From a virus, in the IMG/VR virus record IMGVR_UViG_3300043256_000338, positions 1 to 61,439 of that record: a stretch of 61,439 bases of DNA; one strand, written 5' to 3'. The notes under the pieces were generated by a model. It did no database searches, was not told where the DNA came from, and worked only from the letters and a program-made list of their open reading frames with translations. Position 1 is the stretch's first letter; every line of letters starts with the position of its first letter. Positions 1 through 61,439 of this stretch are shown one piece after another. The translations under genes were made by a program, and so were the position numbers.

Positions 1-127
1 CACCGGTCCATCAGGATTCGTTGATCCACCACCTCGGAGCATGAGCAGGTCTTCCTCCGAGAGGATCTTCTTTAGTTCTTCATCGAACGTCATTTCCGTG
101 AGTCCGCGGTCTGCCATCAGCTTGTGA
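1..127. repeat. Terminal direct repeat, left copy
   Basis: These 127 bases are identical to the last 127 bases of the window. An exact repeat of this odd length at both ends is the usual sign of a circular or circularly permuted molecule assembled with a fixed overlap. It lies inside the portal gene, whose frame continues without a break across the join. It is most likely an assembly overlap rather than a biological repeat. Confidence 0.95.
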
Positions 128-1488
128 ATCGACTCGAAAGACCACGGTGCACCCTGCATCTTCGCAGTCAGATAGTCGACCAGAGTCCTGCCGGATAGTT
201 CGTCATCGACGAAATCGAGGTTGGGAGTAACCACGACCTCCGCATCGTTAGCCCCTACCCAACGAGCCAGGATCTTCAGGATCTGCTCGAGCGCAAAAGC
301 TCCGGTCAACGCTATCTGGTTCAGCGTTGCGGTACGGGCCGAGACGCGCACCTTGAGTGCCTCGCCCGACTCGGCATCGTTCGACGTCGTGTCGAGCATC
401 TGCCCGGCCTTCTGCGCCGCACGTCGATAGTCGTTCTCGAGCGAGCTCCGCATCTCCGAAAGGCCAGTAGAATCGACGCCGATAAACTTCGCGTCACCCT
501 CGAAGTTAGGAATGTTGATCGAAGCGCCGGCCCCGATCCGATGCTTTTCATCCTTCCCACCACCGATCACAACAAGCGTGTCCTGCCCCTGCATGAACAA
601 CGCTTGGCGATAGTCGGCCTCGCCACGGTAGATCGTCAACGACAGGTCGGACACACCCATGAGCGGCGGTTCGTCTGGCTCGGCGGTGATATCCTTCGTG
701 TTCACGAAAACGAATGGGATCTCGCTCGTGGGAGTGCCAGCAATCTGCACCTCGTCCATCTGGTCCTCGGAGAACTCCTGCTTGTTGTCGCGGAACACCC
801 CGACCCGGTAGACACCCTCGCCCTCTGGCTCGTCCTCATCGACGTCTCCCAACAGAAGGATCCGATACTTCTCAACCTCTTTCCATTCGAAGCTCGTCTG
901 GCGTTCAAAACCAGACTCGTTAAGAGAAACGAAGTTGAGATTCTGAGGCTCAGTAACCTCGATCCGGTCATCTCCGGTACCACCGTCCAGCTCGCGCGAC
1001 TGCTGGCCCTCGTCCCAGTTGATGACGTGCTCGGCGATATACGTGGCGAGGTACGGGGTCCCAGCCCGCTCGCCGGAATCGATCACGTCAGCAAGGATGC
1101 CAAGCCGGCCGGCAGTCAGCTGCTCCTCATTGATTCGCCGCAAGAGCATCTCGAGAGACTCGTTCCGAAGGGTCGCCTTCGTCCTCATGTCCTCGAGCTG
1201 AGAGGGGAGCTCGATGGTCGGAGGCTTGTTGTGCATGATCCCCAACATCGCCTCTCGGGCTTCCTTCACGAGGTCAGGGAATACCGCGCGCAGCCGATAA
1301 GATTTGTACGCCTTCCACCCGTCCGACTCCGTGCTGGTCTCCCCACCGTCAGCGACCATTCCAGATGTCATCGGGAGATATTCGACGCCCTTTGCTTTCA
1401 CGATGCGCTCGCCTCGCATCGTATCGCGCATCTGCAGCCACTCGGGCTCGTGCTCTGAGTAAAGCGGGTGCTTCGAATCGACGCCCAT
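1..1488 (-). CDS. Portal protein, DUF4055 type (N-terminal 496 codons)
   Basis: Forms the dodecameric ring through which DNA enters and leaves the head. The open frame starts at ATG 1488 and runs off the left edge. Joined to 61253-61439 it gives a 515-aa protein ending in a low-complexity acidic, Ser/Gly-rich tail. The N-terminus has the EPEW-x-MRD and YLPMTSGM features I associate with DUF4055 phage portals, and the size and its place directly after the large terminase agree. It begins 10 bases after the terminase stop. At its other end its TGA overlaps the ATG of the membrane/coiled-coil gene. The family assignment is from recognised motifs and synteny, not a search. Confidence 0.88.
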   Translation of the reverse strand, partial: MGVDSKHPLYSEHEPEWLQMRDTMRGERIVKAKGVEYLPMTSGMVADGGETSTESDGWKAYKSYRLRAVFPDLVKEAREAMLGIMHNKPPTIELPSQLEDMRTKATLRNESLEMLLRRINEEQLTAGRLGILADVIDSGERAGTPYLATYIAEHVINWDEGQQSRELDGGTGDDRIEVTEPQNLNFVSLNESGFERQTSFEWKEVEKYRILLLGDVDEDEPEGEGVYRVGVFRDNKQEFSEDQMDEVQIAGTPTSEIPFVFVNTKDITAEPDEPPLMGVSDLSLTIYRGEADYRQALFMQGQDTLVVIGGGKDEKHRIGAGASINIPNFEGDAKFIGVDSTGLSEMRSSLENDYRRAAQKAGQMLDTTSNDAESGEALKVRVSARTATLNQIALTGAFALEQILKILARWVGANDAEVVVTPNLDFVDDELSGRTLVDYLTAKMQGAPWSFESIHKLMADRGLTEMTFDEELKKILSEEDLLMLRGGGSTNPDGPV

Positions 1489-1498
1489 CAGGTGCCTC

Positions 1499-3064
1499 TC
1501 AGTACATTCCTACGGTCTTGCCGCCTGACACCGTCGTGCCGACCGCTCGCACCCGATACCGAACCTCGTCGCCGATGTGGTCCTCGGCGTCCGTGTCGAC
1601 ATCGTCCATGTCGCCATCCTCGTCGCGCGGGAGAGAGAGCACTGTCCGGAGGAACTGAGGGTTGTGATCGCCGACGACGAAGAGGCCAGGCTCCTCCCGA
1701 GGGAGCCCCTTCCGGGGCTTGGCCGCCTTCATCATCTTCCGCATCATCTCCCAGCCCATCTTCCGCGAGCCGGCGCGCTTGTCCGCCCGCGCCCACTCAA
1801 CCCCCTGGTAGACCCGACCTTCGATCCGGACCGGCTGGGTCATGTCCATCCCGATGGACGTCCCATTCTCGACCGTGAAGATCGAGCTGTCGGCCGGGCC
1901 GGGCAGGACAACCGACTGGTTCCCCTTGCGCCAGCCCCACATCATCTCGCGCTCGACGATCCCTGCAGCGACGTCGATCGCCAGCATCCGAACACCCTCA
2001 TTCGCACGTCCCGTCCAGCCGTACCATTCTCGCACCCGGAATAAATCACCCCTCACCGTAGAAAGCCAGCCACGACCCGGGAGCAGCAGGTCAGAACCGT
2101 TCGACTGTGCGTACCATCCGACAGAGAAGGGCTTAGACGACCCCCAGTCGAAGGCACGGTCGATCTTCCAGTCACGTGGGATATCGAAAGCCGGTAGGCT
2201 GTTGTACTTAGACCAGACGTCGTCGAACATCCCGCCGGCGACGATGTCCCAGCTCCCGTAGAGCCACGCCTTCGCCATAGCCTCGTTCGCGGCGGACCCG
2301 ATGATCCCGGATTTGTAGTCAGGGTCGTGCTTGAGCAGGATCTTGTTCTCGTCGATGTGGCCGTGGATCGCAGCACGTGGCCGTAGTTTCCGCCCCTTCT
2401 GGTCGACCGGCTCCATCTGGACAACCGTATTCCACCACTGACCATGGAGCATCCAACGATCCTTGACCCAGTTGGTACCAACCCCATAGGGGTTCGAGTT
2501 GGACCGGATCTTCCGCGGCACGCCCGGCTTGGACGACCGGCAGCACGAGAACATCGACGTGTAGCAGCGGTCGTCCGCCCAGGCCGTGAGCTCCTCCCAG
2601 CCGATCCAGGGGTATTCGTGCCCGTGGTAGTTCCAGTAGTCCTCCGGGCGCGCCATGTGGCGGAACCGAAACACCTCGCCTGTCGGCCAGACCCAGGACA
2701 TCCGACTCCAGTTGAACCGCGCCTGGGGGAAAATGAGCTTGAACCATCGGTGGGTCTTCGCGACGACATCCCCGAGCTGAGGGTACGTCTTCCGGAATAG
2801 GATCCCCGACCAGGCGTCCCCTAGCCCACGCCCGACGTGCTGGGCGTAGTCCATGATGAGGCCGTCGGTCTTGCCCGGTCCACGCGTCCCGTGGTACAGC
2901 ACCTCGAACAACGGGCACTCCAGGAACTCCGTTTGCGAGCCGGCCTGCGGCCTCCAAACCACGCCACTCTTTGGCATCGCATTTTCGCGCGCCCTCGCAT
3001 CGCGATACGAATCGTCGAACTCCTGCCCCTCAGCGACCGACGGCGTGTAGTTGAACTCCCCCAT
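1499..3064 (-). CDS. terL: Terminase large subunit
   Basis: ATP-driven DNA packaging motor with a headful or cohesive-end nuclease. The 521-aa protein has a Walker A loop GTRGPGKT at residues 59-66, followed by FRKTYPQL. A Walker B region YPWIGWEE lies at about 151-158, with the Glu pair as catalytic glutamates. A C-terminal RNase H-like nuclease strand FDWGSSKPF begins near residue 305 with the expected Asp. Length is normal for the family. Its ATG overlaps the TGA of the small subunit (TGATG), indicating translational coupling. The portal gene follows after 10 bases. Confidence 0.93.
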   Translation of the reverse strand: MGEFNYTPSVAEGQEFDDSYRDARARENAMPKSGVVWRPQAGSQTEFLECPLFEVLYHGTRGPGKTDGLIMDYAQHVGRGLGDAWSGILFRKTYPQLGDVVAKTHRWFKLIFPQARFNWSRMSWVWPTGEVFRFRHMARPEDYWNYHGHEYPWIGWEELTAWADDRCYTSMFSCCRSSKPGVPRKIRSNSNPYGVGTNWVKDRWMLHGQWWNTVVQMEPVDQKGRKLRPRAAIHGHIDENKILLKHDPDYKSGIIGSAANEAMAKAWLYGSWDIVAGGMFDDVWSKYNSLPAFDIPRDWKIDRAFDWGSSKPFSVGWYAQSNGSDLLLPGRGWLSTVRGDLFRVREWYGWTGRANEGVRMLAIDVAAGIVEREMMWGWRKGNQSVVLPGPADSSIFTVENGTSIGMDMTQPVRIEGRVYQGVEWARADKRAGSRKMGWEMMRKMMKAAKPRKGLPREEPGLFVVGDHNPQFLRTVLSLPRDEDGDMDDVDTDAEDHIGDEVRYRVRAVGTTVSGGKTVGMY

Positions 3065-3555
3065 CAGCCGACGTCATCGCCGGTGGGATCCTCACGGCCG
3101 ACGTTCCCAGCCTCAGCGCGTGCGACCCACTCGTCCGATGACATAGCCGCTGGCACCAGGAGCACACCAGTGTTCGAAGAGATCTCAACCTCGGTCCTCT
3201 CGCTCCAACCGGCACGCGCCTTCAGGAAGAAGATCGCGGCAGCCACCGAACCCTGCCCGGTCCCGAGCGCCTTCTTGTACAGCGAATTGGCGACCTTCGA
3301 GATGGCGATCGCGCCCCCCTGGTCGAGCTCATTCCGGAAGTACTTGTGAAGGGTCGCCTTCCCGATGCCGGACTTCGTCCTCGAGTTGATGGTGATCGAC
3401 GCGATCTGGTCATGCTTCAAGCCGAACCCGACCAGTGCCCGGACCTGGTCCCGCTGCGCGACCGTCGGCTTGAACCTGGGCGGCACGCCCCGCATCATCT
3501 TCTTCTTCGCCGTCTTCTTCTTCGCCACGCGTTTCGTCTTCTTCTTCGCAGCCAT
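3064..3555 (-). CDS. Terminase small subunit (probable)
   Basis: Probable DNA-recognition subunit of the packaging motor. The 163-aa protein starts with a very Lys-rich N-terminus (about 20 residues), then a helical region resembling a helix-turn-helix (VRALVGFGLKHDQIAS, then KATLHKYFRNEL). A helical oligomerisation-like segment and an acidic tail follow. It is encoded immediately before terL with a one-base overlap. I recognise the TerS-like layout rather than a specific family. The basic N-terminus may aid DNA binding. Confidence 0.75.
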   Translation of the reverse strand: MAAKKKTKRVAKKKTAKKKMMRGVPPRFKPTVAQRDQVRALVGFGLKHDQIASITINSRTKSGIGKATLHKYFRNELDQGGAIAISKVANSLYKKALGTGQGSVAAAIFFLKARAGWSERTEVEISSNTGVLLVPAAMSSDEWVARAEAGNVGREDPTGDDVG

Positions 3556-3588
3556 GCCACGAACTCCATCCTCCGCCCCATGGGCGGT

Positions 3589-4971
3589 CTATCGCCGCGC
3601 TTCCGCAGCTTCCGCAAACGTGTCCTTCGTTTGCTCGAGGACTGCAGCCATGCCGGTCCTCTTCTCCCACCTGGCGATCGCCACGTCGACGTACCCAGGA
3701 TCGAGCTCGATCGCGTAGCAGGCGCGACCGAGCAGCTCACACGCGATCAAGGTCGTGCCGGTCCCACAGAACGGCTCGTAAACAGACTCCGTGTCGTGGT
3801 TTCGGATCGCTCGTGCCATGCATTCGAGCGGCTTCTGGGTGCCATGATGCGACCCGTCCCCGTCGTCGGTAACGGGGATGTCCCACCAGGTGGACTGGCG
3901 CCGATTCGCCGACCAGCGAGCCTTCGACCCACTGCGGACCACGTACCAGGCCGAGTCGTGCTCGTCTACGTAGTCCTCGCAGGCGAGAGCGCTCTGCAAC
4001 TCGGCGATGACCGCATCCTTGTCGCCGTCCGGGATCTCGTCCGGCCGGACAGCGTAGAGACACGACTCGTGGTGCCAGTAGTAAGCGCCCCGGGAGAGGG
4101 CAAAGCGGGACTTCTTCCAGACGATCATGGAACGAGCCACGAACCCCACCCGCTCGAGCGACTGCAGCACCGTGGGCGCATGCAGCGACCCATGCCAAAC
4201 GTACGCAATATCACCCGGGAACAAGGCCCATGCCTGCCCCCAATCGGAGCGATCGTCGTTCAACACCTTCCCGGTGCGCTTGGTGGCAGAGACGCCGGTC
4301 TTGTTTCGCCACTCAGGGTTGTACTCCACGCCGTACGGCGGGTCCGTCACCATCAGGGGGGGAGCGGCGCCGTCCAGGACCACGGCCACCGTGTCGCGGT
4401 CCGTCGAGTCCCCACAAGCCAGCCGGTGGCTCCCCAGGAGCCAGACATCACCCAAACGGGACACCGGATCGTCCGGCTTCGGTGGAGCCACGTCGTCCTC
4501 ACCTGACAGGTCCCCCGTGTCGAGGATGTCGTTCAGCTCCCCGAGCTCGAAGCCCATGAGCTCGAGATCGAACCCGTCCTCCTGTAGCCCCTCGAGCTCC
4601 ACCTTGAGCAGCTCGGTGTCCCAGCCGGCGTTCTCGGCGAGCTTGTTGTCGGCGATCACGTACGCCCGCTTCTGGGCCTCCGACCAGCCCACGGCTACCA
4701 TGGCCGGGACGTGCTCGATGCCCAGCTTGGACGCCGCCAGCACCCGGCAGTGGCCGGCGATGATCCCGCCGGCGTCGTCGATCAGGATCGGAACCGTCCA
4801 CCCCCACTCGCGAATCGAGGCAGCCACCTGCTCGACCTGCATCTGGGTGTGCGTCCGCGCGTTGCGCGCGTAGGGGACCAGATCCGAGACCGGGACCATC
4901 TCGACCGTCTCCGCCGGCCATGCCGGGCCAGAAACGACCTTCTCCGCCTTCTTCTTGGTTTTCTTCGCCAT
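3589..4971 (-). CDS. ParB-domain DNA methyltransferase (adenine or N4-cytosine)
   Basis: Likely S-adenosylmethionine-dependent amino-methyltransferase that modifies phage DNA. Residues about 20-95 form a ParB/sulfiredoxin-like N-domain (VPVSDLVPYARNART, then IIAGHCRVLAA). This type commonly precedes phage methyltransferases and lacks the ParB HTH and C-terminal domains. The catalytic motif DPPY is at about 210-213 and the SAM-binding FCGTGTT at about 401-407, so motif IV comes before motif I as in the beta class. I chose ATG 4971 (460 aa) because it overlaps the upstream stop (TGATG); a start at 5001 would add 10 residues. No restriction enzyme partner is visible, so it is probably an orphan anti-restriction enzyme. 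Confidence 0.9.
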   Translation of the reverse strand: MAKKTKKKAEKVVSGPAWPAETVEMVPVSDLVPYARNARTHTQMQVEQVAASIREWGWTVPILIDDAGGIIAGHCRVLAASKLGIEHVPAMVAVGWSEAQKRAYVIADNKLAENAGWDTELLKVELEGLQEDGFDLELMGFELGELNDILDTGDLSGEDDVAPPKPDDPVSRLGDVWLLGSHRLACGDSTDRDTVAVVLDGAAPPLMVTDPPYGVEYNPEWRNKTGVSATKRTGKVLNDDRSDWGQAWALFPGDIAYVWHGSLHAPTVLQSLERVGFVARSMIVWKKSRFALSRGAYYWHHESCLYAVRPDEIPDGDKDAVIAELQSALACEDYVDEHDSAWYVVRSGSKARWSANRRQSTWWDIPVTDDGDGSHHGTQKPLECMARAIRNHDTESVYEPFCGTGTTLIACELLGRACYAIELDPGYVDVAIARWEKRTGMAAVLEQTKDTFAEAAEARR

Positions 4972-5294
4972 CAAGTCAGATGCTCCGGAAGCTCTAGGCA
5001 TGGAACGGTCTTCCCTGCTAGGTCATGCGTACAATCGTTCAGGAACCGGATCTCTCCATCCGTCATGAATAGATGGCACACTGGGACAGTGGGGTTTGTC
5101 GACCCGCGATTCATCAGAAGGCTGGGCGTGAACGAGGGGCGTTCAAGATTGCCATTGAATGTCCAGTGAGGAACCTCATATCGGTGGTTCCCCTTGCACC
5201 CTGGGCACCAGAACCAATACGAGACACACCCCGTATCCTCGCCATGCATTGTGACCTTTGAGACGCGGAGCTTCTGCGGTTGCTGATCGCTCAC
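4971..5294 (-). CDS. DUF6527-like small protein
   Basis: A 107-aa protein of unknown function. It has a CPGC motif in FWCPGCKGNHRYEV, then WTFNGNLERPSFTPSLL, and near the C-terminus CHLFMTDGEIRFLNDCTH. This succession of metal-ligand-like Cys/His residues and the P-S-F-x-P-S signature is what I know from DUF6527 phage proteins. It overlaps the next gene by one base and the previous gene by four, so it is coupled to the methyltransferase. Confidence 0.75.
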   Translation of the reverse strand: MSDQQPQKLRVSKVTMHGEDTGCVSYWFWCPGCKGNHRYEVPHWTFNGNLERPSFTPSLLMNRGSTNPTVPVCHLFMTDGEIRFLNDCTHDLAGKTVPCLELPEHLT

Positions 5295-5701
5295 GGCGCC
5301 GACCGTACCGCCGGGTAGGGCTCGTCAGCCGACGCCGCTATCCACCCGAATGCACGGACAGCCTTCCAGAAGTACCACGCCCGAATGCGACCCATGCCCG
5401 CATCGAGCAGTTGGAAGTGGAAGAAGTCGTCGACCACCTTGCGCTTCGAGGAGTAGAGAACCCCCATGCGGAGCAGCTGGTAGAAGACGTCATGGACCAG
5501 GGAAGGGCGCAGCGACTCGGGAGAGTCCCACGTAGGCCCGGACGGGCCGTCCCAACAATAGCCGGCCTTGACCGACAGCGTGCCAGTCTCGAGCAGCGTG
5601 AAGAACTCAGCCGCGTGCTCGAAACCGCGGACCGGGGTCACGGCCGTGTAGGGCTCGACCAGCCGGTACTTCCAGTTTCGCAGCGATTGGTACTTGATCA
5701 T
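5291..5701 (-). CDS. DUF1353-like protein
   Basis: A 136-aa protein resembling DUF1353, a phage family of unknown role. Typical features are SVKAGYCWDGPSGPTWDSPE, then LRPSLVHDVFYQLLRMG and a helix with DDFFHFQLLDAGM. I chose ATG 5701 because GGAAGGGG lies before it at a suitable distance; the open frame extends upstream to 5776 with low-quality sequence. The stop overlaps the next ATG by four bases. DUF1353 genes are often found near lysis or structural genes, but no function is established. Confidence 0.75.
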   Translation of the reverse strand: MIKYQSLRNWKYRLVEPYTAVTPVRGFEHAAEFFTLLETGTLSVKAGYCWDGPSGPTWDSPESLRPSLVHDVFYQLLRMGVLYSSKRKVVDDFFHFQLLDAGMGRIRAWYFWKAVRAFGWIAASADEPYPAVRSAP

Positions 5702-5830
5702 CGCAGCCACCCCTTCCTGGGACAGCTCGACGATATCGCGTGGAGGGGAGGAAGGGAAGGAAGCCGACAACGTCAAAAGGCAGAGCCCACCGCGGCAGGG
5801 TGAATCCTTCGCCGGCCGGACGGGGTCCTC

Positions 5831-6220
5831 TTACGGGTGAGTCTCTGCCATTGTCGTCTGCGTCCTGCGAAGATAGATCATCTCCCAGAAGACGGCAATC
5901 CCGAGTAAAGCGGCAATCTCATAGTTGTCGCCGTCGCCGCGGCCGATGTAGAGCTCGCCTTCCAGCCAAAACGGCCCTGGGCGTGTCGTCTGCCATGTGA
6001 ACTTCACGTCCTGCATCTCCGAGCCAGGGAAGCGGATATGCCCGCCACACGGGTTCAGATTGTGCTTCTTGACCCACGGGATGGCAGCCAACTGCCTGAG
6101 ATCCATGGCCTCGAGTTTACGGGCAGAGATCCCGAGCGACCGCGTGAACTGACGAACCGACCCGACGGCGGAGCCGACAAAGTTCACCTTCGGATTCCAG
6201 TGGTCTCGGAGGACACCCAT
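5831..6220 (-). CDS. Hypothetical protein, 129 aa
   Basis: Not recognised. The frame starts at ATG 6220, two bases after the stop of the small zinc-ribbon gene. The central part has HNLNPCGGHIRFPGS and a Trp-rich strand FTWQTTRPGPFWLEGELYIG. A hydrophobic stretch EIAALLGIAVFWEMIYL near the C-terminus could be a short membrane segment. About 130 bp of non-coding sequence separates it from the DUF1353 gene. Confidence 0.6.
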   Translation of the reverse strand: MGVLRDHWNPKVNFVGSAVGSVRQFTRSLGISARKLEAMDLRQLAAIPWVKKHNLNPCGGHIRFPGSEMQDVKFTWQTTRPGPFWLEGELYIGRGDGDNYEIAALLGIAVFWEMIYLRRTQTTMAETHP

Positions 6221-6221
6221 T

Positions 6222-6335
6222 TCACAACCAACTTCCGAAGGCAAAAGCACCGATAACGACTAGCACATCGACGATGCATTTCCAGATCACTCCTCGTCTA
6301 GCAACCCCCGGCGCGCCGCAGTATGGACACTTCAT
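6222..6335 (-). CDS. Zinc-ribbon membrane microprotein, 37 aa
   Basis: A tiny gene. The protein starts with MKCPYCGAPG and ends in a hydrophobic segment CIVDVLVVIGAFAFGSW that could span the membrane once. Its ATG follows the stop of the previous gene by two bases and GGGAGGGTGG provides a ribosome binding site. It therefore carries half a zinc knuckle (CPYC plus a later Cys) on a membrane anchor. Function is unknown. Confidence 0.55.
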   Translation of the reverse strand: MKCPYCGAPGVARRGVIWKCIVDVLVVIGAFAFGSWL

Positions 6336-6337
6336 TC

Positions 6338-6544
6338 TCACACCACCCTCCCGCCACTGGCTTCCCAGCCGGCGATGAACCCGAGCACATGAGAGCGCTC
6401 GTGATCCTTCGGCGCACGAAGACGATCGGTGTTCGTCTTCACCCGCATCCCCTTGAGCACCGCCCGACCTTCGATGATCCGGAGACTGAACTCGTAAGAG
6501 TCCCCCATGTAGGCGGAGAGCGCCGTCGTTAGGCGTTCCATCAA
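6338..6544 (-). CDS. Hypothetical protein, 68 aa
   Basis: Not recognised. A small basic protein ending in HVLGFIAGWEASGGRVV; the FIAGWEA pattern is frequent in small phage proteins of unknown role. The ATG overlaps the upstream stop by four bases (ATGA), so it belongs to the same operon. Confidence 0.6.
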   Translation of the reverse strand: MMERLTTALSAYMGDSYEFSLRIIEGRAVLKGMRVKTNTDRLRAPKDHERSHVLGFIAGWEASGGRVV

Positions 6545-6813
6545 TCCCCCGCTCGATCGTCGTGCCCTCGCTGGTGACTACAGACCAGCATGTCAAGGGC
6601 TCTAGCAGCGCAGTTCACCGCTACGCCCTTTGTCAGAAGTCCGGAAGAGACAAGATGGTCGGATATCTCTTCTACGGCATTGGCGACCAGGAGCTCCACC
6701 CGAGAACTGTTTGGCTCCTGGTCGCCAAACAGTTCTTCAATGAACACGTCCAAGGCGTCCCCCTCGTACTCATCGAACAAACGCCTGAGCTCCTTTCGGC
6801 TAGGTATCTTCAT
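6541..6813 (-). CDS. Hypothetical protein, 90 aa
   Basis: Not recognised. A mainly helical acidic protein (RRLFDEYEGDALDVFIEELF) with a short basic His-rich tail. ATG 6813 is preceded by GGTGAGGAG and lies just inside the end of the upstream gene. A longer start at 6837 would deepen the overlap and lacks a site. The stop overlaps the next ATG by four bases. Confidence 0.6.
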   Translation of the reverse strand: MKIPSRKELRRLFDEYEGDALDVFIEELFGDQEPNSSRVELLVANAVEEISDHLVSSGLLTKGVAVNCAARALDMLVCSHQRGHDDRAGD

Positions 6814-7183
6814 GCTTCGACTCCTCACCCTGGCCAAACGTCATCGAGTCGATACCTAGCCCCTCCCAGTGGGCGATGTACTTGGCCGCCTGAGCCTCCG
6901 CATCGAACACTTCACCACGCACACGGGCCCAGAGAGACCCCATGATCATGCCACTCAGATCGTCGCCGTGGACGAGACGGAAGCGCTTCTGGAAGTGCAG
7001 CGACAGCGGCGTCATTCGATCCCAGATCGACCAGCCATTCCGGAGATCCGTCCCAAACCAATGATGAAAAGCAGCCACTGAATGCTCACAGATAGACTCG
7101 CGATCCTTCTCCTCAAGCCCGAGGTACAACAGGTCAACCGCCTGCTCGAACGTCGTCGGGACGATGTCCTGTGGTAACTTCAT
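6800..7183 (-). CDS. DUF6794-like protein
   Basis: A 127-aa protein. The N-terminus PTTFEQAVDLLYLGLEEKD, then FHHWFGTDLRNGWSIWD and HGDDLSGMIMGSLWARVRG, follow the pattern I recall for DUF6794, a small helical family of unknown function. It is coupled by a four-base overlap to the upstream gene and overlaps the downstream start by 14 bases. Confidence 0.65.
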   Translation of the reverse strand: MKLPQDIVPTTFEQAVDLLYLGLEEKDRESICEHSVAAFHHWFGTDLRNGWSIWDRMTPLSLHFQKRFRLVHGDDLSGMIMGSLWARVRGEVFDAEAQAAKYIAHWEGLGIDSMTFGQGEESKHEDT

Positions 7184-7557
7184 GGCGTCGGCCAGACATC
7201 GTTGCGATGCCGGATCAGCGCCTCGATCATCTGGTCGGCAGCGAGTTTCGACTTCAGGCGGATAGCCATGGGCGGGATGTCGCCAGCGAGATGGAACGTG
7301 ATGTGGACCTGCGTAGCAGGACCCTTCCCGTCACGCTCTGGGCACCACGACCCGACGTGGTAACACTCGACCACGATCCTCGGCTCGTCGATGTTCTCCG
7401 GGATCCGGTTCACCGGCGGGAGCTCCGGGCTCGCGCCGTTCTTTAGCGACTCGAACGCAGAGATGCACCGTTTTTCCACGTCGGCAGCGACATGCTCTTC
7501 GACCGCGATGTACAGACACCGCAGCGCTTGCCGGGCTTCCGTCTCTGCGGGGGTCAT
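7180..7557 (-). CDS. Hypothetical protein, 125 aa
   Basis: Not recognised. A helical N-terminal half with paired Cys (LRCLYIAVEE, EKRCISAF) is followed by beta-rich sequence with VHITFHLAGDIPPMAIRLK and a helical end. ATG 7557 follows GGAGGAGGCGG. A strong hairpin lies just upstream at 7579-7603. The stop overlaps the next start by four bases. Confidence 0.6.
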   Translation of the reverse strand: MTPAETEARQALRCLYIAVEEHVAADVEKRCISAFESLKNGASPELPPVNRIPENIDEPRIVVECYHVGSWCPERDGKGPATQVHITFHLAGDIPPMAIRLKSKLAADQMIEALIRHRNDVWPTP

Positions 7558-7578
7558 TCCGCCTCCTCCTTTGGTAAA

Positions 7579-7603
7579 CCCGGCTCGGCAGCGCCGAGCC
7601 GGG
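7579..7603 (-). terminator. Intergenic GC hairpin
   Basis: A perfect 10-bp inverted repeat (CCCGGCTCGG and its complement) with a 5-nt loop lies in the short gap before the 7557 gene. On the minus strand it is followed only by GTTTACC, so it lacks a good U tract. It could be a weak terminator, a transcription pause or an mRNA-stabilising 5' structure. Confidence 0.4.
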
Positions 7604-7631
7604 CCGCATGGCGGCCGTTTCGATGGGCGCC

Positions 7632-7847
7632 CTACGTGGTAGCGGGAGCCTCAGCCGGCTCGGGCGGAGCAGCGCACTCCTCTGCGATCTGTTCCATCTT
7701 GTTGAGGCAAGCATGGATGTCATCAAGCTTGCCTAGCGGATCGTTGACCACCAGCGACAACGAGTTGCCCGTGCGCCTGAGCTTGATACCGCGAAGACGA
7801 GCATCCTCCGCAAGAACGTCCCACTTTGTCAGGAAACCATCGTTCAT
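7632..7847 (-). CDS. Hypothetical protein, 71 aa
   Basis: Not recognised. Starts at ATG 7847 with GGAAGGATCAAAGGG upstream; a longer in-frame start at 7895 lacks support. It has SLSLVVNDPLGKLDDIHAC, a helical segment and a Pro/Ala-rich acidic C-terminus. Confidence 0.5.
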   Translation of the reverse strand: MNDGFLTKWDVLAEDARLRGIKLRRTGNSLSLVVNDPLGKLDDIHACLNKMEQIAEECAAPPEPAEAPATT

Positions 7848-7933
7848 CCCTTTGATCCTTCCAGCGCCCGAATGAGCGCGTTGTATCCGTCCCACGAAGC
7901 AAGGCTCGTGGGCAAAGCCCCCATAGTAATCGG

Positions 7934-8161
7934 TTACGCCTCCCCCCGGAAGACCCGATCACGCTCGTTCATATCGCAGAGATTCCGATACAGGAACGCC
8001 CACCGGCCATCAGTGGCCTTGTGGACTCGCCTCCTGGCGAGAACTGCCGCTTTATCGACATCTCCGGCACAGTCCCCGTGCTTCACCTCAATACGGAAGT
8101 ACCCAGGTGCTCCCGGCTGGCCGGACCCGAGCGTCGCGTAGAACACGATCGAGTTGCTCAT
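7934..8161 (-). CDS. Hypothetical protein, 75 aa
   Basis: Not recognised. A small protein with beta-like N-terminal half (SIVFYATLGSGQPGAPGYFR) and a KAAVLARRRVHKATDGRW helix, reminiscent of small DNA-associated phage proteins. ATG 8161 overlaps the upstream stop by four bases. Confidence 0.55.
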   Translation of the reverse strand: MSNSIVFYATLGSGQPGAPGYFRIEVKHGDCAGDVDKAAVLARRRVHKATDGRWAFLYRNLCDMNERDRVFRGEA

Positions 8162-8340
8162 GACCCAGCCTCCTCGCGCAACGCGTCCAGAAGCTCGCGC
8201 CACACGTCCTCATACAGACAGACCTGGATTGGATCACACCCATCCTCGAGCGACCGGTCGAATGTAAGGATGAGCTCCCGCCGCCCCTGGGGGCTCGACT
8301 CGATGTAGAGGCCGTTCCCGAGGTATCTCCTGGTCAGCAT
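8158..8340 (-). CDS. Hypothetical protein, 60 aa
   Basis: Not recognised. A compact acidic protein with LILTFDRSLEDG and a C-terminal helix VWRELLDALREEAGS. Its ATG directly follows the TAG of the 49-codon gene upstream (TAGATG). Confidence 0.5.
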   Translation of the reverse strand: MLTRRYLGNGLYIESSPQGRRELILTFDRSLEDGCDPIQVCLYEDVWRELLDALREEAGS

Positions 8341-8490
8341 CTACGCTGCCCCCCACCGGAAGCAGAGCCACCCAAATTGGATAAATCTCCCAGGAGCCCC
8401 GGCTGTTGTCCACCACTGGAAACTGAAGCTCCGGTGCAAGAACACGAAGGGGATGCAACTCTCCGATGAGCGGGGGCAGTAGATCCGCAT
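8341..8490 (-). CDS. Hypothetical protein, 49 aa
   Basis: A short gene filling the gap exactly between two others. ATG 8490 directly follows the TAG of the upstream gene, and GGGGAGGCG just before it is a good ribosome binding site. Its own TAG is followed at once by the ATG at 8340. The protein is aromatic and Trp/Phe-rich (FSFQWWTTAG, FIQFGWLCFRWG) with several Cys. Function is unknown. The tight junctions on both sides argue that it is real. Confidence 0.5.
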   Translation of the reverse strand: MRIYCPRSSESCIPFVFLHRSFSFQWWTTAGAPGRFIQFGWLCFRWGAA

Positions 8491-8670
8491 CTACGCCTCC
8501 CCACCATCGTCCGGCAGGTAGTTTTTCAAGGTCTCGGACAGCCCCGACTGCTTGATCCAGTGCCGGCAGAGCACCACCTGGATAGGGTTGGGGGCGTCCG
8601 TGTGGTTCAACAGGCCGGCGACGTACCGTGCCACGAGGCCCTCGATTGTTTCTCGCAAGTCTTCATCCAC
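8491..8670 (-). CDS. Hypothetical protein, 59 aa, GTG start
   Basis: Not recognised. Starts at GTG 8670 with GGGAGGGGGG upstream, overlapping the end of the previous gene by 8 bases. Helical protein (LRETIEGLVARYVAGLLNHT) with IQVVLCRHWIKQSGLSETL. Longer ATG frames upstream read through another gene and look like noise. Confidence 0.5.
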   Translation of the reverse strand: MDEDLRETIEGLVARYVAGLLNHTDAPNPIQVVLCRHWIKQSGLSETLKNYLPDDGGEA

Positions 8671-8944
8671 GCGTTCCCCCCTCCCGCGGCGGCGCCAGCT
8701 CCTCGTACCTCTCCGCGAAGAGGTCGGCCTTGCACAGACCGAGACCACCACAGATGTCCCGCGTAATCCAGTCGCCAACCTCCGCGTCGATCAACCCCGG
8801 CGGGGTGGCGATCCTCACAGTCCTAGCCCCAGGGTCGTAGGCAACGCCCGACACGTGACGCGCGCATGGAGGGTCACACATGAAGTCAGACTCTAGAATC
8901 TGCTGTGCCTCGATGACAACGGGCCGCTTGCGGTACCTCTTCAC
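8663..8944 (-). CDS. PGDYG-like domain protein, copy 1 of a tandem pair
   Basis: A 93-aa protein with N-terminal MKRYRKRPVVIEA, a central GDWITRD and a CKADLFAERYEEL end. This is the small beta-rich phage family often labelled PGDYG; function is unknown. The adjacent upstream gene (8941-9213) encodes a paralog with the same block order, and the two overlap by four bases, so this is a tandem duplication. This copy carries a longer Cys-containing insert (CDPPCARH). Confidence 0.65.
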   Translation of the reverse strand: MKRYRKRPVVIEAQQILESDFMCDPPCARHVSGVAYDPGARTVRIATPPGLIDAEVGDWITRDICGGLGLCKADLFAERYEELAPPREGGTRG

Positions 8945-9213
8945 TCTTCAACCTCCTCGTACGTCTCTTCAAAGATGTCGGGCTTGCAGGGGTACAGCTC
9001 GCCCTTGACGCCACGGATGATCCAGTCGCCATCCTCCAAGGCAATGCGCGAACCTCCGATCTCCGTTACGAACCACCCAATAATAGCGTCACAGTCGTCC
9101 TCTCCCACCGAATACTGGACACCGTCACGAGCCCAGTCTGGCCACAGATCACGCTTGGATCGGTAGAAGCGGAATGCGTCAACGACAACCGGTTTCTTGC
9201 GGAATCGAGCCAC
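8941..9213 (-). CDS. PGDYG-like domain protein, copy 2 of a tandem pair
   Basis: A 90-aa paralog of the downstream gene: MARFRKKPVVVDAFRF at the start, EDGDWIIRGVKGELYPCKPD in the middle and IFEETYEEVEE at the end. These are the conserved blocks of the PGDYG-like family. A more diverged member is fused to another domain at 20127-20675. The role is unknown. Confidence 0.7.
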   Translation of the reverse strand: MARFRKKPVVVDAFRFYRSKRDLWPDWARDGVQYSVGEDDCDAIIGWFVTEIGGSRIALEDGDWIIRGVKGELYPCKPDIFEETYEEVEE

Positions 9214-9320
9214 GGGGCCTCCAGTGCAGAGAAGAAAGCCACAGAGCCCAGCCCTTGGAAGGAAAACAGAGGCTCTGCAGCTAGTTGCAGGGGGTCTGCG
9301 CTATTGGCAGGATCCTGCGC

Positions 9321-9578
9321 TCATTCGATCGGGATGTCGTCCGGCGGGTTCGCCTTCTCCTCCGTCGTCGACAGAACCGCGAGTCTCTTGTTTATCTCAA
9401 CTTCCATGATGGCAATGTTCTTCTCGATCTCGGCCAACGGGACCGACTCTCGGCCAGCTTCTCTTGCCGCTTCCACAAGCATCACGAGAGCCGACTTCCC
9501 AGCAATGATCAACCAGGCCTGCGTGTTCGCATCGGCATTGCCATAATGAAACTCGCCGCCTGTAACTTCGCCACTCAT
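9321..9578 (-). CDS. Hypothetical protein, 85 aa, with NPPDDIPIE tail
   Basis: Not recognised. Helical protein (AWLIIAGKSALVMLVEAARE, then IEKNIAIMEVEINKRLAVL) that may form a coiled coil. The last nine residues NPPDDIPIE are identical to the end of the secreted protein encoded immediately upstream. A 30-base stretch at 9323-9352 matches 9591-9620 with two differences. The gap before the next gene (9214-9320) shows nothing I can name. Confidence 0.6.
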   Translation of the reverse strand: MSGEVTGGEFHYGNADANTQAWLIIAGKSALVMLVEAAREAGRESVPLAEIEKNIAIMEVEINKRLAVLSTTEEKANPPDDIPIE

Positions 9579-9588
9579 CGCTTAGTAC

Positions 9589-10254
9589 CTATTCGATCGG
9601 GATGTCGTCCGGTGGATTCGACGGATCACACTCCTGGTTGCACAGAGCAACGAAGTTGGCCAGCGTTTCCGTGTGCGGGCCGCAAACGACCTGCCGCTCC
9701 ACTGTGACCACTTCTACCACGGAAATCGAGTCCGTATCGACGTCGACCTCGAAGATCACGTCAACAGTCTCGATGGTACGCGTGCATGAGCAGCTTACAG
9801 AGAAGTCAAAGAGGAACGTTGCACCACAATCGACGTCCATCATCTCGTCGAAGAAGATCACCGGCGGCGCGAAGCCGCTGATCGTCGTGCTGGCATCCGC
9901 CTCCCCCATGAGGCCGGTACCCGAGCCGGACGACACACCGGCGATCGAATACCCGAAGCCATAGGAGTCACAGCCGTCGATCAGACCGCCATCGCAGGCC
10001 TGCCAGGACGCCACGACCCTGGCATCGACCGTGCACTGGCACCTAATGCTACTCAGCCACACGACCGTCAACGGAGACACTTTGAGGCACCGTCCCTGGC
10101 CGAACGATGGGAACCCGTTCTCGTCGGCATTCTGCGACGCGATGTCCTCGTCCCAAGCGCACTGCTGCGGAGCCAAAGACGCCGGGTCGGTTAGTCCAGT
10201 CTGTGCCCACGCAAGCGTTGACAGCAGCAGCAACACGATTGTCGTATTCCTCAT
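9589..10254 (-). CDS. Secreted Cys-rich protein with NPPDDIPIE tail
   Basis: A 221-aa protein with a clear signal peptide (MRNTTIVLLLLSTLAWAQ, cleavage near 18) and no further membrane segment, so it is probably exported. The mature part has about a dozen Cys, several in close pairs (CQC, CSC), a Gly/Ser-rich stretch and many Thr/Val, suggesting disulphide-stabilised beta structure. It could be a surface or envelope-active moron-type protein. It ends in the same nine residues as its downstream neighbour. The ATG overlaps the upstream stop by four bases. Confidence 0.7.
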   Translation of the reverse strand: MRNTTIVLLLLSTLAWAQTGLTDPASLAPQQCAWDEDIASQNADENGFPSFGQGRCLKVSPLTVVWLSSIRCQCTVDARVVASWQACDGGLIDGCDSYGFGYSIAGVSSGSGTGLMGEADASTTISGFAPPVIFFDEMMDVDCGATFLFDFSVSCSCTRTIETVDVIFEVDVDTDSISVVEVVTVERQVVCGPHTETLANFVALCNQECDPSNPPDDIPIE

Positions 10255-10982
10255 CGTCGATCCCCTCCCAGAGCATGCACCGTCTCAAGCGAGACCGGCG
10301 CGGTTGACAGCCGAAAGCTATGACCGAGCGAACGAAGCTCCTGCTTCATCGCACGGATCTCATCGTCGATCTCCGCCACCAGCGGGACCTCCATGAGCGT
10401 CACCATGGCTTCGGGTGAGTACGTCTTCTCTGTCCGGTTCAAGCAGTGCACGAGCTCGCAGTAACACTCGACCAGCCGATCCGTCAAGTCGCCCTTGAGC
10501 GGCTCTCCGCGGAACTGAAGCACCACGAGCATCCGATCGTCGACAAAGCGGATCTCGTGGGCGCGCGCCATCTGCATGCGTTCATGGTTGGTCGCCAAAT
10601 CTCCGAACTCGATCGGGACAGCGATCAGATCCCGGAGCCACGTCTGCACGCTCGAGGATAGCTCCCCGACGGACGGAGCCTCATTGCCCGACCGCTCAAT
10701 CGGCGGCGGCCCAACAAGCGCCTCAGCAGGCAGGACGTCACCCTCGTAGACGACTTCGCCGTCGACCACCTTGCGGTAGACCCTGCGCGTCGGGACAGGC
10801 TCCTGGACGTCTTCCTGGACCGGGACGAGCGGAAGGGCGCTCTCCAGGGCGGAGAGCTTGGGCGCAGTCTCAGGCAAGGCCTCGTCCGGATGTGGCAATA
10901 CGAACGTCAGGAACAGCATGAACAGAAGAAACAGAACCGTAGCAAACTCGGCGATCAAGACACGCACAGCTTCTCCTCTCAA
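10251..10982 (-). CDS. Single-pass membrane protein, 243 aa
   Basis: Not recognised by family. The N-terminus has one strong membrane segment (about residues 8-29, FATVLFLLFMLFLTFVLP). A Pro/Glu-rich linker and a long helical soluble region follow, with CYCELVHC and a C-terminal helix. The topology resembles inner-membrane spanin or signal-anchor proteins, so it is one candidate for the missing lysis functions. It overlaps both neighbours by four bases. Confidence 0.6.
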   Translation of the reverse strand: MRGEAVRVLIAEFATVLFLLFMLFLTFVLPHPDEALPETAPKLSALESALPLVPVQEDVQEPVPTRRVYRKVVDGEVVYEGDVLPAEALVGPPPIERSGNEAPSVGELSSSVQTWLRDLIAVPIEFGDLATNHERMQMARAHEIRFVDDRMLVVLQFRGEPLKGDLTDRLVECYCELVHCLNRTEKTYSPEAMVTLMEVPLVAEIDDEIRAMKQELRSLGHSFRLSTAPVSLETVHALGGDRR

Positions 10983-11176
10983 AGGGTTAGAACCTTAAAC
11001 CGGAAACGGATTCGCTCCTCGAGTTGATCAAGCGACCCCTTCCACGCAGCGCTCGGAACCAAGGGGCCAGGCATGCCGGCCGACCGAACGATGTCCAGCT
11101 CACGCAACATGTCTGCGACAGCGCAGCGAACACAGTCACCAGTGTTCGCCCTATTGCAAGTTTTGCACGTCGCCAT
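10979..11176 (-). CDS. Small zinc-finger-like protein, 65 aa
   Basis: The N-terminus MATCKTCNRANTGDCVRC contains a CxxC...CxxC quartet that probably binds zinc. The rest is helical and basic. Its ATG overlaps the upstream TGA (TGATG). Role unknown; such mini zinc ribbons recur in this genome. Confidence 0.55.
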   Translation of the reverse strand: MATCKTCNRANTGDCVRCAVADMLRELDIVRSAGMPGPLVPSAAWKGSLDQLEERIRFRFKVLTL

Positions 11177-11538
11177 CAGTACCGCATCCCCTTTGACGGA
11201 GGGTGCTTCTTCTTCATGTCATCGAAGAACTTCTGTTTCCTCAGCTTCTCGAAGAACTCCGCTCCCGCGGTGGGCGGATCGCCGTGGAGCCCATTCGCCT
11301 GCTTCTTCAGCTCTTCGACTCGAGCCTCGGCCACCTTCGACCTGGCCAGGCAATCGAGCGCGACGATCGACGCAGGGTCCTTGCCATCCGGATCGAAGCG
11401 GACGATCTGCTTGAGCGTCTTCTTCATGTCTTCGATCTGGCCCAACACCAAGTCGGCAGCGGCAAGCCGCAACATCATTCCCTGCACAATGAGCCCCTTC
11501 AGTAGCAGATCGCCATTGTCCTTCGGTTCAACTTTCAC
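11176..11538 (-). CDS. Hypothetical protein, 120 aa, GTG start
   Basis: Not recognised. GTG 11538 is preceded by AAGGAG six bases upstream, which decides this start over ATG 11568; the overlap with the previous gene is then 11 bases. The protein is helical with a central MKKTLKQIVRFDPDGKDP and a Lys-rich C-terminus (KLRKQKFFDDMKKKH). Confidence 0.55.
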   Translation of the reverse strand: MKVEPKDNGDLLLKGLIVQGMMLRLAAADLVLGQIEDMKKTLKQIVRFDPDGKDPASIVALDCLARSKVAEARVEELKKQANGLHGDPPTAGAEFFEKLRKQKFFDDMKKKHPPSKGMRY

Positions 11539-11908
11539 GGGAGACTCCTTGAAATTCCACGATGACATCTTGAACCAGGTAGGCCCCGCCACCGACCCGG
11601 GACGACCCGACGTTCGTGACCTTCGACACCACCCACCGGTAGGACGGCAAAATGGCCTTGAGCAGCGGAAGGTGGTCAAGCCCATAAAACTCGACCGACA
11701 CGACGTCGCGCGGGAGGAACACCGCGTCGATGGTCAGAACGACTCGGTCCATCCCGAGCGTCAGGATCATGTCGCCATTGAGGAAGTGGCTAACGCTAGC
11801 GTTCGAGTCCTGATCGAGCACGAACCGAGTAGGCGCCAGCACACCCTTCAGGTCGAAGCCGGCAGTCTCGAGCTGGAGGGCAGGGGTGACCGACACGAGC
11901 TCGTTCAC
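11528..11908 (-). CDS. Hypothetical protein, 126 aa
   Basis: Not recognised. Predominantly beta-type sequence without Cys, e.g. DMILTLGMDRVVLTIDAVFL and AYLVQDVIVEFQGVSRES. The stop overlaps the next GTG start by 11 bases; the ATG overlaps the upstream stop by four. Confidence 0.55.
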   Translation of the reverse strand: MNELVSVTPALQLETAGFDLKGVLAPTRFVLDQDSNASVSHFLNGDMILTLGMDRVVLTIDAVFLPRDVVSVEFYGLDHLPLLKAILPSYRWVVSKVTNVGSSRVGGGAYLVQDVIVEFQGVSRES

Positions 11909-12243
11909 TTGTCCACCGCCTTGGCCAGCACGGCGCGTGCATCACGACACTCCCAGGTATGGTCGTCGCCTGTACCGCTTCTTAGTCTTGGCCCACTAAA
12001 GCAGAAGCAGTACCCGTCAGGTAGGGCGCCAATAGCTTGCAGCGCGCTGTACAGCTCCGGCGCCAAGCTCCTCAGATTGTGGTCAGCCTCCCAATCCTCA
12101 GCAAGCAACCCCAGCAGGCCCAGCACCACGTCACGGGCGCCCTTCATGTCGACACTCTCGGCGAGCACGCCTCGGTCTAAAAACAGCTTGGCTTCGGCAA
12201 GCGCCGGGTGGTCGGTGCCAAAGGTTTTGAATGGGTCGCTCAC
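11905..12243 (-). CDS. Hypothetical protein sharing a helical domain with the 20127 gene
   Basis: A 112-aa protein. Residues about 17-45 (AKLFLDRGVLAESVDM, then ARDVVLGLLGL) closely match the C-terminal domain of the PGDYG-fusion protein at 20127-20675 (AKEFLDRGVMAESVDM, then ARETVLGLLRL). This is a domain used twice in the genome. The C-terminal part has a CFCF cluster. Function unknown. Confidence 0.55.
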   Translation of the reverse strand: MSDPFKTFGTDHPALAEAKLFLDRGVLAESVDMKGARDVVLGLLGLLAEDWEADHNLRSLAPELYSALQAIGALPDGYCFCFSGPRLRSGTGDDHTWECRDARAVLAKAVDK

Positions 12244-12740
12244 TTGCCCTCCTTCGCCCCGGAACGCAACCGATCGATTTCTTCTGCGATTGCCCGGGGC
12301 GAAGCCGTCGATGGCAGGTGACGACAGATATGCCAGACTTCAACAATGGTCAACTCCGGCTCTTCCAGCCAATAGTCAGGGACCTTGGGGACGTACGCAA
12401 TCAGCTTGTGACCCTCGCATAGCGGTGTGCAGTCAAGAACGAGGTCCCCATCTTTATCTATGGCAAGGTAGTCGCCATCTACGATGTTCTCGTCACTCAC
12501 CGACTCCCAATACAAGATCATGCTGGGCTCGGTCGGCCGGATCGTCCTCGGATCGATCGTCTTCAGCGGCGTCCCAGCCGGAATCGTCGCCGGCTCAGAA
12601 GCAAACCAGCAAGAATTTTTGTCCGGCGGACCACGGAGCAATCTGACTTCCCTTTCGATATCCGCCGCTGTCACGTCCATCGGCAGGCGCCTCACCGCGC
12701 GCGCGATCTCCACCAGGGTCACGTCGTCGGGTAGATTCAT
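12240..12740 (-). CDS. Hypothetical protein, 166 aa
   Basis: Not recognised. ATG 12740 is preceded by GGAGGAGTGACG, an excellent site that fixes the start just after the upstream stop; the frame is open further to 12803. The N-terminus is helical. The centre is beta-rich and acidic (SMILYWESVSDENIVDGDYL) and includes SCWFASE. Coupled to the next gene by a four-base overlap. Confidence 0.6.
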   Translation of the reverse strand: MNLPDDVTLVEIARAVRRLPMDVTAADIEREVRLLRGPPDKNSCWFASEPATIPAGTPLKTIDPRTIRPTEPSMILYWESVSDENIVDGDYLAIDKDGDLVLDCTPLCEGHKLIAYVPKVPDYWLEEPELTIVEVWHICRHLPSTASPRAIAEEIDRLRSGAKEGK

Positions 12741-12742
12741 CG

Positions 12743-13081
12743 TCACTCCTCCACGGGCGCCGGCGGCGCCTCCACGGGTGCTATCGCGACCTTGCATCGA
12801 CACCTCATGCTCTCAGGGTTGATGCTGACCTCGACAACTTCGAACTCGAGCCCTCCGATGACATGACGATCGCCGACCTTCGAAGACTCCTCTGACTGAA
12901 ACGTGCTCACCACAACCCCGCGATCGATGCTCCACAGGACGATCTTCCACGGCGTCTCCATCGGCTCGGGTTCGGGCTCTGGTGGTAGCGTTGGTTGGGC
13001 GAGCGTCTTCTCGAGCACGTTGGCAATTCGATCGAACGAATCGGCGATCCGCTTCACTTGTTCGGCGATATCCAAGCTCAT
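12743..13081 (-). CDS. Hypothetical protein, 112 aa
   Basis: Not recognised. A helical N-terminus (IAEQVKRIADSFDRIANVLE) suggests a coiled coil. It is followed by a Pro/Glu linker (PPEPEPEPMETP) and a small beta-rich domain with CRCKVAIAPVE. Coupled by a four-base overlap to the gene before it. Confidence 0.55.
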   Translation of the reverse strand: MSLDIAEQVKRIADSFDRIANVLEKTLAQPTLPPEPEPEPMETPWKIVLWSIDRGVVVSTFQSEESSKVGDRHVIGGLEFEVVEVSINPESMRCRCKVAIAPVEAPPAPVEE

Positions 13082-13254
13082 GTTTTCGCCGGTTTCGTGT
13101 TGATAATCAATGAGTCGAGTCCCATCTGGGGGTCCAACGCTACCTTGATCGTGTGGATGCGATGCCAGGTAGGGGTGAATACATCAACAATGAGATGACC
13201 CCCGTGCTCTTCTCTGATCTCTTCGAGTTTTTTGAGCAGCTCAGTTAGGTACAC
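13078..13254 (-). CDS. Small protein under a structured leader, 58 aa, GTG start
   Basis: Not recognised. The protein begins VYLTELLKKLEEIREEHGG and continues with a beta strand HLIVDVFTP; such small helical/beta proteins are common in phages. GTG 13254 is supported by GGAAGG a few bases upstream. That site lies in one arm of a 12-bp perfect inverted repeat (13257-13268 with 13318-13329), so it would be hidden in the folded mRNA. Transcription probably starts at the promoter near 13442-13470, giving a leader of about 180 nt. Confidence 0.6.
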   Translation of the reverse strand: MYLTELLKKLEEIREEHGGHLIVDVFTPTWHRIHTIKVALDPQMGLDSLIINTKPAKT

Positions 13255-13256
13255 AG

Positions 13257-13329
13257 CACACCTTCCGTGACAGGCAAGAAATGTCGGCCGAGCGCGCCAG
13301 GACAGTACGCTCGACCGACGGAAGGTGTG
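13257..13329 (-). promoter_or_regulatory. RBS-sequestering leader hairpin
   Basis: A 12-bp perfect inverted repeat pairs 13257-13268 with 13318-13329. Inside it a second stem pairs 13285-13294 with 13308-13317, with one G-U type position, so the whole element can fold as a long hairpin. The distal arm in the mRNA carries the GGAAGG ribosome binding site of the GTG at 13254. The fold would block translation unless disrupted by a ligand, temperature, protein or upstream translation. The structure is read directly from the sequence; the regulatory role is inferred. Confidence 0.6.
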
Positions 13330-13441
13330 TGCTCTCTTTGGCGCCCTGCCAGACCATCGGGAGCTCGGATTTTCAAACCAGCCGGGCACTTTGCCCGACC
13401 GGCCCCATGTTTGACCAGTGGAGCTGGTCAACGCAACGGCA

Positions 13442-13470
13442 ACCATAGTCGCACAGGTGCGACTAGTCAA
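13442..13470 (-). promoter_or_regulatory. Promoter A with 16-bp dyad operator in the spacer
   Basis: On the minus strand a -35 TTGACT is separated by 17 bp from a -10 TATGGT. The spacer contains the perfect dyad GTCGCAC-CT-GTGCGAC (13448-13463). The same 7-2-7 element recurs at seven other intergenic sites. This is the most symmetric copy and has the best -35. The -35 overlaps the stop of the RusA gene. It drives the structured leader and the genes from 13254 onward. Confidence 0.65.
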
Positions 13471-13952
13471 CAGGGCTCTTCGAACACCTCCCGGACGAGC
13501 ACCCGCGCACCAGGCCTATCGTCCGAAGTCGCCCACCGCTTGCGCGTGACATGGTCCACGATCTGCTGGTCACCCTGGTAGACCAGCGCGAACGACCCGT
13601 GAGGCCAGTCAGCCAACACGTCCTCCAGGCCTTTCGTGAGATTCGTGAGATCTGGCTTGCTCGTCGGGAACGCCGGCGCTGCCCGCTTGAGCTCGCCCGC
13701 GAACTTGCCCGTCCGGTAGTGCGACGCCGGGCGCTCCAGCCAGTACGTGACTTCGAGTACCAGGGGCTGGCCCACCGTGAAGACCGGGAAGGGGCCGTCT
13801 AAGACCTCAGCCAGAGCCGCGGCTCGAACCCGCTTGAACCACGGGGAGGCCCGGCGGCGAGCCTTGCTCGAGCTCCGGGAGCGGTTCCAGGCCGGCTTGG
13901 CCATGGGATTCCCCAGGACTCGGAACTCAAGTTCGGTTTTTGTTCGGTTCAC
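13467..13952 (-). CDS. RusA-like Holliday junction resolvase
   Basis: Probable junction-resolving endonuclease acting on recombination or replication intermediates before packaging. The 161-aa protein has the RusA layout: FRVLGNPMAKPAWN near the start, SKPDLTNLTKGLEDVL at about 98-113 and YQGDQQIVDHVTRKRW at about 125-140. The usual DxDN is DLTN here, so one of the two expected Asp is missing, while Asp101, Asp111 and Asp128 remain. GTG 13952 restores the first beta strand, and ATG 13907 would cut it off. Frame upstream is noise. Overlaps the preceding gene by 26 bases. Confidence 0.72.
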   Translation of the reverse strand: MNRTKTELEFRVLGNPMAKPAWNRSRSSSKARRRASPWFKRVRAAALAEVLDGPFPVFTVGQPLVLEVTYWLERPASHYRTGKFAGELKRAAPAFPTSKPDLTNLTKGLEDVLADWPHGSFALVYQGDQQIVDHVTRKRWATSDDRPGARVLVREVFEEPC

Positions 13953-14454
13953 AAGTGCCCTTCGGCGCCGTGGACTCGTCTCCCGGCCACCCCTTCGTGA
14001 CGTCCCGCGGACGCCCAGCGTCGTGAACCGGAAATCCCACATCCGGACCCACAGCGTCGTCCGGGCGATGCATCGGGATCCCCGCGGTGCACCGCCGGCC
14101 CGAGTCGTCGTCCTCCGACGGCTCAGGCTCGGGCTCATCCCCATTCGACTGGAACCCGACCGCGTCCGCAGGCCCACCCTTGGATTCCTCGTCAGAACTC
14201 GGGAAGGCCCGATCAAGTAGATTTACGAATGCGAACCGATCCTGGTCGTTTGCGAACCGCAGGGCCCCGACGAACTCTTCGAGCCGATGGGAGCAGACCG
14301 CGGCGATCCGGGCCCGGAGCTGCGCCGGCGTCAGTGAGTCCTCTGGCAAGCGCCTGAGTAGCTGCTCGTGCTCCGCTTTGAGCTCCATGAGCCTGCGCAC
14401 TGCGCGGCGCGCAGCATCCGATCCCTCATGCTGGCCTGGTCTCGTTTCGTCCAT
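13927..14454 (-). CDS. Hypothetical protein, 175 aa
   Basis: Not recognised. Helical N-terminal half (AVRRLMELKAEHEQLLRRL, then ARIAAVCSHRLEEFVGALRF) and an acidic, Pro/Glu/Asp-rich, probably disordered second half. ATG 14454 is preceded by AAAGAGAGCGAAA; an alternative ATG at 14538 would add 28 poorly coding residues. Overlaps the RusA gene. Confidence 0.5.
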   Translation of the reverse strand: MDETRPGQHEGSDAARRAVRRLMELKAEHEQLLRRLPEDSLTPAQLRARIAAVCSHRLEEFVGALRFANDQDRFAFVNLLDRAFPSSDEESKGGPADAVGFQSNGDEPEPEPSEDDDSGRRCTAGIPMHRPDDAVGPDVGFPVHDAGRPRDVTKGWPGDESTAPKGTCEPNKNRT

Positions 14455-14600
14455 TTTCGCTCTCTTTCGATCTTGCCATGTTTCCGCCGCCGAGCCCCCT
14501 GTGAGCCGCCCACCCGACTGATGGCCCAGAGATGCCATCGAGCATCCATTGAGCAGGCAGAGAGCCGCTCCTGGCCACCGTGTTGGATCCTGGGGGTCGC

Positions 14601-15077
14601 TCAGATCCGTCCCGTCTGTGCATCGAGTATCTCCTGGGCTTCGTCGCACTTAGCGCACAGCGACCCCCCTGGGACCAGCCTGGACTCCACGAAACAGCTC
14701 CCACATTGCCCGAAAGGCCAGCCAGCCTTCGCCCGGGACCAATCGCAAGTATCCTCCCGAATCACTCGCCCTTGTCTCACAGACCCCGCCTTGATCGTCT
14801 TCTCTATCTCTATACAAGAGGAGCACTTACAGCTAGGGCAGGGCTGCCACGCACCACAGTGGACGCATTCCGGTGCCCCTGGAAACTTCGCACTGCAACA
14901 CCAGCAGACTGGGCACGAGAGCTGAACGAGAGCCGAGCAGACCGCTGTGGCCTCCGGCAGCGTGAGCCCTTCGATCACGCCGGGCGGCGGGAGATTAGCG
15001 ATGGCCCAGCATCGTGCTCCGGGATCGTCATTGCCAGGCAGCAGATTCAACATCGGGTGAACGGCCAGGTGAGCCAT
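14601..15077 (-). CDS. Cys-rich zinc-ribbon protein, 158 aa
   Basis: A protein with many CxxC pairs: CPVCWCC, CVHCGAWQPCPSCKCSSC and a last pair GGSLCAKCDEAQEILD. This suggests three or more zinc sites, as in small DNA- or RNA-binding zinc-ribbon proteins. ATG 15077 has GAAAGGG upstream. The gene starts 21 bp from the parS-like palindrome and is the first gene after the putative origin. Function unknown. Confidence 0.6.
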   Translation of the reverse strand: MAHLAVHPMLNLLPGNDDPGARCWAIANLPPPGVIEGLTLPEATAVCSALVQLSCPVCWCCSAKFPGAPECVHCGAWQPCPSCKCSSCIEIEKTIKAGSVRQGRVIREDTCDWSRAKAGWPFGQCGSCFVESRLVPGGSLCAKCDEAQEILDAQTGRI

Positions 15078-15097
15078 GTGAGGCCCTTTCAAAAAAA

Positions 15098-15113
15098 TGT
15101 TCCACGTGGAACA
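15098..15113. promoter_or_regulatory. parS-like ParB-binding palindrome
   Basis: TGTTCCACGTGGAACA is a perfect 16-bp palindrome and is identical to chromosomal parS sites I know from Pseudomonas, differing by one base from the Bacillus parS. It lies between the iterons and the start of the 15077 gene. No ParA and no full-length ParB is encoded here; the methyltransferase has only a ParB N-domain. Host ParB is therefore the likely ligand. Confidence 0.75.
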
Positions 15114-15140
15114 ATTGTCCGGAAAACTACGCAACTCAAA

Positions 15141-15184
15141 GTGTCGACGCCTGTCATCGTAGTGTCGACGCCCTTCGTCGACAC
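15141..15184. repeat. Iteron-like repeats, left cluster
   Basis: Three copies of GTGTCGAC: forward at 15141-15148 and 15162-15169, inverted at 15177-15184. The first two are followed by GCC. They lie 28 bp after the parS-like site. Confidence 0.65.
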
Positions 15185-15214
15185 TTACACCTAGTACCAG
15201 TAAGGACTTACGCC

Positions 15215-15239
15215 AAGTGTCATCACTGTCGACGGGGGG
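15215..15239 (+). repeat. 25-bp inverted repeat, left arm
   Basis: Starts AAGTGTCATCACTGTCGAC and ends in six G. Its exact reverse complement is at 15352-15376. The arms carry the same GTGTC and GTCGAC cores as the iterons, so they are probably strong initiator sites in opposite orientation. Confidence 0.75.
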
Positions 15240-15325
15240 TGCCCGTAAATGAGAGAATCGGCGATAAACTACGGATACAATAAGAGATAAGAGAGATGTC
15301 ATCCCTTTGGTCGATCATCGACATC

Positions 15326-15333
15326 GTCGACAC
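15326..15333 (-). repeat. Iteron-like repeat
   Basis: A single inverted copy GTCGACAC between the A/T-richer segment and the right inverted-repeat arm. Confidence 0.5.
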
Positions 15334-15351
15334 TTCTCTCAGGTACACGCG

Positions 15352-15376
15352 CCCCCCGTCGACAGTGATGACACTT
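15352..15376 (-). repeat. 25-bp inverted repeat, right arm
   Basis: Exact reverse complement of 15215-15239, 112 bases from it. Together the two arms bracket the A/T-richer segment. Confidence 0.75.
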
Positions 15377-15423
15377 GCACGTAACTCCAGTCCCCATCAC
15401 AATCAAAGTGTCGGCATCCTAGG

Positions 15424-15452
15424 GTCGACGGTGCGTCGACAGTGTCGACACT
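15424..15452. repeat. Iteron-like repeats, right cluster
   Basis: Three GTCGAC cores in 26 bases (15424-15429, 15435-15440, 15444-15449). The last forms the 12-bp palindrome AGTGTCGACACT at 15441-15452. A related AAAGTGTCGGC lies at 15406-15416. The cluster ends about 25 bases before the stop of the replication gene. Confidence 0.65.
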
Positions 15453-15477
15453 TTGGCTGGATTTTGTTAGGGATTTG

Positions 15478-17859
15478 TTAGGGTAGTGGGGCATCAGCAA
15501 TATCCGCTCCAGGATTCAGGCGAAATTTGGTGCGCGGGTCCCGGTACTGCCATTTCCGCTCATCGGTAGGGATGAGCCAGAACGTTTCGACCAGGATCTC
15601 CATGACGGGAATGATCTGGCGGACCCGGACTCTCCGAACCAGATCCCGACGGGAGAACGCCGACGTGGGGAAGCTCTTGAACGCCGCGTGGAGAGCCCTG
15701 AGCGCTTCCCGCTCGATGACCGAGTCCAGCTCCAGCCCGAAAGCCAGCCGAGCGTGCTGAACCAGCTTCGTGAACAGCGAGATAGCCCGCTCGACGTCCC
15801 GGACCTCCACGACGAAGGCAGAGCCGGGGGCGAACTCCTCGAAGGCCCTGGCAGCAGCCAGAGCCCCAGCAACGCGCGTGAGAAGCCCGTGAGCCTTGTT
15901 GTGGAACTCGACCAGGTCGTGGTTCGCCCCACCGGGCCGGAACTCCTTCTGGTGGACTCGGCGCCAGTCCAGGAACAGCGCACGGGCGTCCTGGTGGAAC
16001 TCCACCAGCCGCGGCTCGAGCGGGATCCCCTGGAGCAGGTAGTGCCTCGCCAGATCGATCCAGGGCTGTGCGTAGCCCTTAGAGGGACGCTGGACGTCCA
16101 CCCGGATGTCCTCCGGCCGGAAATCGGGAACGTTGATCATGAACCGAGCCATGAACCCAGAGTCGCGTAAGTGAGGGTTGTCAAAGAGGTAGTCGGTCGG
16201 AGCCCCCGTCTGGACGACCAGACAGATCGCGAGCTCGGGCTTCTTTATCACCCCCTGCCGGCGCTTCTTGTTCGCACGGTTGACCAGGATCGACTTGCCC
16301 GAGTAGCCGTTCATCGGAGTCGTCGTCTGCGGGGCCGCCCCGGTCACTGCCCAGAGCGGGGAGATCGCATTGTTCAAAAATATCGGCTCCCCATCGCAGA
16401 TGAACACCGAGCCACCCGAGTCCAGCAGTGATCCCTGCAGAGCAGCCTCGGTTGTGTCGGACGCAACCATCGATGACAAATCCACTGTCTTTCCTCTGTT
16501 ACGGACAAGCTCGAAATACAGGTTGCGGATAATCGTGGGGTCTGGTGTCGGTTGGCTCTTCTGGTTTGTCAGCTGTTCCTCGAGCATCTGGTGGTGGGCG
16601 ATAGCCCCCTCTTGGAGCTCTCGAGCCTGTCGTCCGGTCGTGATGTCGATGATAGGTTCGCGCACGAGGTCGACAATCTCCGATTTCCGGCCACCTGTCC
16701 GGATCAGCGAAAGGAGCCACAGCGGCGGGGGTTGAGTGAATTTCCCGTTGTCGAATCGGAGCCGCTTCGAGATCACCGCTGAGACGCCCGTCAGGTGGGC
16801 GAGCGCGAGCGTCGACTCCGGGACCTGCAGATACTCCCACGCCATGTTGAGATAGGCCGAGAAGCGGGGAGCGTCCCCGAAGACCTCCTCGATCGATATC
16901 GGGGGCCCCGCCTGCTCGTCCCGATCGAAGAACCGGATCGGCTCGAGGACGTCGTCGGGGAGAAGACTCGAGGGAGGCCGCCAGCCGGCCAGCCTGGCCT
17001 CCCGGACCACGGAGGCGATGGTCGTCCTCGAGTCGGTGTAATGCCGCGAGAACGACGACCACTGCGGCCCCTGCTCCTTCGCCGCGTACTTGTCCGGCCA
17101 GTTCTGGCTCCAGGCGTCCCACAGATCGAAGCCGTGCCTCCCCCAGCCGAGCTCGTGGATCGCGAACCCGACCCGGAGCCAGTCGTCGCGGACGATGCCC
17201 GGGATGTACCCGAGCATCTGCCGGTACTCCTCAAACGTCTCCGGCGAGTACGGACGGGCCCCGCCCGATGACGGAGGCGCTTCATGTGTGGGACCAGCCG
17301 ACGGCATCGACGCCGGCGGGACTACCCGGTTCTTGAGCCAGTCGATCAGCCATCCCGGAGCCGTCTCCGGCTTCCCCTCCCCCCAGGCGTAGATGTCGCC
17401 AGATGGGTGGACCGAGCAGGGTGCGAGGAAGTACCCGCCGTTCGACCGGATATCCACGCCGTCGGCCCCGGTCGAGAGCTTGGTCGGCGATCGGTCGTCG
17501 TACGTGTAGATATGCTGGACGCCCCGGTGGGTCTTCAGGACCGCCCCACCCAGGGGGCCGTGTTCGGCCTCAAGCGCCGCGCGGACCGCCATGCCGTCCT
17601 TGTCCGGGGTCTTGTCGAAGTCGAGCGACCAGAGCCCGGAGCCGCCTGAATCGAGCTCACCGGTGACAACTCCAATGTTCGCATCGGGTTGCTCTAGCCA
17701 CAGCCGGCGGATGTCGTCCTCGTCGTCGGTGGCGTCTTTCAGACCAGAGGAACCCTTGAGCGGTACTTTTGAACGTGGAGAGAGTCGAAATACTTGCCAT
17801 CCCAGCTTCGTGAGCTCGACCGCGCACTCGCCCAGCCCTGACAGGCCGACCTGCGCCAT
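15478..17859 (-). CDS. Prim-pol / DUF3987 replication protein
   Basis: Probable primase-polymerase with an ATPase-like module that starts phage replication. Residues about 10-175 form an archaeo-eukaryotic primase (prim-pol) domain. It has a DFDK metal-binding pair at 80-83, THRGVQHIY at about 110-118 and DIRSNGGYFLAP near 136. A PriCT-like helical region follows (LRVGFAIHELGWGRHGFDLW, about 225-290). The second half has LWLLSLIRTGGRKSEIVDLV as in DUF3987, with a P-loop-like GGRKS lacking the full Walker consensus. The 793-aa length suits such fusions. ATG 17859 has GGAAGG at good distance. It ends at the origin. Confidence 0.85.
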   Translation of the reverse strand: MAQVGLSGLGECAVELTKLGWQVFRLSPRSKVPLKGSSGLKDATDDEDDIRRLWLEQPDANIGVVTGELDSGGSGLWSLDFDKTPDKDGMAVRAALEAEHGPLGGAVLKTHRGVQHIYTYDDRSPTKLSTGADGVDIRSNGGYFLAPCSVHPSGDIYAWGEGKPETAPGWLIDWLKNRVVPPASMPSAGPTHEAPPSSGGARPYSPETFEEYRQMLGYIPGIVRDDWLRVGFAIHELGWGRHGFDLWDAWSQNWPDKYAAKEQGPQWSSFSRHYTDSRTTIASVVREARLAGWRPPSSLLPDDVLEPIRFFDRDEQAGPPISIEEVFGDAPRFSAYLNMAWEYLQVPESTLALAHLTGVSAVISKRLRFDNGKFTQPPPLWLLSLIRTGGRKSEIVDLVREPIIDITTGRQARELQEGAIAHHQMLEEQLTNQKSQPTPDPTIIRNLYFELVRNRGKTVDLSSMVASDTTEAALQGSLLDSGGSVFICDGEPIFLNNAISPLWAVTGAAPQTTTPMNGYSGKSILVNRANKKRRQGVIKKPELAICLVVQTGAPTDYLFDNPHLRDSGFMARFMINVPDFRPEDIRVDVQRPSKGYAQPWIDLARHYLLQGIPLEPRLVEFHQDARALFLDWRRVHQKEFRPGGANHDLVEFHNKAHGLLTRVAGALAAARAFEEFAPGSAFVVEVRDVERAISLFTKLVQHARLAFGLELDSVIEREALRALHAAFKSFPTSAFSRRDLVRRVRVRQIIPVMEILVETFWLIPTDERKWQYRDPRTKFRLNPGADIADAPLP

Positions 17860-17927
17860 ATACGGCACCTTCCGTTCGGGGGAATCCCCCGCGAGAAGAG
17901 GGGGGCCGCGAACGTACTGCAAGGGGC

Positions 17928-17960
17928 AAATAGATTCCAGCAGAATAGGTGCAAGCCTAG
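17928..17960 (-). promoter_or_regulatory. Possible promoter for the replication gene
   Basis: In the 143-bp gap before the prim-pol gene the minus strand carries TTGCAC, a 16-bp spacer and TATTTG. This is a fair sigma70-like arrangement. It lacks the 7-2-7 dyad of the other promoters. Low confidence. Confidence 0.3.
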
Positions 17961-18002
17961 GACTAGTGGCAACCGTCGCTGTTGGTACACCAGGGGTAGT
18001 GG

Positions 18003-18311
18003 TTACGCCGCCACGTTGATCGTGGGCAGGGTGTCATTGATAGCGCGAGTGAACAGCGATTGATCAAGGTCAGCAGAGATGCGAGCCGGCAGCTCACCTT
18101 CGAGGGTGAAACGAAGACTGAAGTGGACCACGTCCCACACCGAAACGGCGACGCCGTCAGAACAGATCAGGAGCACTTCGTAGACGTCGCCACCGAAGCG
18201 TACGGCGAATTCTTGGCCGCTTGCGTGAGTCGCCTTGAGCCAAAGCATTCCAGGGTTCGCGTCCAGGATTTCGCGGGTTGCTTGCGCGTCGCTGGTGGTC
18301 GTCTTCGTCAT
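18003..18311 (-). CDS. Hypothetical protein, 102 aa
   Basis: Not recognised. Contains GQEFAVRFGGDVYEVLLICS and VAVSVWDVVHFSLRFTLEGE, a compact beta-type fold, and a helical N-terminus (ATREILDANP). ATG 18311 follows AAAGGGGAGCAACC. It is the first gene behind the dyad-bearing promoter near 18346-18367, so it may be an early or regulated gene. Confidence 0.55.
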   Translation of the reverse strand: MTKTTTSDAQATREILDANPGMLWLKATHASGQEFAVRFGGDVYEVLLICSDGVAVSVWDVVHFSLRFTLEGELPARISADLDQSLFTRAINDTLPTINVAA

Positions 18312-18345
18312 GGTTGCTCCCCTTTGCTTGGACACATCAAAGAGT

Positions 18346-18373
18346 ACGATGCTCCAAGGGATGCGGCCACCTA
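18346..18373 (-). promoter_or_regulatory. Promoter E with 7-2-7 dyad
   Basis: The minus strand has a dyad derivative GCCGCAT-CC-CTTGGAG (18352-18367) immediately followed by the -10-like CATCGT and then ACTC. It shares its whole 3' half with the site near 23718 (GGAG-x-ATCGTACTC). It lies 35 bases upstream of ATG 18311. Confidence 0.5.
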
Positions 18374-18377
18374 GTTT

Positions 18378-18402
18378 CGTAGTGACAATATTCGTCACTA
18401 CG
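18378..18402. promoter_or_regulatory. Operator-like dyad upstream of promoter E
   Basis: Perfect 9-bp inverted repeat CGTAGTGAC / GTCACTACG with a 7-nt spacer AATATTC. It lies just upstream of promoter E and across the end of the dockerin gene (the stop is at 18398). The A/T-rich centre and arm length are typical of a dimeric HTH protein site. Confidence 0.55.
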
Positions 18403-19108
18403 GGCAAGCAGAAGCAGCGCACCCCAATGCCACGCTCGAACCACACGCTGCCCACGGAACAGGGGGCTGAGGCCCCAGATCAAAGAGGTACGTCAGCAAG
18501 TAGATGGCGTCCGACACGTCCAGGGTGCCGTCGCCGTTGGAATCGCAGGCGTCAGCGCAGGGCTGGGGGCCAAAGAGGAGTGCCCAGTTCAACACGCCGA
18601 TAACATCCATGATGTTCACCACCCCTGACGGGACACAGTCGCCACGCACGTAGTCCGCGTGGATCTCCGTCACGCCGCCATCGACCCACAGCGTAGGAAT
18701 GACGACACCAATCCCATCCGAGACCAGATTGTCCACCGGTGGGCTTCCGAGAGCCTGGTCGCAGAACACAATCGCCCCGCCACCCTGGTAGGTCGCATTG
18801 ACCAGCACACCGCCGGCGTAGGGCGCGCCAGCGAGGTCCCAGACCGCGCCGTGAGTGAAGCCGTCCGGGAACAGGTTCACGTCCAGATAGAAGGCGGTGA
18901 GCACGTCAACGGGCGAGATAGCGGTGAGCAGCGTCAGACCAGGATCGTGGCAAACGCCAAAGCTCCAGCCGTAGACTGAGGCGCCAGCAGTATCCATGGT
19001 GAACGAGACCGCTGCGGTACCCCCGACGGGGATCGAGACGGCGTCGGCGGTGATCGTTTGGGCTCTGGCGCCAACGGCGAGCAACAGAAGGGCTAAGGCT
19101 ATCCTCAT
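18398..19108 (-). CDS. Secreted dockerin-domain protein
   Basis: A 236-aa exported protein. Signal peptide at 1-16 (MRIALALLLLAVGARA). A beta-rich domain of about 135 residues follows that resembles cohesin-like or Ig-like Ca-dependent surface domains. At about 155-215 lies a type I dockerin pair: RGDCVPSGVVNIMDVIGVLN and CDSNGDGTLDVSDAIYLLTY, each a calcium-binding loop plus helix. The first loop has lost some Asp ligands. The C-terminus is Cys-rich. ATG 19108 has GGAGG six bases upstream. Dockerins are rare in phages and this style is frequent in Planctomycetota surface proteins, so it was probably acquired from the host. Confidence 0.75.
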   Translation of the reverse strand: MRIALALLLLAVGARAQTITADAVSIPVGGTAAVSFTMDTAGASVYGWSFGVCHDPGLTLLTAISPVDVLTAFYLDVNLFPDGFTHGAVWDLAGAPYAGGVLVNATYQGGGAIVFCDQALGSPPVDNLVSDGIGVVIPTLWVDGGVTEIHADYVRGDCVPSGVVNIMDVIGVLNWALLFGPQPCADACDSNGDGTLDVSDAIYLLTYLFDLGPQPPVPWAACGSSVALGCAASACP

Positions 19109-19147
19109 CGACTTCCTCCGGGGCATGGGGTTATCGTCGCGAAGATG

Positions 19148-19330
19148 TCAATCTAGCCGAGTCCGCCGACGGCGTCGCCTCTTTCTGAGTTTGGCGAACG
19201 ATCCGCAGTCGTAACCCACAGCCTTGCGGAACTCGGCGCGTGACCGGCGCTCGAACTTGTCCAGGAGCAGACAGAACCACACGAAGAACGCGAGCCACAG
19301 CGGGATCGCGAGCAGAAACCACGCGCTCAT
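19148..19330 (-). CDS. Small membrane protein, 60 aa
   Basis: One membrane segment at the N-terminus (WFLLAIPLWLAFFVWFCLLL) followed by a strongly basic tail with KLRKRRRRRRTRLD. N-out/C-in single-pass topology is likely by the positive-inside rule. Size and charge fit a small holin or membrane-interfering peptide, but this is speculative. The ATG overlaps the upstream stop by four bases. Confidence 0.55.
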   Translation of the reverse strand: MSAWFLLAIPLWLAFFVWFCLLLDKFERRSRAEFRKAVGYDCGSFAKLRKRRRRRRTRLD

Positions 19331-19545
19331 GACGGTAGTCCCTTTTCCGCGGCCAGGGTCAACGCCTCGCGCACGGTGAAGCCACGGCCAAGGTCTAACG
19401 GAGAGTTGACGAAACTCGAGTGCAGTCGCCAACCCGGGCCGGTGCTCGACGGCCGAACGACGCAGGTCATCCCCACTCCAAGTTTCCCGTGCAGGGCTTC
19501 GAGGTAGTCGAGCAGTTCCGTGTCGGTGAATTGCTTCTTACACAT
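19327..19545 (-). CDS. Hypothetical protein, 72 aa
   Basis: Not recognised. Starts MCKKQFTDTELLDYLEAL and ends GFTVREALTLAAEKGLPS, a short helix-strand-helix layout common in small phage proteins. Overlaps its neighbours by 4 and 8 bases. Confidence 0.6.
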   Translation of the reverse strand: MCKKQFTDTELLDYLEALHGKLGVGMTCVVRPSSTGPGWRLHSSFVNSPLDLGRGFTVREALTLAAEKGLPS

Positions 19546-19876
19546 CGGCGTCGCCCCGTAGCTTCGCCATCAAGGCAGCATCGTTCTGCTCTAAATGCGA
19601 AGCCATGCCTTCGTCACCCTGGTAGTAGCACGCTATCCACTCATTCCGCTGCTCCCGGGCCAGCTCCAGGGTGGCAAGGAGGGCAGGGATGTCGGTGCGG
19701 GCGTGAGCGATGAAGTCTCCATCATCACACCCCACGTTGATGCACACGGCCTCCGGCTCGTCACCACCGTGATAGGCAACGAATCCCCCCGAAACACCAT
19801 GGCCGTCTACCCACGGTCCCGGTGTCGCCTTCTCCGCTCGTGCCTCGATCTCGTCTAGCGGGCTAACTGAGCTCAT
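19538..19876 (-). CDS. Ea22-like or ATPGPW-type hypothetical protein
   Basis: A 112-aa protein with the often-seen phage signature EARAEKATPGPW near the start and DDGDFIAHARTDIPALLATL in the middle. This type is widespread in tailed phages of Gram-positive and planctomycete-like hosts. Its function is unknown. Confidence 0.65.
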   Translation of the reverse strand: MSSVSPLDEIEARAEKATPGPWVDGHGVSGGFVAYHGGDEPEAVCINVGCDDGDFIAHARTDIPALLATLELAREQRNEWIACYYQGDEGMASHLEQNDAALMAKLRGDADV

Positions 19877-19903
19877 CGTGAGTGCTCTCCTTTCTTGGGC
19901 GAC

Positions 19904-20125
19904 TCAGTCGACTGTCGCCTTCTTCACGAACACAGCTATGATCGTCTCGACGATACCAGGCACTGCAACCCCCGGCACGCTCACCGACATCATTTTCCAG
20001 CTCTCGAGCATATACCCTCGGTCCTCGTTGACATCGATCACAGACTCGAACGCCGCTGCCAGGTGCGTGCCGGCACGTTCGTTTGCAGGCCACGCCTTCG
20101 AAATCTCGGCGACAATTCGCCTCAT
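19904..20125 (-). CDS. Hypothetical protein, 73 aa
   Basis: Not recognised. Helical N-terminal half; the C-terminal part is hydrophobic beta (VPGIVETIIAVFVKKATVD). The ATG lies one base after the stop of the upstream gene. Confidence 0.5.
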   Translation of the reverse strand: MRRIVAEISKAWPANERAGTHLAAAFESVIDVNEDRGYMLESWKMMSVSVPGVAVPGIVETIIAVFVKKATVD

Positions 20126-20126
20126 G

Positions 20127-20675
20127 TCAACCTCTCGCCAGCTTGGTGGTGAACGTCTCGTCGTCCAGGATGATGGTCACCGACGCGCCGATGAGCTCCA
20201 TCTTGTTTCTGAAATCGAGGACTGCCTGTCGCTCGTCCGGAAGCATAAGTCGAAGCAGTCCCAGAACGGTCTCCCTGGCTGTGTTCATGTCGACGCTTTC
20301 CGCCATCACTCCTCGGTCCAGGAACTCCTTGGCGTCCGCTATCTCCCCTTGTCCAAGATCGAGTGCTTGGAACAAGCCCAGGGTTTCTTCCAGGCCAGCC
20401 ACCACGACCTCTTCGTAGGTAGCATGGAACCTGTGGGCCGACAGGATGCACAATCCATTGGCGGTGCAGACGATGAAGTCTCCCGGTTCGATCTCGCGAT
20501 GCGACTCTCCCTCCTGGAGAAGCATCACGTCGCCTTCCCAGCAGATGCACCCGATTTCTCCGGGGGGTTTGCCCCACGCAGCGTGAAGCCAGTCTGGCCA
20601 GTCGACATTCGATGACATCCGCTCGGGCGTCATCTGGAAGGCCTCGACTTCTACGAGCTTGGTTCGGTAAGTCAC
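20127..20675 (-). CDS. PGDYG-like / helical domain fusion protein
   Basis: A 182-aa two-domain protein. Residues about 1-95 match the PGDYG-like family: MTYRTKLVEVEAFQM, then REIEPGDFIVCTANGL and HRFHATYEEV. Residues about 110-150 match the helical domain of the 11905-12243 gene (AKEFLDRGVMAESVDM, then ARETVLGLLRL). It joins two domains that exist as separate genes elsewhere in this genome. Functions are unknown. Confidence 0.65.
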   Translation of the reverse strand: MTYRTKLVEVEAFQMTPERMSSNVDWPDWLHAAWGKPPGEIGCICWEGDVMLLQEGESHREIEPGDFIVCTANGLCILSAHRFHATYEEVVVAGLEETLGLFQALDLGQGEIADAKEFLDRGVMAESVDMNTARETVLGLLRLMLPDERQAVLDFRNKMELIGASVTIILDDETFTTKLARG

Positions 20676-20686
20676 GACGTCTCCTT

Positions 20687-20899
20687 TTACTTGTCTCTCA
20701 TGGCCTCTAGCACTATGTCATGGATTTCCGATTTGAGCAGATCTCTAGCAGTGGTGGACGACCCGAACTCCTCATCGACAGCGGCGACCCACCCTTCCAA
20801 GGCTGCTTCCAGGGCACGGAGCAGGGCGGAGATAGTCATACCATAATAGTCCACTCCGATTTTCTCGATCTCCACCAACGTATTACTCAGCTCTGTCAT
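20687..20899 (-). CDS. Hypothetical protein, 70 aa, MTEL paralog
   Basis: Not recognised. Helical protein starting MTELSNTLVEIEKIGVDYYG. Its first 20 residues and their spacing resemble the next upstream gene product (MTELNDVLAEKVNRWGREVA), suggesting duplication. The ATG overlaps the upstream stop by four bases. Confidence 0.55.
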   Translation of the reverse strand: MTELSNTLVEIEKIGVDYYGMTISALLRALEAALEGWVAAVDEEFGSSTTARDLLKSEIHDIVLEAMRDK

Positions 20900-21162
20900 C
20901 GAATCAACGAAGCCAGCGCTTCGGCATCGAGGGTGCCCTCTCTAGCAAACGCCTCCCGCTGGTGGAAAACCATCCGTCCATCGTCACGGTAGAACGAGCA
21001 GACCTCTTTACACAGCGCTTCCACCTGTCGCCCCCGCACCTCCGCGAGGCGAAGCAGGGCGAGTATCTCAGTCAGGTAGTCCGGTGGCTCCGTGACGAAC
21101 ATGGCGACTTCCCTACCCCAGCGGTTGACTTTCTCCGCCAACACGTCATTCAGCTCGGTCAT
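20896..21162 (-). CDS. Hypothetical protein, 88 aa, MTEL paralog
   Basis: Not recognised. Helical protein with LTEILALLRLAEVRGRQVEA and CKEVCSFYRDDGRMVFHQ. ATG 21162 overlaps the upstream stop by four bases; the longer open frame is noise. Confidence 0.55.
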   Translation of the reverse strand: MTELNDVLAEKVNRWGREVAMFVTEPPDYLTEILALLRLAEVRGRQVEALCKEVCSFYRDDGRMVFHQREAFAREGTLDAEALASLIR

Positions 21163-21773
21163 CGAATCCTCCGTACCGTGTAGTTGAGTCCGCGATCGCG
21201 AACCCGGCTGAGCGCGGACGCCATCCCTCCCGACCAGCCAAGATCGATGTAGAACACAATGCCCTCGGCGACGTCCTGCCATGAGTAGCCGGCGTCGATA
21301 CCCCGTTGTCGCTGCACGGGATCGTTCTCGTCCAGGACCAGCGGCAGAATTGCATGAGAGGCATAGGGCGACTCCCCGCGCGAGAGGGAATCGAGTAGAC
21401 ACTCATCGAGATAGGTCACTGCCTGAGCGTTCGTGTAGCCGTCCCCAACAGCGAACGGGGACTCGAGGACGACCGGCTTCGGGGTCAAGCGCGTGTCGCC
21501 TTGATCCAAGATGGAGCTGGGGATCTTCGTCAGAACGTCTTGGGGGACTCTCATGCGGTCATTCGAATGGACCCGGCGGTAGAAGTCGCGCTGGCCCGCA
21601 GAGACGCCGGGAGCGGCCGGCATCGAACCGCTGAGATCCCTCCGTGCCCACCGCTCGAGCGCTTCCGGGTCCAAGTCGACCCTCGCAATGATGCGATGCT
21701 TCCGCGAGATCACGAAGTAGCCAGCCGCGATGAGCTCCTCGACCGACTGGCCGTCATACTGAGTCTCGGTCAT
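21159..21773 (-). CDS. Hypothetical protein, 204 aa
   Basis: Not recognised. The N-terminus has EELIAAGYFVISRKHRIIAR, and the C-terminal half has GYTNAQAVTYLDECLLDSL and VAEGIVFYIDLGWSGG, a mixed alpha/beta protein. ATG 21773 overlaps the upstream stop by four bases. Confidence 0.55.
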   Translation of the reverse strand: MTETQYDGQSVEELIAAGYFVISRKHRIIARVDLDPEALERWARRDLSGSMPAAPGVSAGQRDFYRRVHSNDRMRVPQDVLTKIPSSILDQGDTRLTPKPVVLESPFAVGDGYTNAQAVTYLDECLLDSLSRGESPYASHAILPLVLDENDPVQRQRGIDAGYSWQDVAEGIVFYIDLGWSGGMASALSRVRDRGLNYTVRRIR

Positions 21774-22021
21774 CTCTTCCTCGCCATCACATTCTCTCGG
21801 GCTGCACGGTACGCCGCTCTCAGCGCCTGAATGTGGACTGCGAACCACCGACCACCCTTCACCGATCGACAGATCTGCGCGCCAGTACGAGTCGCTCTCT
21901 TACCACGCGATTCGTCTAGGCGTCCAAGCTCGACAGCGCGAAGTAGCGCCGTCCCTAAATCTTCGTCATCTCTGAGGTCCAGGCCTTTTCGGTTTGCGAA
22001 GGGAGCCAGCGAGGTTCTCAT
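21770..22021 (-). CDS. Hypothetical protein, 83 aa
   Basis: Not recognised. Basic helical protein with FANRKGLDLRDDEDLGTALL and KGGRWFAVHIQALRAAYRAA. Overlaps both neighbours by four bases. Confidence 0.5.
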   Translation of the reverse strand: MRTSLAPFANRKGLDLRDDEDLGTALLRAVELGRLDESRGKRATRTGAQICRSVKGGRWFAVHIQALRAAYRAARENVMARKR

Positions 22022-22158
22022 TCTTCCTCCTCTTCGTCACGATCACCAAGCAACTCATCGGCAAACGACATATCCTCGAGCACGGCCCGCTCGCAGTCGG
22101 CACAGATCCCTCCACTGACAAGTGGGGCACTGCAAATAAAACAGACGTAGGGGCTCAT
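22018..22158 (-). CDS. Zinc-ribbon microprotein, 46 aa
   Basis: Two CxxC knuckles (VCFICSAPL and GGICADCERAV) make a compact zinc ribbon, followed by a very acidic tail. ATG 22158 overlaps the upstream stop by four bases. It probably acts as a protein or nucleic-acid binding adaptor. Confidence 0.55.
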   Translation of the reverse strand: MSPYVCFICSAPLVSGGICADCERAVLEDMSFADELLGDRDEEEEE

Positions 22159-22490
22159 TTGGCGCTCGCGTAACCGAGCAGGTGCCCGACAGAGAGCCAC
22201 TTCTTCGCAGAGAACAGCACACGTGGATGGTCAGCGCACATCCGTGCGAAGTCCTCGGCAGCCCACCCGAGCACCTCTTCCGGAATCTCGGTCTTGGCGG
22301 AGAGCGTGTGCGTCCAGACATCCCGTCCATCCGCACCCTTGTCGATCATGTCCAGGAGGTTCCCAAGAATGGACAACCGGACACCAGTGGTGACGTAGTC
22401 GTTAGCAGTATAGTTGGTGTCAAGGTTGGCGACTGCGACAGTGATGGCAATGCGGAGCGCGTTGGCAGCTCTCCAGCGGTCGATAGCCAT
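22155..22490 (-). CDS. Hypothetical protein, 111 aa
   Basis: Not recognised. Helical protein (ALRIAITVAVANLDTNYTAN, LSILGNLLDMIDKGADGRD). ATG 22490 is preceded by GGGAAGGG. It is the first gene after the terminator/promoter pair at 22539-22607. Confidence 0.55.
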   Translation of the reverse strand: MAIDRWRAANALRIAITVAVANLDTNYTANDYVTTGVRLSILGNLLDMIDKGADGRDVWTHTLSAKTEIPEEVLGWAAEDFARMCADHPRVLFSAKKWLSVGHLLGYASAK

Positions 22491-22538
22491 GATTGGTTCC
22501 CTTCCCAGGCCGCACACCTCCGCGACCCACCAGAGACT

Positions 22539-22567
22539 ACCATGCTCCGACGGGTGCGACCAGTCAG
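22539..22567 (-). promoter_or_regulatory. Promoter D with 7-2-7 dyad
   Basis: Minus strand: -35 CTGACT, 17-bp spacer, -10 CATGGT. The spacer carries GTCGCAC-CC-GTCGGAG (22545-22560). It lies directly downstream of an intrinsic terminator and 49 bases before ATG 22490. Confidence 0.6.
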
Positions 22568-22572
22568 GGCAG

Positions 22573-22607
22573 AAAAAAGCCGGCCAGGTAGTGCCTCCCC
22601 GGCCGGC
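22573..22607 (-). terminator. Intrinsic terminator
   Basis: On the minus strand a perfect 7-bp GC stem (GCCGGCC / GGCCGGC) with a 15-nt loop is followed by six T. It would stop transcripts coming from the helicase and accessory genes above 22893. Confidence 0.75.
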
Positions 22608-22892
22608 AGAAGGAAGTTGAGTTGCCCCTCGGCCGGGGTCAACCGGCGCGTTTTACGGGCGGGCCGCCCGGGTCAATGCTCACCAGAGTTAGCGCTTCGG
22701 CTATTACCGGGCGCCTCAATCACGTGGAATCGAACCCCGCTCCCTTCGCACTAGCCCTCGACCAACGAGCCGGAATTGCACCGGCATTATCTTGAAAGAC
22801 CGGCAACAGCACGGCGAATGCCCGGCCCCTACCACTGCCGCCCCGGGGCATCGAGGCTCTCCAGCAACGGATTGCCACGCCGGCTTCCTCCT

Positions 22893-23129
22893 CTAGTCGT
22901 AGTTGAACTTCCAACGCATCGTACCGGTCATCTCGTCGATCTCGCGAGAGAGCCCCCCACGGACAGCGCGGAGGTCTGCCAGCGTGAGCTCGATCATGGC
23001 GCCCTCGCCACCGTATTTCCGGACGATCGCCGCAAGTACCTTCAGGTGATCGATCTGAGCTTGCCCACGAAGCCGGCGACGGCCCGTCCCATCATCACGA
23101 CCCGGCGGGCCGACAGGCTCATGGACCAT
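22893..23129 (-). CDS. Hypothetical protein, 78 aa
   Basis: Not recognised. Helical protein with a basic N-terminus and HLKVLAAIVRKYGGEGAMIE, then LTLADLRAVRGGLSREIDEM. Overlaps the upstream gene by 11 bases; no clear ribosome binding site, so translation may be coupled. Confidence 0.5.
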   Translation of the reverse strand: MVHEPVGPPGRDDGTGRRRLRGQAQIDHLKVLAAIVRKYGGEGAMIELTLADLRAVRGGLSREIDEMTGTMRWKFNYD

Positions 23130-23493
23130 CGTAATCGAGGATCTTGATGAAAGATGTCAGGATGTTGACCAGCCAGGCGTCTGCTATTGCCTCAACCTCG
23201 GGACGCGGGTCGATCTGCGCACACGCGTGACGGCAGCGAGCTAGCGCATCGCCAAGCCTTTCTGTGGCGTAGTCGTTGAGTTTTCTCTCTACCATCCCCT
23301 CGAAGAGAACCTGCTCGAGGTGGGCCAGTCTATCGAGTAAAAGCTGGCTGACCGCAGCCTCTCTTAGTTCATTCTGGTCGTGGAGAACTAGTAGTGACTC
23401 AGCTTTGGCACGATTGCGAAATATCCTCATGTTCTCTTTGTGGGTAGCAATCGCATTCTTGATGTACTGGTGCGCTTTGTTTCGGTCGCTCAT
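23119..23493 (-). CDS. Hypothetical protein, 124 aa
   Basis: Not recognised. Nearly all helical and probably a coiled coil (HKENMRIFRNRAKAESLLVL, QLLLDRLAHLEQVLFEGMVE). ATG 23493 overlaps the upstream stop by four bases. Confidence 0.55.
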   Translation of the reverse strand: MSDRNKAHQYIKNAIATHKENMRIFRNRAKAESLLVLHDQNELREAAVSQLLLDRLAHLEQVLFEGMVERKLNDYATERLGDALARCRHACAQIDPRPEVEAIADAWLVNILTSFIKILDYDGP

Positions 23494-23675
23494 TCCTCTT
23501 CTCCTTCCACCGGAGGGACAACCCACCCATCAGCTCGCAGCCAGGCAATGGCCTTGTTCTGCGCCGCGAGCATGGTCAGCGACGAATCTTGGCGCTGCAG
23601 TTCAGTTCGACGCGAGATGATTCGACGTCGGATAGGGCCGTTGATATCGCGTAGGGTCATGGCGGTCTCCTTCAT
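23490..23675 (-). CDS. Hypothetical protein, 61 aa
   Basis: Not recognised. Basic helical N-terminus (DINGPIRRRIISRRTELQRQ), then NKAIAWLRADGWVVPPVEGE. ATG 23675 has GAGGAGGAAGCT directly upstream. First gene after the dyad promoter near 23712-23733. Confidence 0.55.
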   Translation of the reverse strand: MKETAMTLRDINGPIRRRIISRRTELQRQDSSLTMLAAQNKAIAWLRADGWVVPPVEGEEE

Positions 23676-23711
23676 AGCTTCCTCCTCCTGCTGCTCGACA
23701 CACTCAAGAGT

Positions 23712-23739
23712 ACGATACTCCGACGGTTGCGACCACTAG
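23712..23739 (-). promoter_or_regulatory. Promoter C with 7-2-7 dyad
   Basis: The minus strand has GTCGCAA-CC-GTCGGAG (23718-23733) immediately followed by the -10-like TATCGT. It sits 42 bases before ATG 23675 in a 60-bp gap and overlaps the end of the upstream gene. The -35 is poor (TCTAGT), which suggests activator dependence or a weak promoter. Confidence 0.55.
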
Positions 23740-24038
23740 AAAGGGGCGCCATCGTCCTTCCAGCGGTCACAACCATCAGGTCTTACATGCTTTGGAACAT
23801 CGTCATCCCAGGAGACACAGAACCCAGAAGCAAAGTAGTCACAGCATTGGCAGGCTCGCGACGCCTCCGAGGCGTCCATCGCCCCTTGGAGCGCCAGCAG
23901 GATCCCGGTAGCGGCGGCCTTCGGGTAGGCGGCCTCCAGGGCCGCCCGGGCGCCCCGTAGCACGAGATCGCGCTGCCCGGGGGTCATCCTGGGGGGCTCG
24001 CCCGGCGCCTGCCCCAGGAACCCCTCGAGCGTCGTCAT
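23736..24038 (-). CDS. Hypothetical Cys-containing protein, 100 aa
   Basis: Not recognised. Contains ACQCCDYFASGFCVSWDDDV and a last Cys in RPDGCDRWKDD, a pattern suggesting a metal-binding knuckle of the small CC-x-F-x(n)-C type seen in phage proteins. ATG 24038 overlaps the upstream stop by four bases. Confidence 0.55.
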   Translation of the reverse strand: MTTLEGFLGQAPGEPPRMTPGQRDLVLRGARAALEAAYPKAAATGILLALQGAMDASEASRACQCCDYFASGFCVSWDDDVPKHVRPDGCDRWKDDGAPF

Positions 24039-24712
24039 TCCTCTTCTGCCGGCTCGGGTGGCTCGGGCGGACACAAATTCTCCGGAATCGGCATCGGATC
24101 CCCGCAGTCGTGGCAGCACAGGCCTCCGCTGACCTCTTCCGGGTCGTCCTCCGCTTCGGAGTCCTCGGTGGCGGTCACAACCTTCCCGGTATTGAGAAGC
24201 CCCTGTACGACAGCGTCGCGCGCCTCTTTGGCGGCCGCGCTTAGAGGATCGGGCGACTCCGGGCCTTCCTGGGCAACAACGGGAAGGTGGTCCCCATCGT
24301 GCTGGCAGCAGGCAGCACAGCGAGCGTCCTCGCGCATCCCCTTCTCCAGCGGAGCCCCGACACAGGTCGCCATAGCGCCGCAGCTATGGCAGATCGGTGG
24401 GTCCGGCCAAGACAGCTTCACCCGGAGCGAGCCATCGTCCTTGATTCCGCGAGCAGAGAGCCTCGACCCCAGAAGCTCCTTCATCTCCGCAACCGAGACG
24501 ACCGTCTCGTTGCCGAGCTTCAAGACCACGGCCGACAGGATCAGCTGCTGAGACTGCATCTCTGATCGGAGCTTGCAGTTGAGCGCGTTGACCCTACCAA
24601 GGACGGCCGACGTTTGGTTCAGTTCCTTCATCATGCCCTGATGCTGCTTGGTGATGGCTACGATCAGATCCCGTAGTTCGCGCTTGCTCTTCGTTCTCAG
24701 GTTGATTTGCAT
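24035..24712 (-). CDS. Coiled-coil / zinc-binding protein, 225 aa
   Basis: Not recognised. Helical N-terminal half (KSKRELRDLIVAITKQHQGM and following). The second half has two zinc-type pairs (CHSCG and later CCHDCG) and CAACCQHDG, with acidic Pro/Glu-rich linkers. The start is uncertain: ATG 24712 lies 119 bases inside the SF2 helicase gene, ATG 24760 has a better ribosome binding site but overlaps more, and ATG 24634 overlaps least. I prefer 24712 because coding quality starts there. Confidence 0.5.
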   Translation of the reverse strand: MQINLRTKSKRELRDLIVAITKQHQGMMKELNQTSAVLGRVNALNCKLRSEMQSQQLILSAVVLKLGNETVVSVAEMKELLGSRLSARGIKDDGSLRVKLSWPDPPICHSCGAMATCVGAPLEKGMREDARCAACCQHDGDHLPVVAQEGPESPDPLSAAAKEARDAVVQGLLNTGKVVTATEDSEAEDDPEEVSGGLCCHDCGDPMPIPENLCPPEPPEPAEEE

Positions 24713-26366
24713 CGGATTCAACCCGTTCTCTCTTGAAGATGGCGTCGACGACTCGGTCATACTTCCCGTCCTTCTGAATGATGATCTGCGTTGGTACCAA
24801 GAGCTCTGAGATTCGGTCCAGCGCTTCGGACACGCTGTCCGGGACTGGCAAGCCACCACGGAGTTTCCACCAGTCGTGAGCCTTCCTGAGAGCGAACCCC
24901 GTGTGCTCAAAACAAACCCAGTCATTGACTTGCTGCATGCCGCACCGGTATGACACACGCATCGAGTCTATTTTCCCTTTCTTTGAATGCCTCGAGAAGG
25001 AAACGGTTGAGCAATCGACCGTGTACTTCGGATTATCATGCACCGTGAAATCTACTGGAGCAAGCCCGTCGGCGTAGTTGGTGTTCTTCGACTCAGGGGA
25101 CTCCCGATGGAAAACGTGGCCACAGCCAGGGCATTTCACGGCCCCGAGCGAAACGATGAGCGAGCAGTCGGGGCATGCCTTTACCGGGGCCTCGCCATCG
25201 CCCTTCGCCCCGCTGTCCGTGATCTTGATGTCATTGATCGGGCCGTGCCGGAAAACGTTCTCTCCGTAGTCGAGAACCAAGCAGTTTTCCTTGCCCGGGA
25301 ACGTCCGCATTCCGCGGCCCATGATCTGCACGTAGAGCGAGGTCGACTGCGTCGGGCGCATCACAGCGAGCAGGTCGCAGCGCTGCCAGTTGAACCCGGT
25401 GGTCAGCACGCCGACGTTTACCAAACAGGTAAGGTCGCCCGCTTTCGCGTCACGGATGATCCTGCGCCGATCTTCCTTCGGTGTGGAACCGATAACCATC
25501 TCTGCGCTGATACCGGCCGCCCGAACCTGCTCGAGGATCTTGTTGGCGTGAGCGATCCCACACGCGAACACGAGCCAATGTTTCCGCTCTTCCTGGGTCG
25601 CCATCCGGATCATCTCGTTCACCGCACACCGGACGTTGTCGCCGGCGATCGCCGCGGCCTCGAGCTCACCTGGCTTGTAGTCGCCACGGGAGGATCCGAC
25701 CCCGGACGTGTCGATCGTCTCCTTGGGCAGTTTGGCGATCAGCGAGGCAAGGTAGTTGTCGTCGATCAGTTTCTTGAGGGACACGTCGTAGGCGATGTCC
25801 GTGAAGATACGCCCTTCACCCTTGTGTAGAAGACCACCCTCGAGTCGAAACGGCGTCGCCGTGTACCCGAGGATCTTCAGCTTCGGGTTCCGCTCCTTCA
25901 GCCAGGCGAGATAGCTCCGGTACCTACCCTCGCCAGACTTCGGGAGCATGTGGCACTCATCGATCAGGACCAGGTCGAAGTCCCCGAGCGCCTCCGCGGT
26001 CCGTGTGTCCGCTTCCTTGTCATCCTTTTCGAGCCTTGGCCAGACCGACTGGATCCCAGCGAAGATCACCGACGAATCAGTGTCGCGGCGCCCGATCCCG
26101 GCGGAGTAAATCCCAATCGGCGCGAGCAAGCCCCACTGGCCGACGAACTCGTTGTAGTTCTGTTCGATCAGCTCCTTGACGTGAGTCAGGATGACCACCC
26201 GCTGACAGGGCCACTGCTCGATCGTTCGGCGGACGAATTCCGCGATGATCAGCGACTTCCCACCTCCGGTCGGCACCACGAATAGCGGATTGCCAATCCG
26301 GAGCTGAAAATAGTTGAAGTGCGCCTTGATGCACGCTTCCTGATAATCACGAGGTACTAGGCCCAA
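24594..26366 (-). CDS. SF2 DEAD/DEAH-box helicase (restriction-enzyme-type fold)
   Basis: ATP-dependent DNA helicase or translocase for phage replication or recombination. From TTG 26366 (590 aa) it has a Q-like motif PRDYQEACI, Walker A PTGGGKS at about 32-38 and the DECH box at 136-139 (LIDECHM). GYTATPF (motif III), the C-terminal RecA lobe with LVNVGVLTTGFN and a QIMGRGMRTFPG arginine-finger motif VI follow. A zinc ribbon (CPDC, CPGC) comes next. TTG has AGGAAAGG upstream and limits overlap with the previous gene to 20 bases; the frame stays open to 26426. The last 40 codons overlap the next gene in another frame and look poorly conserved. Confidence 0.85.
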   Translation of the reverse strand: MGLVPRDYQEACIKAHFNYFQLRIGNPLFVVPTGGGKSLIIAEFVRRTIEQWPCQRVVILTHVKELIEQNYNEFVGQWGLLAPIGIYSAGIGRRDTDSSVIFAGIQSVWPRLEKDDKEADTRTAEALGDFDLVLIDECHMLPKSGEGRYRSYLAWLKERNPKLKILGYTATPFRLEGGLLHKGEGRIFTDIAYDVSLKKLIDDNYLASLIAKLPKETIDTSGVGSSRGDYKPGELEAAAIAGDNVRCAVNEMIRMATQEERKHWLVFACGIAHANKILEQVRAAGISAEMVIGSTPKEDRRRIIRDAKAGDLTCLVNVGVLTTGFNWQRCDLLAVMRPTQSTSLYVQIMGRGMRTFPGKENCLVLDYGENVFRHGPINDIKITDSGAKGDGEAPVKACPDCSLIVSLGAVKCPGCGHVFHRESPESKNTNYADGLAPVDFTVHDNPKYTVDCSTVSFSRHSKKGKIDSMRVSYRCGMQQVNDWVCFEHTGFALRKAHDWWKLRGGLPVPDSVSEALDRISELLVPTQIIIQKDGKYDRVVDAIFKRERVESDANQPENEEQARTTGSDRSHHQAASGHDEGTEPNVGRPW

Positions 26367-26724
26367 CGGGCAAGTCCTTTCCTTCGGCTGCCCCCGTTGT
26401 CCTCGACTCGTAGTAGTCGCGAACAATCGAAATCACGACCTCTTGCGCTTCCTTGTCGTCGGCCAGATACTCCGCGAGTGACGGAGAATCGACCGTCACA
26501 CCAGAGAACTCATGCTCCTCCACCTCGGGGAACGCCCGACGTAGAACCTGAGCCACCATCCGTTGGAGCATGGTCTTGGTAGAGCCGTAGTCGTCGCCGA
26601 CCCCGCGACTCTGCCAGACGCGCTCACCCGGAGGAAGATAGCGTACCACCACCCGATCCCCTCCGAACATCTCATCCTTCTTGGGGCTCTTCGCGGAGCT
26701 CGAGATCTTGACCTCAATCATCAC
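26347..26724 (-). CDS. Hypothetical protein, 125 aa
   Basis: Not recognised. A basic beta-type N-terminus (IEVKISSSAKSPKKDEMFGG) is followed by a helical acidic region. It sits between the two helicase genes and may be an accessory factor. Start at ATG 26724 or 26721. Confidence 0.5.
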   Translation of the reverse strand: MMIEVKISSSAKSPKKDEMFGGDRVVVRYLPPGERVWQSRGVGDDYGSTKTMLQRMVAQVLRRAFPEVEEHEFSGVTVDSPSLAEYLADDKEAQEVVISIVRDYYESRTTGAAEGKDLPVGPSTS

Positions 26725-26725
26725 C

Positions 26726-27844
26726 TCATCCTCTCTGGATTGTCAGGCGCTCGCTCGCACGCGTGCAAGCAGTGTAGCGCCACCTAAGAACGTCGTACTT
26801 GGCATCATCGAAAACAAACACGTTTGACCACTCACTCCCCTGAGCCTTGTGGCAAGTCAGCGCATAAGCGAAGTCGAACAGATGCATGTTGTTCGCGTCC
26901 GCCTCGACATGAGCCTCGCGATCCGGCTGCTTCCCGAAGCCGCCCTTGTGGACCCTTATGTCCAGCAGGCGCCCGGACCAGTCGTCTTTGAGCAGACACT
27001 TGAACCCAAGGTCGATTGGAGTGCAGACGAGTACGCGGAAAATCTCTCCATTGATGACCCCTTTCCGGCGGTTGTTTTTCAGGCACACGACCCGATCGCG
27101 GTCCTTGAGATCACCAGTAAATCCCAGAATCCGGGACCGCCACTCCGCGTTGATCCGGTGACGAGCATGGTTGGTAGCGACAAGGATGACGTCCGAATCA
27201 GCAGCGCGAGCATTGTCGACGACTCGCCCCACAGTGCCCCGAACCACCCATACCCGGTCGGACGTCCAATCCTCAGCCGGAAGCTCACCGTTGCGCACAC
27301 GATATGCGCAATCGATGATTGGATTCCCGGCCGCTTGACGATGGATCTTCTCGAGCACGAAATCCGGGTTCTTCATGATCTCCGGATCGGTGCCGACCGG
27401 AGGCAGCTGGCCGTGGTCGCCGACGAACAGCACCGGCAGTCCGAGCTCAACCACGTCGTCGTGAACGACGTGGTTGATCATAGATGCCTCATCGATGATC
27501 AGGCCCGACGGGTACCTATGCAGGCCCTCCTTTGCATCGAACTCTGGGTTCCCATGCTCATCCATCCCCTTGTAGTTGTACGCGAAGGAATGGATCGTCG
27601 ACGCGGGGAGCCCTTTGCGCCTCAGTACTGAGACAGCCTTCCCGGTCGGTGCGAGGACAGACCAATTCTCGAACGTGTCATGCTCTATCAGGGCAGAAAT
27701 GAGCGTGGTCTTGCCCGTCCCAGCCAGCCCAGACATCGTCTGGCTCATCGGTGCACCACCAGGGATGGCGAGGCACCAAGCCACTATGCCATCGCGAACT
27801 TGGATCTGGTCTTCCGACAGTTCCAGGGCTTCGTCCTTACTCAT
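26726..27844 (-). CDS. SF1 helicase, RecD/Dda-like
   Basis: DNA helicase of superfamily 1. Walker A GLAGTGKT at 39-46, motif Ia APTGKA, IDEAS at 117-121 (motif II), VGDHGQLPPVG (motif III) and a C-terminal YALTCHKAQGSEW with YTACTRA at the end (motifs V-VI). The 372-aa size fits phage Dda-type helicases. ATG 27844 has GAGGAGG nine bases upstream and overlaps the nuclease stop by 8 bases. Works with the nuclease, SSB and ATPase encoded upstream. Confidence 0.88.
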   Translation of the reverse strand: MSKDEALELSEDQIQVRDGIVAWCLAIPGGAPMSQTMSGLAGTGKTTLISALIEHDTFENWSVLAPTGKAVSVLRRKGLPASTIHSFAYNYKGMDEHGNPEFDAKEGLHRYPSGLIIDEASMINHVVHDDVVELGLPVLFVGDHGQLPPVGTDPEIMKNPDFVLEKIHRQAAGNPIIDCAYRVRNGELPAEDWTSDRVWVVRGTVGRVVDNARAADSDVILVATNHARHRINAEWRSRILGFTGDLKDRDRVVCLKNNRRKGVINGEIFRVLVCTPIDLGFKCLLKDDWSGRLLDIRVHKGGFGKQPDREAHVEADANNMHLFDFAYALTCHKAQGSEWSNVFVFDDAKYDVLRWRYTACTRASERLTIQRG

Positions 27845-28826
27845 TTTCTTCATCCTCCTCGTGAACCAGGAGTTTGCCGGCCGAGTCGATGAACTGGACT
27901 CCATTCCGGTCGCGGTAGTAGACAGCCCGGCCAGCAAGATCGGCGTCCACCGGATCCCACGGCAGCAGGCTCGGGATGAACAGGTGCTTGGAACAGCCTT
28001 TGCGCTGCTCGGCAACGTCCAGGCGGCGCTGCCAGTGCTCGCAGAACCACGTCCCGTCCTCGAGCGGGGTCACCGACGTGCAAGTCCGACAGTTGCGCTC
28101 GAGCTCCTCGACCCGCTCGAAGTGGCACACGCCGCGGTGGTCGCAGAATTTGCACTCGATCCGGGTCGGATCTTCTTGGATGCGTGACAGCGGCTCCGGG
28201 GAGCCGACGATCAGCTCCGCGCGGTGCATGATCGCGTCCGCCTCCACCTTGTCGTAGCGAACTCGCTCCGAATAGATCTGGTCCGTCTCCTTGCAGACCA
28301 TGACGTAATAGGCCCGCGAGACGTCCCAGCCACGCTCGCGAAAGCCATGCATGTACGTTTGCATCTGAGCGTAGTGCTTGGGATTCGCCTTTTGGACACC
28401 ACCCTTCAACATCGCCTTGAACCATTTGGTGTTCGATGTCTTGCACTCGAAGACGTGCCAGGACTTCGGCGCGTCTGGGAATCCCTTGCCCACCCCATCG
28501 CAGGAGCCACCAAAGTGGCCGCCGAACCAGCTGAACCGCCACTGCTCCTTCGACTCTGGATCGATGGCCTCGAGCTCGATGCCGATCGCCTTCAGGTCGT
28601 CGACAACCCAGTCCTCCTCAATGTCGCCACGCTTGAACAGTCGGAGCAGGCGTCCACCGAACTTCCTGGCCACAGCCCACCGGAACCCGTACCAGAGATG
28701 GCGGTTGCAAGCGGACCCGATGATTGAGGCGCCGAGATGGGGACGCCTCCAGTCCTCGGCAACCTTCTCGTAGTGGCGATAGATCAGGTTCCCGAGCTTG
28801 TCGCCTATCTCTGGCAGCTTCGCCAC
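27837..28826 (-). CDS. PD-(D/E)XK nuclease (Cas4/RecB-like), GTG start
   Basis: A 329-aa exonuclease-type protein. The core has the metal-binding Asp in GGSCDGVGKG, ECKT in HVFECKTSNTKW (the ExK motif) and QMQTYMHGF, the QxxxY motif. Cys residues in CKFCDHRGVCHF and CRTC in the second half could hold an iron-sulphur cluster as in RecB/Cas4 nucleases. GTG 28826 follows the upstream stop by five bases. The very basic sequence further upstream in this frame is noise. Likely produces ends for recombination or degrades host DNA. Confidence 0.8.
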   Translation of the reverse strand: MAKLPEIGDKLGNLIYRHYEKVAEDWRRPHLGASIIGSACNRHLWYGFRWAVARKFGGRLLRLFKRGDIEEDWVVDDLKAIGIELEAIDPESKEQWRFSWFGGHFGGSCDGVGKGFPDAPKSWHVFECKTSNTKWFKAMLKGGVQKANPKHYAQMQTYMHGFRERGWDVSRAYYVMVCKETDQIYSERVRYDKVEADAIMHRAELIVGSPEPLSRIQEDPTRIECKFCDHRGVCHFERVEELERNCRTCTSVTPLEDGTWFCEHWQRRLDVAEQRKGCSKHLFIPSLLPWDPVDADLAGRAVYYRDRNGVQFIDSAGKLLVHEEDEENE

Positions 28827-28830
28827 AGCT

Positions 28831-29352
28831 CTACTTGCCCCAGGGGGGCGTCGCGGACTCGGCCGGTGCAGCACCGCTGCTAGCCGAAGCACCGCTCGGC
28901 CCCGGCGTCGGGGTACCGCTACCGGTTGCGCCGAACCGCTTGGCGATGGCGTCGTAGCCCTTGATATCGTTCCCCTCGCCGAATTTCTCGGTCGCTGGCT
29001 TGTAGACGACCCGGACAGCCAGCGGCTTGAAGTGGAGCTCCTGCGAATCGGTGATAGGGGGGGACCCCACCGCATGGCAGATCGCCGAGAGCTCGCTACT
29101 CGCGATCTCTTCAGCCTTCGCGCTGTCATTCCAGAGGTTCAGCCTAGCCCACACCTTCCGTCCTTTGTGCTGCGGGTGGCGAGACTCGTCGATCGCGAAC
29201 ACGATCTCGAGGTACTTGTTTTTGCCACCAGCTTTTGCATCCTTGATCTCGCTCTCGGTCGCGACCATTGCATACCACCCAGTGGGGAGAGGCTCTATCG
29301 GTCGTGCCGGATCCACTTTGTTCGGGTCGAACTCTGCACCTAGATGCGCCAT
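28831..29352 (-). CDS. DUF669 single-stranded DNA-binding protein
   Basis: Phage SSB-type protein. The 173-aa sequence has PTGWYAMVATESEIKDAKAG and KYLEIVFAIDE, the usual DUF669 signature, an OB-fold core, and a Gly/Pro/Ala/Ser-rich C-terminal tail ending in PPWGK. The tail is typical of SSBs that recruit partners. It follows the ATPase gene by six bases. Confidence 0.82.
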   Translation of the reverse strand: MAHLGAEFDPNKVDPARPIEPLPTGWYAMVATESEIKDAKAGGKNKYLEIVFAIDESRHPQHKGRKVWARLNLWNDSAKAEEIASSELSAICHAVGSPPITDSQELHFKPLAVRVVYKPATEKFGEGNDIKGYDAIAKRFGATGSGTPTPGPSGASASSGAAPAESATPPWGK

Positions 29353-29358
29353 GTCGGT

Positions 29359-30162
29359 CTAGCCTTCCTGATTCGGGAGGCTCGCCGAATGAGCCGCCGC
29401 GATCGCGTTTTGAAACACCATCCAGGGCTGCTCCTTGGGAAGCACGAGCTCGGACGGCAGTGAGTACCTGTTTTTCGCTTGCCAGGCAGGACGCGCCTCA
29501 GTGAACACGACACGTTCCCCTTGCCCTACGCCGCGCGAGCGTTCCTTGTTGAAGCCCGCGTCCTCCTTCACGATGTATGCACGGTAGTTGCAGAACAGCA
29601 GCGCATCGGACCAGTCGTGGACCAGTGCCGCGAGATTGTCACGGAGACGCAGCTTCCACCGGTCGTAGCTGTCCGAGTCCGGGTTCTCGAACTTCTTCGA
29701 TTCGCAGTGGGCCAGAAGAAGGATGATCATCCCCTTCTTGTTGCGTAGCCAGTCGAGGCCGGTCAGCAGGACCCGGAACTCGTCGAGCGCATACCCGTAG
29801 CCCTTGCCATAGCCGAAGGCCTCGATGTCAGCCTTGCCGTACTTCTCCGCCGTGTGGGTGTGGAGCAAGGGCTCCGCGAAGTCGAGCGTGTCGATGACCA
29901 CCGTCTGGTAGTCGTGGTCCTCAGATGCCAGCACGGTGACACAGTCAATGATCTCCTGCCAGGTCTTCACAACGGGTTCTTCGGGGCGAAGCTCGAATCG
30001 TTCGAAGTCGAGCGAACCCTGACCCTCTTCGGTCATGATGAAAATGGGCCTTGGCGCGGACGCCGCGAAGCTTGTCTTCCCGATCCCTCCCACCCCGTAC
30101 AGAACGACCTTCGGCGGCAGGAGGCGCTGCCCCTTCGCGATCGACTCGAGTGATACCGCCAT
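29359..30162 (-). CDS. Sak4-like AAA ATPase / ssDNA annealing protein
   Basis: A 267-aa RecA-fold ATPase with Walker A GVGGIGKT at 23-30 and Walker B VVIDTLDF near 88. Gene order ATPase, DUF669 SSB, nuclease and helicase matches Sak4-type single-strand annealing recombinases with their SSB. This is the phage recombination core. ATG 30162 overlaps the stop of the 41-codon gene by one base (TAATG). Confidence 0.8.
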   Translation of the reverse strand: MAVSLESIAKGQRLLPPKVVLYGVGGIGKTSFAASAPRPIFIMTEEGQGSLDFERFELRPEEPVVKTWQEIIDCVTVLASEDHDYQTVVIDTLDFAEPLLHTHTAEKYGKADIEAFGYGKGYGYALDEFRVLLTGLDWLRNKKGMIILLLAHCESKKFENPDSDSYDRWKLRLRDNLAALVHDWSDALLFCNYRAYIVKEDAGFNKERSRGVGQGERVVFTEARPAWQAKNRYSLPSELVLPKEQPWMVFQNAIAAAHSASLPNQEG

Positions 30163-30287
30163 TACCGTCCTTCCATTTCGTTGAGGACCGCACGAAGCAG
30201 TTCCTTGGCTCGGGCTAGTGCCTCGCTGTCATCGAGGAGCCGGGCGACTTCGAGGAAGCCGCGGATGTCTTCTAGGATTTGTCCCAT
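30162..30287 (-). CDS. Hypothetical helical protein, 41 aa
   Basis: A small gene between the ATPase and the gene at 30715. ATG 30287 overlaps the upstream TGA (TGATG) and its TAA overlaps the next ATG (TAATG), so coupling on both sides supports it. The product is one long amphipathic helix (LEDIRGFLEVARLLDDSEAL) with acidic and basic faces. Confidence 0.55.
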   Translation of the reverse strand: MGQILEDIRGFLEVARLLDDSEALARAKELLRAVLNEMEGR

Positions 30288-30715
30288 CAGATCACCACCA
30301 GCGTCTTCAGCTCCACCGAGACCTTGCCAGGTTTTCGCTGGATCACGACCGCTGCTTCGAGGTACAGGTCACGATTGCTCTTCTCGAGCGCCGCGATCGC
30401 CTTTGCAACCGGAGCATGTTTCGTGCTGAAACACCTCCAGAACAGATTAGAGCCGAGCGATTTCTTGACAGCGGGGATACGATCCTCGATCACCGACACG
30501 TACACGTTCTGTTTGAGCGTCAGCTTCGCGGAGCCAAAGGCGCCGTCGGTCGCGAATGACTGCGAGCCGGCCGGCTTCGAGAAGCCGGTAGCCTTCACAA
30601 TCTCTTCCTCGACTCGGATGCGTTGTTCCTTTGCAAACTCCTCAGCCTTCTGCGCCGTCTCCAGTTGACACGACAGCTCGAAAAGCCGGCGTTCCGGCGT
30701 GGCGACCTCCGTCAT
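30287..30715 (-). CDS. Recombination-module protein, 142 aa
   Basis: Not recognised by family. A helical N-terminus with a coiled coil (LFELSCQLETAQKAEEFAKE) is followed by a globular part including SFATDGAFGSAKLTLKQNVY and a basic end. Its place directly before the Sak4-like ATPase resembles small accessory proteins of phage recombination modules. Promoter H lies 69-96 bp upstream. Confidence 0.55.
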   Translation of the reverse strand: MTEVATPERRLFELSCQLETAQKAEEFAKEQRIRVEEEIVKATGFSKPAGSQSFATDGAFGSAKLTLKQNVYVSVIEDRIPAVKKSLGSNLFWRCFSTKHAPVAKAIAALEKSNRDLYLEAAVVIQRKPGKVSVELKTLVVI

Positions 30716-30783
30716 GGGGCCTCTTCCCTGGTTGTGGTTGCATGATTTGCAGTGGTCATTGACCGAGCTGCCAGCATTCGAGC

Positions 30784-30811
30784 AGATTACTCCGAGGAAT
30801 GCAACTAGGCT
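30784..30811 (-). promoter_or_regulatory. Promoter H with 7-2-7 dyad
   Basis: The minus strand has GTTGCAT-TC-CTCGGAG (30790-30805) followed at once by the -10-like TAATCT. Lies in the 89-bp gap before the recombination genes and overlaps the stop of the gene at 30805. Confidence 0.5.
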
Positions 30812-31227
30812 CGACGCTTGAGTCCCAACTTCTTCCGAACCCAGAAGACCGCCAGTTGGTGATTCTCGTCAGCCTCTTCGGGGGAGCTACTCGGGACCGG
30901 CGGTGGAGTGCCAACGGAACCCACGACTTGGGTCACATAGGGGGCAATCATCTCGGTGGGCATCGGGATCCAGTTCCCGTCATTGTCGACCTTCTCGAGC
31001 TCTGAGATGTCGATCGTCTTGACCCAGTTCCCGGCAACCTGGGTCTCCGCAATGACATGCGCCCCCCGCTGGGCGATCGCCCACTCGAGCATGTCGCTCT
31101 GCGGCTCATTTCGCCGATCACGGAGCGATACGAGGTACTGGATCACCTGGATGGCCAGGAAGCCGGCCGGCAAGCCCAAGGCGGACCCGAGGAAGGCAGC
31201 TAGGAGTACTTGGGAAGAGGCATCCAC
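30805..31227 (-). CDS. Membrane protein, 140 aa
   Basis: Not recognised. An N-terminal membrane segment (LLAAFLGSALGLPAGFLAIQ) is followed by a soluble domain and a Pro/Ser-rich linker before a basic C-terminus. Could be a superinfection-exclusion or signalling protein. It follows the HTH regulator by six bases and so is co-transcribed with it. Confidence 0.55.
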   Translation of the reverse strand: MDASSQVLLAAFLGSALGLPAGFLAIQVIQYLVSLRDRRNEPQSDMLEWAIAQRGAHVIAETQVAGNWVKTIDISELEKVDNDGNWIPMPTEMIAPYVTQVVGSVGTPPPVPSSSPEEADENHQLAVFWVRKKLGLKRRA

Positions 31228-31233
31228 GGTGAG

Positions 31234-31497
31234 CTATCCAGCCCTTGCCGCGGCCCACGCGGGGACGTCGTCCACAGAGACGATCGCAAGCCCGCACGCG
31301 TGGAGGATTTCCTCCACATGGCCGGAGAACGTGTTTTGCTCACCACGGAGGAATCGATAGACCGTTGACGGGGCAGCGGAAATGCCTCCGTGGTTTGCCA
31401 GGTCGTACTTGGAGACTCCGAGCTCCTCGATCCGCTCGAGGACGATGTCTCGAATCCAGAACTCGTTCAGGCGGTAGATGGTGGGGTTCTTCTTCAT
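31234..31497 (-). CDS. Small HTH regulator (Cro/CI-like)
   Basis: An 87-aa protein with a helix-turn-helix-like core: ERIEELGVSKYDLANHGGIS, then APSTVYRFLRGEQNTFSGHV. This matches the XRE/Cro-CI layout of a short DNA-binding dimer. ATG 31497 lies 20 bases below a dyad site at 31518-31533 that matches seven others in the genome. It is therefore the best candidate for the phage repressor or master regulator and probably controls itself. No separate Cro partner is seen. Confidence 0.7.
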   Translation of the reverse strand: MKKNPTIYRLNEFWIRDIVLERIEELGVSKYDLANHGGISAAPSTVYRFLRGEQNTFSGHVEEILHACGLAIVSVDDVPAWAAARAG

Positions 31498-31511
31498 GCT
31501 CGGGAGTCTAC

Positions 31512-31539
31512 CCCGTGCTCCTACCCGTGCAACTGATTA
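31512..31539 (-). promoter_or_regulatory. Promoter/operator G before the HTH regulator
   Basis: The minus strand has GTTGCAC-GG-GTAGGAG (31518-31533) then CACGGG where a -10 would be. Only 20 bases separate the dyad from the ATG, so a dimer bound here could block initiation or ribosome loading. The -10 is poor. Confidence 0.5.
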
Positions 31540-31869
31540 TGCCTCGTACGTTCCCTCGACGCCCCGCGCATCGCGGATGCAGGTACGACGATTCAAGTCT
31601 TCCAGAGCGCTGAACAGATGGGAAATGGCTCTTCCGTTTTCGCCACACGCAAACTTGCCATTGCACGCCGTCTGGAAGAACTCGAGCCTCTGCTTCGCAG
31701 CCCGAATCACGGTCTCGATGAAGCAGCCGTTCGGCTTCTTCTGGTCTTCGCCACGTCCCAGCGGACCATTCTGCCAGACAATCGTGAGCCCGGTCGCCTG
31801 TGCCAGACCACTGGCCGGATTCCCGTCCTTGTCGAGCATGTTCTCGACGTCTAGAGGTTGATCGTTCAT
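31537..31869 (-). CDS. Hypothetical protein, WQNGP type
   Basis: A 110-aa protein of a common phage type: TIVWQNGPLGRGEDQKKPNG, then FIETVIRAAKQRLEFFQTA and NGKFACGENGRAISHLFSAL, ending DLNRRTCIRDARGVEGT. Widespread in tailed phages of actinobacteria and others; no function known. Confidence 0.65.
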   Translation of the reverse strand: MNDQPLDVENMLDKDGNPASGLAQATGLTIVWQNGPLGRGEDQKKPNGCFIETVIRAAKQRLEFFQTACNGKFACGENGRAISHLFSALEDLNRRTCIRDARGVEGTYEA

Positions 31870-31886
31870 CCATCCATCCTTTCCAG

Positions 31887-32222
31887 TCAGAGTACCGGTG
31901 GGAGTCCCGCGACCATCCGAATCCCCATGGCCGCGATCGACAGACCACCACGAAGAACTGCCAAGATCCGCCGATCGAGGTCATCGGCATTCTCTACCGA
32001 AACGATCCCGGCCTTGATCGCGATGTTGTCCCGCTCCGCCAACAGTGCGAGGTCGTACCCCGGTTCGCCTACCAGGGTGGCCAGATGGTCAATACGCTCG
32101 GCTGTGTAGTCCGCGACAGCCTGCAGGTCGGCGATTAGGAAGATGCCCAGATCGCCAGACTCCAGGACGAGTTGATCCACGATCCCCGTGCCAAGCACAG
32201 CCGCGGCTTCCTGGCGGTTCAT
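31887..32222 (-). CDS. Hypothetical protein, 111 aa
   Basis: Not recognised. Helical and hydrophobic but without a clear membrane segment (FLIADLQAVADYTAERIDHL, then ILAVLRGGLSIAAMGIRMVA). Overlaps the upstream gene by four bases. Confidence 0.5.
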   Translation of the reverse strand: MNRQEAAAVLGTGIVDQLVLESGDLGIFLIADLQAVADYTAERIDHLATLVGEPGYDLALLAERDNIAIKAGIVSVENADDLDRRILAVLRGGLSIAAMGIRMVAGLPPVL

Positions 32223-32608
32223 CGAGCGTCCCTCCCGAGTAGGTACTTCCGGAGCCCCTCACCAAAGAGACGTGAGCGCTCCCGGAGCGACTCTGCGACG
32301 CCCGGGGTGATCTCGGCGGCCGCGACGCGGGCGACAATCCCAGACTCGCAGAGCTGGAACACCGGCGGCCAGAGCAGGTACGTATCAGCCGGCATCGGAT
32401 CCGAGTTGAATGCGACGAAGAAGACCCCGGCGATATCCGACGCCGCCGGCTGGGCCCCAAGGGGGAGCGCGGAGATGCCCTGGGATACGTCCACACTGAC
32501 TCCGGCCACCGCTGCCCGTAGTGCTGGGAGCAGCGCTTCCTCGCGAGCCACGGGGCCCGCGAGGCACCCCACAAGCAGCACCAGGAGGGCGAGTGAGTGC
32601 GCCCTCAT
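32219..32608 (-). CDS. Lipoprotein-like protein, 129 aa
   Basis: The N-terminus MRAHSLALLVLLVGCLAG is a signal peptide with a lipobox-like LVGC, so it may be a lipid-anchored protein. The mature part is helical at the end (ESLRERSRLFGEGLRKYLLG). Candidate outer-membrane spanin component or exclusion lipoprotein. ATG 32608 overlaps the upstream stop by four bases. Confidence 0.6.
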   Translation of the reverse strand: MRAHSLALLVLLVGCLAGPVAREEALLPALRAAVAGVSVDVSQGISALPLGAQPAASDIAGVFFVAFNSDPMPADTYLLWPPVFQLCESGIVARVAAAEITPGVAESLRERSRLFGEGLRKYLLGRDAR

Positions 32609-33354
32609 TCGCCCGGGCTCCCGTGGTAGACCTTCGGACCGTCGCCAAGAGCCGTCCGCAGATGCGCAATCGTCTGGTTGACCGCCGAGAACCGCGCCAT
32701 CTCGATGCCGTCCGCCGATGGCACGAATCGGATGCACTCCTCGTCGAGGTCCAGGAACAGGCCAACATCGACCGTGGCCTCGAAGCGGAACCCCGGGTTG
32801 ATGAACACTGGTGTGTTCACGACGAAGGACTCCGGGACATCCTCCGCTTGCTGGACCTTCGCCTCGACCGATTTGCCCAGCGATTCCTTGCCATGCTGGA
32901 CCGTGCTCGCGCCGTCCGATCGACGCTGGAAGTTGATCTTCCGGAGCGAGTTGATGACGCCTTGATTCTGGAGCTCGAGATTGAACTGCAGGCAGCGGAT
33001 CGCCTGGGCCGGAGAATACCCGCGATCGCCGAGTTGCATGAGCTTGACGAATCGACTCGAGTACTGGAAATCCATCGACATGAGCTCCCAGCGGTCCTCG
33101 ATATCGAGCACCAGATAAACGCCGGAGCAATCCACGTACAGCTCACAGCTATCAAAGACGGATGTAGCGTACTCGACAAAGCTCTCGAAACTGACCAGAG
33201 ATCCGTTGATCGGTTTCCTAGATCGCGCGTGTTCTTCGAACCTTCCGTTGTGCGCTACGAACACCTTCTCTGGCATCGAATCGCACGTCACGATCTTCGG
33301 AACGTTTGCGACCGCAGCGAATTCTCGCAGCTTGACCAGGAACTCAGCCAGCAT
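32605..33354 (-). CDS. DUF2303-like protein (tentative)
   Basis: A 249-aa mixed alpha/beta protein. SFESFVEYATSVFDSCELYV and SMDFQYSSRFVKLMQLGD recall the DUF2303 phage family, whose role is unknown but whose gene sits near recombination or repressor genes. Overlaps its neighbours by four and 11 bases. Confidence 0.5.
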   Translation of the reverse strand: MLAEFLVKLREFAAVANVPKIVTCDSMPEKVFVAHNGRFEEHARSRKPINGSLVSFESFVEYATSVFDSCELYVDCSGVYLVLDIEDRWELMSMDFQYSSRFVKLMQLGDRGYSPAQAIRCLQFNLELQNQGVINSLRKINFQRRSDGASTVQHGKESLGKSVEAKVQQAEDVPESFVVNTPVFINPGFRFEATVDVGLFLDLDEECIRFVPSADGIEMARFSAVNQTIAHLRTALGDGPKVYHGSPGE

Positions 33355-33751
33355 TGGTCACCTCCACATCGCTGGTGCTGTCCGGCTCGGAGACATCGCG
33401 CGGCTCTGTGAGATCCAGCGTCCGCTGGTTGATATCCTCCGGAGACAGCTCATTGAAAAACAGCCCACCAGGGGTCGCCGCCATGTTGTAAGTCTGACTC
33501 TTGCGAGTCGGGATGGACTCCTTGATCTCGCAGTTCACGTCCACGGAGCTCAGGTCGCCCTCCTCCGTGGCCTTCGGCTCGATGACTACCGTCATCGAGA
33601 CCTTGCGAGCAGCGCTCACGCCGGGGCGGTCCCGGCAGTCCTCCTCCGCCCGGCGGAGCGCCTGCTCGAACGCGACGGCTACCCTTCCGGCGTCGATCCT
33701 GCAGATCGCGTCCAGAGACAGCTTCTCGAGCCCCACGGGACCCCCTTTCAT
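33344..33751 (-). CDS. Hypothetical protein, 135 aa
   Basis: Not recognised. ATG 33751 overlaps the TGA of a 30-codon leader ORF (ATGA). Beta-rich core (KVSMTVVIEPKATEEGDLSS) and an acidic Ser/Asp/Glu tail (EPRDVSEPDSTSDVEV). The intrinsic terminator at 33761-33795 lies 10 bases upstream, inside the leader, so expression needs readthrough. Confidence 0.55.
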   Translation of the reverse strand: MKGGPVGLEKLSLDAICRIDAGRVAVAFEQALRRAEEDCRDRPGVSAARKVSMTVVIEPKATEEGDLSSVDVNCEIKESIPTRKSQTYNMAATPGGLFFNELSPEDINQRTLDLTEPRDVSEPDSTSDVEVTNAG

Positions 33752-33840
33752 CGGCTTGGGAAAAAAGCCCCGGGTGCCGACAAGCAACCCGGGGCCGGAG
33801 GTGCCGTCACGTTGGTTCGGGTGGGCTTGAATGCAGTCAT
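33748..33840 (-). CDS. Leader ORF, 30 aa
   Basis: A 31-codon ORF (ATG 33840, TGA at 33748-33750) that spans an intrinsic terminator and ends by overlapping the next ATG. Its peptide is Pro/Ala/Thr-rich (FKPTRTNVTAPPAPG). No Shine-Dalgarno is visible. Coupling of its stop to the following start is the main evidence; it may be chance. Confidence 0.3.
   Translation of the reverse strand: MTAFKPTRTNVTAPPAPGCLSAPGAFFPSR
33761..33795 (-). terminator. Intrinsic terminator / attenuator
   Basis: On the minus strand the perfect 9-bp stem GCCCCGGGT / ACCCGGGGC with an 11-nt loop is followed by six T. It lies between promoter B (33885-33906) and the ATG at 33751, so the short leader transcript would end here unless terminator folding is prevented. 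Confidence 0.75.
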
Positions 33841-33884
33841 GGTCAAAGTCGAAGGCGAGACGCGCGGCACGGGGGCACGGTAGC

Positions 33885-33912
33885 CATATGGTCGCACGCG
33901 TGCAACTAGATC
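33885..33912 (-). promoter_or_regulatory. Promoter B with 7-2-7 dyad
   Basis: The minus strand has GTTGCAC-GC-GTGCGAC (33891-33906) directly followed by the -10-like CATATG. This is the second most symmetric copy of the dyad. The -35 is poor (GGATCT). Lies in the 173-bp gap before the 33751 gene. Confidence 0.6.
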
Positions 33913-33924
33913 CCCAAGCGGGGG

Positions 33925-34212
33925 TCAGGAATTGAGAGCGATCGCAAACCGCCCATCACGAGCTCGGATGTACCTAATCTGTCCGCTCTCGTACGACTTG
34001 GCGATCTCGGGGCGGATCTGGATCAGGGCCATCAGCACGTTCTTGGCCGTATCGAGATCCCTGAACAGCAAGACAGAATCGGCCTGCGACCAGTCCAGCC
34101 CCAAGTGCACGACACTCCGGAACTTGTCGTAGCCCGACAGGACCAAGAGATCACCGGTGTGGAAGAGTGCCTCGGAGCTAACGAGGCGTGCCAGAGGAAG
34201 AAGGTCTTGCAT
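33925..34212 (-). CDS. Hypothetical protein, 95 aa
   Basis: Not recognised. ATG 34212 has GGGAG five bases upstream. Contains VSSEALFHTGDLLVLSGYDK, FRDLDTAKNVLMALIQIRPE and a beta end GRFAIALNS. It is the first gene of the early transcription unit, behind promoter F. Confidence 0.55.
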   Translation of the reverse strand: MQDLLPLARLVSSEALFHTGDLLVLSGYDKFRSVVHLGLDWSQADSVLLFRDLDTAKNVLMALIQIRPEIAKSYESGQIRYIRARDGRFAIALNS

Positions 34213-34226
34213 AACGACTCCCATCG

Positions 34227-34255
34227 TTAGAGGTCGCACCATTGCAACCATCCAA
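34227..34255 (-). promoter_or_regulatory. Promoter F with 7-2-7 dyad
   Basis: Minus strand: -35 TTGGAT, 17-bp spacer holding GTTGCAA-TG-GTGCGAC (34233-34248), then CTCTAA at the -10. Drives the early genes starting at 34212 and lies just below the hairpin that ends the tail operon. Confidence 0.55.
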
Positions 34256-34273
34256 GCGTACGATGGGTTCGGC

Positions 34274-34298
34274 GCTCCGGGCCATTCGGGCCCGGAGC
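34274..34298 (-). terminator. Hairpin after the tail operon
   Basis: Perfect 10-bp stem GCTCCGGGCC / GGCCCGGAGC with a 5-nt loop, 20 bases after the tail-tip stop. No U tract follows on the minus strand, so it may work with Rho or as an RNA-stabilising end. It divides the late from the early unit. Confidence 0.55.
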
Positions 34299-34317
34299 GA
34301 TTCATGGGAAATACCGC

Positions 34318-37300
34318 CTACGTAAGCGGTTGTGTTGCATCAACAAGAGCATCGATCTGAGCTTCCGAGAGCGCACGCTTGTAGATCCGGAAGTCGTCTA
34401 TCTCGACCTCCTCGGGTGTCAACGCCTGCTCCGGGGACCCACTGTGGTAGGCGGCCCCGATGACAAGGGGGTGGTCGGTCGTCTGGACCGTCCCGCAGCC
34501 AGTCCGATTCGTGTACCCCGGGGTCGGAGTCGTCGCTCCATCCTTGATGTAGACCGTCAGAGTCCCGCCTGCAGCAGTCGTGATGACCATCGACGCATGG
34601 ATCCACTTGTCCTCGTCGTCGACGTTGTCGGCCCCGCCGAACGTGACCAACGCCGAATGGATCGTTCCGTCGTTCTCGATGAATACGAAATTGAAGCCTC
34701 CAGCCGGCGGGTCGTTGTAAAACAGGTAGACCGAGCGATTGGTGTACGGCGACCCAGAGTCGAAATCAGTGGCCGACCAGAATATCTGATTGGCTTTCGC
34801 GACAGCGCCGCCGGCCGGGAGCTTGATCCAGAGACAGATAGTCCATTCCTCGGCACCGACCGGTAACAGGTTCTTCCGCAGTGCAAGAGCATTCGAGATG
34901 GTCAAGTGCTCAATCGTCACGTCGCTCACACCATCGGTCGTCTTGACGGCATTGGAGAACTGCCCAGTCGTTGACACACAATCGTTATTGTCCGTGAAGT
35001 CCGTGGCGCTCCCAAAGCGAGCAGCCCTGGCCACCGGAGAGACCCCAGTAGACGGCTCGTTCATGTTCCAGTAGCCGACCAGGCTCGCGAGGTCGGTGTC
35101 CGTGTTGAACACAACGTAGGCGACGTCAGCCCCATCCTGATCCAGGATCCCGATCGTGTTGAGCGGGGCCTCGCTCGTGTCCCCGTGCCGGAATTCGAGC
35201 TCGTCATTTATCGAAAATGACTCGCCGGACAGAGATGCCAGAGCTGTCCACGCCCCGTTATTGATGCGGTACTGGACACCCGTGATTGACGTCCCCATCG
35301 TGAGATCGTGCGTCACTGCTCCGGCGACGATGTAGGTCCGCGAGACCGGCCCGTTGGCGAAAACCGTCCCAAGATTCGTCAGGCCCACGAGAACGGCGCT
35401 GGTGGGAGAGCTCAGGTAAGCCATTGGCACCCTAGCCTCGTATACCACCGAATCGACTGTGTGACGCACCAGGACAGAAACCGAGAGCCCGTCAGAGCCA
35501 GGGATCTCGCCATTGAGTATGGACAGCACGTCAGCCCGCACGAGCACTCCCGCGCGCCCGTTGATCCATCCACCCTGCCCGGCGACCAAGGCCAGTCCAT
35601 CACCATCGACCACGACAGCCGAGAGTTGGCTTTCGTGGTCGTGCTTCGCCTGGAAACCGGCATCCAGGTTCGCCGCGTCGTCCGATAATGAGATGACCTC
35701 GTCCTCGGTCTCCCAGTCGCGACGGTCCCACTCGACGTCAATTCCGGTGGTGTCCCCGCCCGGGTTCGTGATCGTCGCATCCAGATCTGGAGCAGACTCG
35801 AACCGAACCGCGTCCACGAGGAGCTGGAACGGCGGGTAGGGGCGCAAGTAGCGGTTATCCATCTGGAGCGAGAAGGTGACCGCCGCCGCCTCGAGCAGCT
35901 CGGCGTCCCGCGATACCGTGCGAATCTGAGCCTCGACGAAGCGCCCAGCCGCTATTGGGGTGTCACTCAGGCCACCGGAGACGTACAGCAGGTACACCAG
36001 CACGCTCGAGGCATGGTCAGCAGGCACCGAATCGAGCATGCCTCGGTAGGCCGTCGTGAAGCTGAACAGCGACCCTCCGTCGTCGACATAGTCCGTAACC
36101 CCAATGAACTCGTCGCCGATCATGATCATGTTCGCGAGCTCGCGTCCGATCTCGGCAGCCGACGCCCCGTCCTGGTCGAACAGGAGCGCGATCAGCGACT
36201 TCGAATCGGGGGACCCGGAGAACTGGATGGTGGTCGTCGGGTTGGCGTCTCCAGCCGCCAGGCTGACGTTCAGGGAGCCGATGAGGAACAGCCCAGGCGA
36301 GAACCCGTCCTGGACGTAGGTCCCACCAGGTGGGCTCACAGTGTTGTTCCGCTGGAAGAATTTCAGGGCCGTCTCGCCAGCCTGAGCCCGGGCACCATAG
36401 AAGATCCGGTCCGCGACCCCTATCAGAAGCGGGTCCACGTCGCGATCGATGATCGCCTTCGGAGCCTCGAACACGAGCTGCTGGTTCGTCGGGATCGCTT
36501 CCACACCTTGAGACGGGAGCGTCCAAAGCGGGGCCGGCGGCACGCCAAAGAAGCCAACCTCGAGCGAGAAGATGTCCTGAGAGACGCCGAGTGTCATATT
36601 CCCGCCGATCTCCCCGAAATCGACCCGAGTCAGGCGTATCGGGAGATCGATGATGCCAAGGGATTCGTCTGTCCATCGGATGACCTGAGCCGGCTGTGCA
36701 TCCCAGAACTCGCGGGTGACGATGATTGTCGCCTTGGCTAGCGGAAACGAGTAGAAGCGCAGGTCGCGCGCAGCCAGATCATTGGCAAGCACAGCACTCT
36801 TGCAACCTGGGTAATTGATCGTAGACGAGATGACCTTGCCCTGCTGCATCCGTTGATTGGCCAGGTTGTCAGATCTGGCGAACGTCGAGAAGTATTCGCG
36901 GGCTCGATCGACGAACGAGATCCGGATCTGATTCGTGGTCCCGTCCCACGTCTGCCTCGCGAACTCCCGCACCACCACCTTGTTTTCGATGTTGATCCCG
37001 TTGAGCTCTGAGAGCCGAGGGCCGCCGTAGACCGTCCCTCCCGGGACCTCGTTGATGAGAGTCTCCGACACCCGGACAGTCGTGGACGTCGTTGCAGCCA
37101 CCGTCTTGCGGCCGTTGTTCTGACTGTTGTCCATGCCGTCAGCCCAAATCGACTGTCCTACAGCGAACGAAAAACCTCCGCCCGGGACGGTGTACGTATC
37201 GCCACCGGTGACCTCTGAAATCGTGTGGTTCACCGTATAGTCGAGTCGAGCTAGCTTGATCTTGTAGAGCCCAGTCCGGCGATCGAAGTAGAGCACGCCG

Positions 37301-38298
37301 TTGATCTGCCGCTGCACCAAGGTGAGCAACTCGCGAATCGAAAGGTGACGCTCGAACTGGATCGAGAAGCCGTTCCCCTCAGTGTGCAGCGTATCAGCGG
37401 CCTCCGAGAAGTTGGCCAAGTCCACCAGTGTCGAGGAGCGTCCCATGCCCCAGATGTCGTCCCGGATAGCCTCATAGATGATCTCCATCGGATTCAAGTC
37501 GTTTGAATCAACGATGTGCTCGCCAGTGGTGTAGTCCCCATTCTGAGCCACGGCAGAAGCGTCCGTGAACAGCCGTGACGGGAACCTCGAGACCTCGAAC
37601 CCGAAGGGCTTGATGGCAGTCGTGTTTCCAATCCATCCACCTTCGAATACGTAGTGGGCAGTCCCTCGCTGGCCAGAGATCGGCGTCTGAAACGTGTCTA
37701 GATAGGTGCTCGCGACCTGGGTCTGCGAACCGGGGAAGAACTCAACCGAACTGACGACCCCGCCGGATCCGAAGTCGTTACCCCCGAGGATCCCGGGTTC
37801 GTTGATCTGTGTGTCGGCTGCGCCGATCGGCTTGTCGCCAATAAAGACGTTTTGAAGCGTCACGTCTGCAGCAGCACCGCCACTACAGATCGCCATGTCA
37901 ATGCCGACAAAGTAGCGGAACCCCGTGGTGATACTCTTCTTCGACCACAGGCCCACCTTGATCTTCTCGCGAATCGGTATCTGGCGGAAGTCACCCCACC
38001 AGGTGACGTTCGGGCCCGAGACCTTCACTTGCCCAAAGATGAGAGGTACAGGACGTCCCTCAATCGCCGTCGGAAAGTTGAAGTCTCCCTCTCCGGCAGG
38101 CTTCGCGTTCTCAATATCCGGCTTTGGCCTGAGAAGCTCCGACAGGACCAGGGACACACCAGAGATGATGAGCCCGACGATCAACATCGTCACGAAATCG
38201 GCATTGACGATCCCAGCGTCGTCTTTGGTATTCCACCGGTAGAGACCGAACCCGATGGCAAACAGATAGCTGCAGAGGACCAGGACAGGGTTTCGCAT
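34318..38298 (-). CDS. Tail tip / host-specificity protein with C-terminal LamG domain
   Basis: A 1326-aa tail tip attachment protein. Two hydrophobic segments lie at the N-terminus (about 1-20 and 37-55). Then comes the typical tip-protein start IEGRPVPLIFGQVKVSGPNV and WWGDFRQIPI. A large baseplate-hub-like region and fibronectin-type sequences follow. At about 1120-1320 a concanavalin-like LamG/jelly-roll domain (LVGYWNMNEPSTGV, EEWTICLWIKLPAGG) probably binds a glycan receptor. Its length is similar to gpJ-type proteins. It is the last gene of the structural cluster. Confidence 0.8.
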   Translation of the reverse strand: MRNPVLVLCSYLFAIGFGLYRWNTKDDAGIVNADFVTMLIVGLIISGVSLVLSELLRPKPDIENAKPAGEGDFNFPTAIEGRPVPLIFGQVKVSGPNVTWWGDFRQIPIREKIKVGLWSKKSITTGFRYFVGIDMAICSGGAAADVTLQNVFIGDKPIGAADTQINEPGILGGNDFGSGGVVSSVEFFPGSQTQVASTYLDTFQTPISGQRGTAHYVFEGGWIGNTTAIKPFGFEVSRFPSRLFTDASAVAQNGDYTTGEHIVDSNDLNPMEIIYEAIRDDIWGMGRSSTLVDLANFSEAADTLHTEGNGFSIQFERHLSIRELLTLVQRQINGVLYFDRRTGLYKIKLARLDYTVNHTISEVTGGDTYTVPGGGFSFAVGQSIWADGMDNSQNNGRKTVAATTSTTVRVSETLINEVPGGTVYGGPRLSELNGINIENKVVVREFARQTWDGTTNQIRISFVDRAREYFSTFARSDNLANQRMQQGKVISSTINYPGCKSAVLANDLAARDLRFYSFPLAKATIIVTREFWDAQPAQVIRWTDESLGIIDLPIRLTRVDFGEIGGNMTLGVSQDIFSLEVGFFGVPPAPLWTLPSQGVEAIPTNQQLVFEAPKAIIDRDVDPLLIGVADRIFYGARAQAGETALKFFQRNNTVSPPGGTYVQDGFSPGLFLIGSLNVSLAAGDANPTTTIQFSGSPDSKSLIALLFDQDGASAAEIGRELANMIMIGDEFIGVTDYVDDGGSLFSFTTAYRGMLDSVPADHASSVLVYLLYVSGGLSDTPIAAGRFVEAQIRTVSRDAELLEAAAVTFSLQMDNRYLRPYPPFQLLVDAVRFESAPDLDATITNPGGDTTGIDVEWDRRDWETEDEVISLSDDAANLDAGFQAKHDHESQLSAVVVDGDGLALVAGQGGWINGRAGVLVRADVLSILNGEIPGSDGLSVSVLVRHTVDSVVYEARVPMAYLSSPTSAVLVGLTNLGTVFANGPVSRTYIVAGAVTHDLTMGTSITGVQYRINNGAWTALASLSGESFSINDELEFRHGDTSEAPLNTIGILDQDGADVAYVVFNTDTDLASLVGYWNMNEPSTGVSPVARAARFGSATDFTDNNDCVSTTGQFSNAVKTTDGVSDVTIEHLTISNALALRKNLLPVGAEEWTICLWIKLPAGGAVAKANQIFWSATDFDSGSPYTNRSVYLFYNDPPAGGFNFVFIENDGTIHSALVTFGGADNVDDEDKWIHASMVITTAAGGTLTVYIKDGATTPTPGYTNRTGCGTVQTTDHPLVIGAAYHSGSPEQALTPEEVEIDDFRIYKRALSEAQIDALVDATQPLT

Positions 38299-39110
38299 CA
38301 GTCCAGCCCTTCGAACGGGTTCTTGGTCGGCACGTATGGGAACCCCGTGTGGTTCACCGTGTTGCTGTACACGAGATCGCAGTCCTCATCGATGATGTGG
38401 TTGCACCCAGGGAGGATCCGCACCGTCGCAGCTGCAGGGCTGTCCAGGAACGGCAGATCGACCGTCATGATTCGTCCGGACTGGACAACGATCGACCGGA
38501 ACTCATTTAGATGCTCGATGAATCCTCCGAGCCAGTAGCCAGCCACCTCCGTCGAGAGCTGCCCAGAGTCGATCGTCACGACACGGTCAACAACAGTCGC
38601 CACAGTCACGTTCTCATCGAATGCTGGTTCTGAGATCGTGCAGCGGTCGTCGTACAGATTGTTGTTACATTGCCCCTGAAACGTGTCGCGAGGAATGACC
38701 TTGCTGCTTGCACTCGTGATCGGCCGGCAAGCAAGGTTTGCTTTCCGCAAGTCATCCACGAAACCAACTGTCGAGACCGAACCCTGAAAGACGAAGATCG
38801 CCTCCGCCGAAGGGTCCGGAACATGGAGCTGGCGGATCGTAATCTCGGGAAATTCGCCGGGGATGATCCCGATGTACAGCCTGGCGAAAACGTTGTTTCC
38901 GGGCAGCTCGATATTGACCTGCCCGTCCTTCGAATCGATCGTCGAGATGATCCGGGACCGCTCGATTGGCGTCGCGGTGTAGACCTGCGTCTGAAAGGTG
39001 AAGTCCTTCTCGGCATTCGTGTACCGAAACTTCGTGAGCCCGAGTGAGAACTCGTAGAGCTCAAGCGGTGCCCCTGAATCGACGCTCTCCTCATACTGCT
39101 CGAAGCTCAT
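38298..39110 (-). CDS. DUF2163-like tail protein
   Basis: A 270-aa tail-tip or baseplate-hub protein. The PLELYEFSLGLTKFRYTNAE region, TATPIERSRI and several Cys (ANLACRPIT, GCNHIIDEDC) are typical for the DUF2163 family encoded next to tip proteins in siphoviruses. Stop and start overlap with both neighbours by one and four bases. Confidence 0.72.
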   Translation of the reverse strand: MSFEQYEESVDSGAPLELYEFSLGLTKFRYTNAEKDFTFQTQVYTATPIERSRIISTIDSKDGQVNIELPGNNVFARLYIGIIPGEFPEITIRQLHVPDPSAEAIFVFQGSVSTVGFVDDLRKANLACRPITSASSKVIPRDTFQGQCNNNLYDDRCTISEPAFDENVTVATVVDRVVTIDSGQLSTEVAGYWLGGFIEHLNEFRSIVVQSGRIMTVDLPFLDSPAAATVRILPGCNHIIDEDCDLVYSNTVNHTGFPYVPTKNPFEGLD

Positions 39111-40867
39111 AGGTCACCCTCCAGCACCGAGACTACAGGAAATGTGCTCATCGACTTGCCAGCAGAATCCAGATGGCGAATCATGATCCTGTCCGTATCG
39201 ATGCGCGACTTCTCGATGTACTCGACCCTATCGACATTCTCGACGGCGACCGTGATCCCAACCGTGTCCGGGGAGATTGAGATGAGCTCCTCGCCAGGGG
39301 ACGGTTTGCTCGAACCGGTGATCAACTTCGGCGTCGACTTCGTCCCATCCGTCGCCACGACCCTGAGCAGATCTCTCGGCTGCCGGCGCTGGATCAGGTT
39401 CGTGTAGTCGATGTCCGCAACCGTGATTGCCTGATCCGCCGACGCGATGTTCGAGATGGCCTCGAGATCCTCTGCGAACGTAGGGAGGTAGAAGGCCGTC
39501 CGCCTCCCCTTCAGCGCGTGCAAGAGCCGTCGCATGTCCCAGAGCTCCTGTCGCGACCTCGTGAAGAACCCCTTCTGGGACGCCCGCTTGCTAACACTCT
39601 GGTTCGTGAAGATTTCCGGGAAGGATACCCGGCTGTCGATCGCCACGATCAGCCGGCGCCACTGCTCCCGAATCGTAGCCCCGTCGACAAAGTTGTCGTC
39701 ATCCAGCAGTACTCGAGCCACGCCGGACGCCGGGGTGTAGGAGCTGAACGCCGAGACGTCCGAGAGGTCCACGCCATTGTCGGTCACCACGAACTTCGCC
39801 GCGGTACGCTGCAGGTTTACCCGCCAGCGATCCTGGGCGACCGCCTCGAGCAGAACCGCCGTCCTGACAGGGATGACCAGGGCGCCGGCCGTGAAGGCCT
39901 TGGTGAACGGGCTCGAGAACGTGACCGTCGTCGATGTGAAGGAAGCAATCTGCAATGCCTCGAAATTGTCGTAGCCATCCCAGGCCACCGCAACCTGCTC
40001 CTCGGCAAACGTCGAGCAGTCCGTGTTGGTGACAGTGATCACGGTGTCGTTGATGGCAATGTCATTCACCAGATCCACAGACTCGAACCAGACGGGCACG
40101 CCGTAGACCCGCCCCTGGCCGTCAAACAGCGCGCTGTCGAGCCTCCGGCGCTCGTCCCCCTCTGTCACATAGGCCAAATCGTACGTGGACCGTGGGACCT
40201 CCCGGAGCGCCGCGCGCTGCTCCTGGCCGTTCGAGGCCCTCCGGATCATTGTGACCCATTCCAAGATCTCCAGGATCGGCGACTCTGGCAGGAACGGAAA
40301 CACGACCGACCGTTGCCCAGAAATAGGAATCGACCGGGCGACAGGCCCCCCGAGCGGGTCCGTCATCGTGAATTCGAGGGTCCCCGCGATCGACGGCGGG
40401 CCGATCGGATCGATCGTCAAGTCGTGGACTATCCCCGAGAGAGGCCCAATGACCACCGTGGGGGGCGGCGGGAGAGGATTGGAGAGCGTAACGCCGGCGC
40501 CGGCCGAGGAATCGTCGTAAGCCGTCCAGGAGACATCCCCGGACCTCCAAGAGCTGTAGACCTCCACCTCGACGATGACGACCGACAAGATGATGCCCAC
40601 GTCGATCGACACCGGCAGCACGTACACGTCATCGAAGAAGTCGTCCCCGAGCCCGAGGCTCTGGAAGCCTCCGAAGAACTTCCGGTTCCGGGCCCCGATC
40701 ACGTCGCGCGGGTGCCCGAGAAGCGTCGTCGTCAGCGGGGATGCGAACGATGGGAATTCGTCCTGGATCGAGATGCTCGCCGAGATCGTTGGCGCCACGA
40801 TCGTCGAATCGATCGGCGTCACCGGAAAGAGCTGGTCACCCTGGAGCGTAGTCGAGAAGGTGGTCAT
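39107..40867 (-). CDS. Distal tail assembly protein, 586 aa
   Basis: Not assigned with certainty; probably a distal-tail hub protein. The sequence is almost entirely beta-type (VIVEVEVYSSWRSGDVSW, DIAINDTVITVTNTDC) with FYLPTFAEDLEA near the end. That piece occurs in DUF2460-like and related tail proteins encoded before DUF2163. The ATG directly follows the upstream TAG. Confidence 0.6.
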   Translation of the reverse strand: MTTFSTTLQGDQLFPVTPIDSTIVAPTISASISIQDEFPSFASPLTTTLLGHPRDVIGARNRKFFGGFQSLGLGDDFFDDVYVLPVSIDVGIILSVVIVEVEVYSSWRSGDVSWTAYDDSSAGAGVTLSNPLPPPPTVVIGPLSGIVHDLTIDPIGPPSIAGTLEFTMTDPLGGPVARSIPISGQRSVVFPFLPESPILEILEWVTMIRRASNGQEQRAALREVPRSTYDLAYVTEGDERRRLDSALFDGQGRVYGVPVWFESVDLVNDIAINDTVITVTNTDCSTFAEEQVAVAWDGYDNFEALQIASFTSTTVTFSSPFTKAFTAGALVIPVRTAVLLEAVAQDRWRVNLQRTAAKFVVTDNGVDLSDVSAFSSYTPASGVARVLLDDDNFVDGATIREQWRRLIVAIDSRVSFPEIFTNQSVSKRASQKGFFTRSRQELWDMRRLLHALKGRRTAFYLPTFAEDLEAISNIASADQAITVADIDYTNLIQRRQPRDLLRVVATDGTKSTPKLITGSSKPSPGEELISISPDTVGITVAVENVDRVEYIEKSRIDTDRIMIRHLDSAGKSMSTFPVVSVLEGDL

Positions 40868-41857
40868 CTAGGACACCAGGTAAGCGCAGCCGGCGTTCCG
40901 CGTACCGAGCACCGTCGGATCGACCGATGATAGCTTCTGCCCCCATGGGAAGAATTGCCACGTATCCGACCCGATGACTTTCTGCTCCTGCGGTTGGATG
41001 TTCCCCATATTCACGAACCGAACGTCAGGCATGGTCCCAAGCGGCATGTACAGATTCGAGCTCACCGAAAACGTCGTGAGAATCGGGATCATGTTGATCG
41101 ATGCCGCATTGGCGGCACCCCTCTGGAACGATGCCAGCGATGGACCTCCGCCGTACCGGCCGAACGCACGGCCAGTCGAGACGGCGATTGCATCCCCGTC
41201 GAGCACGTTGTCGATCGTCGCTGGGTTCCCCTCCGAGAAAGCAAGCCACTTCGAGTTGGTGATCTGGTTCCGAAGTAGCGTCGCCCGCATCGTTGCGAGG
41301 TTCCCGGACGCTGCGGTCGCTACGTGGGCAGAGTCGAGCCACGGGCCACGGTGGTTGATGGACCACGGCTCGTCACCGTTGCTCGTCAGGTTGAACTCTG
41401 CGCCGTACTTGTAGGCGCCGCCAGCCCAGGTGAACCACTTGTCGGCGTCACGGATCTGGCCGAACCCGAAGTGCATGTAGCGGCCGTCACGGTTGAACTC
41501 GACTATGCAGTGTGCGTACCGATCCGTCGCCGTCGCTACGTCGTTTGCGAAAACCCACAACTGCGCATCCGATATAGTCAGTGGAAAATCGACGTTTGAG
41601 TCGAACGACGAATCGCCAGCCTCTCCACCAAACGACACCGGGGTCGAGGAGGCCGTCGACTGGCTCATGTCGATCTGATCGCCGGCCCACTGGTACTGGA
41701 CGAACAGGTCCCCTATATCCAGGTCGAGCGTATTGCCAGGCAAGTCGATCCCGTCGACGCTGTTCCAAGTGTTCGTCAGGGTCGAGGTCAGGAACGTGTG
41801 GATCGCCGCCATGATGTCGTCGGTGCTAGAGATCCCCTGGTCGTTAAGAACCGTCAT
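40868..41857 (-). CDS. Virion structural protein, 329 aa
   Basis: Not recognised. Starts TVLNDQGISSTDDIMAAIHT. The rest is beta-rich and Gly/Asn/Trp-rich (YMHFGFGQIRDADKWFTW), like minor tail or fibre-associated proteins. Overlaps the upstream gene by one base. Confidence 0.6.
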   Translation of the reverse strand: MTVLNDQGISSTDDIMAAIHTFLTSTLTNTWNSVDGIDLPGNTLDLDIGDLFVQYQWAGDQIDMSQSTASSTPVSFGGEAGDSSFDSNVDFPLTISDAQLWVFANDVATATDRYAHCIVEFNRDGRYMHFGFGQIRDADKWFTWAGGAYKYGAEFNLTSNGDEPWSINHRGPWLDSAHVATAASGNLATMRATLLRNQITNSKWLAFSEGNPATIDNVLDGDAIAVSTGRAFGRYGGGPSLASFQRGAANAASINMIPILTTFSVSSNLYMPLGTMPDVRFVNMGNIQPQEQKVIGSDTWQFFPWGQKLSSVDPTVLGTRNAGCAYLVS

Positions 41858-43563
41858 CAGGCCCCCTGCAATGCGTGGTAGGTCCAGTGGCGATCGAGAT
41901 TGCAGTTGTTGAAGACGTACCAGTAGTTGGTCCCGTCGTCGATCTCGTCCTCAGCGTTGATGAACCCGCCGCCGCCGTCGATCCTCTGGTCGAGGAATCG
42001 CACACCGCCGAGCTCTCCGAGCAATCTCGGGTCCGCACCGGTGGTGTCCGCGATCGTCATTTCCCAGAGCACCGGGAGCTCCGGGTCCCCCTCGTTTCCC
42101 ATCGGGACAAAGCGGTTCGTGTTCGCCTGCCCGCCGACCCCGGTGCCGGCCGGGTCCTCCGTCAAGCACCAGAAGGCCCAACGCTCCCGAAGTGCGCTCA
42201 CCGACGAATCGCCGATGAATTCATCCGCCGTCTGGAACGCCGATCCGATCGTATCGAAATCGCCGCCAGGGATGATGTTCGCAAAGGAGTAGGACGTGAT
42301 CCGGTCGATGTCTCCATTCGAGGCGTTGCCGAACCCGTTGCGAGCCGTCACCCAGCCACCACCGGGAGTGAGCACTTGGCCCGGGCCAGCGGAGTCCGCC
42401 GACGCAGACGCAATACAGAGATTCATTCCAGCCCAACGAGAAGACGTCGACCCTTGATTGAGATCATGCCTCGATGAGCACCCAAGGACAGCAAGCGGCA
42501 CGGGGAACTGAGCAGCGGTGCCATAGTTGTCGTGAGCACCAAGCCACATGTTCGAGTAGACCCCTGGAGCGATGTTGAACTCGATGATGATCGCCCTGTC
42601 GGTGATCCGCATCCAGTAATCGAACGCCTCGTCCTCCAGAATGACGTAGGACCCGAAGTCGTTGTCCGGGTAGCGCCCGACAGATTGCACCAGCTGCGCA
42701 TCCCAGTCGTTGCCGGCGACGTACTGCTGCATCCCCATGATCTCCCAGTTGGCGACCGTGGAACCATTCGTGTACGAACGGATGCCGACGTGGAAGCCGC
42801 CAGACGACGTGATGATGAGCTCGCGGTCCGTCGTCGAGTCGGTGAAATCCTGGAAAGTCAGATCGATCGTCGCATCGTTGTTCCCAGCACCAGTCGTCGC
42901 GATCGCCGTGAGCCCAGGGTTCCGATGGTAGATACCGCGCGTCGTGATTGTAAGTCCAGTAATCACGCCACCGGACTCGGACGAAACGGTGACGGTCGCC
43001 GCATTTGTGGCCTGTGGGGCGTCGTAGCCCGTCCGCGTATCTCCACCGACCACAGAGAGAACATCGCTCACTGAGTAGCCGGTACCGCCAGCGTTGACCG
43101 CGACCGTCGCAACCTCCTGCGTGATCCGGTCCGGCACCCAGCCATTCCCAGCGAAGATGACCGACGCAATCGTCACCACACCGACACCGGACCCGGTGAT
43201 GATTGCCGTGTTGAACTCGTCCGGAGTGCCGTTGTCCGTCGGGATCGTCGAGTAGCACCCCTGCTGTCGGAGCCGGACAGCCGTCACCACCCCAGTTGAA
43301 ACGGTAGTAACCTCGAGCGTGGCCCGACAATTCGCGAGGACTGACGGAAATACCTCAGATGAGGCACCATCTGCGATCTGGAGGAAGTCGCCCACCGCGT
43401 AGCCACTGCTTCCACCGGAGACCACAGCGCCGATCGTTGTCACGCTATCGTTGGTGTCATCCGCGAACGCGAGGACCTTCCTGAGCATATCGATGTAGTT
43501 GATGGCGCTGGGCGCCACCTTCCACTCCATCCCTGCCCCGCCGCCAGATGCGATGAACCCCAC
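41857..43563 (-). CDS. Virion structural protein, 568 aa
   Basis: Not recognised by family. Long beta-rich protein with repeated GGxGYxVxD(V/F)L motifs (SSGYAVGDFLQIADG, GTGYSVSDVLSVVGG) of the type found in phage tail fibre or baseplate wedge proteins. Several Trp-rich strands lie in the second half. The stop overlaps the next ATG by one base. Confidence 0.65.
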   Translation of the reverse strand: MGFIASGGGAGMEWKVAPSAINYIDMLRKVLAFADDTNDSVTTIGAVVSGGSSGYAVGDFLQIADGASSEVFPSVLANCRATLEVTTVSTGVVTAVRLRQQGCYSTIPTDNGTPDEFNTAIITGSGVGVVTIASVIFAGNGWVPDRITQEVATVAVNAGGTGYSVSDVLSVVGGDTRTGYDAPQATNAATVTVSSESGGVITGLTITTRGIYHRNPGLTAIATTGAGNNDATIDLTFQDFTDSTTDRELIITSSGGFHVGIRSYTNGSTVANWEIMGMQQYVAGNDWDAQLVQSVGRYPDNDFGSYVILEDEAFDYWMRITDRAIIIEFNIAPGVYSNMWLGAHDNYGTAAQFPVPLAVLGCSSRHDLNQGSTSSRWAGMNLCIASASADSAGPGQVLTPGGGWVTARNGFGNASNGDIDRITSYSFANIIPGGDFDTIGSAFQTADEFIGDSSVSALRERWAFWCLTEDPAGTGVGGQANTNRFVPMGNEGDPELPVLWEMTIADTTGADPRLLGELGGVRFLDQRIDGGGGFINAEDEIDDGTNYWYVFNNCNLDRHWTYHALQGA

Positions 43564-43566
43564 GTG

Positions 43567-46239
43567 CTATCCCCTTCCACCCTGCTGGATGCCGTCTTGA
43601 TTGTCCCGGACCACGGTAGCAATCTCCGCCTGAACCTGATCGTCGTTCCGGATCGCCTCGCGGAAGACCTTTCCGCCAACGATGATCTGGGGAGTCACGC
43701 TCACCGAGACCTCCGGAGCCGGAGCCTGGATCACCGTCGTCTTCTCGTTCGACTTCCTGTTCAGGATCGCCGCGGTCTCCGCTGCCGGCACGATAGTCCC
43801 AGACGAGGGAGGCGTGAAGGGGGTCGGAAGCCCCGATCCCGGGATGAAGGCCCCGCCACTGCCAGGGAGCACCGAACCGCCGGTAACCCGGGTAGCGAAG
43901 CGACTCGCCGAGCTCGAGACCCGCCTCGAAGCCCTGGACGCCGCCACCGACGCCGAAAGCGGCGACCTGGACGGCACGAACAGCTCTGGGCCACCCTCGT
44001 TGACGAAGAACCTTCGACCAGCCGACGCCGACGCCCCAGTCCTGGCAGCGGCCCCGCCACTGATCCCGGACGTGATCGCCCTCAAAATCAGCGCTTTGAT
44101 GATCGCAGCGACGATGTCCTTCGCGATGTTCCGCAAGATGTTTGAGAGCTGCTCCTTCAAGGCGTCTAGATCGTTGGCACCACTGATCGCGAACTCGGCA
44201 AGAGCATCTGACGTCCTGTCGATCCCGGAGACCAGCGCATTGGCAAACGCATCACCAAGCTGCAGAGCCTTGTCGCGTGCGTCAATCAATACCTTCGTGA
44301 AGTCTTCCATCTGGGTTCGGGCTTCATCGCCCGCACCAGGAAGCTCACGTAGCAGCCTCAGACGTTCCGCTAACTCAGCGTTGCCGCGAGCCAGAGCCTC
44401 GATCTCGGCAAGCGCCGCCTGCGATTCCTCAGAACCGATATCGAGGCCGGCCTTGCGTATTGCTTGCTCAGCACGCAAGCGTTCCATGAGAACGTCTCGC
44501 TCTACGCCCTCAAGTCCGATAAGCCTCCGCTGGTTATCGAGGTTCTGGAGTTGCCCTTTCAACGCACGGCCAGTCCGGCGACGAAGCTCGGCTAGTTGAC
44601 GTTCGGACTCGGCGGCAGCATTGATCTTTGCAGTTGCCTGATCCTGGACAGTGACGTAGTCCGTCGTCAACCCGGCAATCCGCTGCGTCTCATCGCCAAG
44701 CGCGCTGAGGTCTCCAGCAGTCATGAGGAATGCATCACCTGTAGCAGAAGTATCGGCAGCCATCGCGATCAGTTCCTCGCGAGTGACGCCGATGAAGCCG
44801 GCTGCGATGTCTTGCTTCTCGCCGAGCGTCAGCGTCTGGTCCCCAAGCTCGGCAATGATCCCAGCGATCAGCGTAGCGTTGACTCCCAGATCGTTGAGCC
44901 CCTCTCGGAGATTGGCTAGCTGGACTTGTGTGTCTTCACCTTGCGGGAATAGTTGCAGCTCGTTGCCGAGTCGCTGTTGCTGGAACCGAAGTCGATCCTG
45001 TTCTGCCGGCTGTTGATCGATGTCTTCACTTCGACCAAAAGTTCCGATAAATGGCACAGTAATGCCAGAACTAGATGCGGCACCTACGCGAGCCTCTTCC
45101 GCAGCAGCAGCACCCGCAGCACCCGCTCCGGTAGTAGTCGTGCGCCTACGAAATTGACCAACTACATCCCCAGCGCCAGTAGTCAACCTTGCCATGAACT
45201 CGAGCGCTTCACCAAGGTTTTCGATGAACGGGCCAAATTGCTCACCCAGTATGATGAAAGCATTCGACAACCGTGCGACAGACTGCTCAAAACTCGGGCC
45301 CAGCTGCTTGAACGCCGCGTCGATATCGCCGGCAGCGCCCTCGAGCGCGAACACCAGCCTCTCGCTTGTGAGCTCGCCGGCGGCGCCCATCGCCCGGAGC
45401 TCTCCAATCGTCACCCCGAGCTGCTCGGCCAGCTTCTCCGCCAGGAGCGGAGCGCTCTCAAGCAGGCTCCTGAGCTCGTCCCCTTGTAGCCGTCCAGAGG
45501 CCAATGCCTGGCCCAGCTGGGTGATTGCCGAACGGACCTCTTCCGACGATGACCCGCCCACGATGAACGCCTGGTTGAGCGTTCTCAGGATCCCAACCGT
45601 CCGTTCTGCATCGACCCCAAGATTCCGAGTCGCGATTCGCAGACGAGCGAAAGTTGCAGCGTTCCGCTCAATCGAGGTCCCCGTCTCTTCGGAGACCTGC
45701 CGAATCCGGTCGAAATTGGCTTCGGTCTCCTCCACCGAGCCGGAGACCGCCTTGATCCGGCGTTGGAGTCGCTGGAACGCAGAAGCATTGTTGATGATCG
45801 AGCGAATCACCAAACCTGTCCCCAGGGCAGCGATCGCCGTCTGCAGCCCACCGACCTCAAATCGGGTTTCGCGTGCCCGCCTGGCCACGTTACGTAGCCC
45901 TGCCGGGATTCGACGGAGAGACCGGACTGCCGCATCAGACGTCCGCCGAATTCGGTCAAGAGCTCGCGGGAGCCCCGTAAGACGCTCCCGTTCCACCTGG
46001 CGCAGAACAGCCCGGAGCCTTTCGGCTTGCCGGGTCACGCCTTGCAGGCGGACAGTAGAAGAAGCCAGAGCAGCACGATCGACCGTGAGCTTCACCGGGG
46101 CGAACGTTCTCGCCAGGGTCCGCTTGAGCTTCTTCGCCCGGTCTTCCATCGAATCGAGCTCGCGCTTGACGAGGCGCGAGCTCCGCTGGACGGTATCCGT
46201 CTTCAGCACGATCTGGATCGGGAAAGTCTCGGCTGCCAA
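43567..46239 (-). CDS. Tape measure protein, TTG start
   Basis: Sets the tail length and probably helps DNA entry. The 890-aa protein has a tape-measure domain at about 100-310 (FQRLQRRIKAVSGSVEETEA, LNQAFIVGGSSSEEVRSAIT, GQALASGRLQGDELRSLLES). Long helical and coiled-coil stretches follow, with one hydrophobic helix and a C-terminal GRRFFVNEGGPELFVPS. TTG 46239 has GGAGG upstream and follows the GT stop by two bases. 890 aa would suggest a tail of roughly 130 nm by the usual 1.5 angstrom per residue rule. Confidence 0.9.
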   Translation of the reverse strand: MAAETFPIQIVLKTDTVQRSSRLVKRELDSMEDRAKKLKRTLARTFAPVKLTVDRAALASSTVRLQGVTRQAERLRAVLRQVERERLTGLPRALDRIRRTSDAAVRSLRRIPAGLRNVARRARETRFEVGGLQTAIAALGTGLVIRSIINNASAFQRLQRRIKAVSGSVEETEANFDRIRQVSEETGTSIERNAATFARLRIATRNLGVDAERTVGILRTLNQAFIVGGSSSEEVRSAITQLGQALASGRLQGDELRSLLESAPLLAEKLAEQLGVTIGELRAMGAAGELTSERLVFALEGAAGDIDAAFKQLGPSFEQSVARLSNAFIILGEQFGPFIENLGEALEFMARLTTGAGDVVGQFRRRTTTTGAGAAGAAAAEEARVGAASSSGITVPFIGTFGRSEDIDQQPAEQDRLRFQQQRLGNELQLFPQGEDTQVQLANLREGLNDLGVNATLIAGIIAELGDQTLTLGEKQDIAAGFIGVTREELIAMAADTSATGDAFLMTAGDLSALGDETQRIAGLTTDYVTVQDQATAKINAAAESERQLAELRRRTGRALKGQLQNLDNQRRLIGLEGVERDVLMERLRAEQAIRKAGLDIGSEESQAALAEIEALARGNAELAERLRLLRELPGAGDEARTQMEDFTKVLIDARDKALQLGDAFANALVSGIDRTSDALAEFAISGANDLDALKEQLSNILRNIAKDIVAAIIKALILRAITSGISGGAAARTGASASAGRRFFVNEGGPELFVPSRSPLSASVAASRASRRVSSSASRFATRVTGGSVLPGSGGAFIPGSGLPTPFTPPSSGTIVPAAETAAILNRKSNEKTTVIQAPAPEVSVSVTPQIIVGGKVFREAIRNDDQVQAEIATVVRDNQDGIQQGGRG

Positions 46240-46241
46240 GC

Positions 46242-46640
46242 CTACCTCCGTCGGCGATTGCTACCGAAGCCCCCAGCGGGCTCGGCGGGTGGCGCTGGAT
46301 TGGACGACTGCGACTGGTGCTCGCCAACCCACTCCATGTAAGTCCCGTCCATCACTTTGATCACCACCTCCAGCAGGCGGCGAGCTCCCTTGTCGAGTCC
46401 TAGCTCGTACCCGTGATCCCGGATCTTCGACACTGGGATCGGGCCGACTGACAGCCCAAGGGGGCGTTCGGTCGAAAGATCCCAGAACCAGTCGAGGTAG
46501 ATCTCGGATCCAAGAGGAATCCAGTATGCCTCGTCATCATCGAACCACTCAGGCGGAGGACGCCCCTTCTCGAGGCCAGCCCTTACTGACCATCCGTCTC
46601 GGTTGTACTTACACTCCCATCTAAGACGGGAGGCAAGGAG
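46242..46640 (-). CDS. Tail assembly chaperone T extension (-1 frameshift part)
   Basis: The -1 frame continuation of the chaperone gene. After the slippery GGGAAAC at 46640-46646 the ribosome would read 132 more residues, including WECKYNRDGWSVRAGLE and YLDWFWDLSTERPLGL, to give a GT product of about 281 aa. The frame has no credible independent start: the first in-frame GTG is at 46433, which would remove most of the conserved part. Sequence ends in a basic RRRR. Same arrangement as lambda gpG/gpGT. Confidence 0.8.
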   Translation of the reverse strand, partial: LLASRLRWECKYNRDGWSVRAGLEKGRPPPEWFDDDEAYWIPLGSEIYLDWFWDLSTERPLGLSVGPIPVSKIRDHGYELGLDKGARRLLEVVIKVMDGTYMEWVGEHQSQSSNPAPPAEPAGGFGSNRRRR

Positions 46641-47086
46641 TTTCCCAGGGCAGCCGCGTCCTCATCGGGCACCTCGTCATCGAAGGACTCGATGAACGAC
46701 AGCGGGTTCGAGAAGTGGTTGCGGACATCGTCAAACATCCATTCGGGTAGCGCATTCACTAGCGCCGAGACGTTGGCGATGTTGAACAGCGCATCGTTCC
46801 CCTCAGAATCTTTGAAGCCCTCCCAGCTTGTCAGAATGAACTTCGGAAACAGCTCGCGATCGTGCTCGCGATTGTCCTCGAGCTCACGCACCGATAGCTT
46901 CCCGGCCCGAAGGCGACGTGCACTCCGGGCGCTGCGCTTGAGTAGCGAACTGAAGTAGGGTCTGTTTGCCTCACCGGCAAACTTACCGATCAAAACAGGT
47001 TCGCCTTCGAGCTCCATGAGCTCGAAACGAGTCGTCTCCGTAGCATCTACATTGAGCTTACGGATATGACTGAAGTCAGCGGTCAA
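46583..47086 (-). CDS. Tail assembly chaperone G, TTG start
   Basis: A 167-aa chaperone for tail-tape assembly. Starts at TTG 47086 because AGGAAGGGG lies six bases upstream; no ATG is close. The main domain covers about 1-130 (FSHIRKLNVDATETTRFELM, REHDRELFPKFILTSWEGF) with a tail of acidic residues. It sits between the tail tube and tape measure genes, the standard place. A -1 frameshift near its end gives the GT form. Confidence 0.8.
   Translation of the reverse strand: MTADFSHIRKLNVDATETTRFELMELEGEPVLIGKFAGEANRPYFSSLLKRSARSARRLRAGKLSVRELEDNREHDRELFPKFILTSWEGFKDSEGNDALFNIANVSALVNALPEWMFDDVRNHFSNPLSFIESFDDEVPDEDAAALGNSLPPVLDGSVSTTETDGQ
46614..46646 (-). promoter_or_regulatory. Programmed -1 frameshift signal
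   Basis: Slippery heptamer G GGA AAC (46640-46646), in the zero frame of the chaperone gene, fits the X XXY YYZ rule. A 7-nt spacer and a 5-bp GC hairpin CTCCC / GGGAG with 9-nt loop (46614-46632) follow, the classic stimulator distance. The -1 frame is open for 132 codons to just before the tape measure gene. Confidence 0.85.
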
Positions 47087-47099
47087 TTCGTGCCCCTTC

Positions 47100-48701
47100 C
47101 TATGGGACGATCGGGAAGATTGTGATTCCGAACACGGTGTCGAGAACCGGGTCGATGAACGCCTCACCAGTCAGCGTCAGTTGGACCGATTCGTTGACAG
47201 GAAGCTCGCGCGATCCGCCTCCCAGCTTCATGGATGGGATGTCGGTCACGATCGCCCCGTCCGCGTTCTTCACGATGGTGTCCATGCTTACCGTCGCGTT
47301 TGCACGGATCCGCGCCGGGACAAGGGGGCTCGTGAACAGGATGTTCCCCTCGATCGTCACGGCCAGATTGCCGATGTTGATGAATCGAGCCCCGAGTACT
47401 CCGAGAACTTTCTCCGGCGTCACGTTGTTGTTGATCGTGAGCGTGAGCGCCTTGAAGTCGGTAGTGAGGCCCGTCTCATCGACGTCGGTGACCCGGAGCC
47501 TCGTGATGTTCGAAGAAGTGTTGAGAGCCGCGTCCTGGACAGGCACGAGCGGAACGCTAGCTCCGGTCTTGCGGCTCGCGTTATCGACCGGATCCTGGGC
47601 GTCGGTCGACACGAAAGCGAACGTCACCGTGGATTTGTCCGTGAGCGGAAGCGACCACGCGAGCTGGTTGCAGTAGCTGTTGACCAGGTACTCGAACCCG
47701 TCCGGGTTCGCGACCGGAGTCGGGGGAGTCGTCTCGAAAAGGTTCGACCAGGCGCCCTCGAAGAGGAAGATCCGCTCGAGAAACTCGGACGAATCCACCG
47801 CGACCGGGCGAACGAAGATCCCGAACAGGAGATCCAGCGCAGTGGTCGGAGCCGTCCCGTCGGTGAACTGAAGCGCAGCGTCGACCTTGTCGCACACGAT
47901 CGTTCCGGCAGTCGCGCTCACCGAGACGATGCGCGCATAGCCGACCATATCGTTGGCAGCCGCGTTCTCGAACCCATTGACCGTTGCGCCGGCAGAATCC
48001 GGCGATCCGATGTGGACGAACATGCCAGGGACGAGCCCGAACTGCTGGAAATCGGTGATGTCGGCAGCGGATGCGAGCGTCGCCTGCTTCGTGCCGGAAT
48101 CCCAGGTCCAGGTAAAGTCGACAGCGGCAGCCAACGAGCGAAGCCCGGCCAGCTCGATCGAGTTGTTCTGGGTTGCCGACGGGGTCTCGTCGACCAGCGC
48201 CTCAGCTACCGTAACGGCGACAGCAGAGGTCGCGATGTCGGCGTCGAGCGATTTGATCCCGTTGTTGGCCGAGTCGGAATGTCCCCTGGCGTAGATGAGG
48301 GTTGCGTACTGGGCAGACGCCCACTCGAGTTTGTCTGCCTGAGCAGCAGACAGAGCCGCCACGGTGTAAGCGTCGGTAGAGGCGACGACCGCAGACGGGG
48401 TGATCGTCAGATCTGCGTTGACTGCAGTCGCGAACGCGAACCCCTCGATGAAGTCGAGGAACGAGTCGAGCGTCAAGTCAGCAGTGAACTCGACCGCAGC
48501 ATCCAGGTCCGTGATCGTGCCGGGGCGAGCTCCACGAATCTTTGAGATCGGGTTGCGAGAGACCGTCGTGATCTCCGGGCCGAAATTCTGAATCTCGTTC
48601 GGCTCGAGCAGCTTCCAGTCGCCAACGGACGTCGTGAAGACATCGAAAGCAGACTGGATCGCGTATGACAGCGAGAATGTGTTGGTTAGAACGCGTCCCA
48701 T
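47100..48701 (-). CDS. Major tail tube protein (probable)
   Basis: A 533-aa beta-rich protein encoded directly before the tail chaperones, where the tail tube gene sits. The middle carries long strand-rich regions (TFVHIGSPD-like, ATAGTIVCDKVDAALQF). The end (LPVNESVQLTLTGEAFIDPV) resembles tail tube or Ig-like beta ends. It is large for a simple tube protein, so it may carry an added surface domain. I base the call on synteny and composition. Confidence 0.65.
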   Translation of the reverse strand: MGRVLTNTFSLSYAIQSAFDVFTTSVGDWKLLEPNEIQNFGPEITTVSRNPISKIRGARPGTITDLDAAVEFTADLTLDSFLDFIEGFAFATAVNADLTITPSAVVASTDAYTVAALSAAQADKLEWASAQYATLIYARGHSDSANNGIKSLDADIATSAVAVTVAEALVDETPSATQNNSIELAGLRSLAAAVDFTWTWDSGTKQATLASAADITDFQQFGLVPGMFVHIGSPDSAGATVNGFENAAANDMVGYARIVSVSATAGTIVCDKVDAALQFTDGTAPTTALDLLFGIFVRPVAVDSSEFLERIFLFEGAWSNLFETTPPTPVANPDGFEYLVNSYCNQLAWSLPLTDKSTVTFAFVSTDAQDPVDNASRKTGASVPLVPVQDAALNTSSNITRLRVTDVDETGLTTDFKALTLTINNNVTPEKVLGVLGARFINIGNLAVTIEGNILFTSPLVPARIRANATVSMDTIVKNADGAIVTDIPSMKLGGGSRELPVNESVQLTLTGEAFIDPVLDTVFGITIFPIVP

Positions 48702-48747
48702 GGCACGACCATCCTTTCGTGAAGCACGGTATCAACTCCGGTTGCCA

Positions 48748-49152
48748 CTATCTACCTCGGATGCCTTTCAAAACCCCAGCCTCCACGAATCGGGCTGGCG
48801 CTTGCGCTGAGCTCCCACCGTTCAGAACGCCTATGTACGCCGTGTTGTTGCTGATGTAGAGCGGCCCCATGCGGAGCTTGTAGGTCTTGGCAATTCCTTG
48901 GGAGAGAGCCTCGTTCGCGGAGACCTTGGCGATCGCCTCAGCAACGATAGCGGCGCGATTCGTCCCGCTTGGGGCAGCCGACCCATCCAGCTTCGGGGCG
49001 GATCCAACGGATGGCGTCCACCGCGACCTGGCGAAGTTGGTGTCCACCGGTGTCTCGGTCGTGAGCACCTGCATGATCCGCAGCTGGGTTTTCCCGACCT
49101 CCCTCGCCGTGAATTGGTTCAGAGCTCGTAGGATCCGGTCGCTCTCTGACAT
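48748..49152 (-). CDS. Neck / tail completion protein, HK97 gp10-like
   Basis: A 134-aa protein with the usual gp10-like pattern: ILRALNQFTAREVGKTQLRI, TPVDTNFARSRWTPSVGS, and YISNNTAYIGVLNGGSSAQA. This family joins the head connector to the tail. TGATG overlap with the upstream gene. Confidence 0.72.
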   Translation of the reverse strand: MSESDRILRALNQFTAREVGKTQLRIMQVLTTETPVDTNFARSRWTPSVGSAPKLDGSAAPSGTNRAAIVAEAIAKVSANEALSQGIAKTYKLRMGPLYISNNTAYIGVLNGGSSAQAPARFVEAGVLKGIRGR

Positions 49153-49598
49153 CAGCCGATATCCTCGCTCTTGACCCTGGCAGTCACGTCGATGCGAGAC
49201 CAGGGGCCGTCCAGGCCCTTCTCGGTCGACGTGACCTGGGTGAACCAGGCGCCGGACGCAAGCGAATTGCCACGAAATGCTAGTTTCGCGACCCTTGCGA
49301 GGACTCCGCCGAGCGTGTACCCGTCACCACTGGCGGTGTAGATCTCGACGGTTATCAGGCCTTCGTTGAGGAACCGGCGGGCGCCAGGAGCCCCGAGCGT
49401 ATCCTGGTCCTCTGACAGGTTTCGAATGCTGATGCGGCACCACGGAAGCGCTCGGCCGTCAGCGTCCTCCCCTTCCGGCTTGGCACTGTTCGCATCGTTG
49501 TCGTATACGATCGGCACCGGAGCACTGGTCCCATTCGCCAGCCAGGCGGTCCGGAACAGAGCGATCACATCCGTGCGTACTTCTTCGACCGTCGTCAT
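49152..49598 (-). CDS. Tail terminator-like protein (DUF4128 type, tentative)
   Basis: A 148-aa protein with RTDVIALFRTAWLANGTSAP, RRFLNEGLITVEIYTASGDG and DVTARVKSEDIG, similar in size and place to the tail terminator that ends the tube at the head. ATG 49598 overlaps the upstream stop by four bases; the longer frame is noise. Confidence 0.65.
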   Translation of the reverse strand: MTTVEEVRTDVIALFRTAWLANGTSAPVPIVYDNDANSAKPEGEDADGRALPWCRISIRNLSEDQDTLGAPGARRFLNEGLITVEIYTASGDGYTLGGVLARVAKLAFRGNSLASGAWFTQVTSTEKGLDGPWSRIDVTARVKSEDIG

Positions 49599-49996
49599 TT
49601 GGCCAGCCCCACTGCATACAGGATCTCCTCGACGCCGGGCTGCAGGATCTCCACCGCGATGATCTTCCACATCTTTCCGCTGTCACGCAGCCGGGCGAAG
49701 GACGTGATCGCGTTCGCCCCGGAAAGGCTCGTCGCGGCGATCAGGCAGACCGATTCAAAGCTAGCCAGCAGCGTCTGGCTGAACATCTGGTCAACGTCAC
49801 GGCCGAAGCCACTGCCGCTCTTCGGGACGAACGAGGCGATGACCGTCTCCGGCGTCGGGCCCGCGGAGAAATCGGGGCCACGCTCTGGCTCGGACGGGTT
49901 CAGGAGATCCGTCGGGTTCTGGAGCAGGTCTACAGACCGGCCATTGGCCTCGATCTGCTTCTTCGCCAGGGCCTGCATGCGCACGAAATTGACCAT
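49595..49996 (-). CDS. Head-tail connector protein, 133 aa
   Basis: Not recognised by family. An N-terminal basic helix (VNFVRMQALAKKQIEANGRS) is followed by FSAGPTPETVIASFVPKSGS and a beta-type end. Located among head-completion genes, so it is probably a neck component. TGATG/ATGA type overlaps on both sides. Confidence 0.55.
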   Translation of the reverse strand: MVNFVRMQALAKKQIEANGRSVDLLQNPTDLLNPSEPERGPDFSAGPTPETVIASFVPKSGSGFGRDVDQMFSQTLLASFESVCLIAATSLSGANAITSFARLRDSGKMWKIIAVEILQPGVEEILYAVGLAK

Positions 49997-50913
49997 CAGC
50001 GCCAACTCCCGCCCGATGGCTGCAGGTAGGGCTCGAGCCACGCGTCGGCCGCCGGATAGGGCTTGATCAGGGCCGAGAGGGCAGAGCCAGACTCGTAGAC
50101 CGTCCGCTCGAGGAGCGGCCCAGTTCGCTCCTCTTTCTCGATCACGGCGCGACCCGTGTCGTCTACCGTGGGATCCCGGTACAGGGCAGCGCCGGCAGCC
50201 CTGACCGCATACTCAGCAGCCGCATCCTTGAGCCGTGTGGGGACGCCTGTGACACGCAAACCGTTCCGGTCGACCAGGCCGGCGCGCGGGAACTCGAGCC
50301 CCTGGGAACCCGCCTCCGTGCCGTTCCTGAAGGCGGTGGTTATTACGTACTCGGAGCCTGTCACGGCAAGCGGGATGTCGTTCCCGGCCAGCCCGAAATT
50401 GACAGCCGTCAGCAAGAGCTCGAGCGTCGTCCCCTCCCGGAGCGCCGCCCTCGACGAGGAATTGGGGATCTGGGATTCCGAGAAGGTCACGCCGGCACCA
50501 TCAGCGTCGTCCGCCTGCAGCGCCGCGATCAGGTTCGTCAGGGAAGCCGCTCCTGAACCCCCGATCAGGATTTCCTCCGTGACCAGGTAGGTCAACGTCG
50601 CGCGGTAGATGTAGGTGAGCTCGCCGATCGTGATCGTGTCGCCGCCGGAGGGAATCCCTGAGAACGTCACCAGCGCCTGGGCCGGTGACCCCAGAAACGC
50701 GAATTCGCGCACTCCACGAAACCGGGGGCCCCACCGCGTATCGATATAGTCGGTGCCTCCGATACAGGCAGCGTCCTGAGCGGGAGTGCCGATCGTCGAC
50801 CAGAGATTCTCTGTGACCCGGCCACGATCGGTCAGGTAGGCCGTCACGAACGCCGGGTTGACGTAGGCATTGGCCCCGCGGACCCCGGAGCCGGTCTCTA
50901 TCACAAGTGCCAC
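49996..50913 (-). CDS. DnaT-like head-tail adaptor, 305 aa
   Basis: Head completion or adaptor protein with IETGSGVRGANAYVNPAFVT at the start and helical KDAAAEYAVRAAGAALY near the end, as in the DnaT-like connector family. The middle (about 75-200) is a beta-rich insertion (GDTITIGELTYIYRATLTYL) that the family does not usually have. The stop overlaps the next ATG by one base. Confidence 0.65.
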   Translation of the reverse strand: MALVIETGSGVRGANAYVNPAFVTAYLTDRGRVTENLWSTIGTPAQDAACIGGTDYIDTRWGPRFRGVREFAFLGSPAQALVTFSGIPSGGDTITIGELTYIYRATLTYLVTEEILIGGSGAASLTNLIAALQADDADGAGVTFSESQIPNSSSRAALREGTTLELLLTAVNFGLAGNDIPLAVTGSEYVITTAFRNGTEAGSQGLEFPRAGLVDRNGLRVTGVPTRLKDAAAEYAVRAAGAALYRDPTVDDTGRAVIEKEERTGPLLERTVYESGSALSALIKPYPAADAWLEPYLQPSGGSWR

Positions 50914-53216
50914 TAGACTGTCCTCTCCAGGCCGTCGACCGAGATCTCAAGTGTCAAAAACACAGTAGATGCATCATCTCGGTAGAACTTGATAGTCTTC
51001 GACCCATCACCGTTCTCCGTCACGACAGATCGATTCGAGAAAAGGTCTAGGACGTCCTTGAGCGCCTGCCCAAACGAGCCGGCTACAAGCGAGCCTGTCG
51101 ACAAGTCGCTCCAGATGATGTCCGAAAGAGAATCCCAAGCCTGCACAATCGTCACGGCCCCACCGGAGTTGTCCGTCACGTCAAAGTTGCCTCGAAGGGC
51201 AATCGTCCCACCGGTGCAAGAGGCCGCGATGATTAGCTGACCATTGCCCTCAAGTGACATCGTGTCGACGCCACTGGCATTGAAGTTTCGAACCTCGATG
51301 CCGCCGGAGTAGCTTCGGAAATTGGCATTGACGTCTCCGATCAGTGCCCCGAAATCGAAGAACGGCGTCCCTGTCCCAGCAACGTTCGAGTCGCACTTCG
51401 AGAAGAAGAAGTCGCCCGCAGCCCCTGCCGTGACCCCGACCGCCAGTCCGCACTCATATGCCCGGCAAGGCGGAAGCGTAACCGTTCCAAGATGGCATTT
51501 CTCGAATGTAGGTTGTGCGCCACTCGACGTTGCAACACCAGATACGTCTGCATTTTGAAACGATGTACCTTCAATCTCTTGGCTCCCAAGAGCAAGAGAC
51601 CAGAGATTGTCAGCTATGAAAGTCTTACCGATCGTATCAGCAACAAGGGCGATAGATGAATTTCCAAGCACGTGGAAGCGAACCAGGTTCAGATTCGTAG
51701 CTAGTGTCAGCGCATCGGCCAACGTATCAACAGGATTGTCCGCAGTACCGTTTACGAACGACTCAGTGCCAGATACGCCACCATTCGTATCAATCCAGAT
51801 TGCACCATCATCGTAACCAACAGAGCGGTTCGCGATCGAATACGAGACGATCAACTGGTCGATGTACAGGTCGGCGCCCGACAGAGTGAAAGCACCATCG
51901 AAAAAGCGGATGCGAACAATCCCGATATTCGCTCCGGCCCCAACATGCGACGTGAGCAACGTGAAGTTGTGCACCCGGTTCGTGGACGAGTTGCGCCCTT
52001 CAACGGTACCTATACGATCCCACGTCGATCCACCCCAGTTGAACGCGTACACCTCAAGATCGTCATTGTTGCCCGTGAGGCGCCCAATCATCTCGGCGCC
52101 AGTTGGAACACCATCACCACCAATGCTGAACTGGTAGTAGAGATCTAGCTCTCCTGTGACGTCTTCATGCTGGTGTTCCACGCCGTCTAACGCCTGGGTG
52201 TCAACGAAGGTCCCAGACACCTGCGTGCCTCGGGTTAGAACGTACGACTCTGCAATCGTGTTTACCGCCGAGCCCGTCACTGCAATGTTGTTGAGCAACC
52301 CAGGGATCGTGACCCCTGTATCAACGGCAATCAAGTCCACGGTCCCACCGACAGCCCCGACCGCACTGTTGATCACACCCTGGCCAACATCCAGGGTGTT
52401 AAACCGACTCTCAATGCCGATTGCTATCATGTCGTCGATGTACTCACCGAAGGTGCCAGCAGCGACGTGACCTGCACGCGCCTCATCCCAAACCGCATCA
52501 GGAACGCCATCGAGGATAGCCTGCAGGTAAATGGCCCTTGGCACCACGATGCAGCGATCGTTGGTGGTTGGTGTGAACGGAAGATCCTCGCCAAGAGTGA
52601 ACGCACCATTGGTAGAGGCATAGCTCTCAACTCGCCTGGCGACCACCTCACCGGTCGAGTCGCGCACAATCAGGATCTGCCCATCCCAGAAGCCATCCGC
52701 CTGCGTGGCATTCGTCTGCACGACCGTCGTCGTTGAACCCGACGTAGCCAGGTACTGGTTCATGGCACCTAGCGCGAACTGCAACGACCCGAACGTATTC
52801 GCCGTGATGTGCGACGCCAATGGTCGATCCCAGACAGCCGCAGCGATCGAGCTATCTGTGATCGGGATGCCATAAGCCTCGATCCAAGCGGCTGCCGGGA
52901 TACTAGGATGCTCCATCGTAGTCAAAAGCACAAAGAAGTCGTCGAAGTCAGATCCGAACGCATTGACAAACCGAACCGCAATATAGGCTGCGTCGGTCTC
53001 TGAGGCAGTCAAGATCAGCGTATGAAACCCTGTGGATCCTACCTCAGATGGGTTGTTGGTAGACGCGGTGAACGTACCACCATCGAGCGAAATCTCGACC
53101 GTATGCTTCCCCCACAGAGCCCCGGTGGAGATGAGGCCTGATAGTTCAGTGACAAAGAAAATCCTTTTTACAGTCTTGTACTGGACGTCCTTGATGTACT
53201 GGACGCGGCTAGACAT
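50913..53216 (-). CDS. Large beta-rich fibre-like structural protein, 767 aa
   Basis: An adhesin or side-fibre-like protein. It starts MSSRVQYIKDVQYKTVKR and contains VWDRPLASHITANTFGS-like blocks. Later come a right-handed beta-helix-like region (TFIADNLWSLALGSQEIEGT and following) and the widely seen end DGSKTIKFYRDDASTVFLTL. Its gene lies within the head-completion cluster rather than with tail genes, so it may decorate the head or neck. ATG 53216 overlaps the upstream stop by 8 bases. Confidence 0.65.
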   Translation of the reverse strand: MSSRVQYIKDVQYKTVKRIFFVTELSGLISTGALWGKHTVEISLDGGTFTASTNNPSEVGSTGFHTLILTASETDAAYIAVRFVNAFGSDFDDFFVLLTTMEHPSIPAAAWIEAYGIPITDSSIAAAVWDRPLASHITANTFGSLQFALGAMNQYLATSGSTTTVVQTNATQADGFWDGQILIVRDSTGEVVARRVESYASTNGAFTLGEDLPFTPTTNDRCIVVPRAIYLQAILDGVPDAVWDEARAGHVAAGTFGEYIDDMIAIGIESRFNTLDVGQGVINSAVGAVGGTVDLIAVDTGVTIPGLLNNIAVTGSAVNTIAESYVLTRGTQVSGTFVDTQALDGVEHQHEDVTGELDLYYQFSIGGDGVPTGAEMIGRLTGNNDDLEVYAFNWGGSTWDRIGTVEGRNSSTNRVHNFTLLTSHVGAGANIGIVRIRFFDGAFTLSGADLYIDQLIVSYSIANRSVGYDDGAIWIDTNGGVSGTESFVNGTADNPVDTLADALTLATNLNLVRFHVLGNSSIALVADTIGKTFIADNLWSLALGSQEIEGTSFQNADVSGVATSSGAQPTFEKCHLGTVTLPPCRAYECGLAVGVTAGAAGDFFFSKCDSNVAGTGTPFFDFGALIGDVNANFRSYSGGIEVRNFNASGVDTMSLEGNGQLIIAASCTGGTIALRGNFDVTDNSGGAVTIVQAWDSLSDIIWSDLSTGSLVAGSFGQALKDVLDLFSNRSVVTENGDGSKTIKFYRDDASTVFLTLEISVDGLERTV

Positions 53217-53592
53217 CAAGCACCACCACTCGTTTGCTCGGATCGACGACGACCACGCTGAGCTTGAGTCGTCGACACTCAGAGATCCAGCGCGCAACCT
53301 TCGGCCTCGACGCGGCCCCTGGCTTCAACTCCCAAACCCTCAGAGATCGATTATCGGTAGCGGTAACCATGATGTTCGCACGCCGAGGCGAAAGGTAGCC
53401 CGGCACGATTCGGGGCTGCCTGATGTAGAGGCAGAGGAACTCAGCGCATTGCGATGGGCGCTCGGCGTAGACCGAGCACCCAAGAGCCTGGCCGACATTG
53501 CAATTCGGGCACCATTCGCCTGTCGACTTGAGCTCGTCAACTTCTGGGGCCCAGCAACACGCCTTGCAGCTACCGCACGAGCGCTTCATCAC
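53209..53592 (-). CDS. YkgJ-like metal-cluster protein
   Basis: A 127-aa protein with CGSCKACCWAPEV, CPNC and CSVYAERPSQCAEFLC, the Cys spacing of the YkgJ/UPF0153 family that binds Zn or an Fe-S centre. It lies inside the virion gene cluster, which is unusual. Its function in phages is unknown. Coupled to both neighbours by short overlaps. Confidence 0.7.
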   Translation of the reverse strand: MMKRSCGSCKACCWAPEVDELKSTGEWCPNCNVGQALGCSVYAERPSQCAEFLCLYIRQPRIVPGYLSPRRANIMVTATDNRSLRVWELKPGAASRPKVARWISECRRLKLSVVVVDPSKRVVVLDV

Positions 53593-53978
53593 GGCACCGG
53601 GCCCAACGCAAGCGTCACGCCGCTGTCAGCCAGCCCTTGGAAGAACAGCGTCAGCATCTGGACGCGATTCGGGCCAGACAATGACCGGCCCACAGCGTCA
53701 AGGGATCTGAGCACGGCAATGGCCGCAATCGCAACCTGCAGATCCGGGAGCGATGACGGAGAGAAGAAGTCGGTGATGAACGAAACGTCGGACGGAGCAA
53801 TCACGCGCGCCTCGAGAAGCACCGCTACTGCCGGCACCTCGATCTCAACCCCGACCCACTCCGCCGTCTGCTCAGCCGTGAAGGCGGACAGCTCCCAGGC
53901 GTCAGCGAGGGCATCCCACTCGACCGGCGTCGAGAACGAGCCGGCCCTTGTCGCGTCGAGAAACTCCTGGGTTGCCAT
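53589..53978 (-). CDS. Hypothetical virion-module protein, 129 aa
   Basis: Not recognised. Acidic helical N-terminus (TPVEWDALADAWELSAFTAE) and a hydrophobic helical middle (LQVAIAAIAVLRSLDAVGRS). Overlaps the YkgJ-like gene by four bases. Confidence 0.5.
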   Translation of the reverse strand: MATQEFLDATRAGSFSTPVEWDALADAWELSAFTAEQTAEWVGVEIEVPAVAVLLEARVIAPSDVSFITDFFSPSSLPDLQVAIAAIAVLRSLDAVGRSLSGPNRVQMLTLFFQGLADSGVTLALGPVP

Positions 53979-53989
53979 CGCACTCTCTC

Positions 53990-54748
53990 CTAGTCCACGT
54001 CGTCAGAATCGTCAGCCAGTGGGTAGAGCGCGATCTGGGCATTGACGAACGTCGCTCGAAACAGGAACTCGTCGAACACACTCGGAGGTACGAAGTCCGG
54101 GATGTCACTCAGCAGGTGCTGCGGGACGTGGAAAGCATAGGCGCGCGACGGGGCCGCCGGCGCGATGTTCACCGCAGCACCAGGATTCACGATCAGGCCG
54201 TTTGCAGCCCCCCCTGGGTCGGTGTACGTCCGGATCGCGTCGTCTACCACCGCCATCTCGGCCCACCCCGGGATCGGGCCGCCAGCGGCCTCTCCCTGGG
54301 CCAGGAGCCCGTGCCGATCCCAGATCCGGAGGTGGCCATTGCCCGGAACGATCGCCACGACAAGCCGGATGCGAGCACCCGCGGAGTGCGGACGAGTCGC
54401 CACCGCAGTCACAGCTGAGCTACCCACAGAGCCTGACCCCGAGATTGCTCGGAGAACCCCAGAGTCGTAGTAGACCGTGGTTGCCGGGTCGCCATTGCCA
54501 AGATTGAGAATGGTCCCGTCAGGCGTCCCCGAGAGCCTGTACCTGAGCTGGAATGTGACCGGGCTCGTCGTCGCCCCGGTCGGGAACACCTCGGAGATCG
54601 GAAGTGGCGTCAGATCCCGATCGAGGAGCCTCGTCTGGTGAATTTTCGGGAATCCCCGGAGCGAATCCCTGCGACTACGAGCAGCGTTGTGATGCGCCAC
54701 CCGCCGACGATGGCTGCCAGACGCTAGCGCTCGAGCTGCGGACACCAT
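53990..54748 (-). CDS. LamG-like beta-sandwich protein, copy 1
   Basis: A 252-aa protein resembling a concanavalin-like/LamG sandwich: TFQLRYRLSGTPDGTILNLG, VYYDSGVLRAISGSG, ARIRLVVAIVPGNGHLRIWD. It is paralogous to the next upstream gene. ATG 54748 has AGGGGG upstream. Such domains bind glycans and often decorate capsids or neck fibres. Confidence 0.6.
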   Translation of the reverse strand: MVSAARALASGSHRRRVAHHNAARSRRDSLRGFPKIHQTRLLDRDLTPLPISEVFPTGATTSPVTFQLRYRLSGTPDGTILNLGNGDPATTVYYDSGVLRAISGSGSVGSSAVTAVATRPHSAGARIRLVVAIVPGNGHLRIWDRHGLLAQGEAAGGPIPGWAEMAVVDDAIRTYTDPGGAANGLIVNPGAAVNIAPAAPSRAYAFHVPQHLLSDIPDFVPPSVFDEFLFRATFVNAQIALYPLADDSDDVD

Positions 54749-54758
54749 GGCGTCCCCC

Positions 54759-55382
54759 TCATGCCTGGAACCCGCGTGGCAGCTGCCCGACATAGATGGA
54801 CACCGGGGATACGATCGCCACGTCTGTCAGCGCTGTCGCGGCCACCAGACGGGGTGTAACCGTCCCGTTGACCCCATTGACCCGACCAGCCCCGGAATCC
54901 GAGTACTCTCCCGAGGGGAACGCCAAGGCCCCGTCCGCGAACGCCTCGAGATGCCCGTCGATGTAGACCCCGATCCTGCGGGTTCCGGGATTGATCGCCA
55001 CCGCCACCTGGAACCGCTGGCCGTCAGAAAGCCCAGAGAGCGAAGTCGCAACCCCCGTGGTGCCCGTTGCATTGCCGGCGCCGACACGTAACACACCGGC
55101 ATCGAACGAAAGCCCCGCTCCCTGGGCAGATGATCCAATTTCCCAGACGACTCCCGACGGAGAGGTATCTGAGATCTCTAACTCCAGGACCACCGTGATC
55201 GGTTGAGTCCTAGCCCCGAGCTGCGCAGCGACAAAGTTGCCGTGGTCGAGCGGCAGGACGAGACTCCTGAACAGCCCCCTGGTGATGTCACGGAGCGATC
55301 GCACGCGCGCACGCGCATGCGAATAGACCGCCTGCTCGAGGTCGTCGAGCTCTTTCAGGGGTTGCAGCTGCTCCTGGACCAT
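54759..55382 (-). CDS. LamG-like beta-sandwich protein, copy 2
   Basis: A 207-aa protein with helical start (LQPLKELDDLEQAVYSHARA) and a LamG-like sandwich (TVVLELEISDTSPSGVVWEI, FQVAVAINPGTRRIGVYIDG). Shares the I-x-P-G-x-x-x-I/L-x-V/I-x-D motif order with copy 1. Probably a glycan-binding decoration protein. Confidence 0.6.
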   Translation of the reverse strand: MVQEQLQPLKELDDLEQAVYSHARARVRSLRDITRGLFRSLVLPLDHGNFVAAQLGARTQPITVVLELEISDTSPSGVVWEIGSSAQGAGLSFDAGVLRVGAGNATGTTGVATSLSGLSDGQRFQVAVAINPGTRRIGVYIDGHLEAFADGALAFPSGEYSDSGAGRVNGVNGTVTPRLVAATALTDVAIVSPVSIYVGQLPRGFQA

Positions 55383-55391
55383 CGATCACTC

Positions 55392-56150
55392 CTAGCGTGA
55401 CGGGGGAACCATCACGGGACGCTGAGACCCCGGCACCGGCTTACGGATTGCCATCGCCGCGTCGAGCGGAGACTTGGTCTGTAGCTGCTTGGCCACGTCT
55501 TTGACCGTAGTCCCCGCCTCGATGAACGCGCGAGCCCGCGCAGCCTTCTCTTCACGCGCCTTGCGCGCCTGCTCGAGATACTGTTTGACGCCGTCTTGGG
55601 ACTTCTCCTTGCCAGCGATGCGCGAAAGCACGATCGACGCCGTCTCGCTTTTCCCAGCCAGGACTTTCAACTCATGCGTCAATTTGTCGCGCTCTTTGCT
55701 CTTCGCTTGGTAGAGCAAGTCGATCTCGGCAATTGCCTTCCGAAGCAACGCGGGTGAACGCATCACAACTTGGGTCGGCATCTCCAGCACGTTGAGCTCG
55801 GCCGCATCTTTGTCCTCGAACTCGACCAGGTCGTCCACAGGGCTCGTCAAGAACGTCGCCGCCGGATCCGACTTCGCGCTCTCTTGAGCCACTTTGGCAA
55901 ACGGCGGTGCTGCGGGCGATGACCCGACATCCGCAACTTCCGCCGGCTGCTCGGGCTTCTGATTGCCCTTCGTTCCAGGATCAGCACGCATGGACTCGCG
56001 ATTGAGAAGTGGTGCAGCATCTGTGATCTGGTCTCGATCGACCTTCCCGCCGACGATCTTGGTCACCGCGTCCACACGCGGAAGCCCGTCCGTCGTCCAG
56101 TGGTCGTCGTTCTCCGGGTCCAAAGTCCGCAGCACTTGTAGCAAGTCCAT
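55392..56150 (-). CDS. Head-module helical protein, 252 aa
   Basis: Not recognised. ATG 56150 has GGAGG at good distance; an in-frame TTG at 56168 would overlap the upstream gene. Mostly helical and charged with a coiled coil (KAIAEIDLLYQAKSKERDKL, KQYLEQARKAREEKAARARA). Could be an internal head or neck protein. Confidence 0.55.
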   Translation of the reverse strand: MDLLQVLRTLDPENDDHWTTDGLPRVDAVTKIVGGKVDRDQITDAAPLLNRESMRADPGTKGNQKPEQPAEVADVGSSPAAPPFAKVAQESAKSDPAATFLTSPVDDLVEFEDKDAAELNVLEMPTQVVMRSPALLRKAIAEIDLLYQAKSKERDKLTHELKVLAGKSETASIVLSRIAGKEKSQDGVKQYLEQARKAREEKAARARAFIEAGTTVKDVAKQLQTKSPLDAAMAIRKPVPGSQRPVMVPPSR

Positions 56151-56164
56151 GCATGCCTCCAGTG

Positions 56165-56677
56165 TCAATCGTCGCCGAGGACGACGAAGGACAGGTAGAG
56201 CTCACCATCGACCGTCATCTCGATCCCGTCGGCCGAGATGTCCGCGTCATCGATGAGCAGGTTCATGTTCAGTTCGAGGGTTCCCGCAGTGTTGTCGAGA
56301 ACCTTCGTGGTTACGCCGGTACCACGCGTGACCGGAGACACCTCCGCCGTAGCAGCTCCGATAGCCGTCGAGTCGATGATGTCCACATCCCCAGCGGAGA
56401 TAGTCCCATCACTTGCCGGGGTCGAGCCGATACCGAAGTCGCCAACCCAGTCATCATCGAGACTACCGGACGTCGGTCCCGAGAAACGCATGTTGGCTAC
56501 CGCTCCGAGAATCAGAAGATTCCCCTCCGGCAGTCCACCGAGGACCACTGTTCCCCAACCGACCCCGGACGCACCAGCGACCGTCAAGGCGAGAGCTCGC
56601 GCGAGCGAGATCTCCTTGATGATCAATGCTCGACCAGGTGCAGCGCGACCCAGCGATCGAACCAATCCCTTTGTCAT
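56165..56677 (-). CDS. Head decoration-like protein, 170 aa
   Basis: Not recognised. Beta-rich, Gly/Thr/Ser-rich sequence (LPEGNLLILGAVANMRFSGP, DGTISAGDVDIIDSTAIGAA). Placed two genes after the capsid gene; likely a head decoration or stabilising protein. Confidence 0.55.
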   Translation of the reverse strand: MTKGLVRSLGRAAPGRALIIKEISLARALALTVAGASGVGWGTVVLGGLPEGNLLILGAVANMRFSGPTSGSLDDDWVGDFGIGSTPASDGTISAGDVDIIDSTAIGAATAEVSPVTRGTGVTTKVLDNTAGTLELNMNLLIDDADISADGIEMTVDGELYLSFVVLGDD

Positions 56678-56687
56678 CTCGATCCTT

Positions 56688-57512
56688 TCACGCGATCGCT
56701 TCGAGAACAGCTTCCCAGAATTTGGGGACCGCGATCGACGGCGGATGCGCCCGCGATCCGAAGCGCGTCATCCGCCCCGTGATCACAGATTCGATTGCAT
56801 CCATCAGCGACGAAGCGGTTTCGCCGAGCGAGTGAGTACCAGAGCCATCGTCCGAGAACTCGACCGCAGCACCACCCGCAGTCAGGGCGAGCTGAATCGT
56901 GTTCGCGTCCGAAACACTGATGAAGTAGCCGACAGCGTCCAGGCCGCCAGAGAACAGCGCAGCATCCGCAGCTACGCCATCTGCGCCGGCAACAGAGAGG
57001 GTGTAAGCGTTGCCGGCAACACCGGCAAGGATCGCACGTAGGGTCACCGTGGTCGCGTTGCTAGCAACGGCAAACACCGTCGAATGCGCCGCGGTGATCT
57101 CGGCAGAGTAGTCCGTACCGCCAGAGCCGGTATCGGTGATGGCCAGCAGGAGATGCAGCAACGACTCCTCATCGTCCGCACCAACATCGACCAGGTACGG
57201 CGTGCCGACAGATCCATCCGGAGTGCCGGCAGTCGGATCCGCAGCCCACTCGTAGTACACGCCGTTGATCTCGACCACGTCGTCCGCGATCGTCCCGGGC
57301 GTGAAGGTCAGGCCGTTAGTTGCTTTGAACGGAGCCAGCCCAGTAGGGAGCTGGCCCGTGCTAGAAACGTGAATCGGCCCATTGTCGTCCGTGTACCCGT
57401 GGGAAGCGATCGTCAAGGTCTCAGCGGCATGCGTCGTGGTGAACGTATCCGAGGAGCCCATGAAAACCGAGTCGCCACCCAGGGCAGCAATCACAGCTTC
57501 TTTCGTTGACAA
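56688..57512 (-). CDS. Head-associated beta-rich protein, 274 aa
   Basis: Not recognised. Gly/Ala/Thr-rich beta protein (DVVEINGVYYEWAADPTAGT, TTVTLRAILAGVAGNAYTLS). The TVTLRA-x(n)-GNAYTL pattern recurs in phage tail or decoration proteins. Encoded directly after the major capsid gene. Confidence 0.55.
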   Translation of the reverse strand: MSTKEAVIAALGGDSVFMGSSDTFTTTHAAETLTIASHGYTDDNGPIHVSSTGQLPTGLAPFKATNGLTFTPGTIADDVVEINGVYYEWAADPTAGTPDGSVGTPYLVDVGADDEESLLHLLLAITDTGSGGTDYSAEITAAHSTVFAVASNATTVTLRAILAGVAGNAYTLSVAGADGVAADAALFSGGLDAVGYFISVSDANTIQLALTAGGAAVEFSDDGSGTHSLGETASSLMDAIESVITGRMTRFGSRAHPPSIAVPKFWEAVLEAIA

Positions 57513-57554
57513 GAATCACCCCCTTTCGAGGTTTCTCAGGTCGGAGTTACCCGA

Positions 57555-58658
57555 CTATGCCTCGCGGGTAATCAGCCTCGCGAAAGGAATCTGCTTCCGC
57601 TCGGGGTAGACACGGTCCCAGCTACCAGAGTTGTTGAGGTTGTTGGCGCCAGTTCCGTTGGCTGGGCCACCGGACGCTGCGGTCCCGGTGTAAGCGTGGC
57701 CGACCGGGTGGATCGTCCACTGCTGACGCGAGTGCAGCACATCCTGGCCCCCGCCGTTGCCGGCGGATGCCTTGCGGGAGACCTCGGTGGGTACGGCCGG
57801 AGACCCGACACCCCACTGCGTAGCGCCCGCGCCAAACAGCCACGTCTCGTACACTCCAGCCACACCAGCGCTACCATCGGCGCGGAGAGCCGAAGTACTG
57901 GACGGGACACCGTCGTCCTCGATGACCTCACGGCCGAGGAACGTCGGGATCAGAACCTCACCACGTGCATCCGGAATGAAGTCGATCAGGTTGTTCTTCT
58001 TCATCCGGTTCATGACCACGCTGTGGACCATGATCGCGGTGAGCTGGTCTTCGGAGTCGCCCATCGTCACAGCCGCGTCGAGCATCGCCTCGGCCGAGAA
58101 GTTGGTGACTCCGTCGACGAAGCCAGTCGACGCAACGTCGTTGGCGTAGTCGCCAGAGTCGTTCGCCGAATTGTCCTTGGAGAGCCCCTGGATGGTTGCG
58201 ATGAAGGCCGCCTGCAGACGGCGAGCCCAGTAGAACGCGACTCGACCCCCGATCGCAGCGAGAGCATCGGAGCCGGCGAGCGCGATCGCGAGATCGGACG
58301 TCGACCACGACTTGTTCCGATTGAGACGCACCGCGATCTCGGTGTCGGTCTCGATCTTCGCCGGGATTGAGTCCAGGAAGTTGCCCGCGCCGAATGCAGA
58401 GATCGTTCCGTCCGCCAGCAGAAACTGGTCGGCCGCACGGTCGGTCGAGATGTTGTCGTCATCGTTGTCGAGGTCACGCCATGACGGGACGTTGAACGTG
58501 AGACCACCACCGGCCAGGAGTTGGTCGAGGAGAGGGTTCCGAGAGAGTACGCCGGATTGCACCAGGCGCGCCTTCTCCTCCGTCAACTGCTGGATGTACG
58601 GCGTGAAGATCTCGGGAACAACAACGTCCGCGACCTGAGTGATTGGTCCGGTTGCCAT
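57555..58658 (-). CDS. Major capsid protein
   Basis: The shell subunit, 367 aa. Starts ATGPITQVADVVVPEIFTPY and includes LTFNVPSWRDLDNDDDNIST, NRNKSWSTSDLAIALAGSDA and a GVYETWLFGAGATQWG end region. This is the general layout of P22-type coat proteins with an HK97 fold (VPEIFTPYIQ start). The scaffold gene upstream supports the call. The 200-bp non-coding gap before it may hold its promoter or an extra ribosome-loading region. Confidence 0.85.
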   Translation of the reverse strand: MATGPITQVADVVVPEIFTPYIQQLTEEKARLVQSGVLSRNPLLDQLLAGGGLTFNVPSWRDLDNDDDNISTDRAADQFLLADGTISAFGAGNFLDSIPAKIETDTEIAVRLNRNKSWSTSDLAIALAGSDALAAIGGRVAFYWARRLQAAFIATIQGLSKDNSANDSGDYANDVASTGFVDGVTNFSAEAMLDAAVTMGDSEDQLTAIMVHSVVMNRMKKNNLIDFIPDARGEVLIPTFLGREVIEDDGVPSSTSALRADGSAGVAGVYETWLFGAGATQWGVGSPAVPTEVSRKASAGNGGGQDVLHSRQQWTIHPVGHAYTGTAASGGPANGTGANNLNNSGSWDRVYPERKQIPFARLITREA

Positions 58659-58858
58659 TTCTGGTCCCTACGGTTCTAAGCCGAAAAACGGATCTCGGAA
58701 CCGGGCGCCATGGCACGGAATCCGCCAAGTGCAGCAACTCCTCTCTCGGCACCATGGCTCTGAGAATCTCCCTCGCTGCGTCGGGAGCCTTGGGAAATGC
58801 CGGACACCATGTGCCCGGTACACCGACGAAACTAGCGAACCCTAGGAGCGGTGGCTAG

Positions 58859-59701
58859 TTATTTCTTTTTGGTGGCCGACGTGGCACCAATGCGAGAATT
58901 GGCCGACGCAGCCATCTTGTTGGCCGTCTCCATCCCTTTGTCGCGGATGACCTTCCCCTGATCGGTGACGTTCCAGTGGTCCTCAGCCCACGGGTTGCTG
59001 CCACCCGCAAACGACCGGTCACTGCCACGCGCTCCGCCACCACGAGACGGCTGGAGCCACCCCGGCCGCTTTGGCAGCATCTCCTCGAGCCAGGTCTCGG
59101 CGCCCATACCAGGCGTCACCCCAACCCCGTCCTTGGTAATGACCTCGGAGTCCTCATTGACCTCCATCACGCGCTCGCCCCACAGGCGAACGTCCTCGCG
59201 GTACTCCGGGAGGACCTTCGCGGTAGTCATCGCCTTGTCGAGCGCGTCGTGAATCGACCGCTGAGTTTTCTCTCCGCGGAGCGTGGTCAGCTCACCCAAG
59301 CCTTCATCGATCTGGGTCTTCAGCTTCTTGTTCTCGCGCTCCACCGGTGCCAGCCGAGTCTTGATCGTCGCTTCAACCCGGCGCTCGACGGCCGCCTCGA
59401 CCTCTGTCTCGTCGAATTTGTCCTTTGCAGCGAGCTCGAGCTCGGGGTAGCGGTCGAGCTTCGTCTGGACCTCTTCGAGCTCGCCGAGCTCGGCCCAGCC
59501 GGCCAGCTTCGTCTTCACATCAGCCGTCGTCTCGCGCTCCTTACGGATCCCCTCGTTCAGCCGGTCGACGTCCTTCTGGGTCTTCACGCCCTGGATACCG
59601 GTAAGCTCGAAGTCGTCACCCTTCTTCGTAAACAGCTCTTGGATCGCCGGCTCGGTGACCGCGTCGAACTCCTCCTGGGTCAAAACAGCCTTCAGCACCA
59701 T
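58859..59701 (-). CDS. Scaffolding protein
   Basis: A 280-aa, highly charged, helical protein (EVQTKLDRYPELELAAKDKF, VERENKKLKTQIDEGLGEL) with a coiled coil and a basic C-terminal end (SATKKK). Position directly before the capsid gene is typical. ATG 59701 has AAAGG upstream; the frame above it overlaps the MuF gene and is noise. Confidence 0.8.
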   Translation of the reverse strand: MVLKAVLTQEEFDAVTEPAIQELFTKKGDDFELTGIQGVKTQKDVDRLNEGIRKERETTADVKTKLAGWAELGELEEVQTKLDRYPELELAAKDKFDETEVEAAVERRVEATIKTRLAPVERENKKLKTQIDEGLGELTTLRGEKTQRSIHDALDKAMTTAKVLPEYREDVRLWGERVMEVNEDSEVITKDGVGVTPGMGAETWLEEMLPKRPGWLQPSRGGGARGSDRSFAGGSNPWAEDHWNVTDQGKVIRDKGMETANKMAASANSRIGATSATKKK

Positions 59702-59729
59702 GTGCCGTACCTTTCTGCCCCCATGGGGC

Positions 59730-60968
59730 TTACAGGAAATCTTCCGGGTCAAGCCCGGCCGCCCGGAACGCATCAGCATCGGTGCGCGCGAGCGTTGCCA
59801 GTGTGATCGGACGTCCGGCGGGGTCCACGACCCTCGTCAACGGAAGCCCGGCCCTGAACAGCCTCCCCTTGGTCAATCCAAGGTAGTCATCCTGGAATTC
59901 TGTCGATTGCCGCTCCAGGAACTCCTGGTAGGGCACCTTGGCGGGTCCGATACCCGTGAGCTCGCGCTTGCGGCGCCGCGCGAACTCATCGAAGGCACCC
60001 TTGGTGCCATGGGGAAGATCCGCCCTCCTGGAAACGGGGTCAATCCCCTCCTGAGCAGAAAACTCACGCAGGAGCTGCTTCTGAGTGAAAGAGCGGGCCG
60101 GGCGATTTCCGATCGCCTCGTCATCGACCAGCGCAACCCGGAGCGACCGGCAACCGAAGTGGACCGGTGGGATCGGACCGACGCCAACTGCGAACTGCTG
60201 CCCGTCCAGGGACGCACAAACATGCGTGGTACGAGAGTCCAGCGTCGCCACGTAGAGCTCAGCCTGGATGATGTCAACATTCTCCAGGTGGTACTCACGG
60301 CGCGACTCATTCGCAATCGCGTTGACCGCTGTTCGGGTGAGCATCTCTGCCTGTCGGCGCGTGATCTCGAGCACCCCGTCGGCCCCACGAGTGATCTTCG
60401 AACCGACTACTCGTCTGGCGATCTGCTGACCGGTCTCGCCCTGGGTGAGCCCGATCTTGATCTGCTTCTCGATGCGAGAGATGTCCGCACGCTCGAGATC
60501 TATCGACCACTCCTTGAGGGTCAACCCTTCGAACGGACGCGACTTCACGATATCCCGAAGTAGACGAGCGCTCGGGAGCTTCGTATCGAGGTCGACCGGC
60601 ATCGTCGTCCTCAGGATCCCATCGACGAACCCAGGCTCGGCAAGCGACAGATCCGTCAGCGAAGAGAACCACGTCTCTGATACCTGCTTGAACGCATCCG
60701 ATCGAATGGAAGCGAGAGAATCAAGCAGCCGCTCGAGCCGAGCGACCTGTGCCGGTCGAGTGATACCAATACCGAGCCGAGTCTTGTCCTCGATCTGGCG
60801 ACGAACATCGTCCTCGGTCGCGTCGAGAAGCGCCTGCACCTCATTGGAGATCGAGCCCGAGACACGAAGGATTCCGATCTGATGGCGGATCATCGCATCG
60901 AAAAAGTGTTCACTAGCCGTCATTGTACGGCCAGCCACTCGAATCTGTCGTTCAGGATCGAAGATCAC
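59730..60968 (-). CDS. Minor head protein, Mu F / SPP1 gp7-like
   Basis: A 412-aa internal head protein. The conserved phage_Mu_F segment is at about 225-280: SRREYHLENVDIIQAELYVA, LDSRTTHVCASLDGQQFAVG and PPVHFGCRSLRVAL. A long helical N-terminal half precedes it. The C-terminal part has PAGRPITLATLARTDADAF. Encoded between the portal and scaffold genes as usual. Confidence 0.82.
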   Translation of the reverse strand: MIFDPERQIRVAGRTMTASEHFFDAMIRHQIGILRVSGSISNEVQALLDATEDDVRRQIEDKTRLGIGITRPAQVARLERLLDSLASIRSDAFKQVSETWFSSLTDLSLAEPGFVDGILRTTMPVDLDTKLPSARLLRDIVKSRPFEGLTLKEWSIDLERADISRIEKQIKIGLTQGETGQQIARRVVGSKITRGADGVLEITRRQAEMLTRTAVNAIANESRREYHLENVDIIQAELYVATLDSRTTHVCASLDGQQFAVGVGPIPPVHFGCRSLRVALVDDEAIGNRPARSFTQKQLLREFSAQEGIDPVSRRADLPHGTKGAFDEFARRRKRELTGIGPAKVPYQEFLERQSTEFQDDYLGLTKGRLFRAGLPLTRVVDPAGRPITLATLARTDADAFRAAGLDPEDFL

Positions 60969-60974
60969 AGGGTG

Positions 60975-61256
60975 CTACTTGTCGAGCTTGTCGAGCACTC
61001 GATTGAGCTGCTCGGAAACACCCTCCAGCTTGGCTTCAATCTTCCCCACCGTCAGATTCAACTCGCGGCGCGTCACCGAATCAGGATGCGTAACGCGCAA
61101 GTGAATCTCGATCTTCTGATCGATCATGTCCGACACTCGATTCATGATCGCGGGGACGACGAACGAAGCATGCAGTCCGGCAAGCACAGTAAGTCCGGCA
61201 AGCATCGTCATGACTTGCTTCCAGCTCACACCGACCTCCTCATCGGTCTTCTTCAT
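60975..61256 (-). CDS. Membrane / coiled-coil protein between portal and MuF
   Basis: A 93-aa protein. One hydrophobic segment (about 13-37, QVMTMLAGLTVLAGLHASFV) and a C-terminal coiled coil (VGKIEAKLEGVSEQLNRVLD). The ATG overlaps the portal stop (ATGA). Small membrane proteins at this place are not standard. It could be a holin-like or an assembly-site anchor, or an injected pilot protein. Function unknown. Confidence 0.6.
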   Translation of the reverse strand: MKKTDEEVGVSWKQVMTMLAGLTVLAGLHASFVVPAIMNRVSDMIDQKIEIHLRVTHPDSVTRRELNLTVGKIEAKLEGVSEQLNRVLDKLDK

Positions 61257-61439
61257 GCTACAGCCCCAGAACCACTAGAGGGTTGATTGTCATCCGGAGG
61301 ATCGTCGCCGTCCACCGGTCCATCAGGATTCGTTGATCCACCACCTCGGAGCATGAGCAGGTCTTCCTCCGAGAGGATCTTCTTTAGTTCTTCATCGAAC
61401 GTCATTTCCGTGAGTCCGCGGTCTGCCATCAGCTTGTGA
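61253..61439 (-). CDS. Portal protein, C-terminal part (continues at 1-1488)
   Basis: The last codons of the portal gene. The stop TGA at 61253-61255 follows an acidic, Pro/Ser/Gly-rich tail (DDPPDDNQPSSGSGAVA). The frame continues into the repeated 127 bases and then 1-1488. Confidence 0.88.
   Translation of the reverse strand, partial: HKLMADRGLTEMTFDEELKKILSEEDLLMLRGGGSTNPDGPVDGDDPPDDNQPSSGSGAVA
61313..61439. repeat. Terminal direct repeat, right copy
   Basis: Identical to 1-127. Removing one copy closes the genome to a 61,312-bp circle. Confidence 0.95.

Follow-up and report, generated by a model that had tools for sequence, protein, structure and literature searches.

Genome organisation

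The window analysed here is the whole stretch of 61,439 nucleotides which makes up the viral record IMGVR_UViG_3300043256_000338. The two ends share an identical stretch of 127 bases and the ORF of the portal protein spans them, which indicates that the genome is complete, at about 61.3 kb. Almost all genes reside on the minus strand; their starts were taken from a simple ORF caller and the leader lengths given below are therefore approximate. The large terminase subunit (TerL, 1499-3064) is 50-56% identical to its counterparts in the cultured YuA-like phages YuA, PaMx11, RDJL3 and Mallos (55% over 481 amino acids in the case of YuA) and 60-67% identical to those of several short metagenomic contigs. 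The MuF-like and tail genes share 31-40% identity with their YuA counterparts. Judged by the match of its TerL, portal, MuF-like and head/tail genes to this group, the uncultured phage is a YuA-like siphophage and a relative of the Mesyanzhinovviridae. In the direction of transcription, the head/tail block comes first (61 to 34.3 kb), and the non-structural block adjoining it encodes a putative HTH protein, Sak4, an SSB-like protein, a Cas4-type exonuclease, a Dda-like helicase, a second helicase, a primase-polymerase and RusA; beyond these lie small genes of no assigned function, a ParB_N-methyltransferase, TerS and TerL. Neither a lysogeny module nor an integrase was found among the protein families searched.

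A recurrent 20-bp motif in the gaps of the non-structural block

An earlier note on this DNA had reported eight 16-mers on the minus strand, all of them intergenic. Each is present at the reported position (Table 1), and all eight lie in gaps, as does a ninth site identified here, with gaps making up approximately 6-13% of the genome. The motif proved to be longer than the 16 bp first reported and comprises 20 bp of the form TRGTYGCAN-NN-NTSSGAS-YA. Within the eight original sites its outer positions are well kept (left T in seven and R in eight; right Y in eight and A in seven), and a G, a further G, a C and an A in the left arm as well as a T, a G and an A in the right arm are invariant.

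Table 1. Positions of the motif copies, the candidate regulator gene and the hairpins within the window. "16-mer" gives the first position of the copy as initially reported; "hexamer" denotes the -10-like hexamer flush with the site.
Feature	Position	Strand	16-mer	Sequence	Hexamer	Context
Site 1	34231..34250	-	34233	TGGTTGCAATGGTGCGACCT		near-palindromic; 18 bp ahead of 95-aa gene 33925-34212
Site 2	33889..33908	-	33891	TAGTTGCACGCGTGCGACCA		near-perfect dyad; ahead of gene 33344-33736 and unit reaching 31537
Site 3	31516..31535	-	31518	CAGTTGCACGGGTAGGAGCA		ahead of HTH gene
Site 4	30788..30807	-	30790	TAGTTGCATTCCTCGGAGTA	TAATCT	heads recombination unit (DUF7173-like, Sak4, SSB-like, Cas4 exonuclease, Dda-like helicase)
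Site 5	23716..23735	-	23718	TGGTCGCAACCGTCGGAGTA	TATCGT	ahead of genes 23490-23675 and 23119-23493
Site 6	22543..22562	-	22545	TGGTCGCACCCGTCGGAGCA	CATGGT	ahead of gene 22155-22490
Site 7	18350..18369	-	18352	TGGCCGCATCCCTTGGAGCA	CATCGT	ahead of gene 18003-18311; lowest-scoring of the original eight
Site 8 (new)	17946..17965	-		TAGTCCTAGGCTTGCACCTA	TATTCT	ahead of primase-polymerase gene 15478-17859
Site 9	13446..13465	-	13448	TAGTCGCACCTGTGCGACTA	TATGGT	perfect 9-2-9 dyad within TTGACT-17-TATGGT
Possible tenth site	26752..26771	-		TGCTTGCACGCGTGCGAGCG		score 16.4, weaker, no -10; in 3' end of Dda-like helicase gene, 30 bp before gene 26347-26721
Putative 87-aa HTH regulator	31234..31497	-				site 3 in own promoter region; candidate binder
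Strong GC hairpin	34273..34299	-				between tail gene and site 1; -25.3 kcal/mol, z -4.1
Terminator-like hairpin, then UUUUUU	22579..22607	-				directly upstream of site 6; -23.2 kcal/mol, z -2.8
Strong hairpin	18378..18402	-				directly upstream of site 7; -18.5 kcal/mol, z -4.3

Both strands of the window were scanned with a 20-bp weight matrix derived from the eight original sites. The matrix recovers all of its source sites and additionally the new site 8. At a score of at least 18 it yields 11 strand matches which correspond to nine distinct places, namely all nine sites, compared to 0.1 expected from shuffles. This outcome favours the reading of the earlier note, which would have been contradicted by matches spread evenly through coding DNA: these nine places are all situated in gaps. 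When each site in turn was left out of the 20-bp matrix, between zero and two other places in the window equalled or surpassed the omitted one. A blind search for gap motifs, seeded on every 20-mer of every gap and hence devoid of any knowledge of the sites, ranks the motif first (eight gaps versus four coding matches, p=1e-7), the best result in three Markov-shuffled control genomes being 5e-4. In other phage DNA (129 loci amounting to 1.6 Mb, largely from related phages) three matches score at least 16, one of them 18.2. Nine places scoring at least 18 in this genome as opposed to one in 1.6 Mb elsewhere characterise the site set as specific to this phage. The site set is real and far beyond chance.

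The regulon had also been described as phage-wide, which turned out to be incorrect: the sites are confined to the non-structural block (13.4-34.3 kb) and there are none in the head/tail block. With one site at the head of each gene group, 20-193 bp ahead of a minus-strand gene start, they partition the non-structural genes into roughly nine units.

Two classes of sites

The description of the sites as 7-2-7 dyads applies to three of the eight originals, with site 9 (13448) being perfect over 9-2-9, site 2 (33891) near-perfect and site 1 (34233) partial, but not to the other five, whose right arm diverges. These five (sites 3 to 7, i.e. 31518, 30790, 23718, 22545 and 18352) retain the left arm and carry TSGGAGYA or a variant thereof on the right, and in every one of them the GGAG arm faces the -10 side. 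Site 8 is inverted relative to the other asymmetric sites and scores 18.6 on the plus strand. Sites 5, 6 and 7 belong to one 45-nt family (69-78% identity), and sites 5 and 7 are alignable over 78 bp, into the leader. The remaining six sites have the 20-bp motif alone in common and are embedded in unrelated flanks.

Promoter context

The statement that all sites are directly followed by a -10-like hexamer is correct for six of the nine (sites 4 to 9, Table 1), but not for sites 1, 2 and 3 at that position. Beyond site 3, at a distance of 7 bp, there is a TAGACT which ends 7 bp before the ATG of the HTH gene, so that the transcript of this gene may be leaderless. Across the nine sites the -10 score reaches its maximum at the flush hexamer (mean 1.2, i.e. 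3.7 sd above a profile mean of -6.0 with an sd of 1.9). This signal partly reuses the terminal YA of the motif itself; its independent part consists in the T at the sixth position, which is present at six of the nine sites (p about 0.003, weaker if the three related sites are counted as one). Among the three -35 boxes reported at a distance of 17 bp, solely the one in TTGACT-17-TATGGT at site 9 passes a sigma-70 scan while the other two do not, and the plain sigma-70 scan as a whole detects no more promoters than in shuffles. The -10 score peaking flush with the sites suggests that they may be embedded in promoters, but the -35 boxes are few. As most sites are devoid of a -35, these promoters may need help to fire. 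Since a site is usually flush with a -10-like hexamer, the centre of the motif would come to lie near -20. The hairpins upstream of sites 1, 6 and 7 likely mark transcript ends which are followed by new starts.

Candidate regulator

The 87-aa protein encoded downstream of site 3 shows a weak match (E=5e-4) to PHROG 1373, annotated as "transcriptional regulator". Against the curated cut-off of Pfam HTH_31 it falls short, with 12.8 bits (E=0.15) compared to the 27 needed. An AlphaFold model computed from the single sequence without an alignment has a pLDDT of 49 and is too poor to be used. Based on its sequence and gene position, the protein is plausible as the binder of the sites and constitutes the leading candidate. 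LexA was considered as well; the literature search gave no paper on a planctomycete LexA motif.

Occurrence in other phages

Scans with TerL and with tail alignments recovered relatives which have neither the regulon of the 13-34 kb block nor the motif. Single-protein scans using the Cas4 exonuclease, the primase, the HTH protein and tail proteins led to the identical population or to nothing, and the scans run yielded no relative in which the 13-34 kb block is present. One of the loci retrieved, L007, is 100% identical over 12,249 bp and thus offers no sequence variation. Several matches were dismissed. A degenerate match in locus L008, inside a 910-aa ORF of a phage with 37% GC, is attributable to chance, a match in locus L014 falls within a small gene, and a pair of matrix matches in PaMx11 falls on DNA that relatives have annotated as coding. 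Palindromes of the type TRGTYGCACNNGTGCRACYA are present in ten other viral contigs, one in each; these contigs are not close relatives. A search of the open-access literature for the palindrome found nothing.

Comparison with known systems

In P1 c1 and the lambdoid Cro-CI systems the operator overlaps the -35 and -10 elements, and a small HTH protein is autoregulated. The present arrangement would share the promoter-overlapping operator and, with the candidate binder, a putatively autoregulated small HTH protein; in contrast, lambdoid operators are arranged in tandem at two promoters while single sites occur at nine places here, and the families searched in this genome included neither a lysogeny module nor an integrase. 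In the Pseudomonas phage YuA (NC_010116), which by TerL falls into the same broad group, dispersed 28-bp repeats are annotated as "putative sigma70 promoter requiring phage-encoded cofactor". Like the present sites they are multiple, intergenic, oriented, promoter-like and located upstream of non-structural genes. The YuA element, however, is a direct repeat with a period of 23 bp, TTTACTTCTTC-N12-TATACTTC, whereas the present one is an inverted repeat (7-2-7/9-2-9) and unrelated in sequence. Accordingly, the YuA-type direct repeat CTTTACTTCTTCGGA-N6-CACTATAC is not matched by the present sites, which differ in sequence and have inverted symmetry. PaMx11 has a different gap motif of its own, GGGGGCTTGCCTTGTGCT.

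In L5 and other cluster A mycobacteriophages one repressor is served by many dispersed operators and stoperators, which occupy promoters and short gaps and follow the direction of transcription (PMC9283540). More than 20 asymmetric 13-bp sites are bound by a 183-aa monomer in L5 (PMC9283540), whereas the nine sites of the present phage comprise 20 bp, include two near-perfect dyads and one reversed copy and hence are not of the oriented, asymmetric 13-bp type. In addition, no cluster A repressor family was seen among the proteins scanned. In phages of Alphaproteobacteria, predicted CtrA sites cluster in promoters, and both EMSA and reporter assays have confirmed them (PMC9437464). There, too, a single regulator has its sites dispersed over phage promoters (PMC9437464), but CtrA is a host protein, its sites are concentrated in terminal repeats or gap regions, and its motif is unrelated to the present one. 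The present set resembles YuA, PaMx11 and L5 in layout and none of them in sequence. The kind of system is already known; the sequence of the motif is new.

Interpretation of the site set

That the nine sites at the heads of the gene groups of the replication region form one set for a single regulator is well supported, and one DNA-binding protein probably controls these groups jointly through them. With about even confidence we propose a more specific account, in which they would be dispersed operators of a phage-encoded, dimeric helix-turn-helix protein, most likely the product of 31234-31497. Once bound to the dyad, this dimer would occlude RNA polymerase in the -35 to -10 interval and thereby shut off or set the level of early/middle transcription, i.e. 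of the replication and recombination genes, with the gene of the regulator itself included. The perfect and near-perfect dyads (13448 and 33891) would then act as strong sites, whereas those with a GGAG arm would be weaker or graded. In steric terms, a position centred near -20 is that of a repressor. Since the motif is centred some 20 bp upstream of the probable start point, dyads are present and site 8 is reversed, we prefer a repressor. In particular, site 8 is reversed and yet possesses a good -10, which fits a dimer binding to a dyad rather than an oriented promoter element. Against the operator reading, five of the eight original sites are poor dyads, and the uniform orientation of the GGAG arm towards the -10 hints at an oriented element. 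The site set offers a compact, testable control circuit for a whole block in phages about whose middle transcription little is known. On a wider scale, it is conceivable, albeit rather unlikely, that the replication region of YuA-like phages is generally driven by lineage-specific dispersed elements together with a phage factor, and that these have here been rebuilt as a -10-phased inverted repeat, one small protein both replacing the -35 and switching the block. If YuA, PaMx11 and the present phage do use different elements for one job, their comparison would reveal how circuits of this kind come to be exchanged in the course of evolution.

The same orientation of the GGAG arm would be expected if the motif were part of a regulator-dependent promoter, where a phage activator or an RNA polymerase cofactor needs it to start middle-gene transcription. 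The five annotated repeats upstream of non-structural genes in YuA, a relative by TerL, and the constant phase to the -10 at sites which mostly lack a -35 point the same way. We nevertheless regard this as a tentative possibility, as a protein near -20 normally blocks polymerase. MerR-type regulators are an exception, but the spacer at 13448 has the normal length of 17 bp. Moreover, site 8 is reversed, and the YuA motif is a 23-bp-period direct repeat of other sequence without any dyad. Binding by a host transcription factor, through which the state of the host would control early phage genes in a CtrA-like fashion, has its precedent in the phages of Alphaproteobacteria (PMC9437464) and agrees with the single occurrence of the same palindrome in unrelated phage contigs. 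It is made quite improbable by the fruitless palindrome search of open papers and by the presence of a site ahead of the HTH gene of the phage itself, as this speaks for a factor of phage origin.

Two further explanations dispense with a common transcriptional regulator. The likeness of the sites could stem from a recent duplication of promoter-leader cassettes instead of selection for a common binder, and the 45-nt family of 18352, 22545 and 23718 along with the 78-bp alignment of 18352 and 23718 is in line with such an event. Since the other six sites lie in unrelated flanks and share the 20-bp motif alone, we consider this very improbable for the set. Least probable of all is a role of the sites in replication, partition or packaging. 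They do lie in the replication block, and the genome also possesses a canonical parS and a clustered array of AGTGTCGAC repeats. Yet there is one motif per gene-group head, at 20-193 bp before the start codons and mostly beside -10-like hexamers, and the parS and the AGTGTCGAC array constitute a different element located elsewhere in the genome.

parS-like sequence and adjacent repeat array

Positions 1-127 of the window are identical to positions 61313-61439 (127 bp) and the virus record therefore looks complete or circular. A perfect palindrome of the chromosomal parS type, TGTTCCACGTGGAACA, lies in a gap free of coding sequence, with a T-run after it. If up to two mismatches to TGTTNCACGTGNAACA are permitted, it represents the single match in the whole window, while 0.11 would be expected. 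Adjoining this parS and directly past the end of the primase-polymerase gene, an array is present which, within 313 bp, comprises eleven copies of AGTGTCGAC (one-mismatch variants included) and accommodates six of the eight exact copies found genome-wide. Part of the copies in this array make up the palindrome AGTGTCGACACT. We consider the array a candidate origin, centromere or multi-operator.

A second dyad, TTGACCAG-N5-CTGGTCAA (13411-13431), lies directly downstream of the operator-like site at 13448. The signal-peptide protein harbouring dockerin-like repeats is of a type known from Planctomycetota, a possible hint to the host.

Features of the window and of related viral loci
Feature	Locus	Position	Remark
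ParB N-terminal domain fused to N6/N4 DNA methyltransferase	window	3589-4971	
parS, chromosomal-type, perfect palindrome TGTTCCACGTGGAACA	window	15098-15113	matches TGTTNCACGTGNAACA with at most two mismatches
AGTGTCGAC repeat array	window	15140-15452	exact or one-mismatch copies
Signal-peptide protein, dockerin-like repeats	window	18398-19108	weak NCBIfam dockerin_GC match, E=0.037
TGATCGTACCCGTACGATTA palindrome	L035	10183-10202	
TGATCGTACCCGTACGATTA palindrome	L046	10792-10811	
Annotated promoter repeat	YuA (L053)	7718-7758, 10496, 22635, 29054, 31094	
Gap motif	PaMx11 (L052)	20603, 26322, 39125, 42054, 44087	

Palindromes and dispersed motifs in other viral loci

Two TerL relatives (L035 and L046) contain the palindrome TGATCGTACCCGTACGATTA, which shares the 9-2-9 geometry of the site at 13448. 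The same palindrome is observed, with a single copy in each, in three further viral contigs (L061, L066 and L070) as TAGTTGCACCGGTGCAACTA and in two others (L067 and L069) as TGGTCGCACTTGTGCGACTA. Two of these contigs, L066 and L070, carry genes for Sak4 homologues as well. The annotated promoter repeat of YuA is a direct repeat with a 23-bp period, TTTACTTCTTC...TATACTTC, and additional copies resembling it, absent from the annotation, are present in this genome. PaMx11 possesses its own dispersed motif, which is centred around GGGGGCTTGCCTTGTGCT and situated in gaps.
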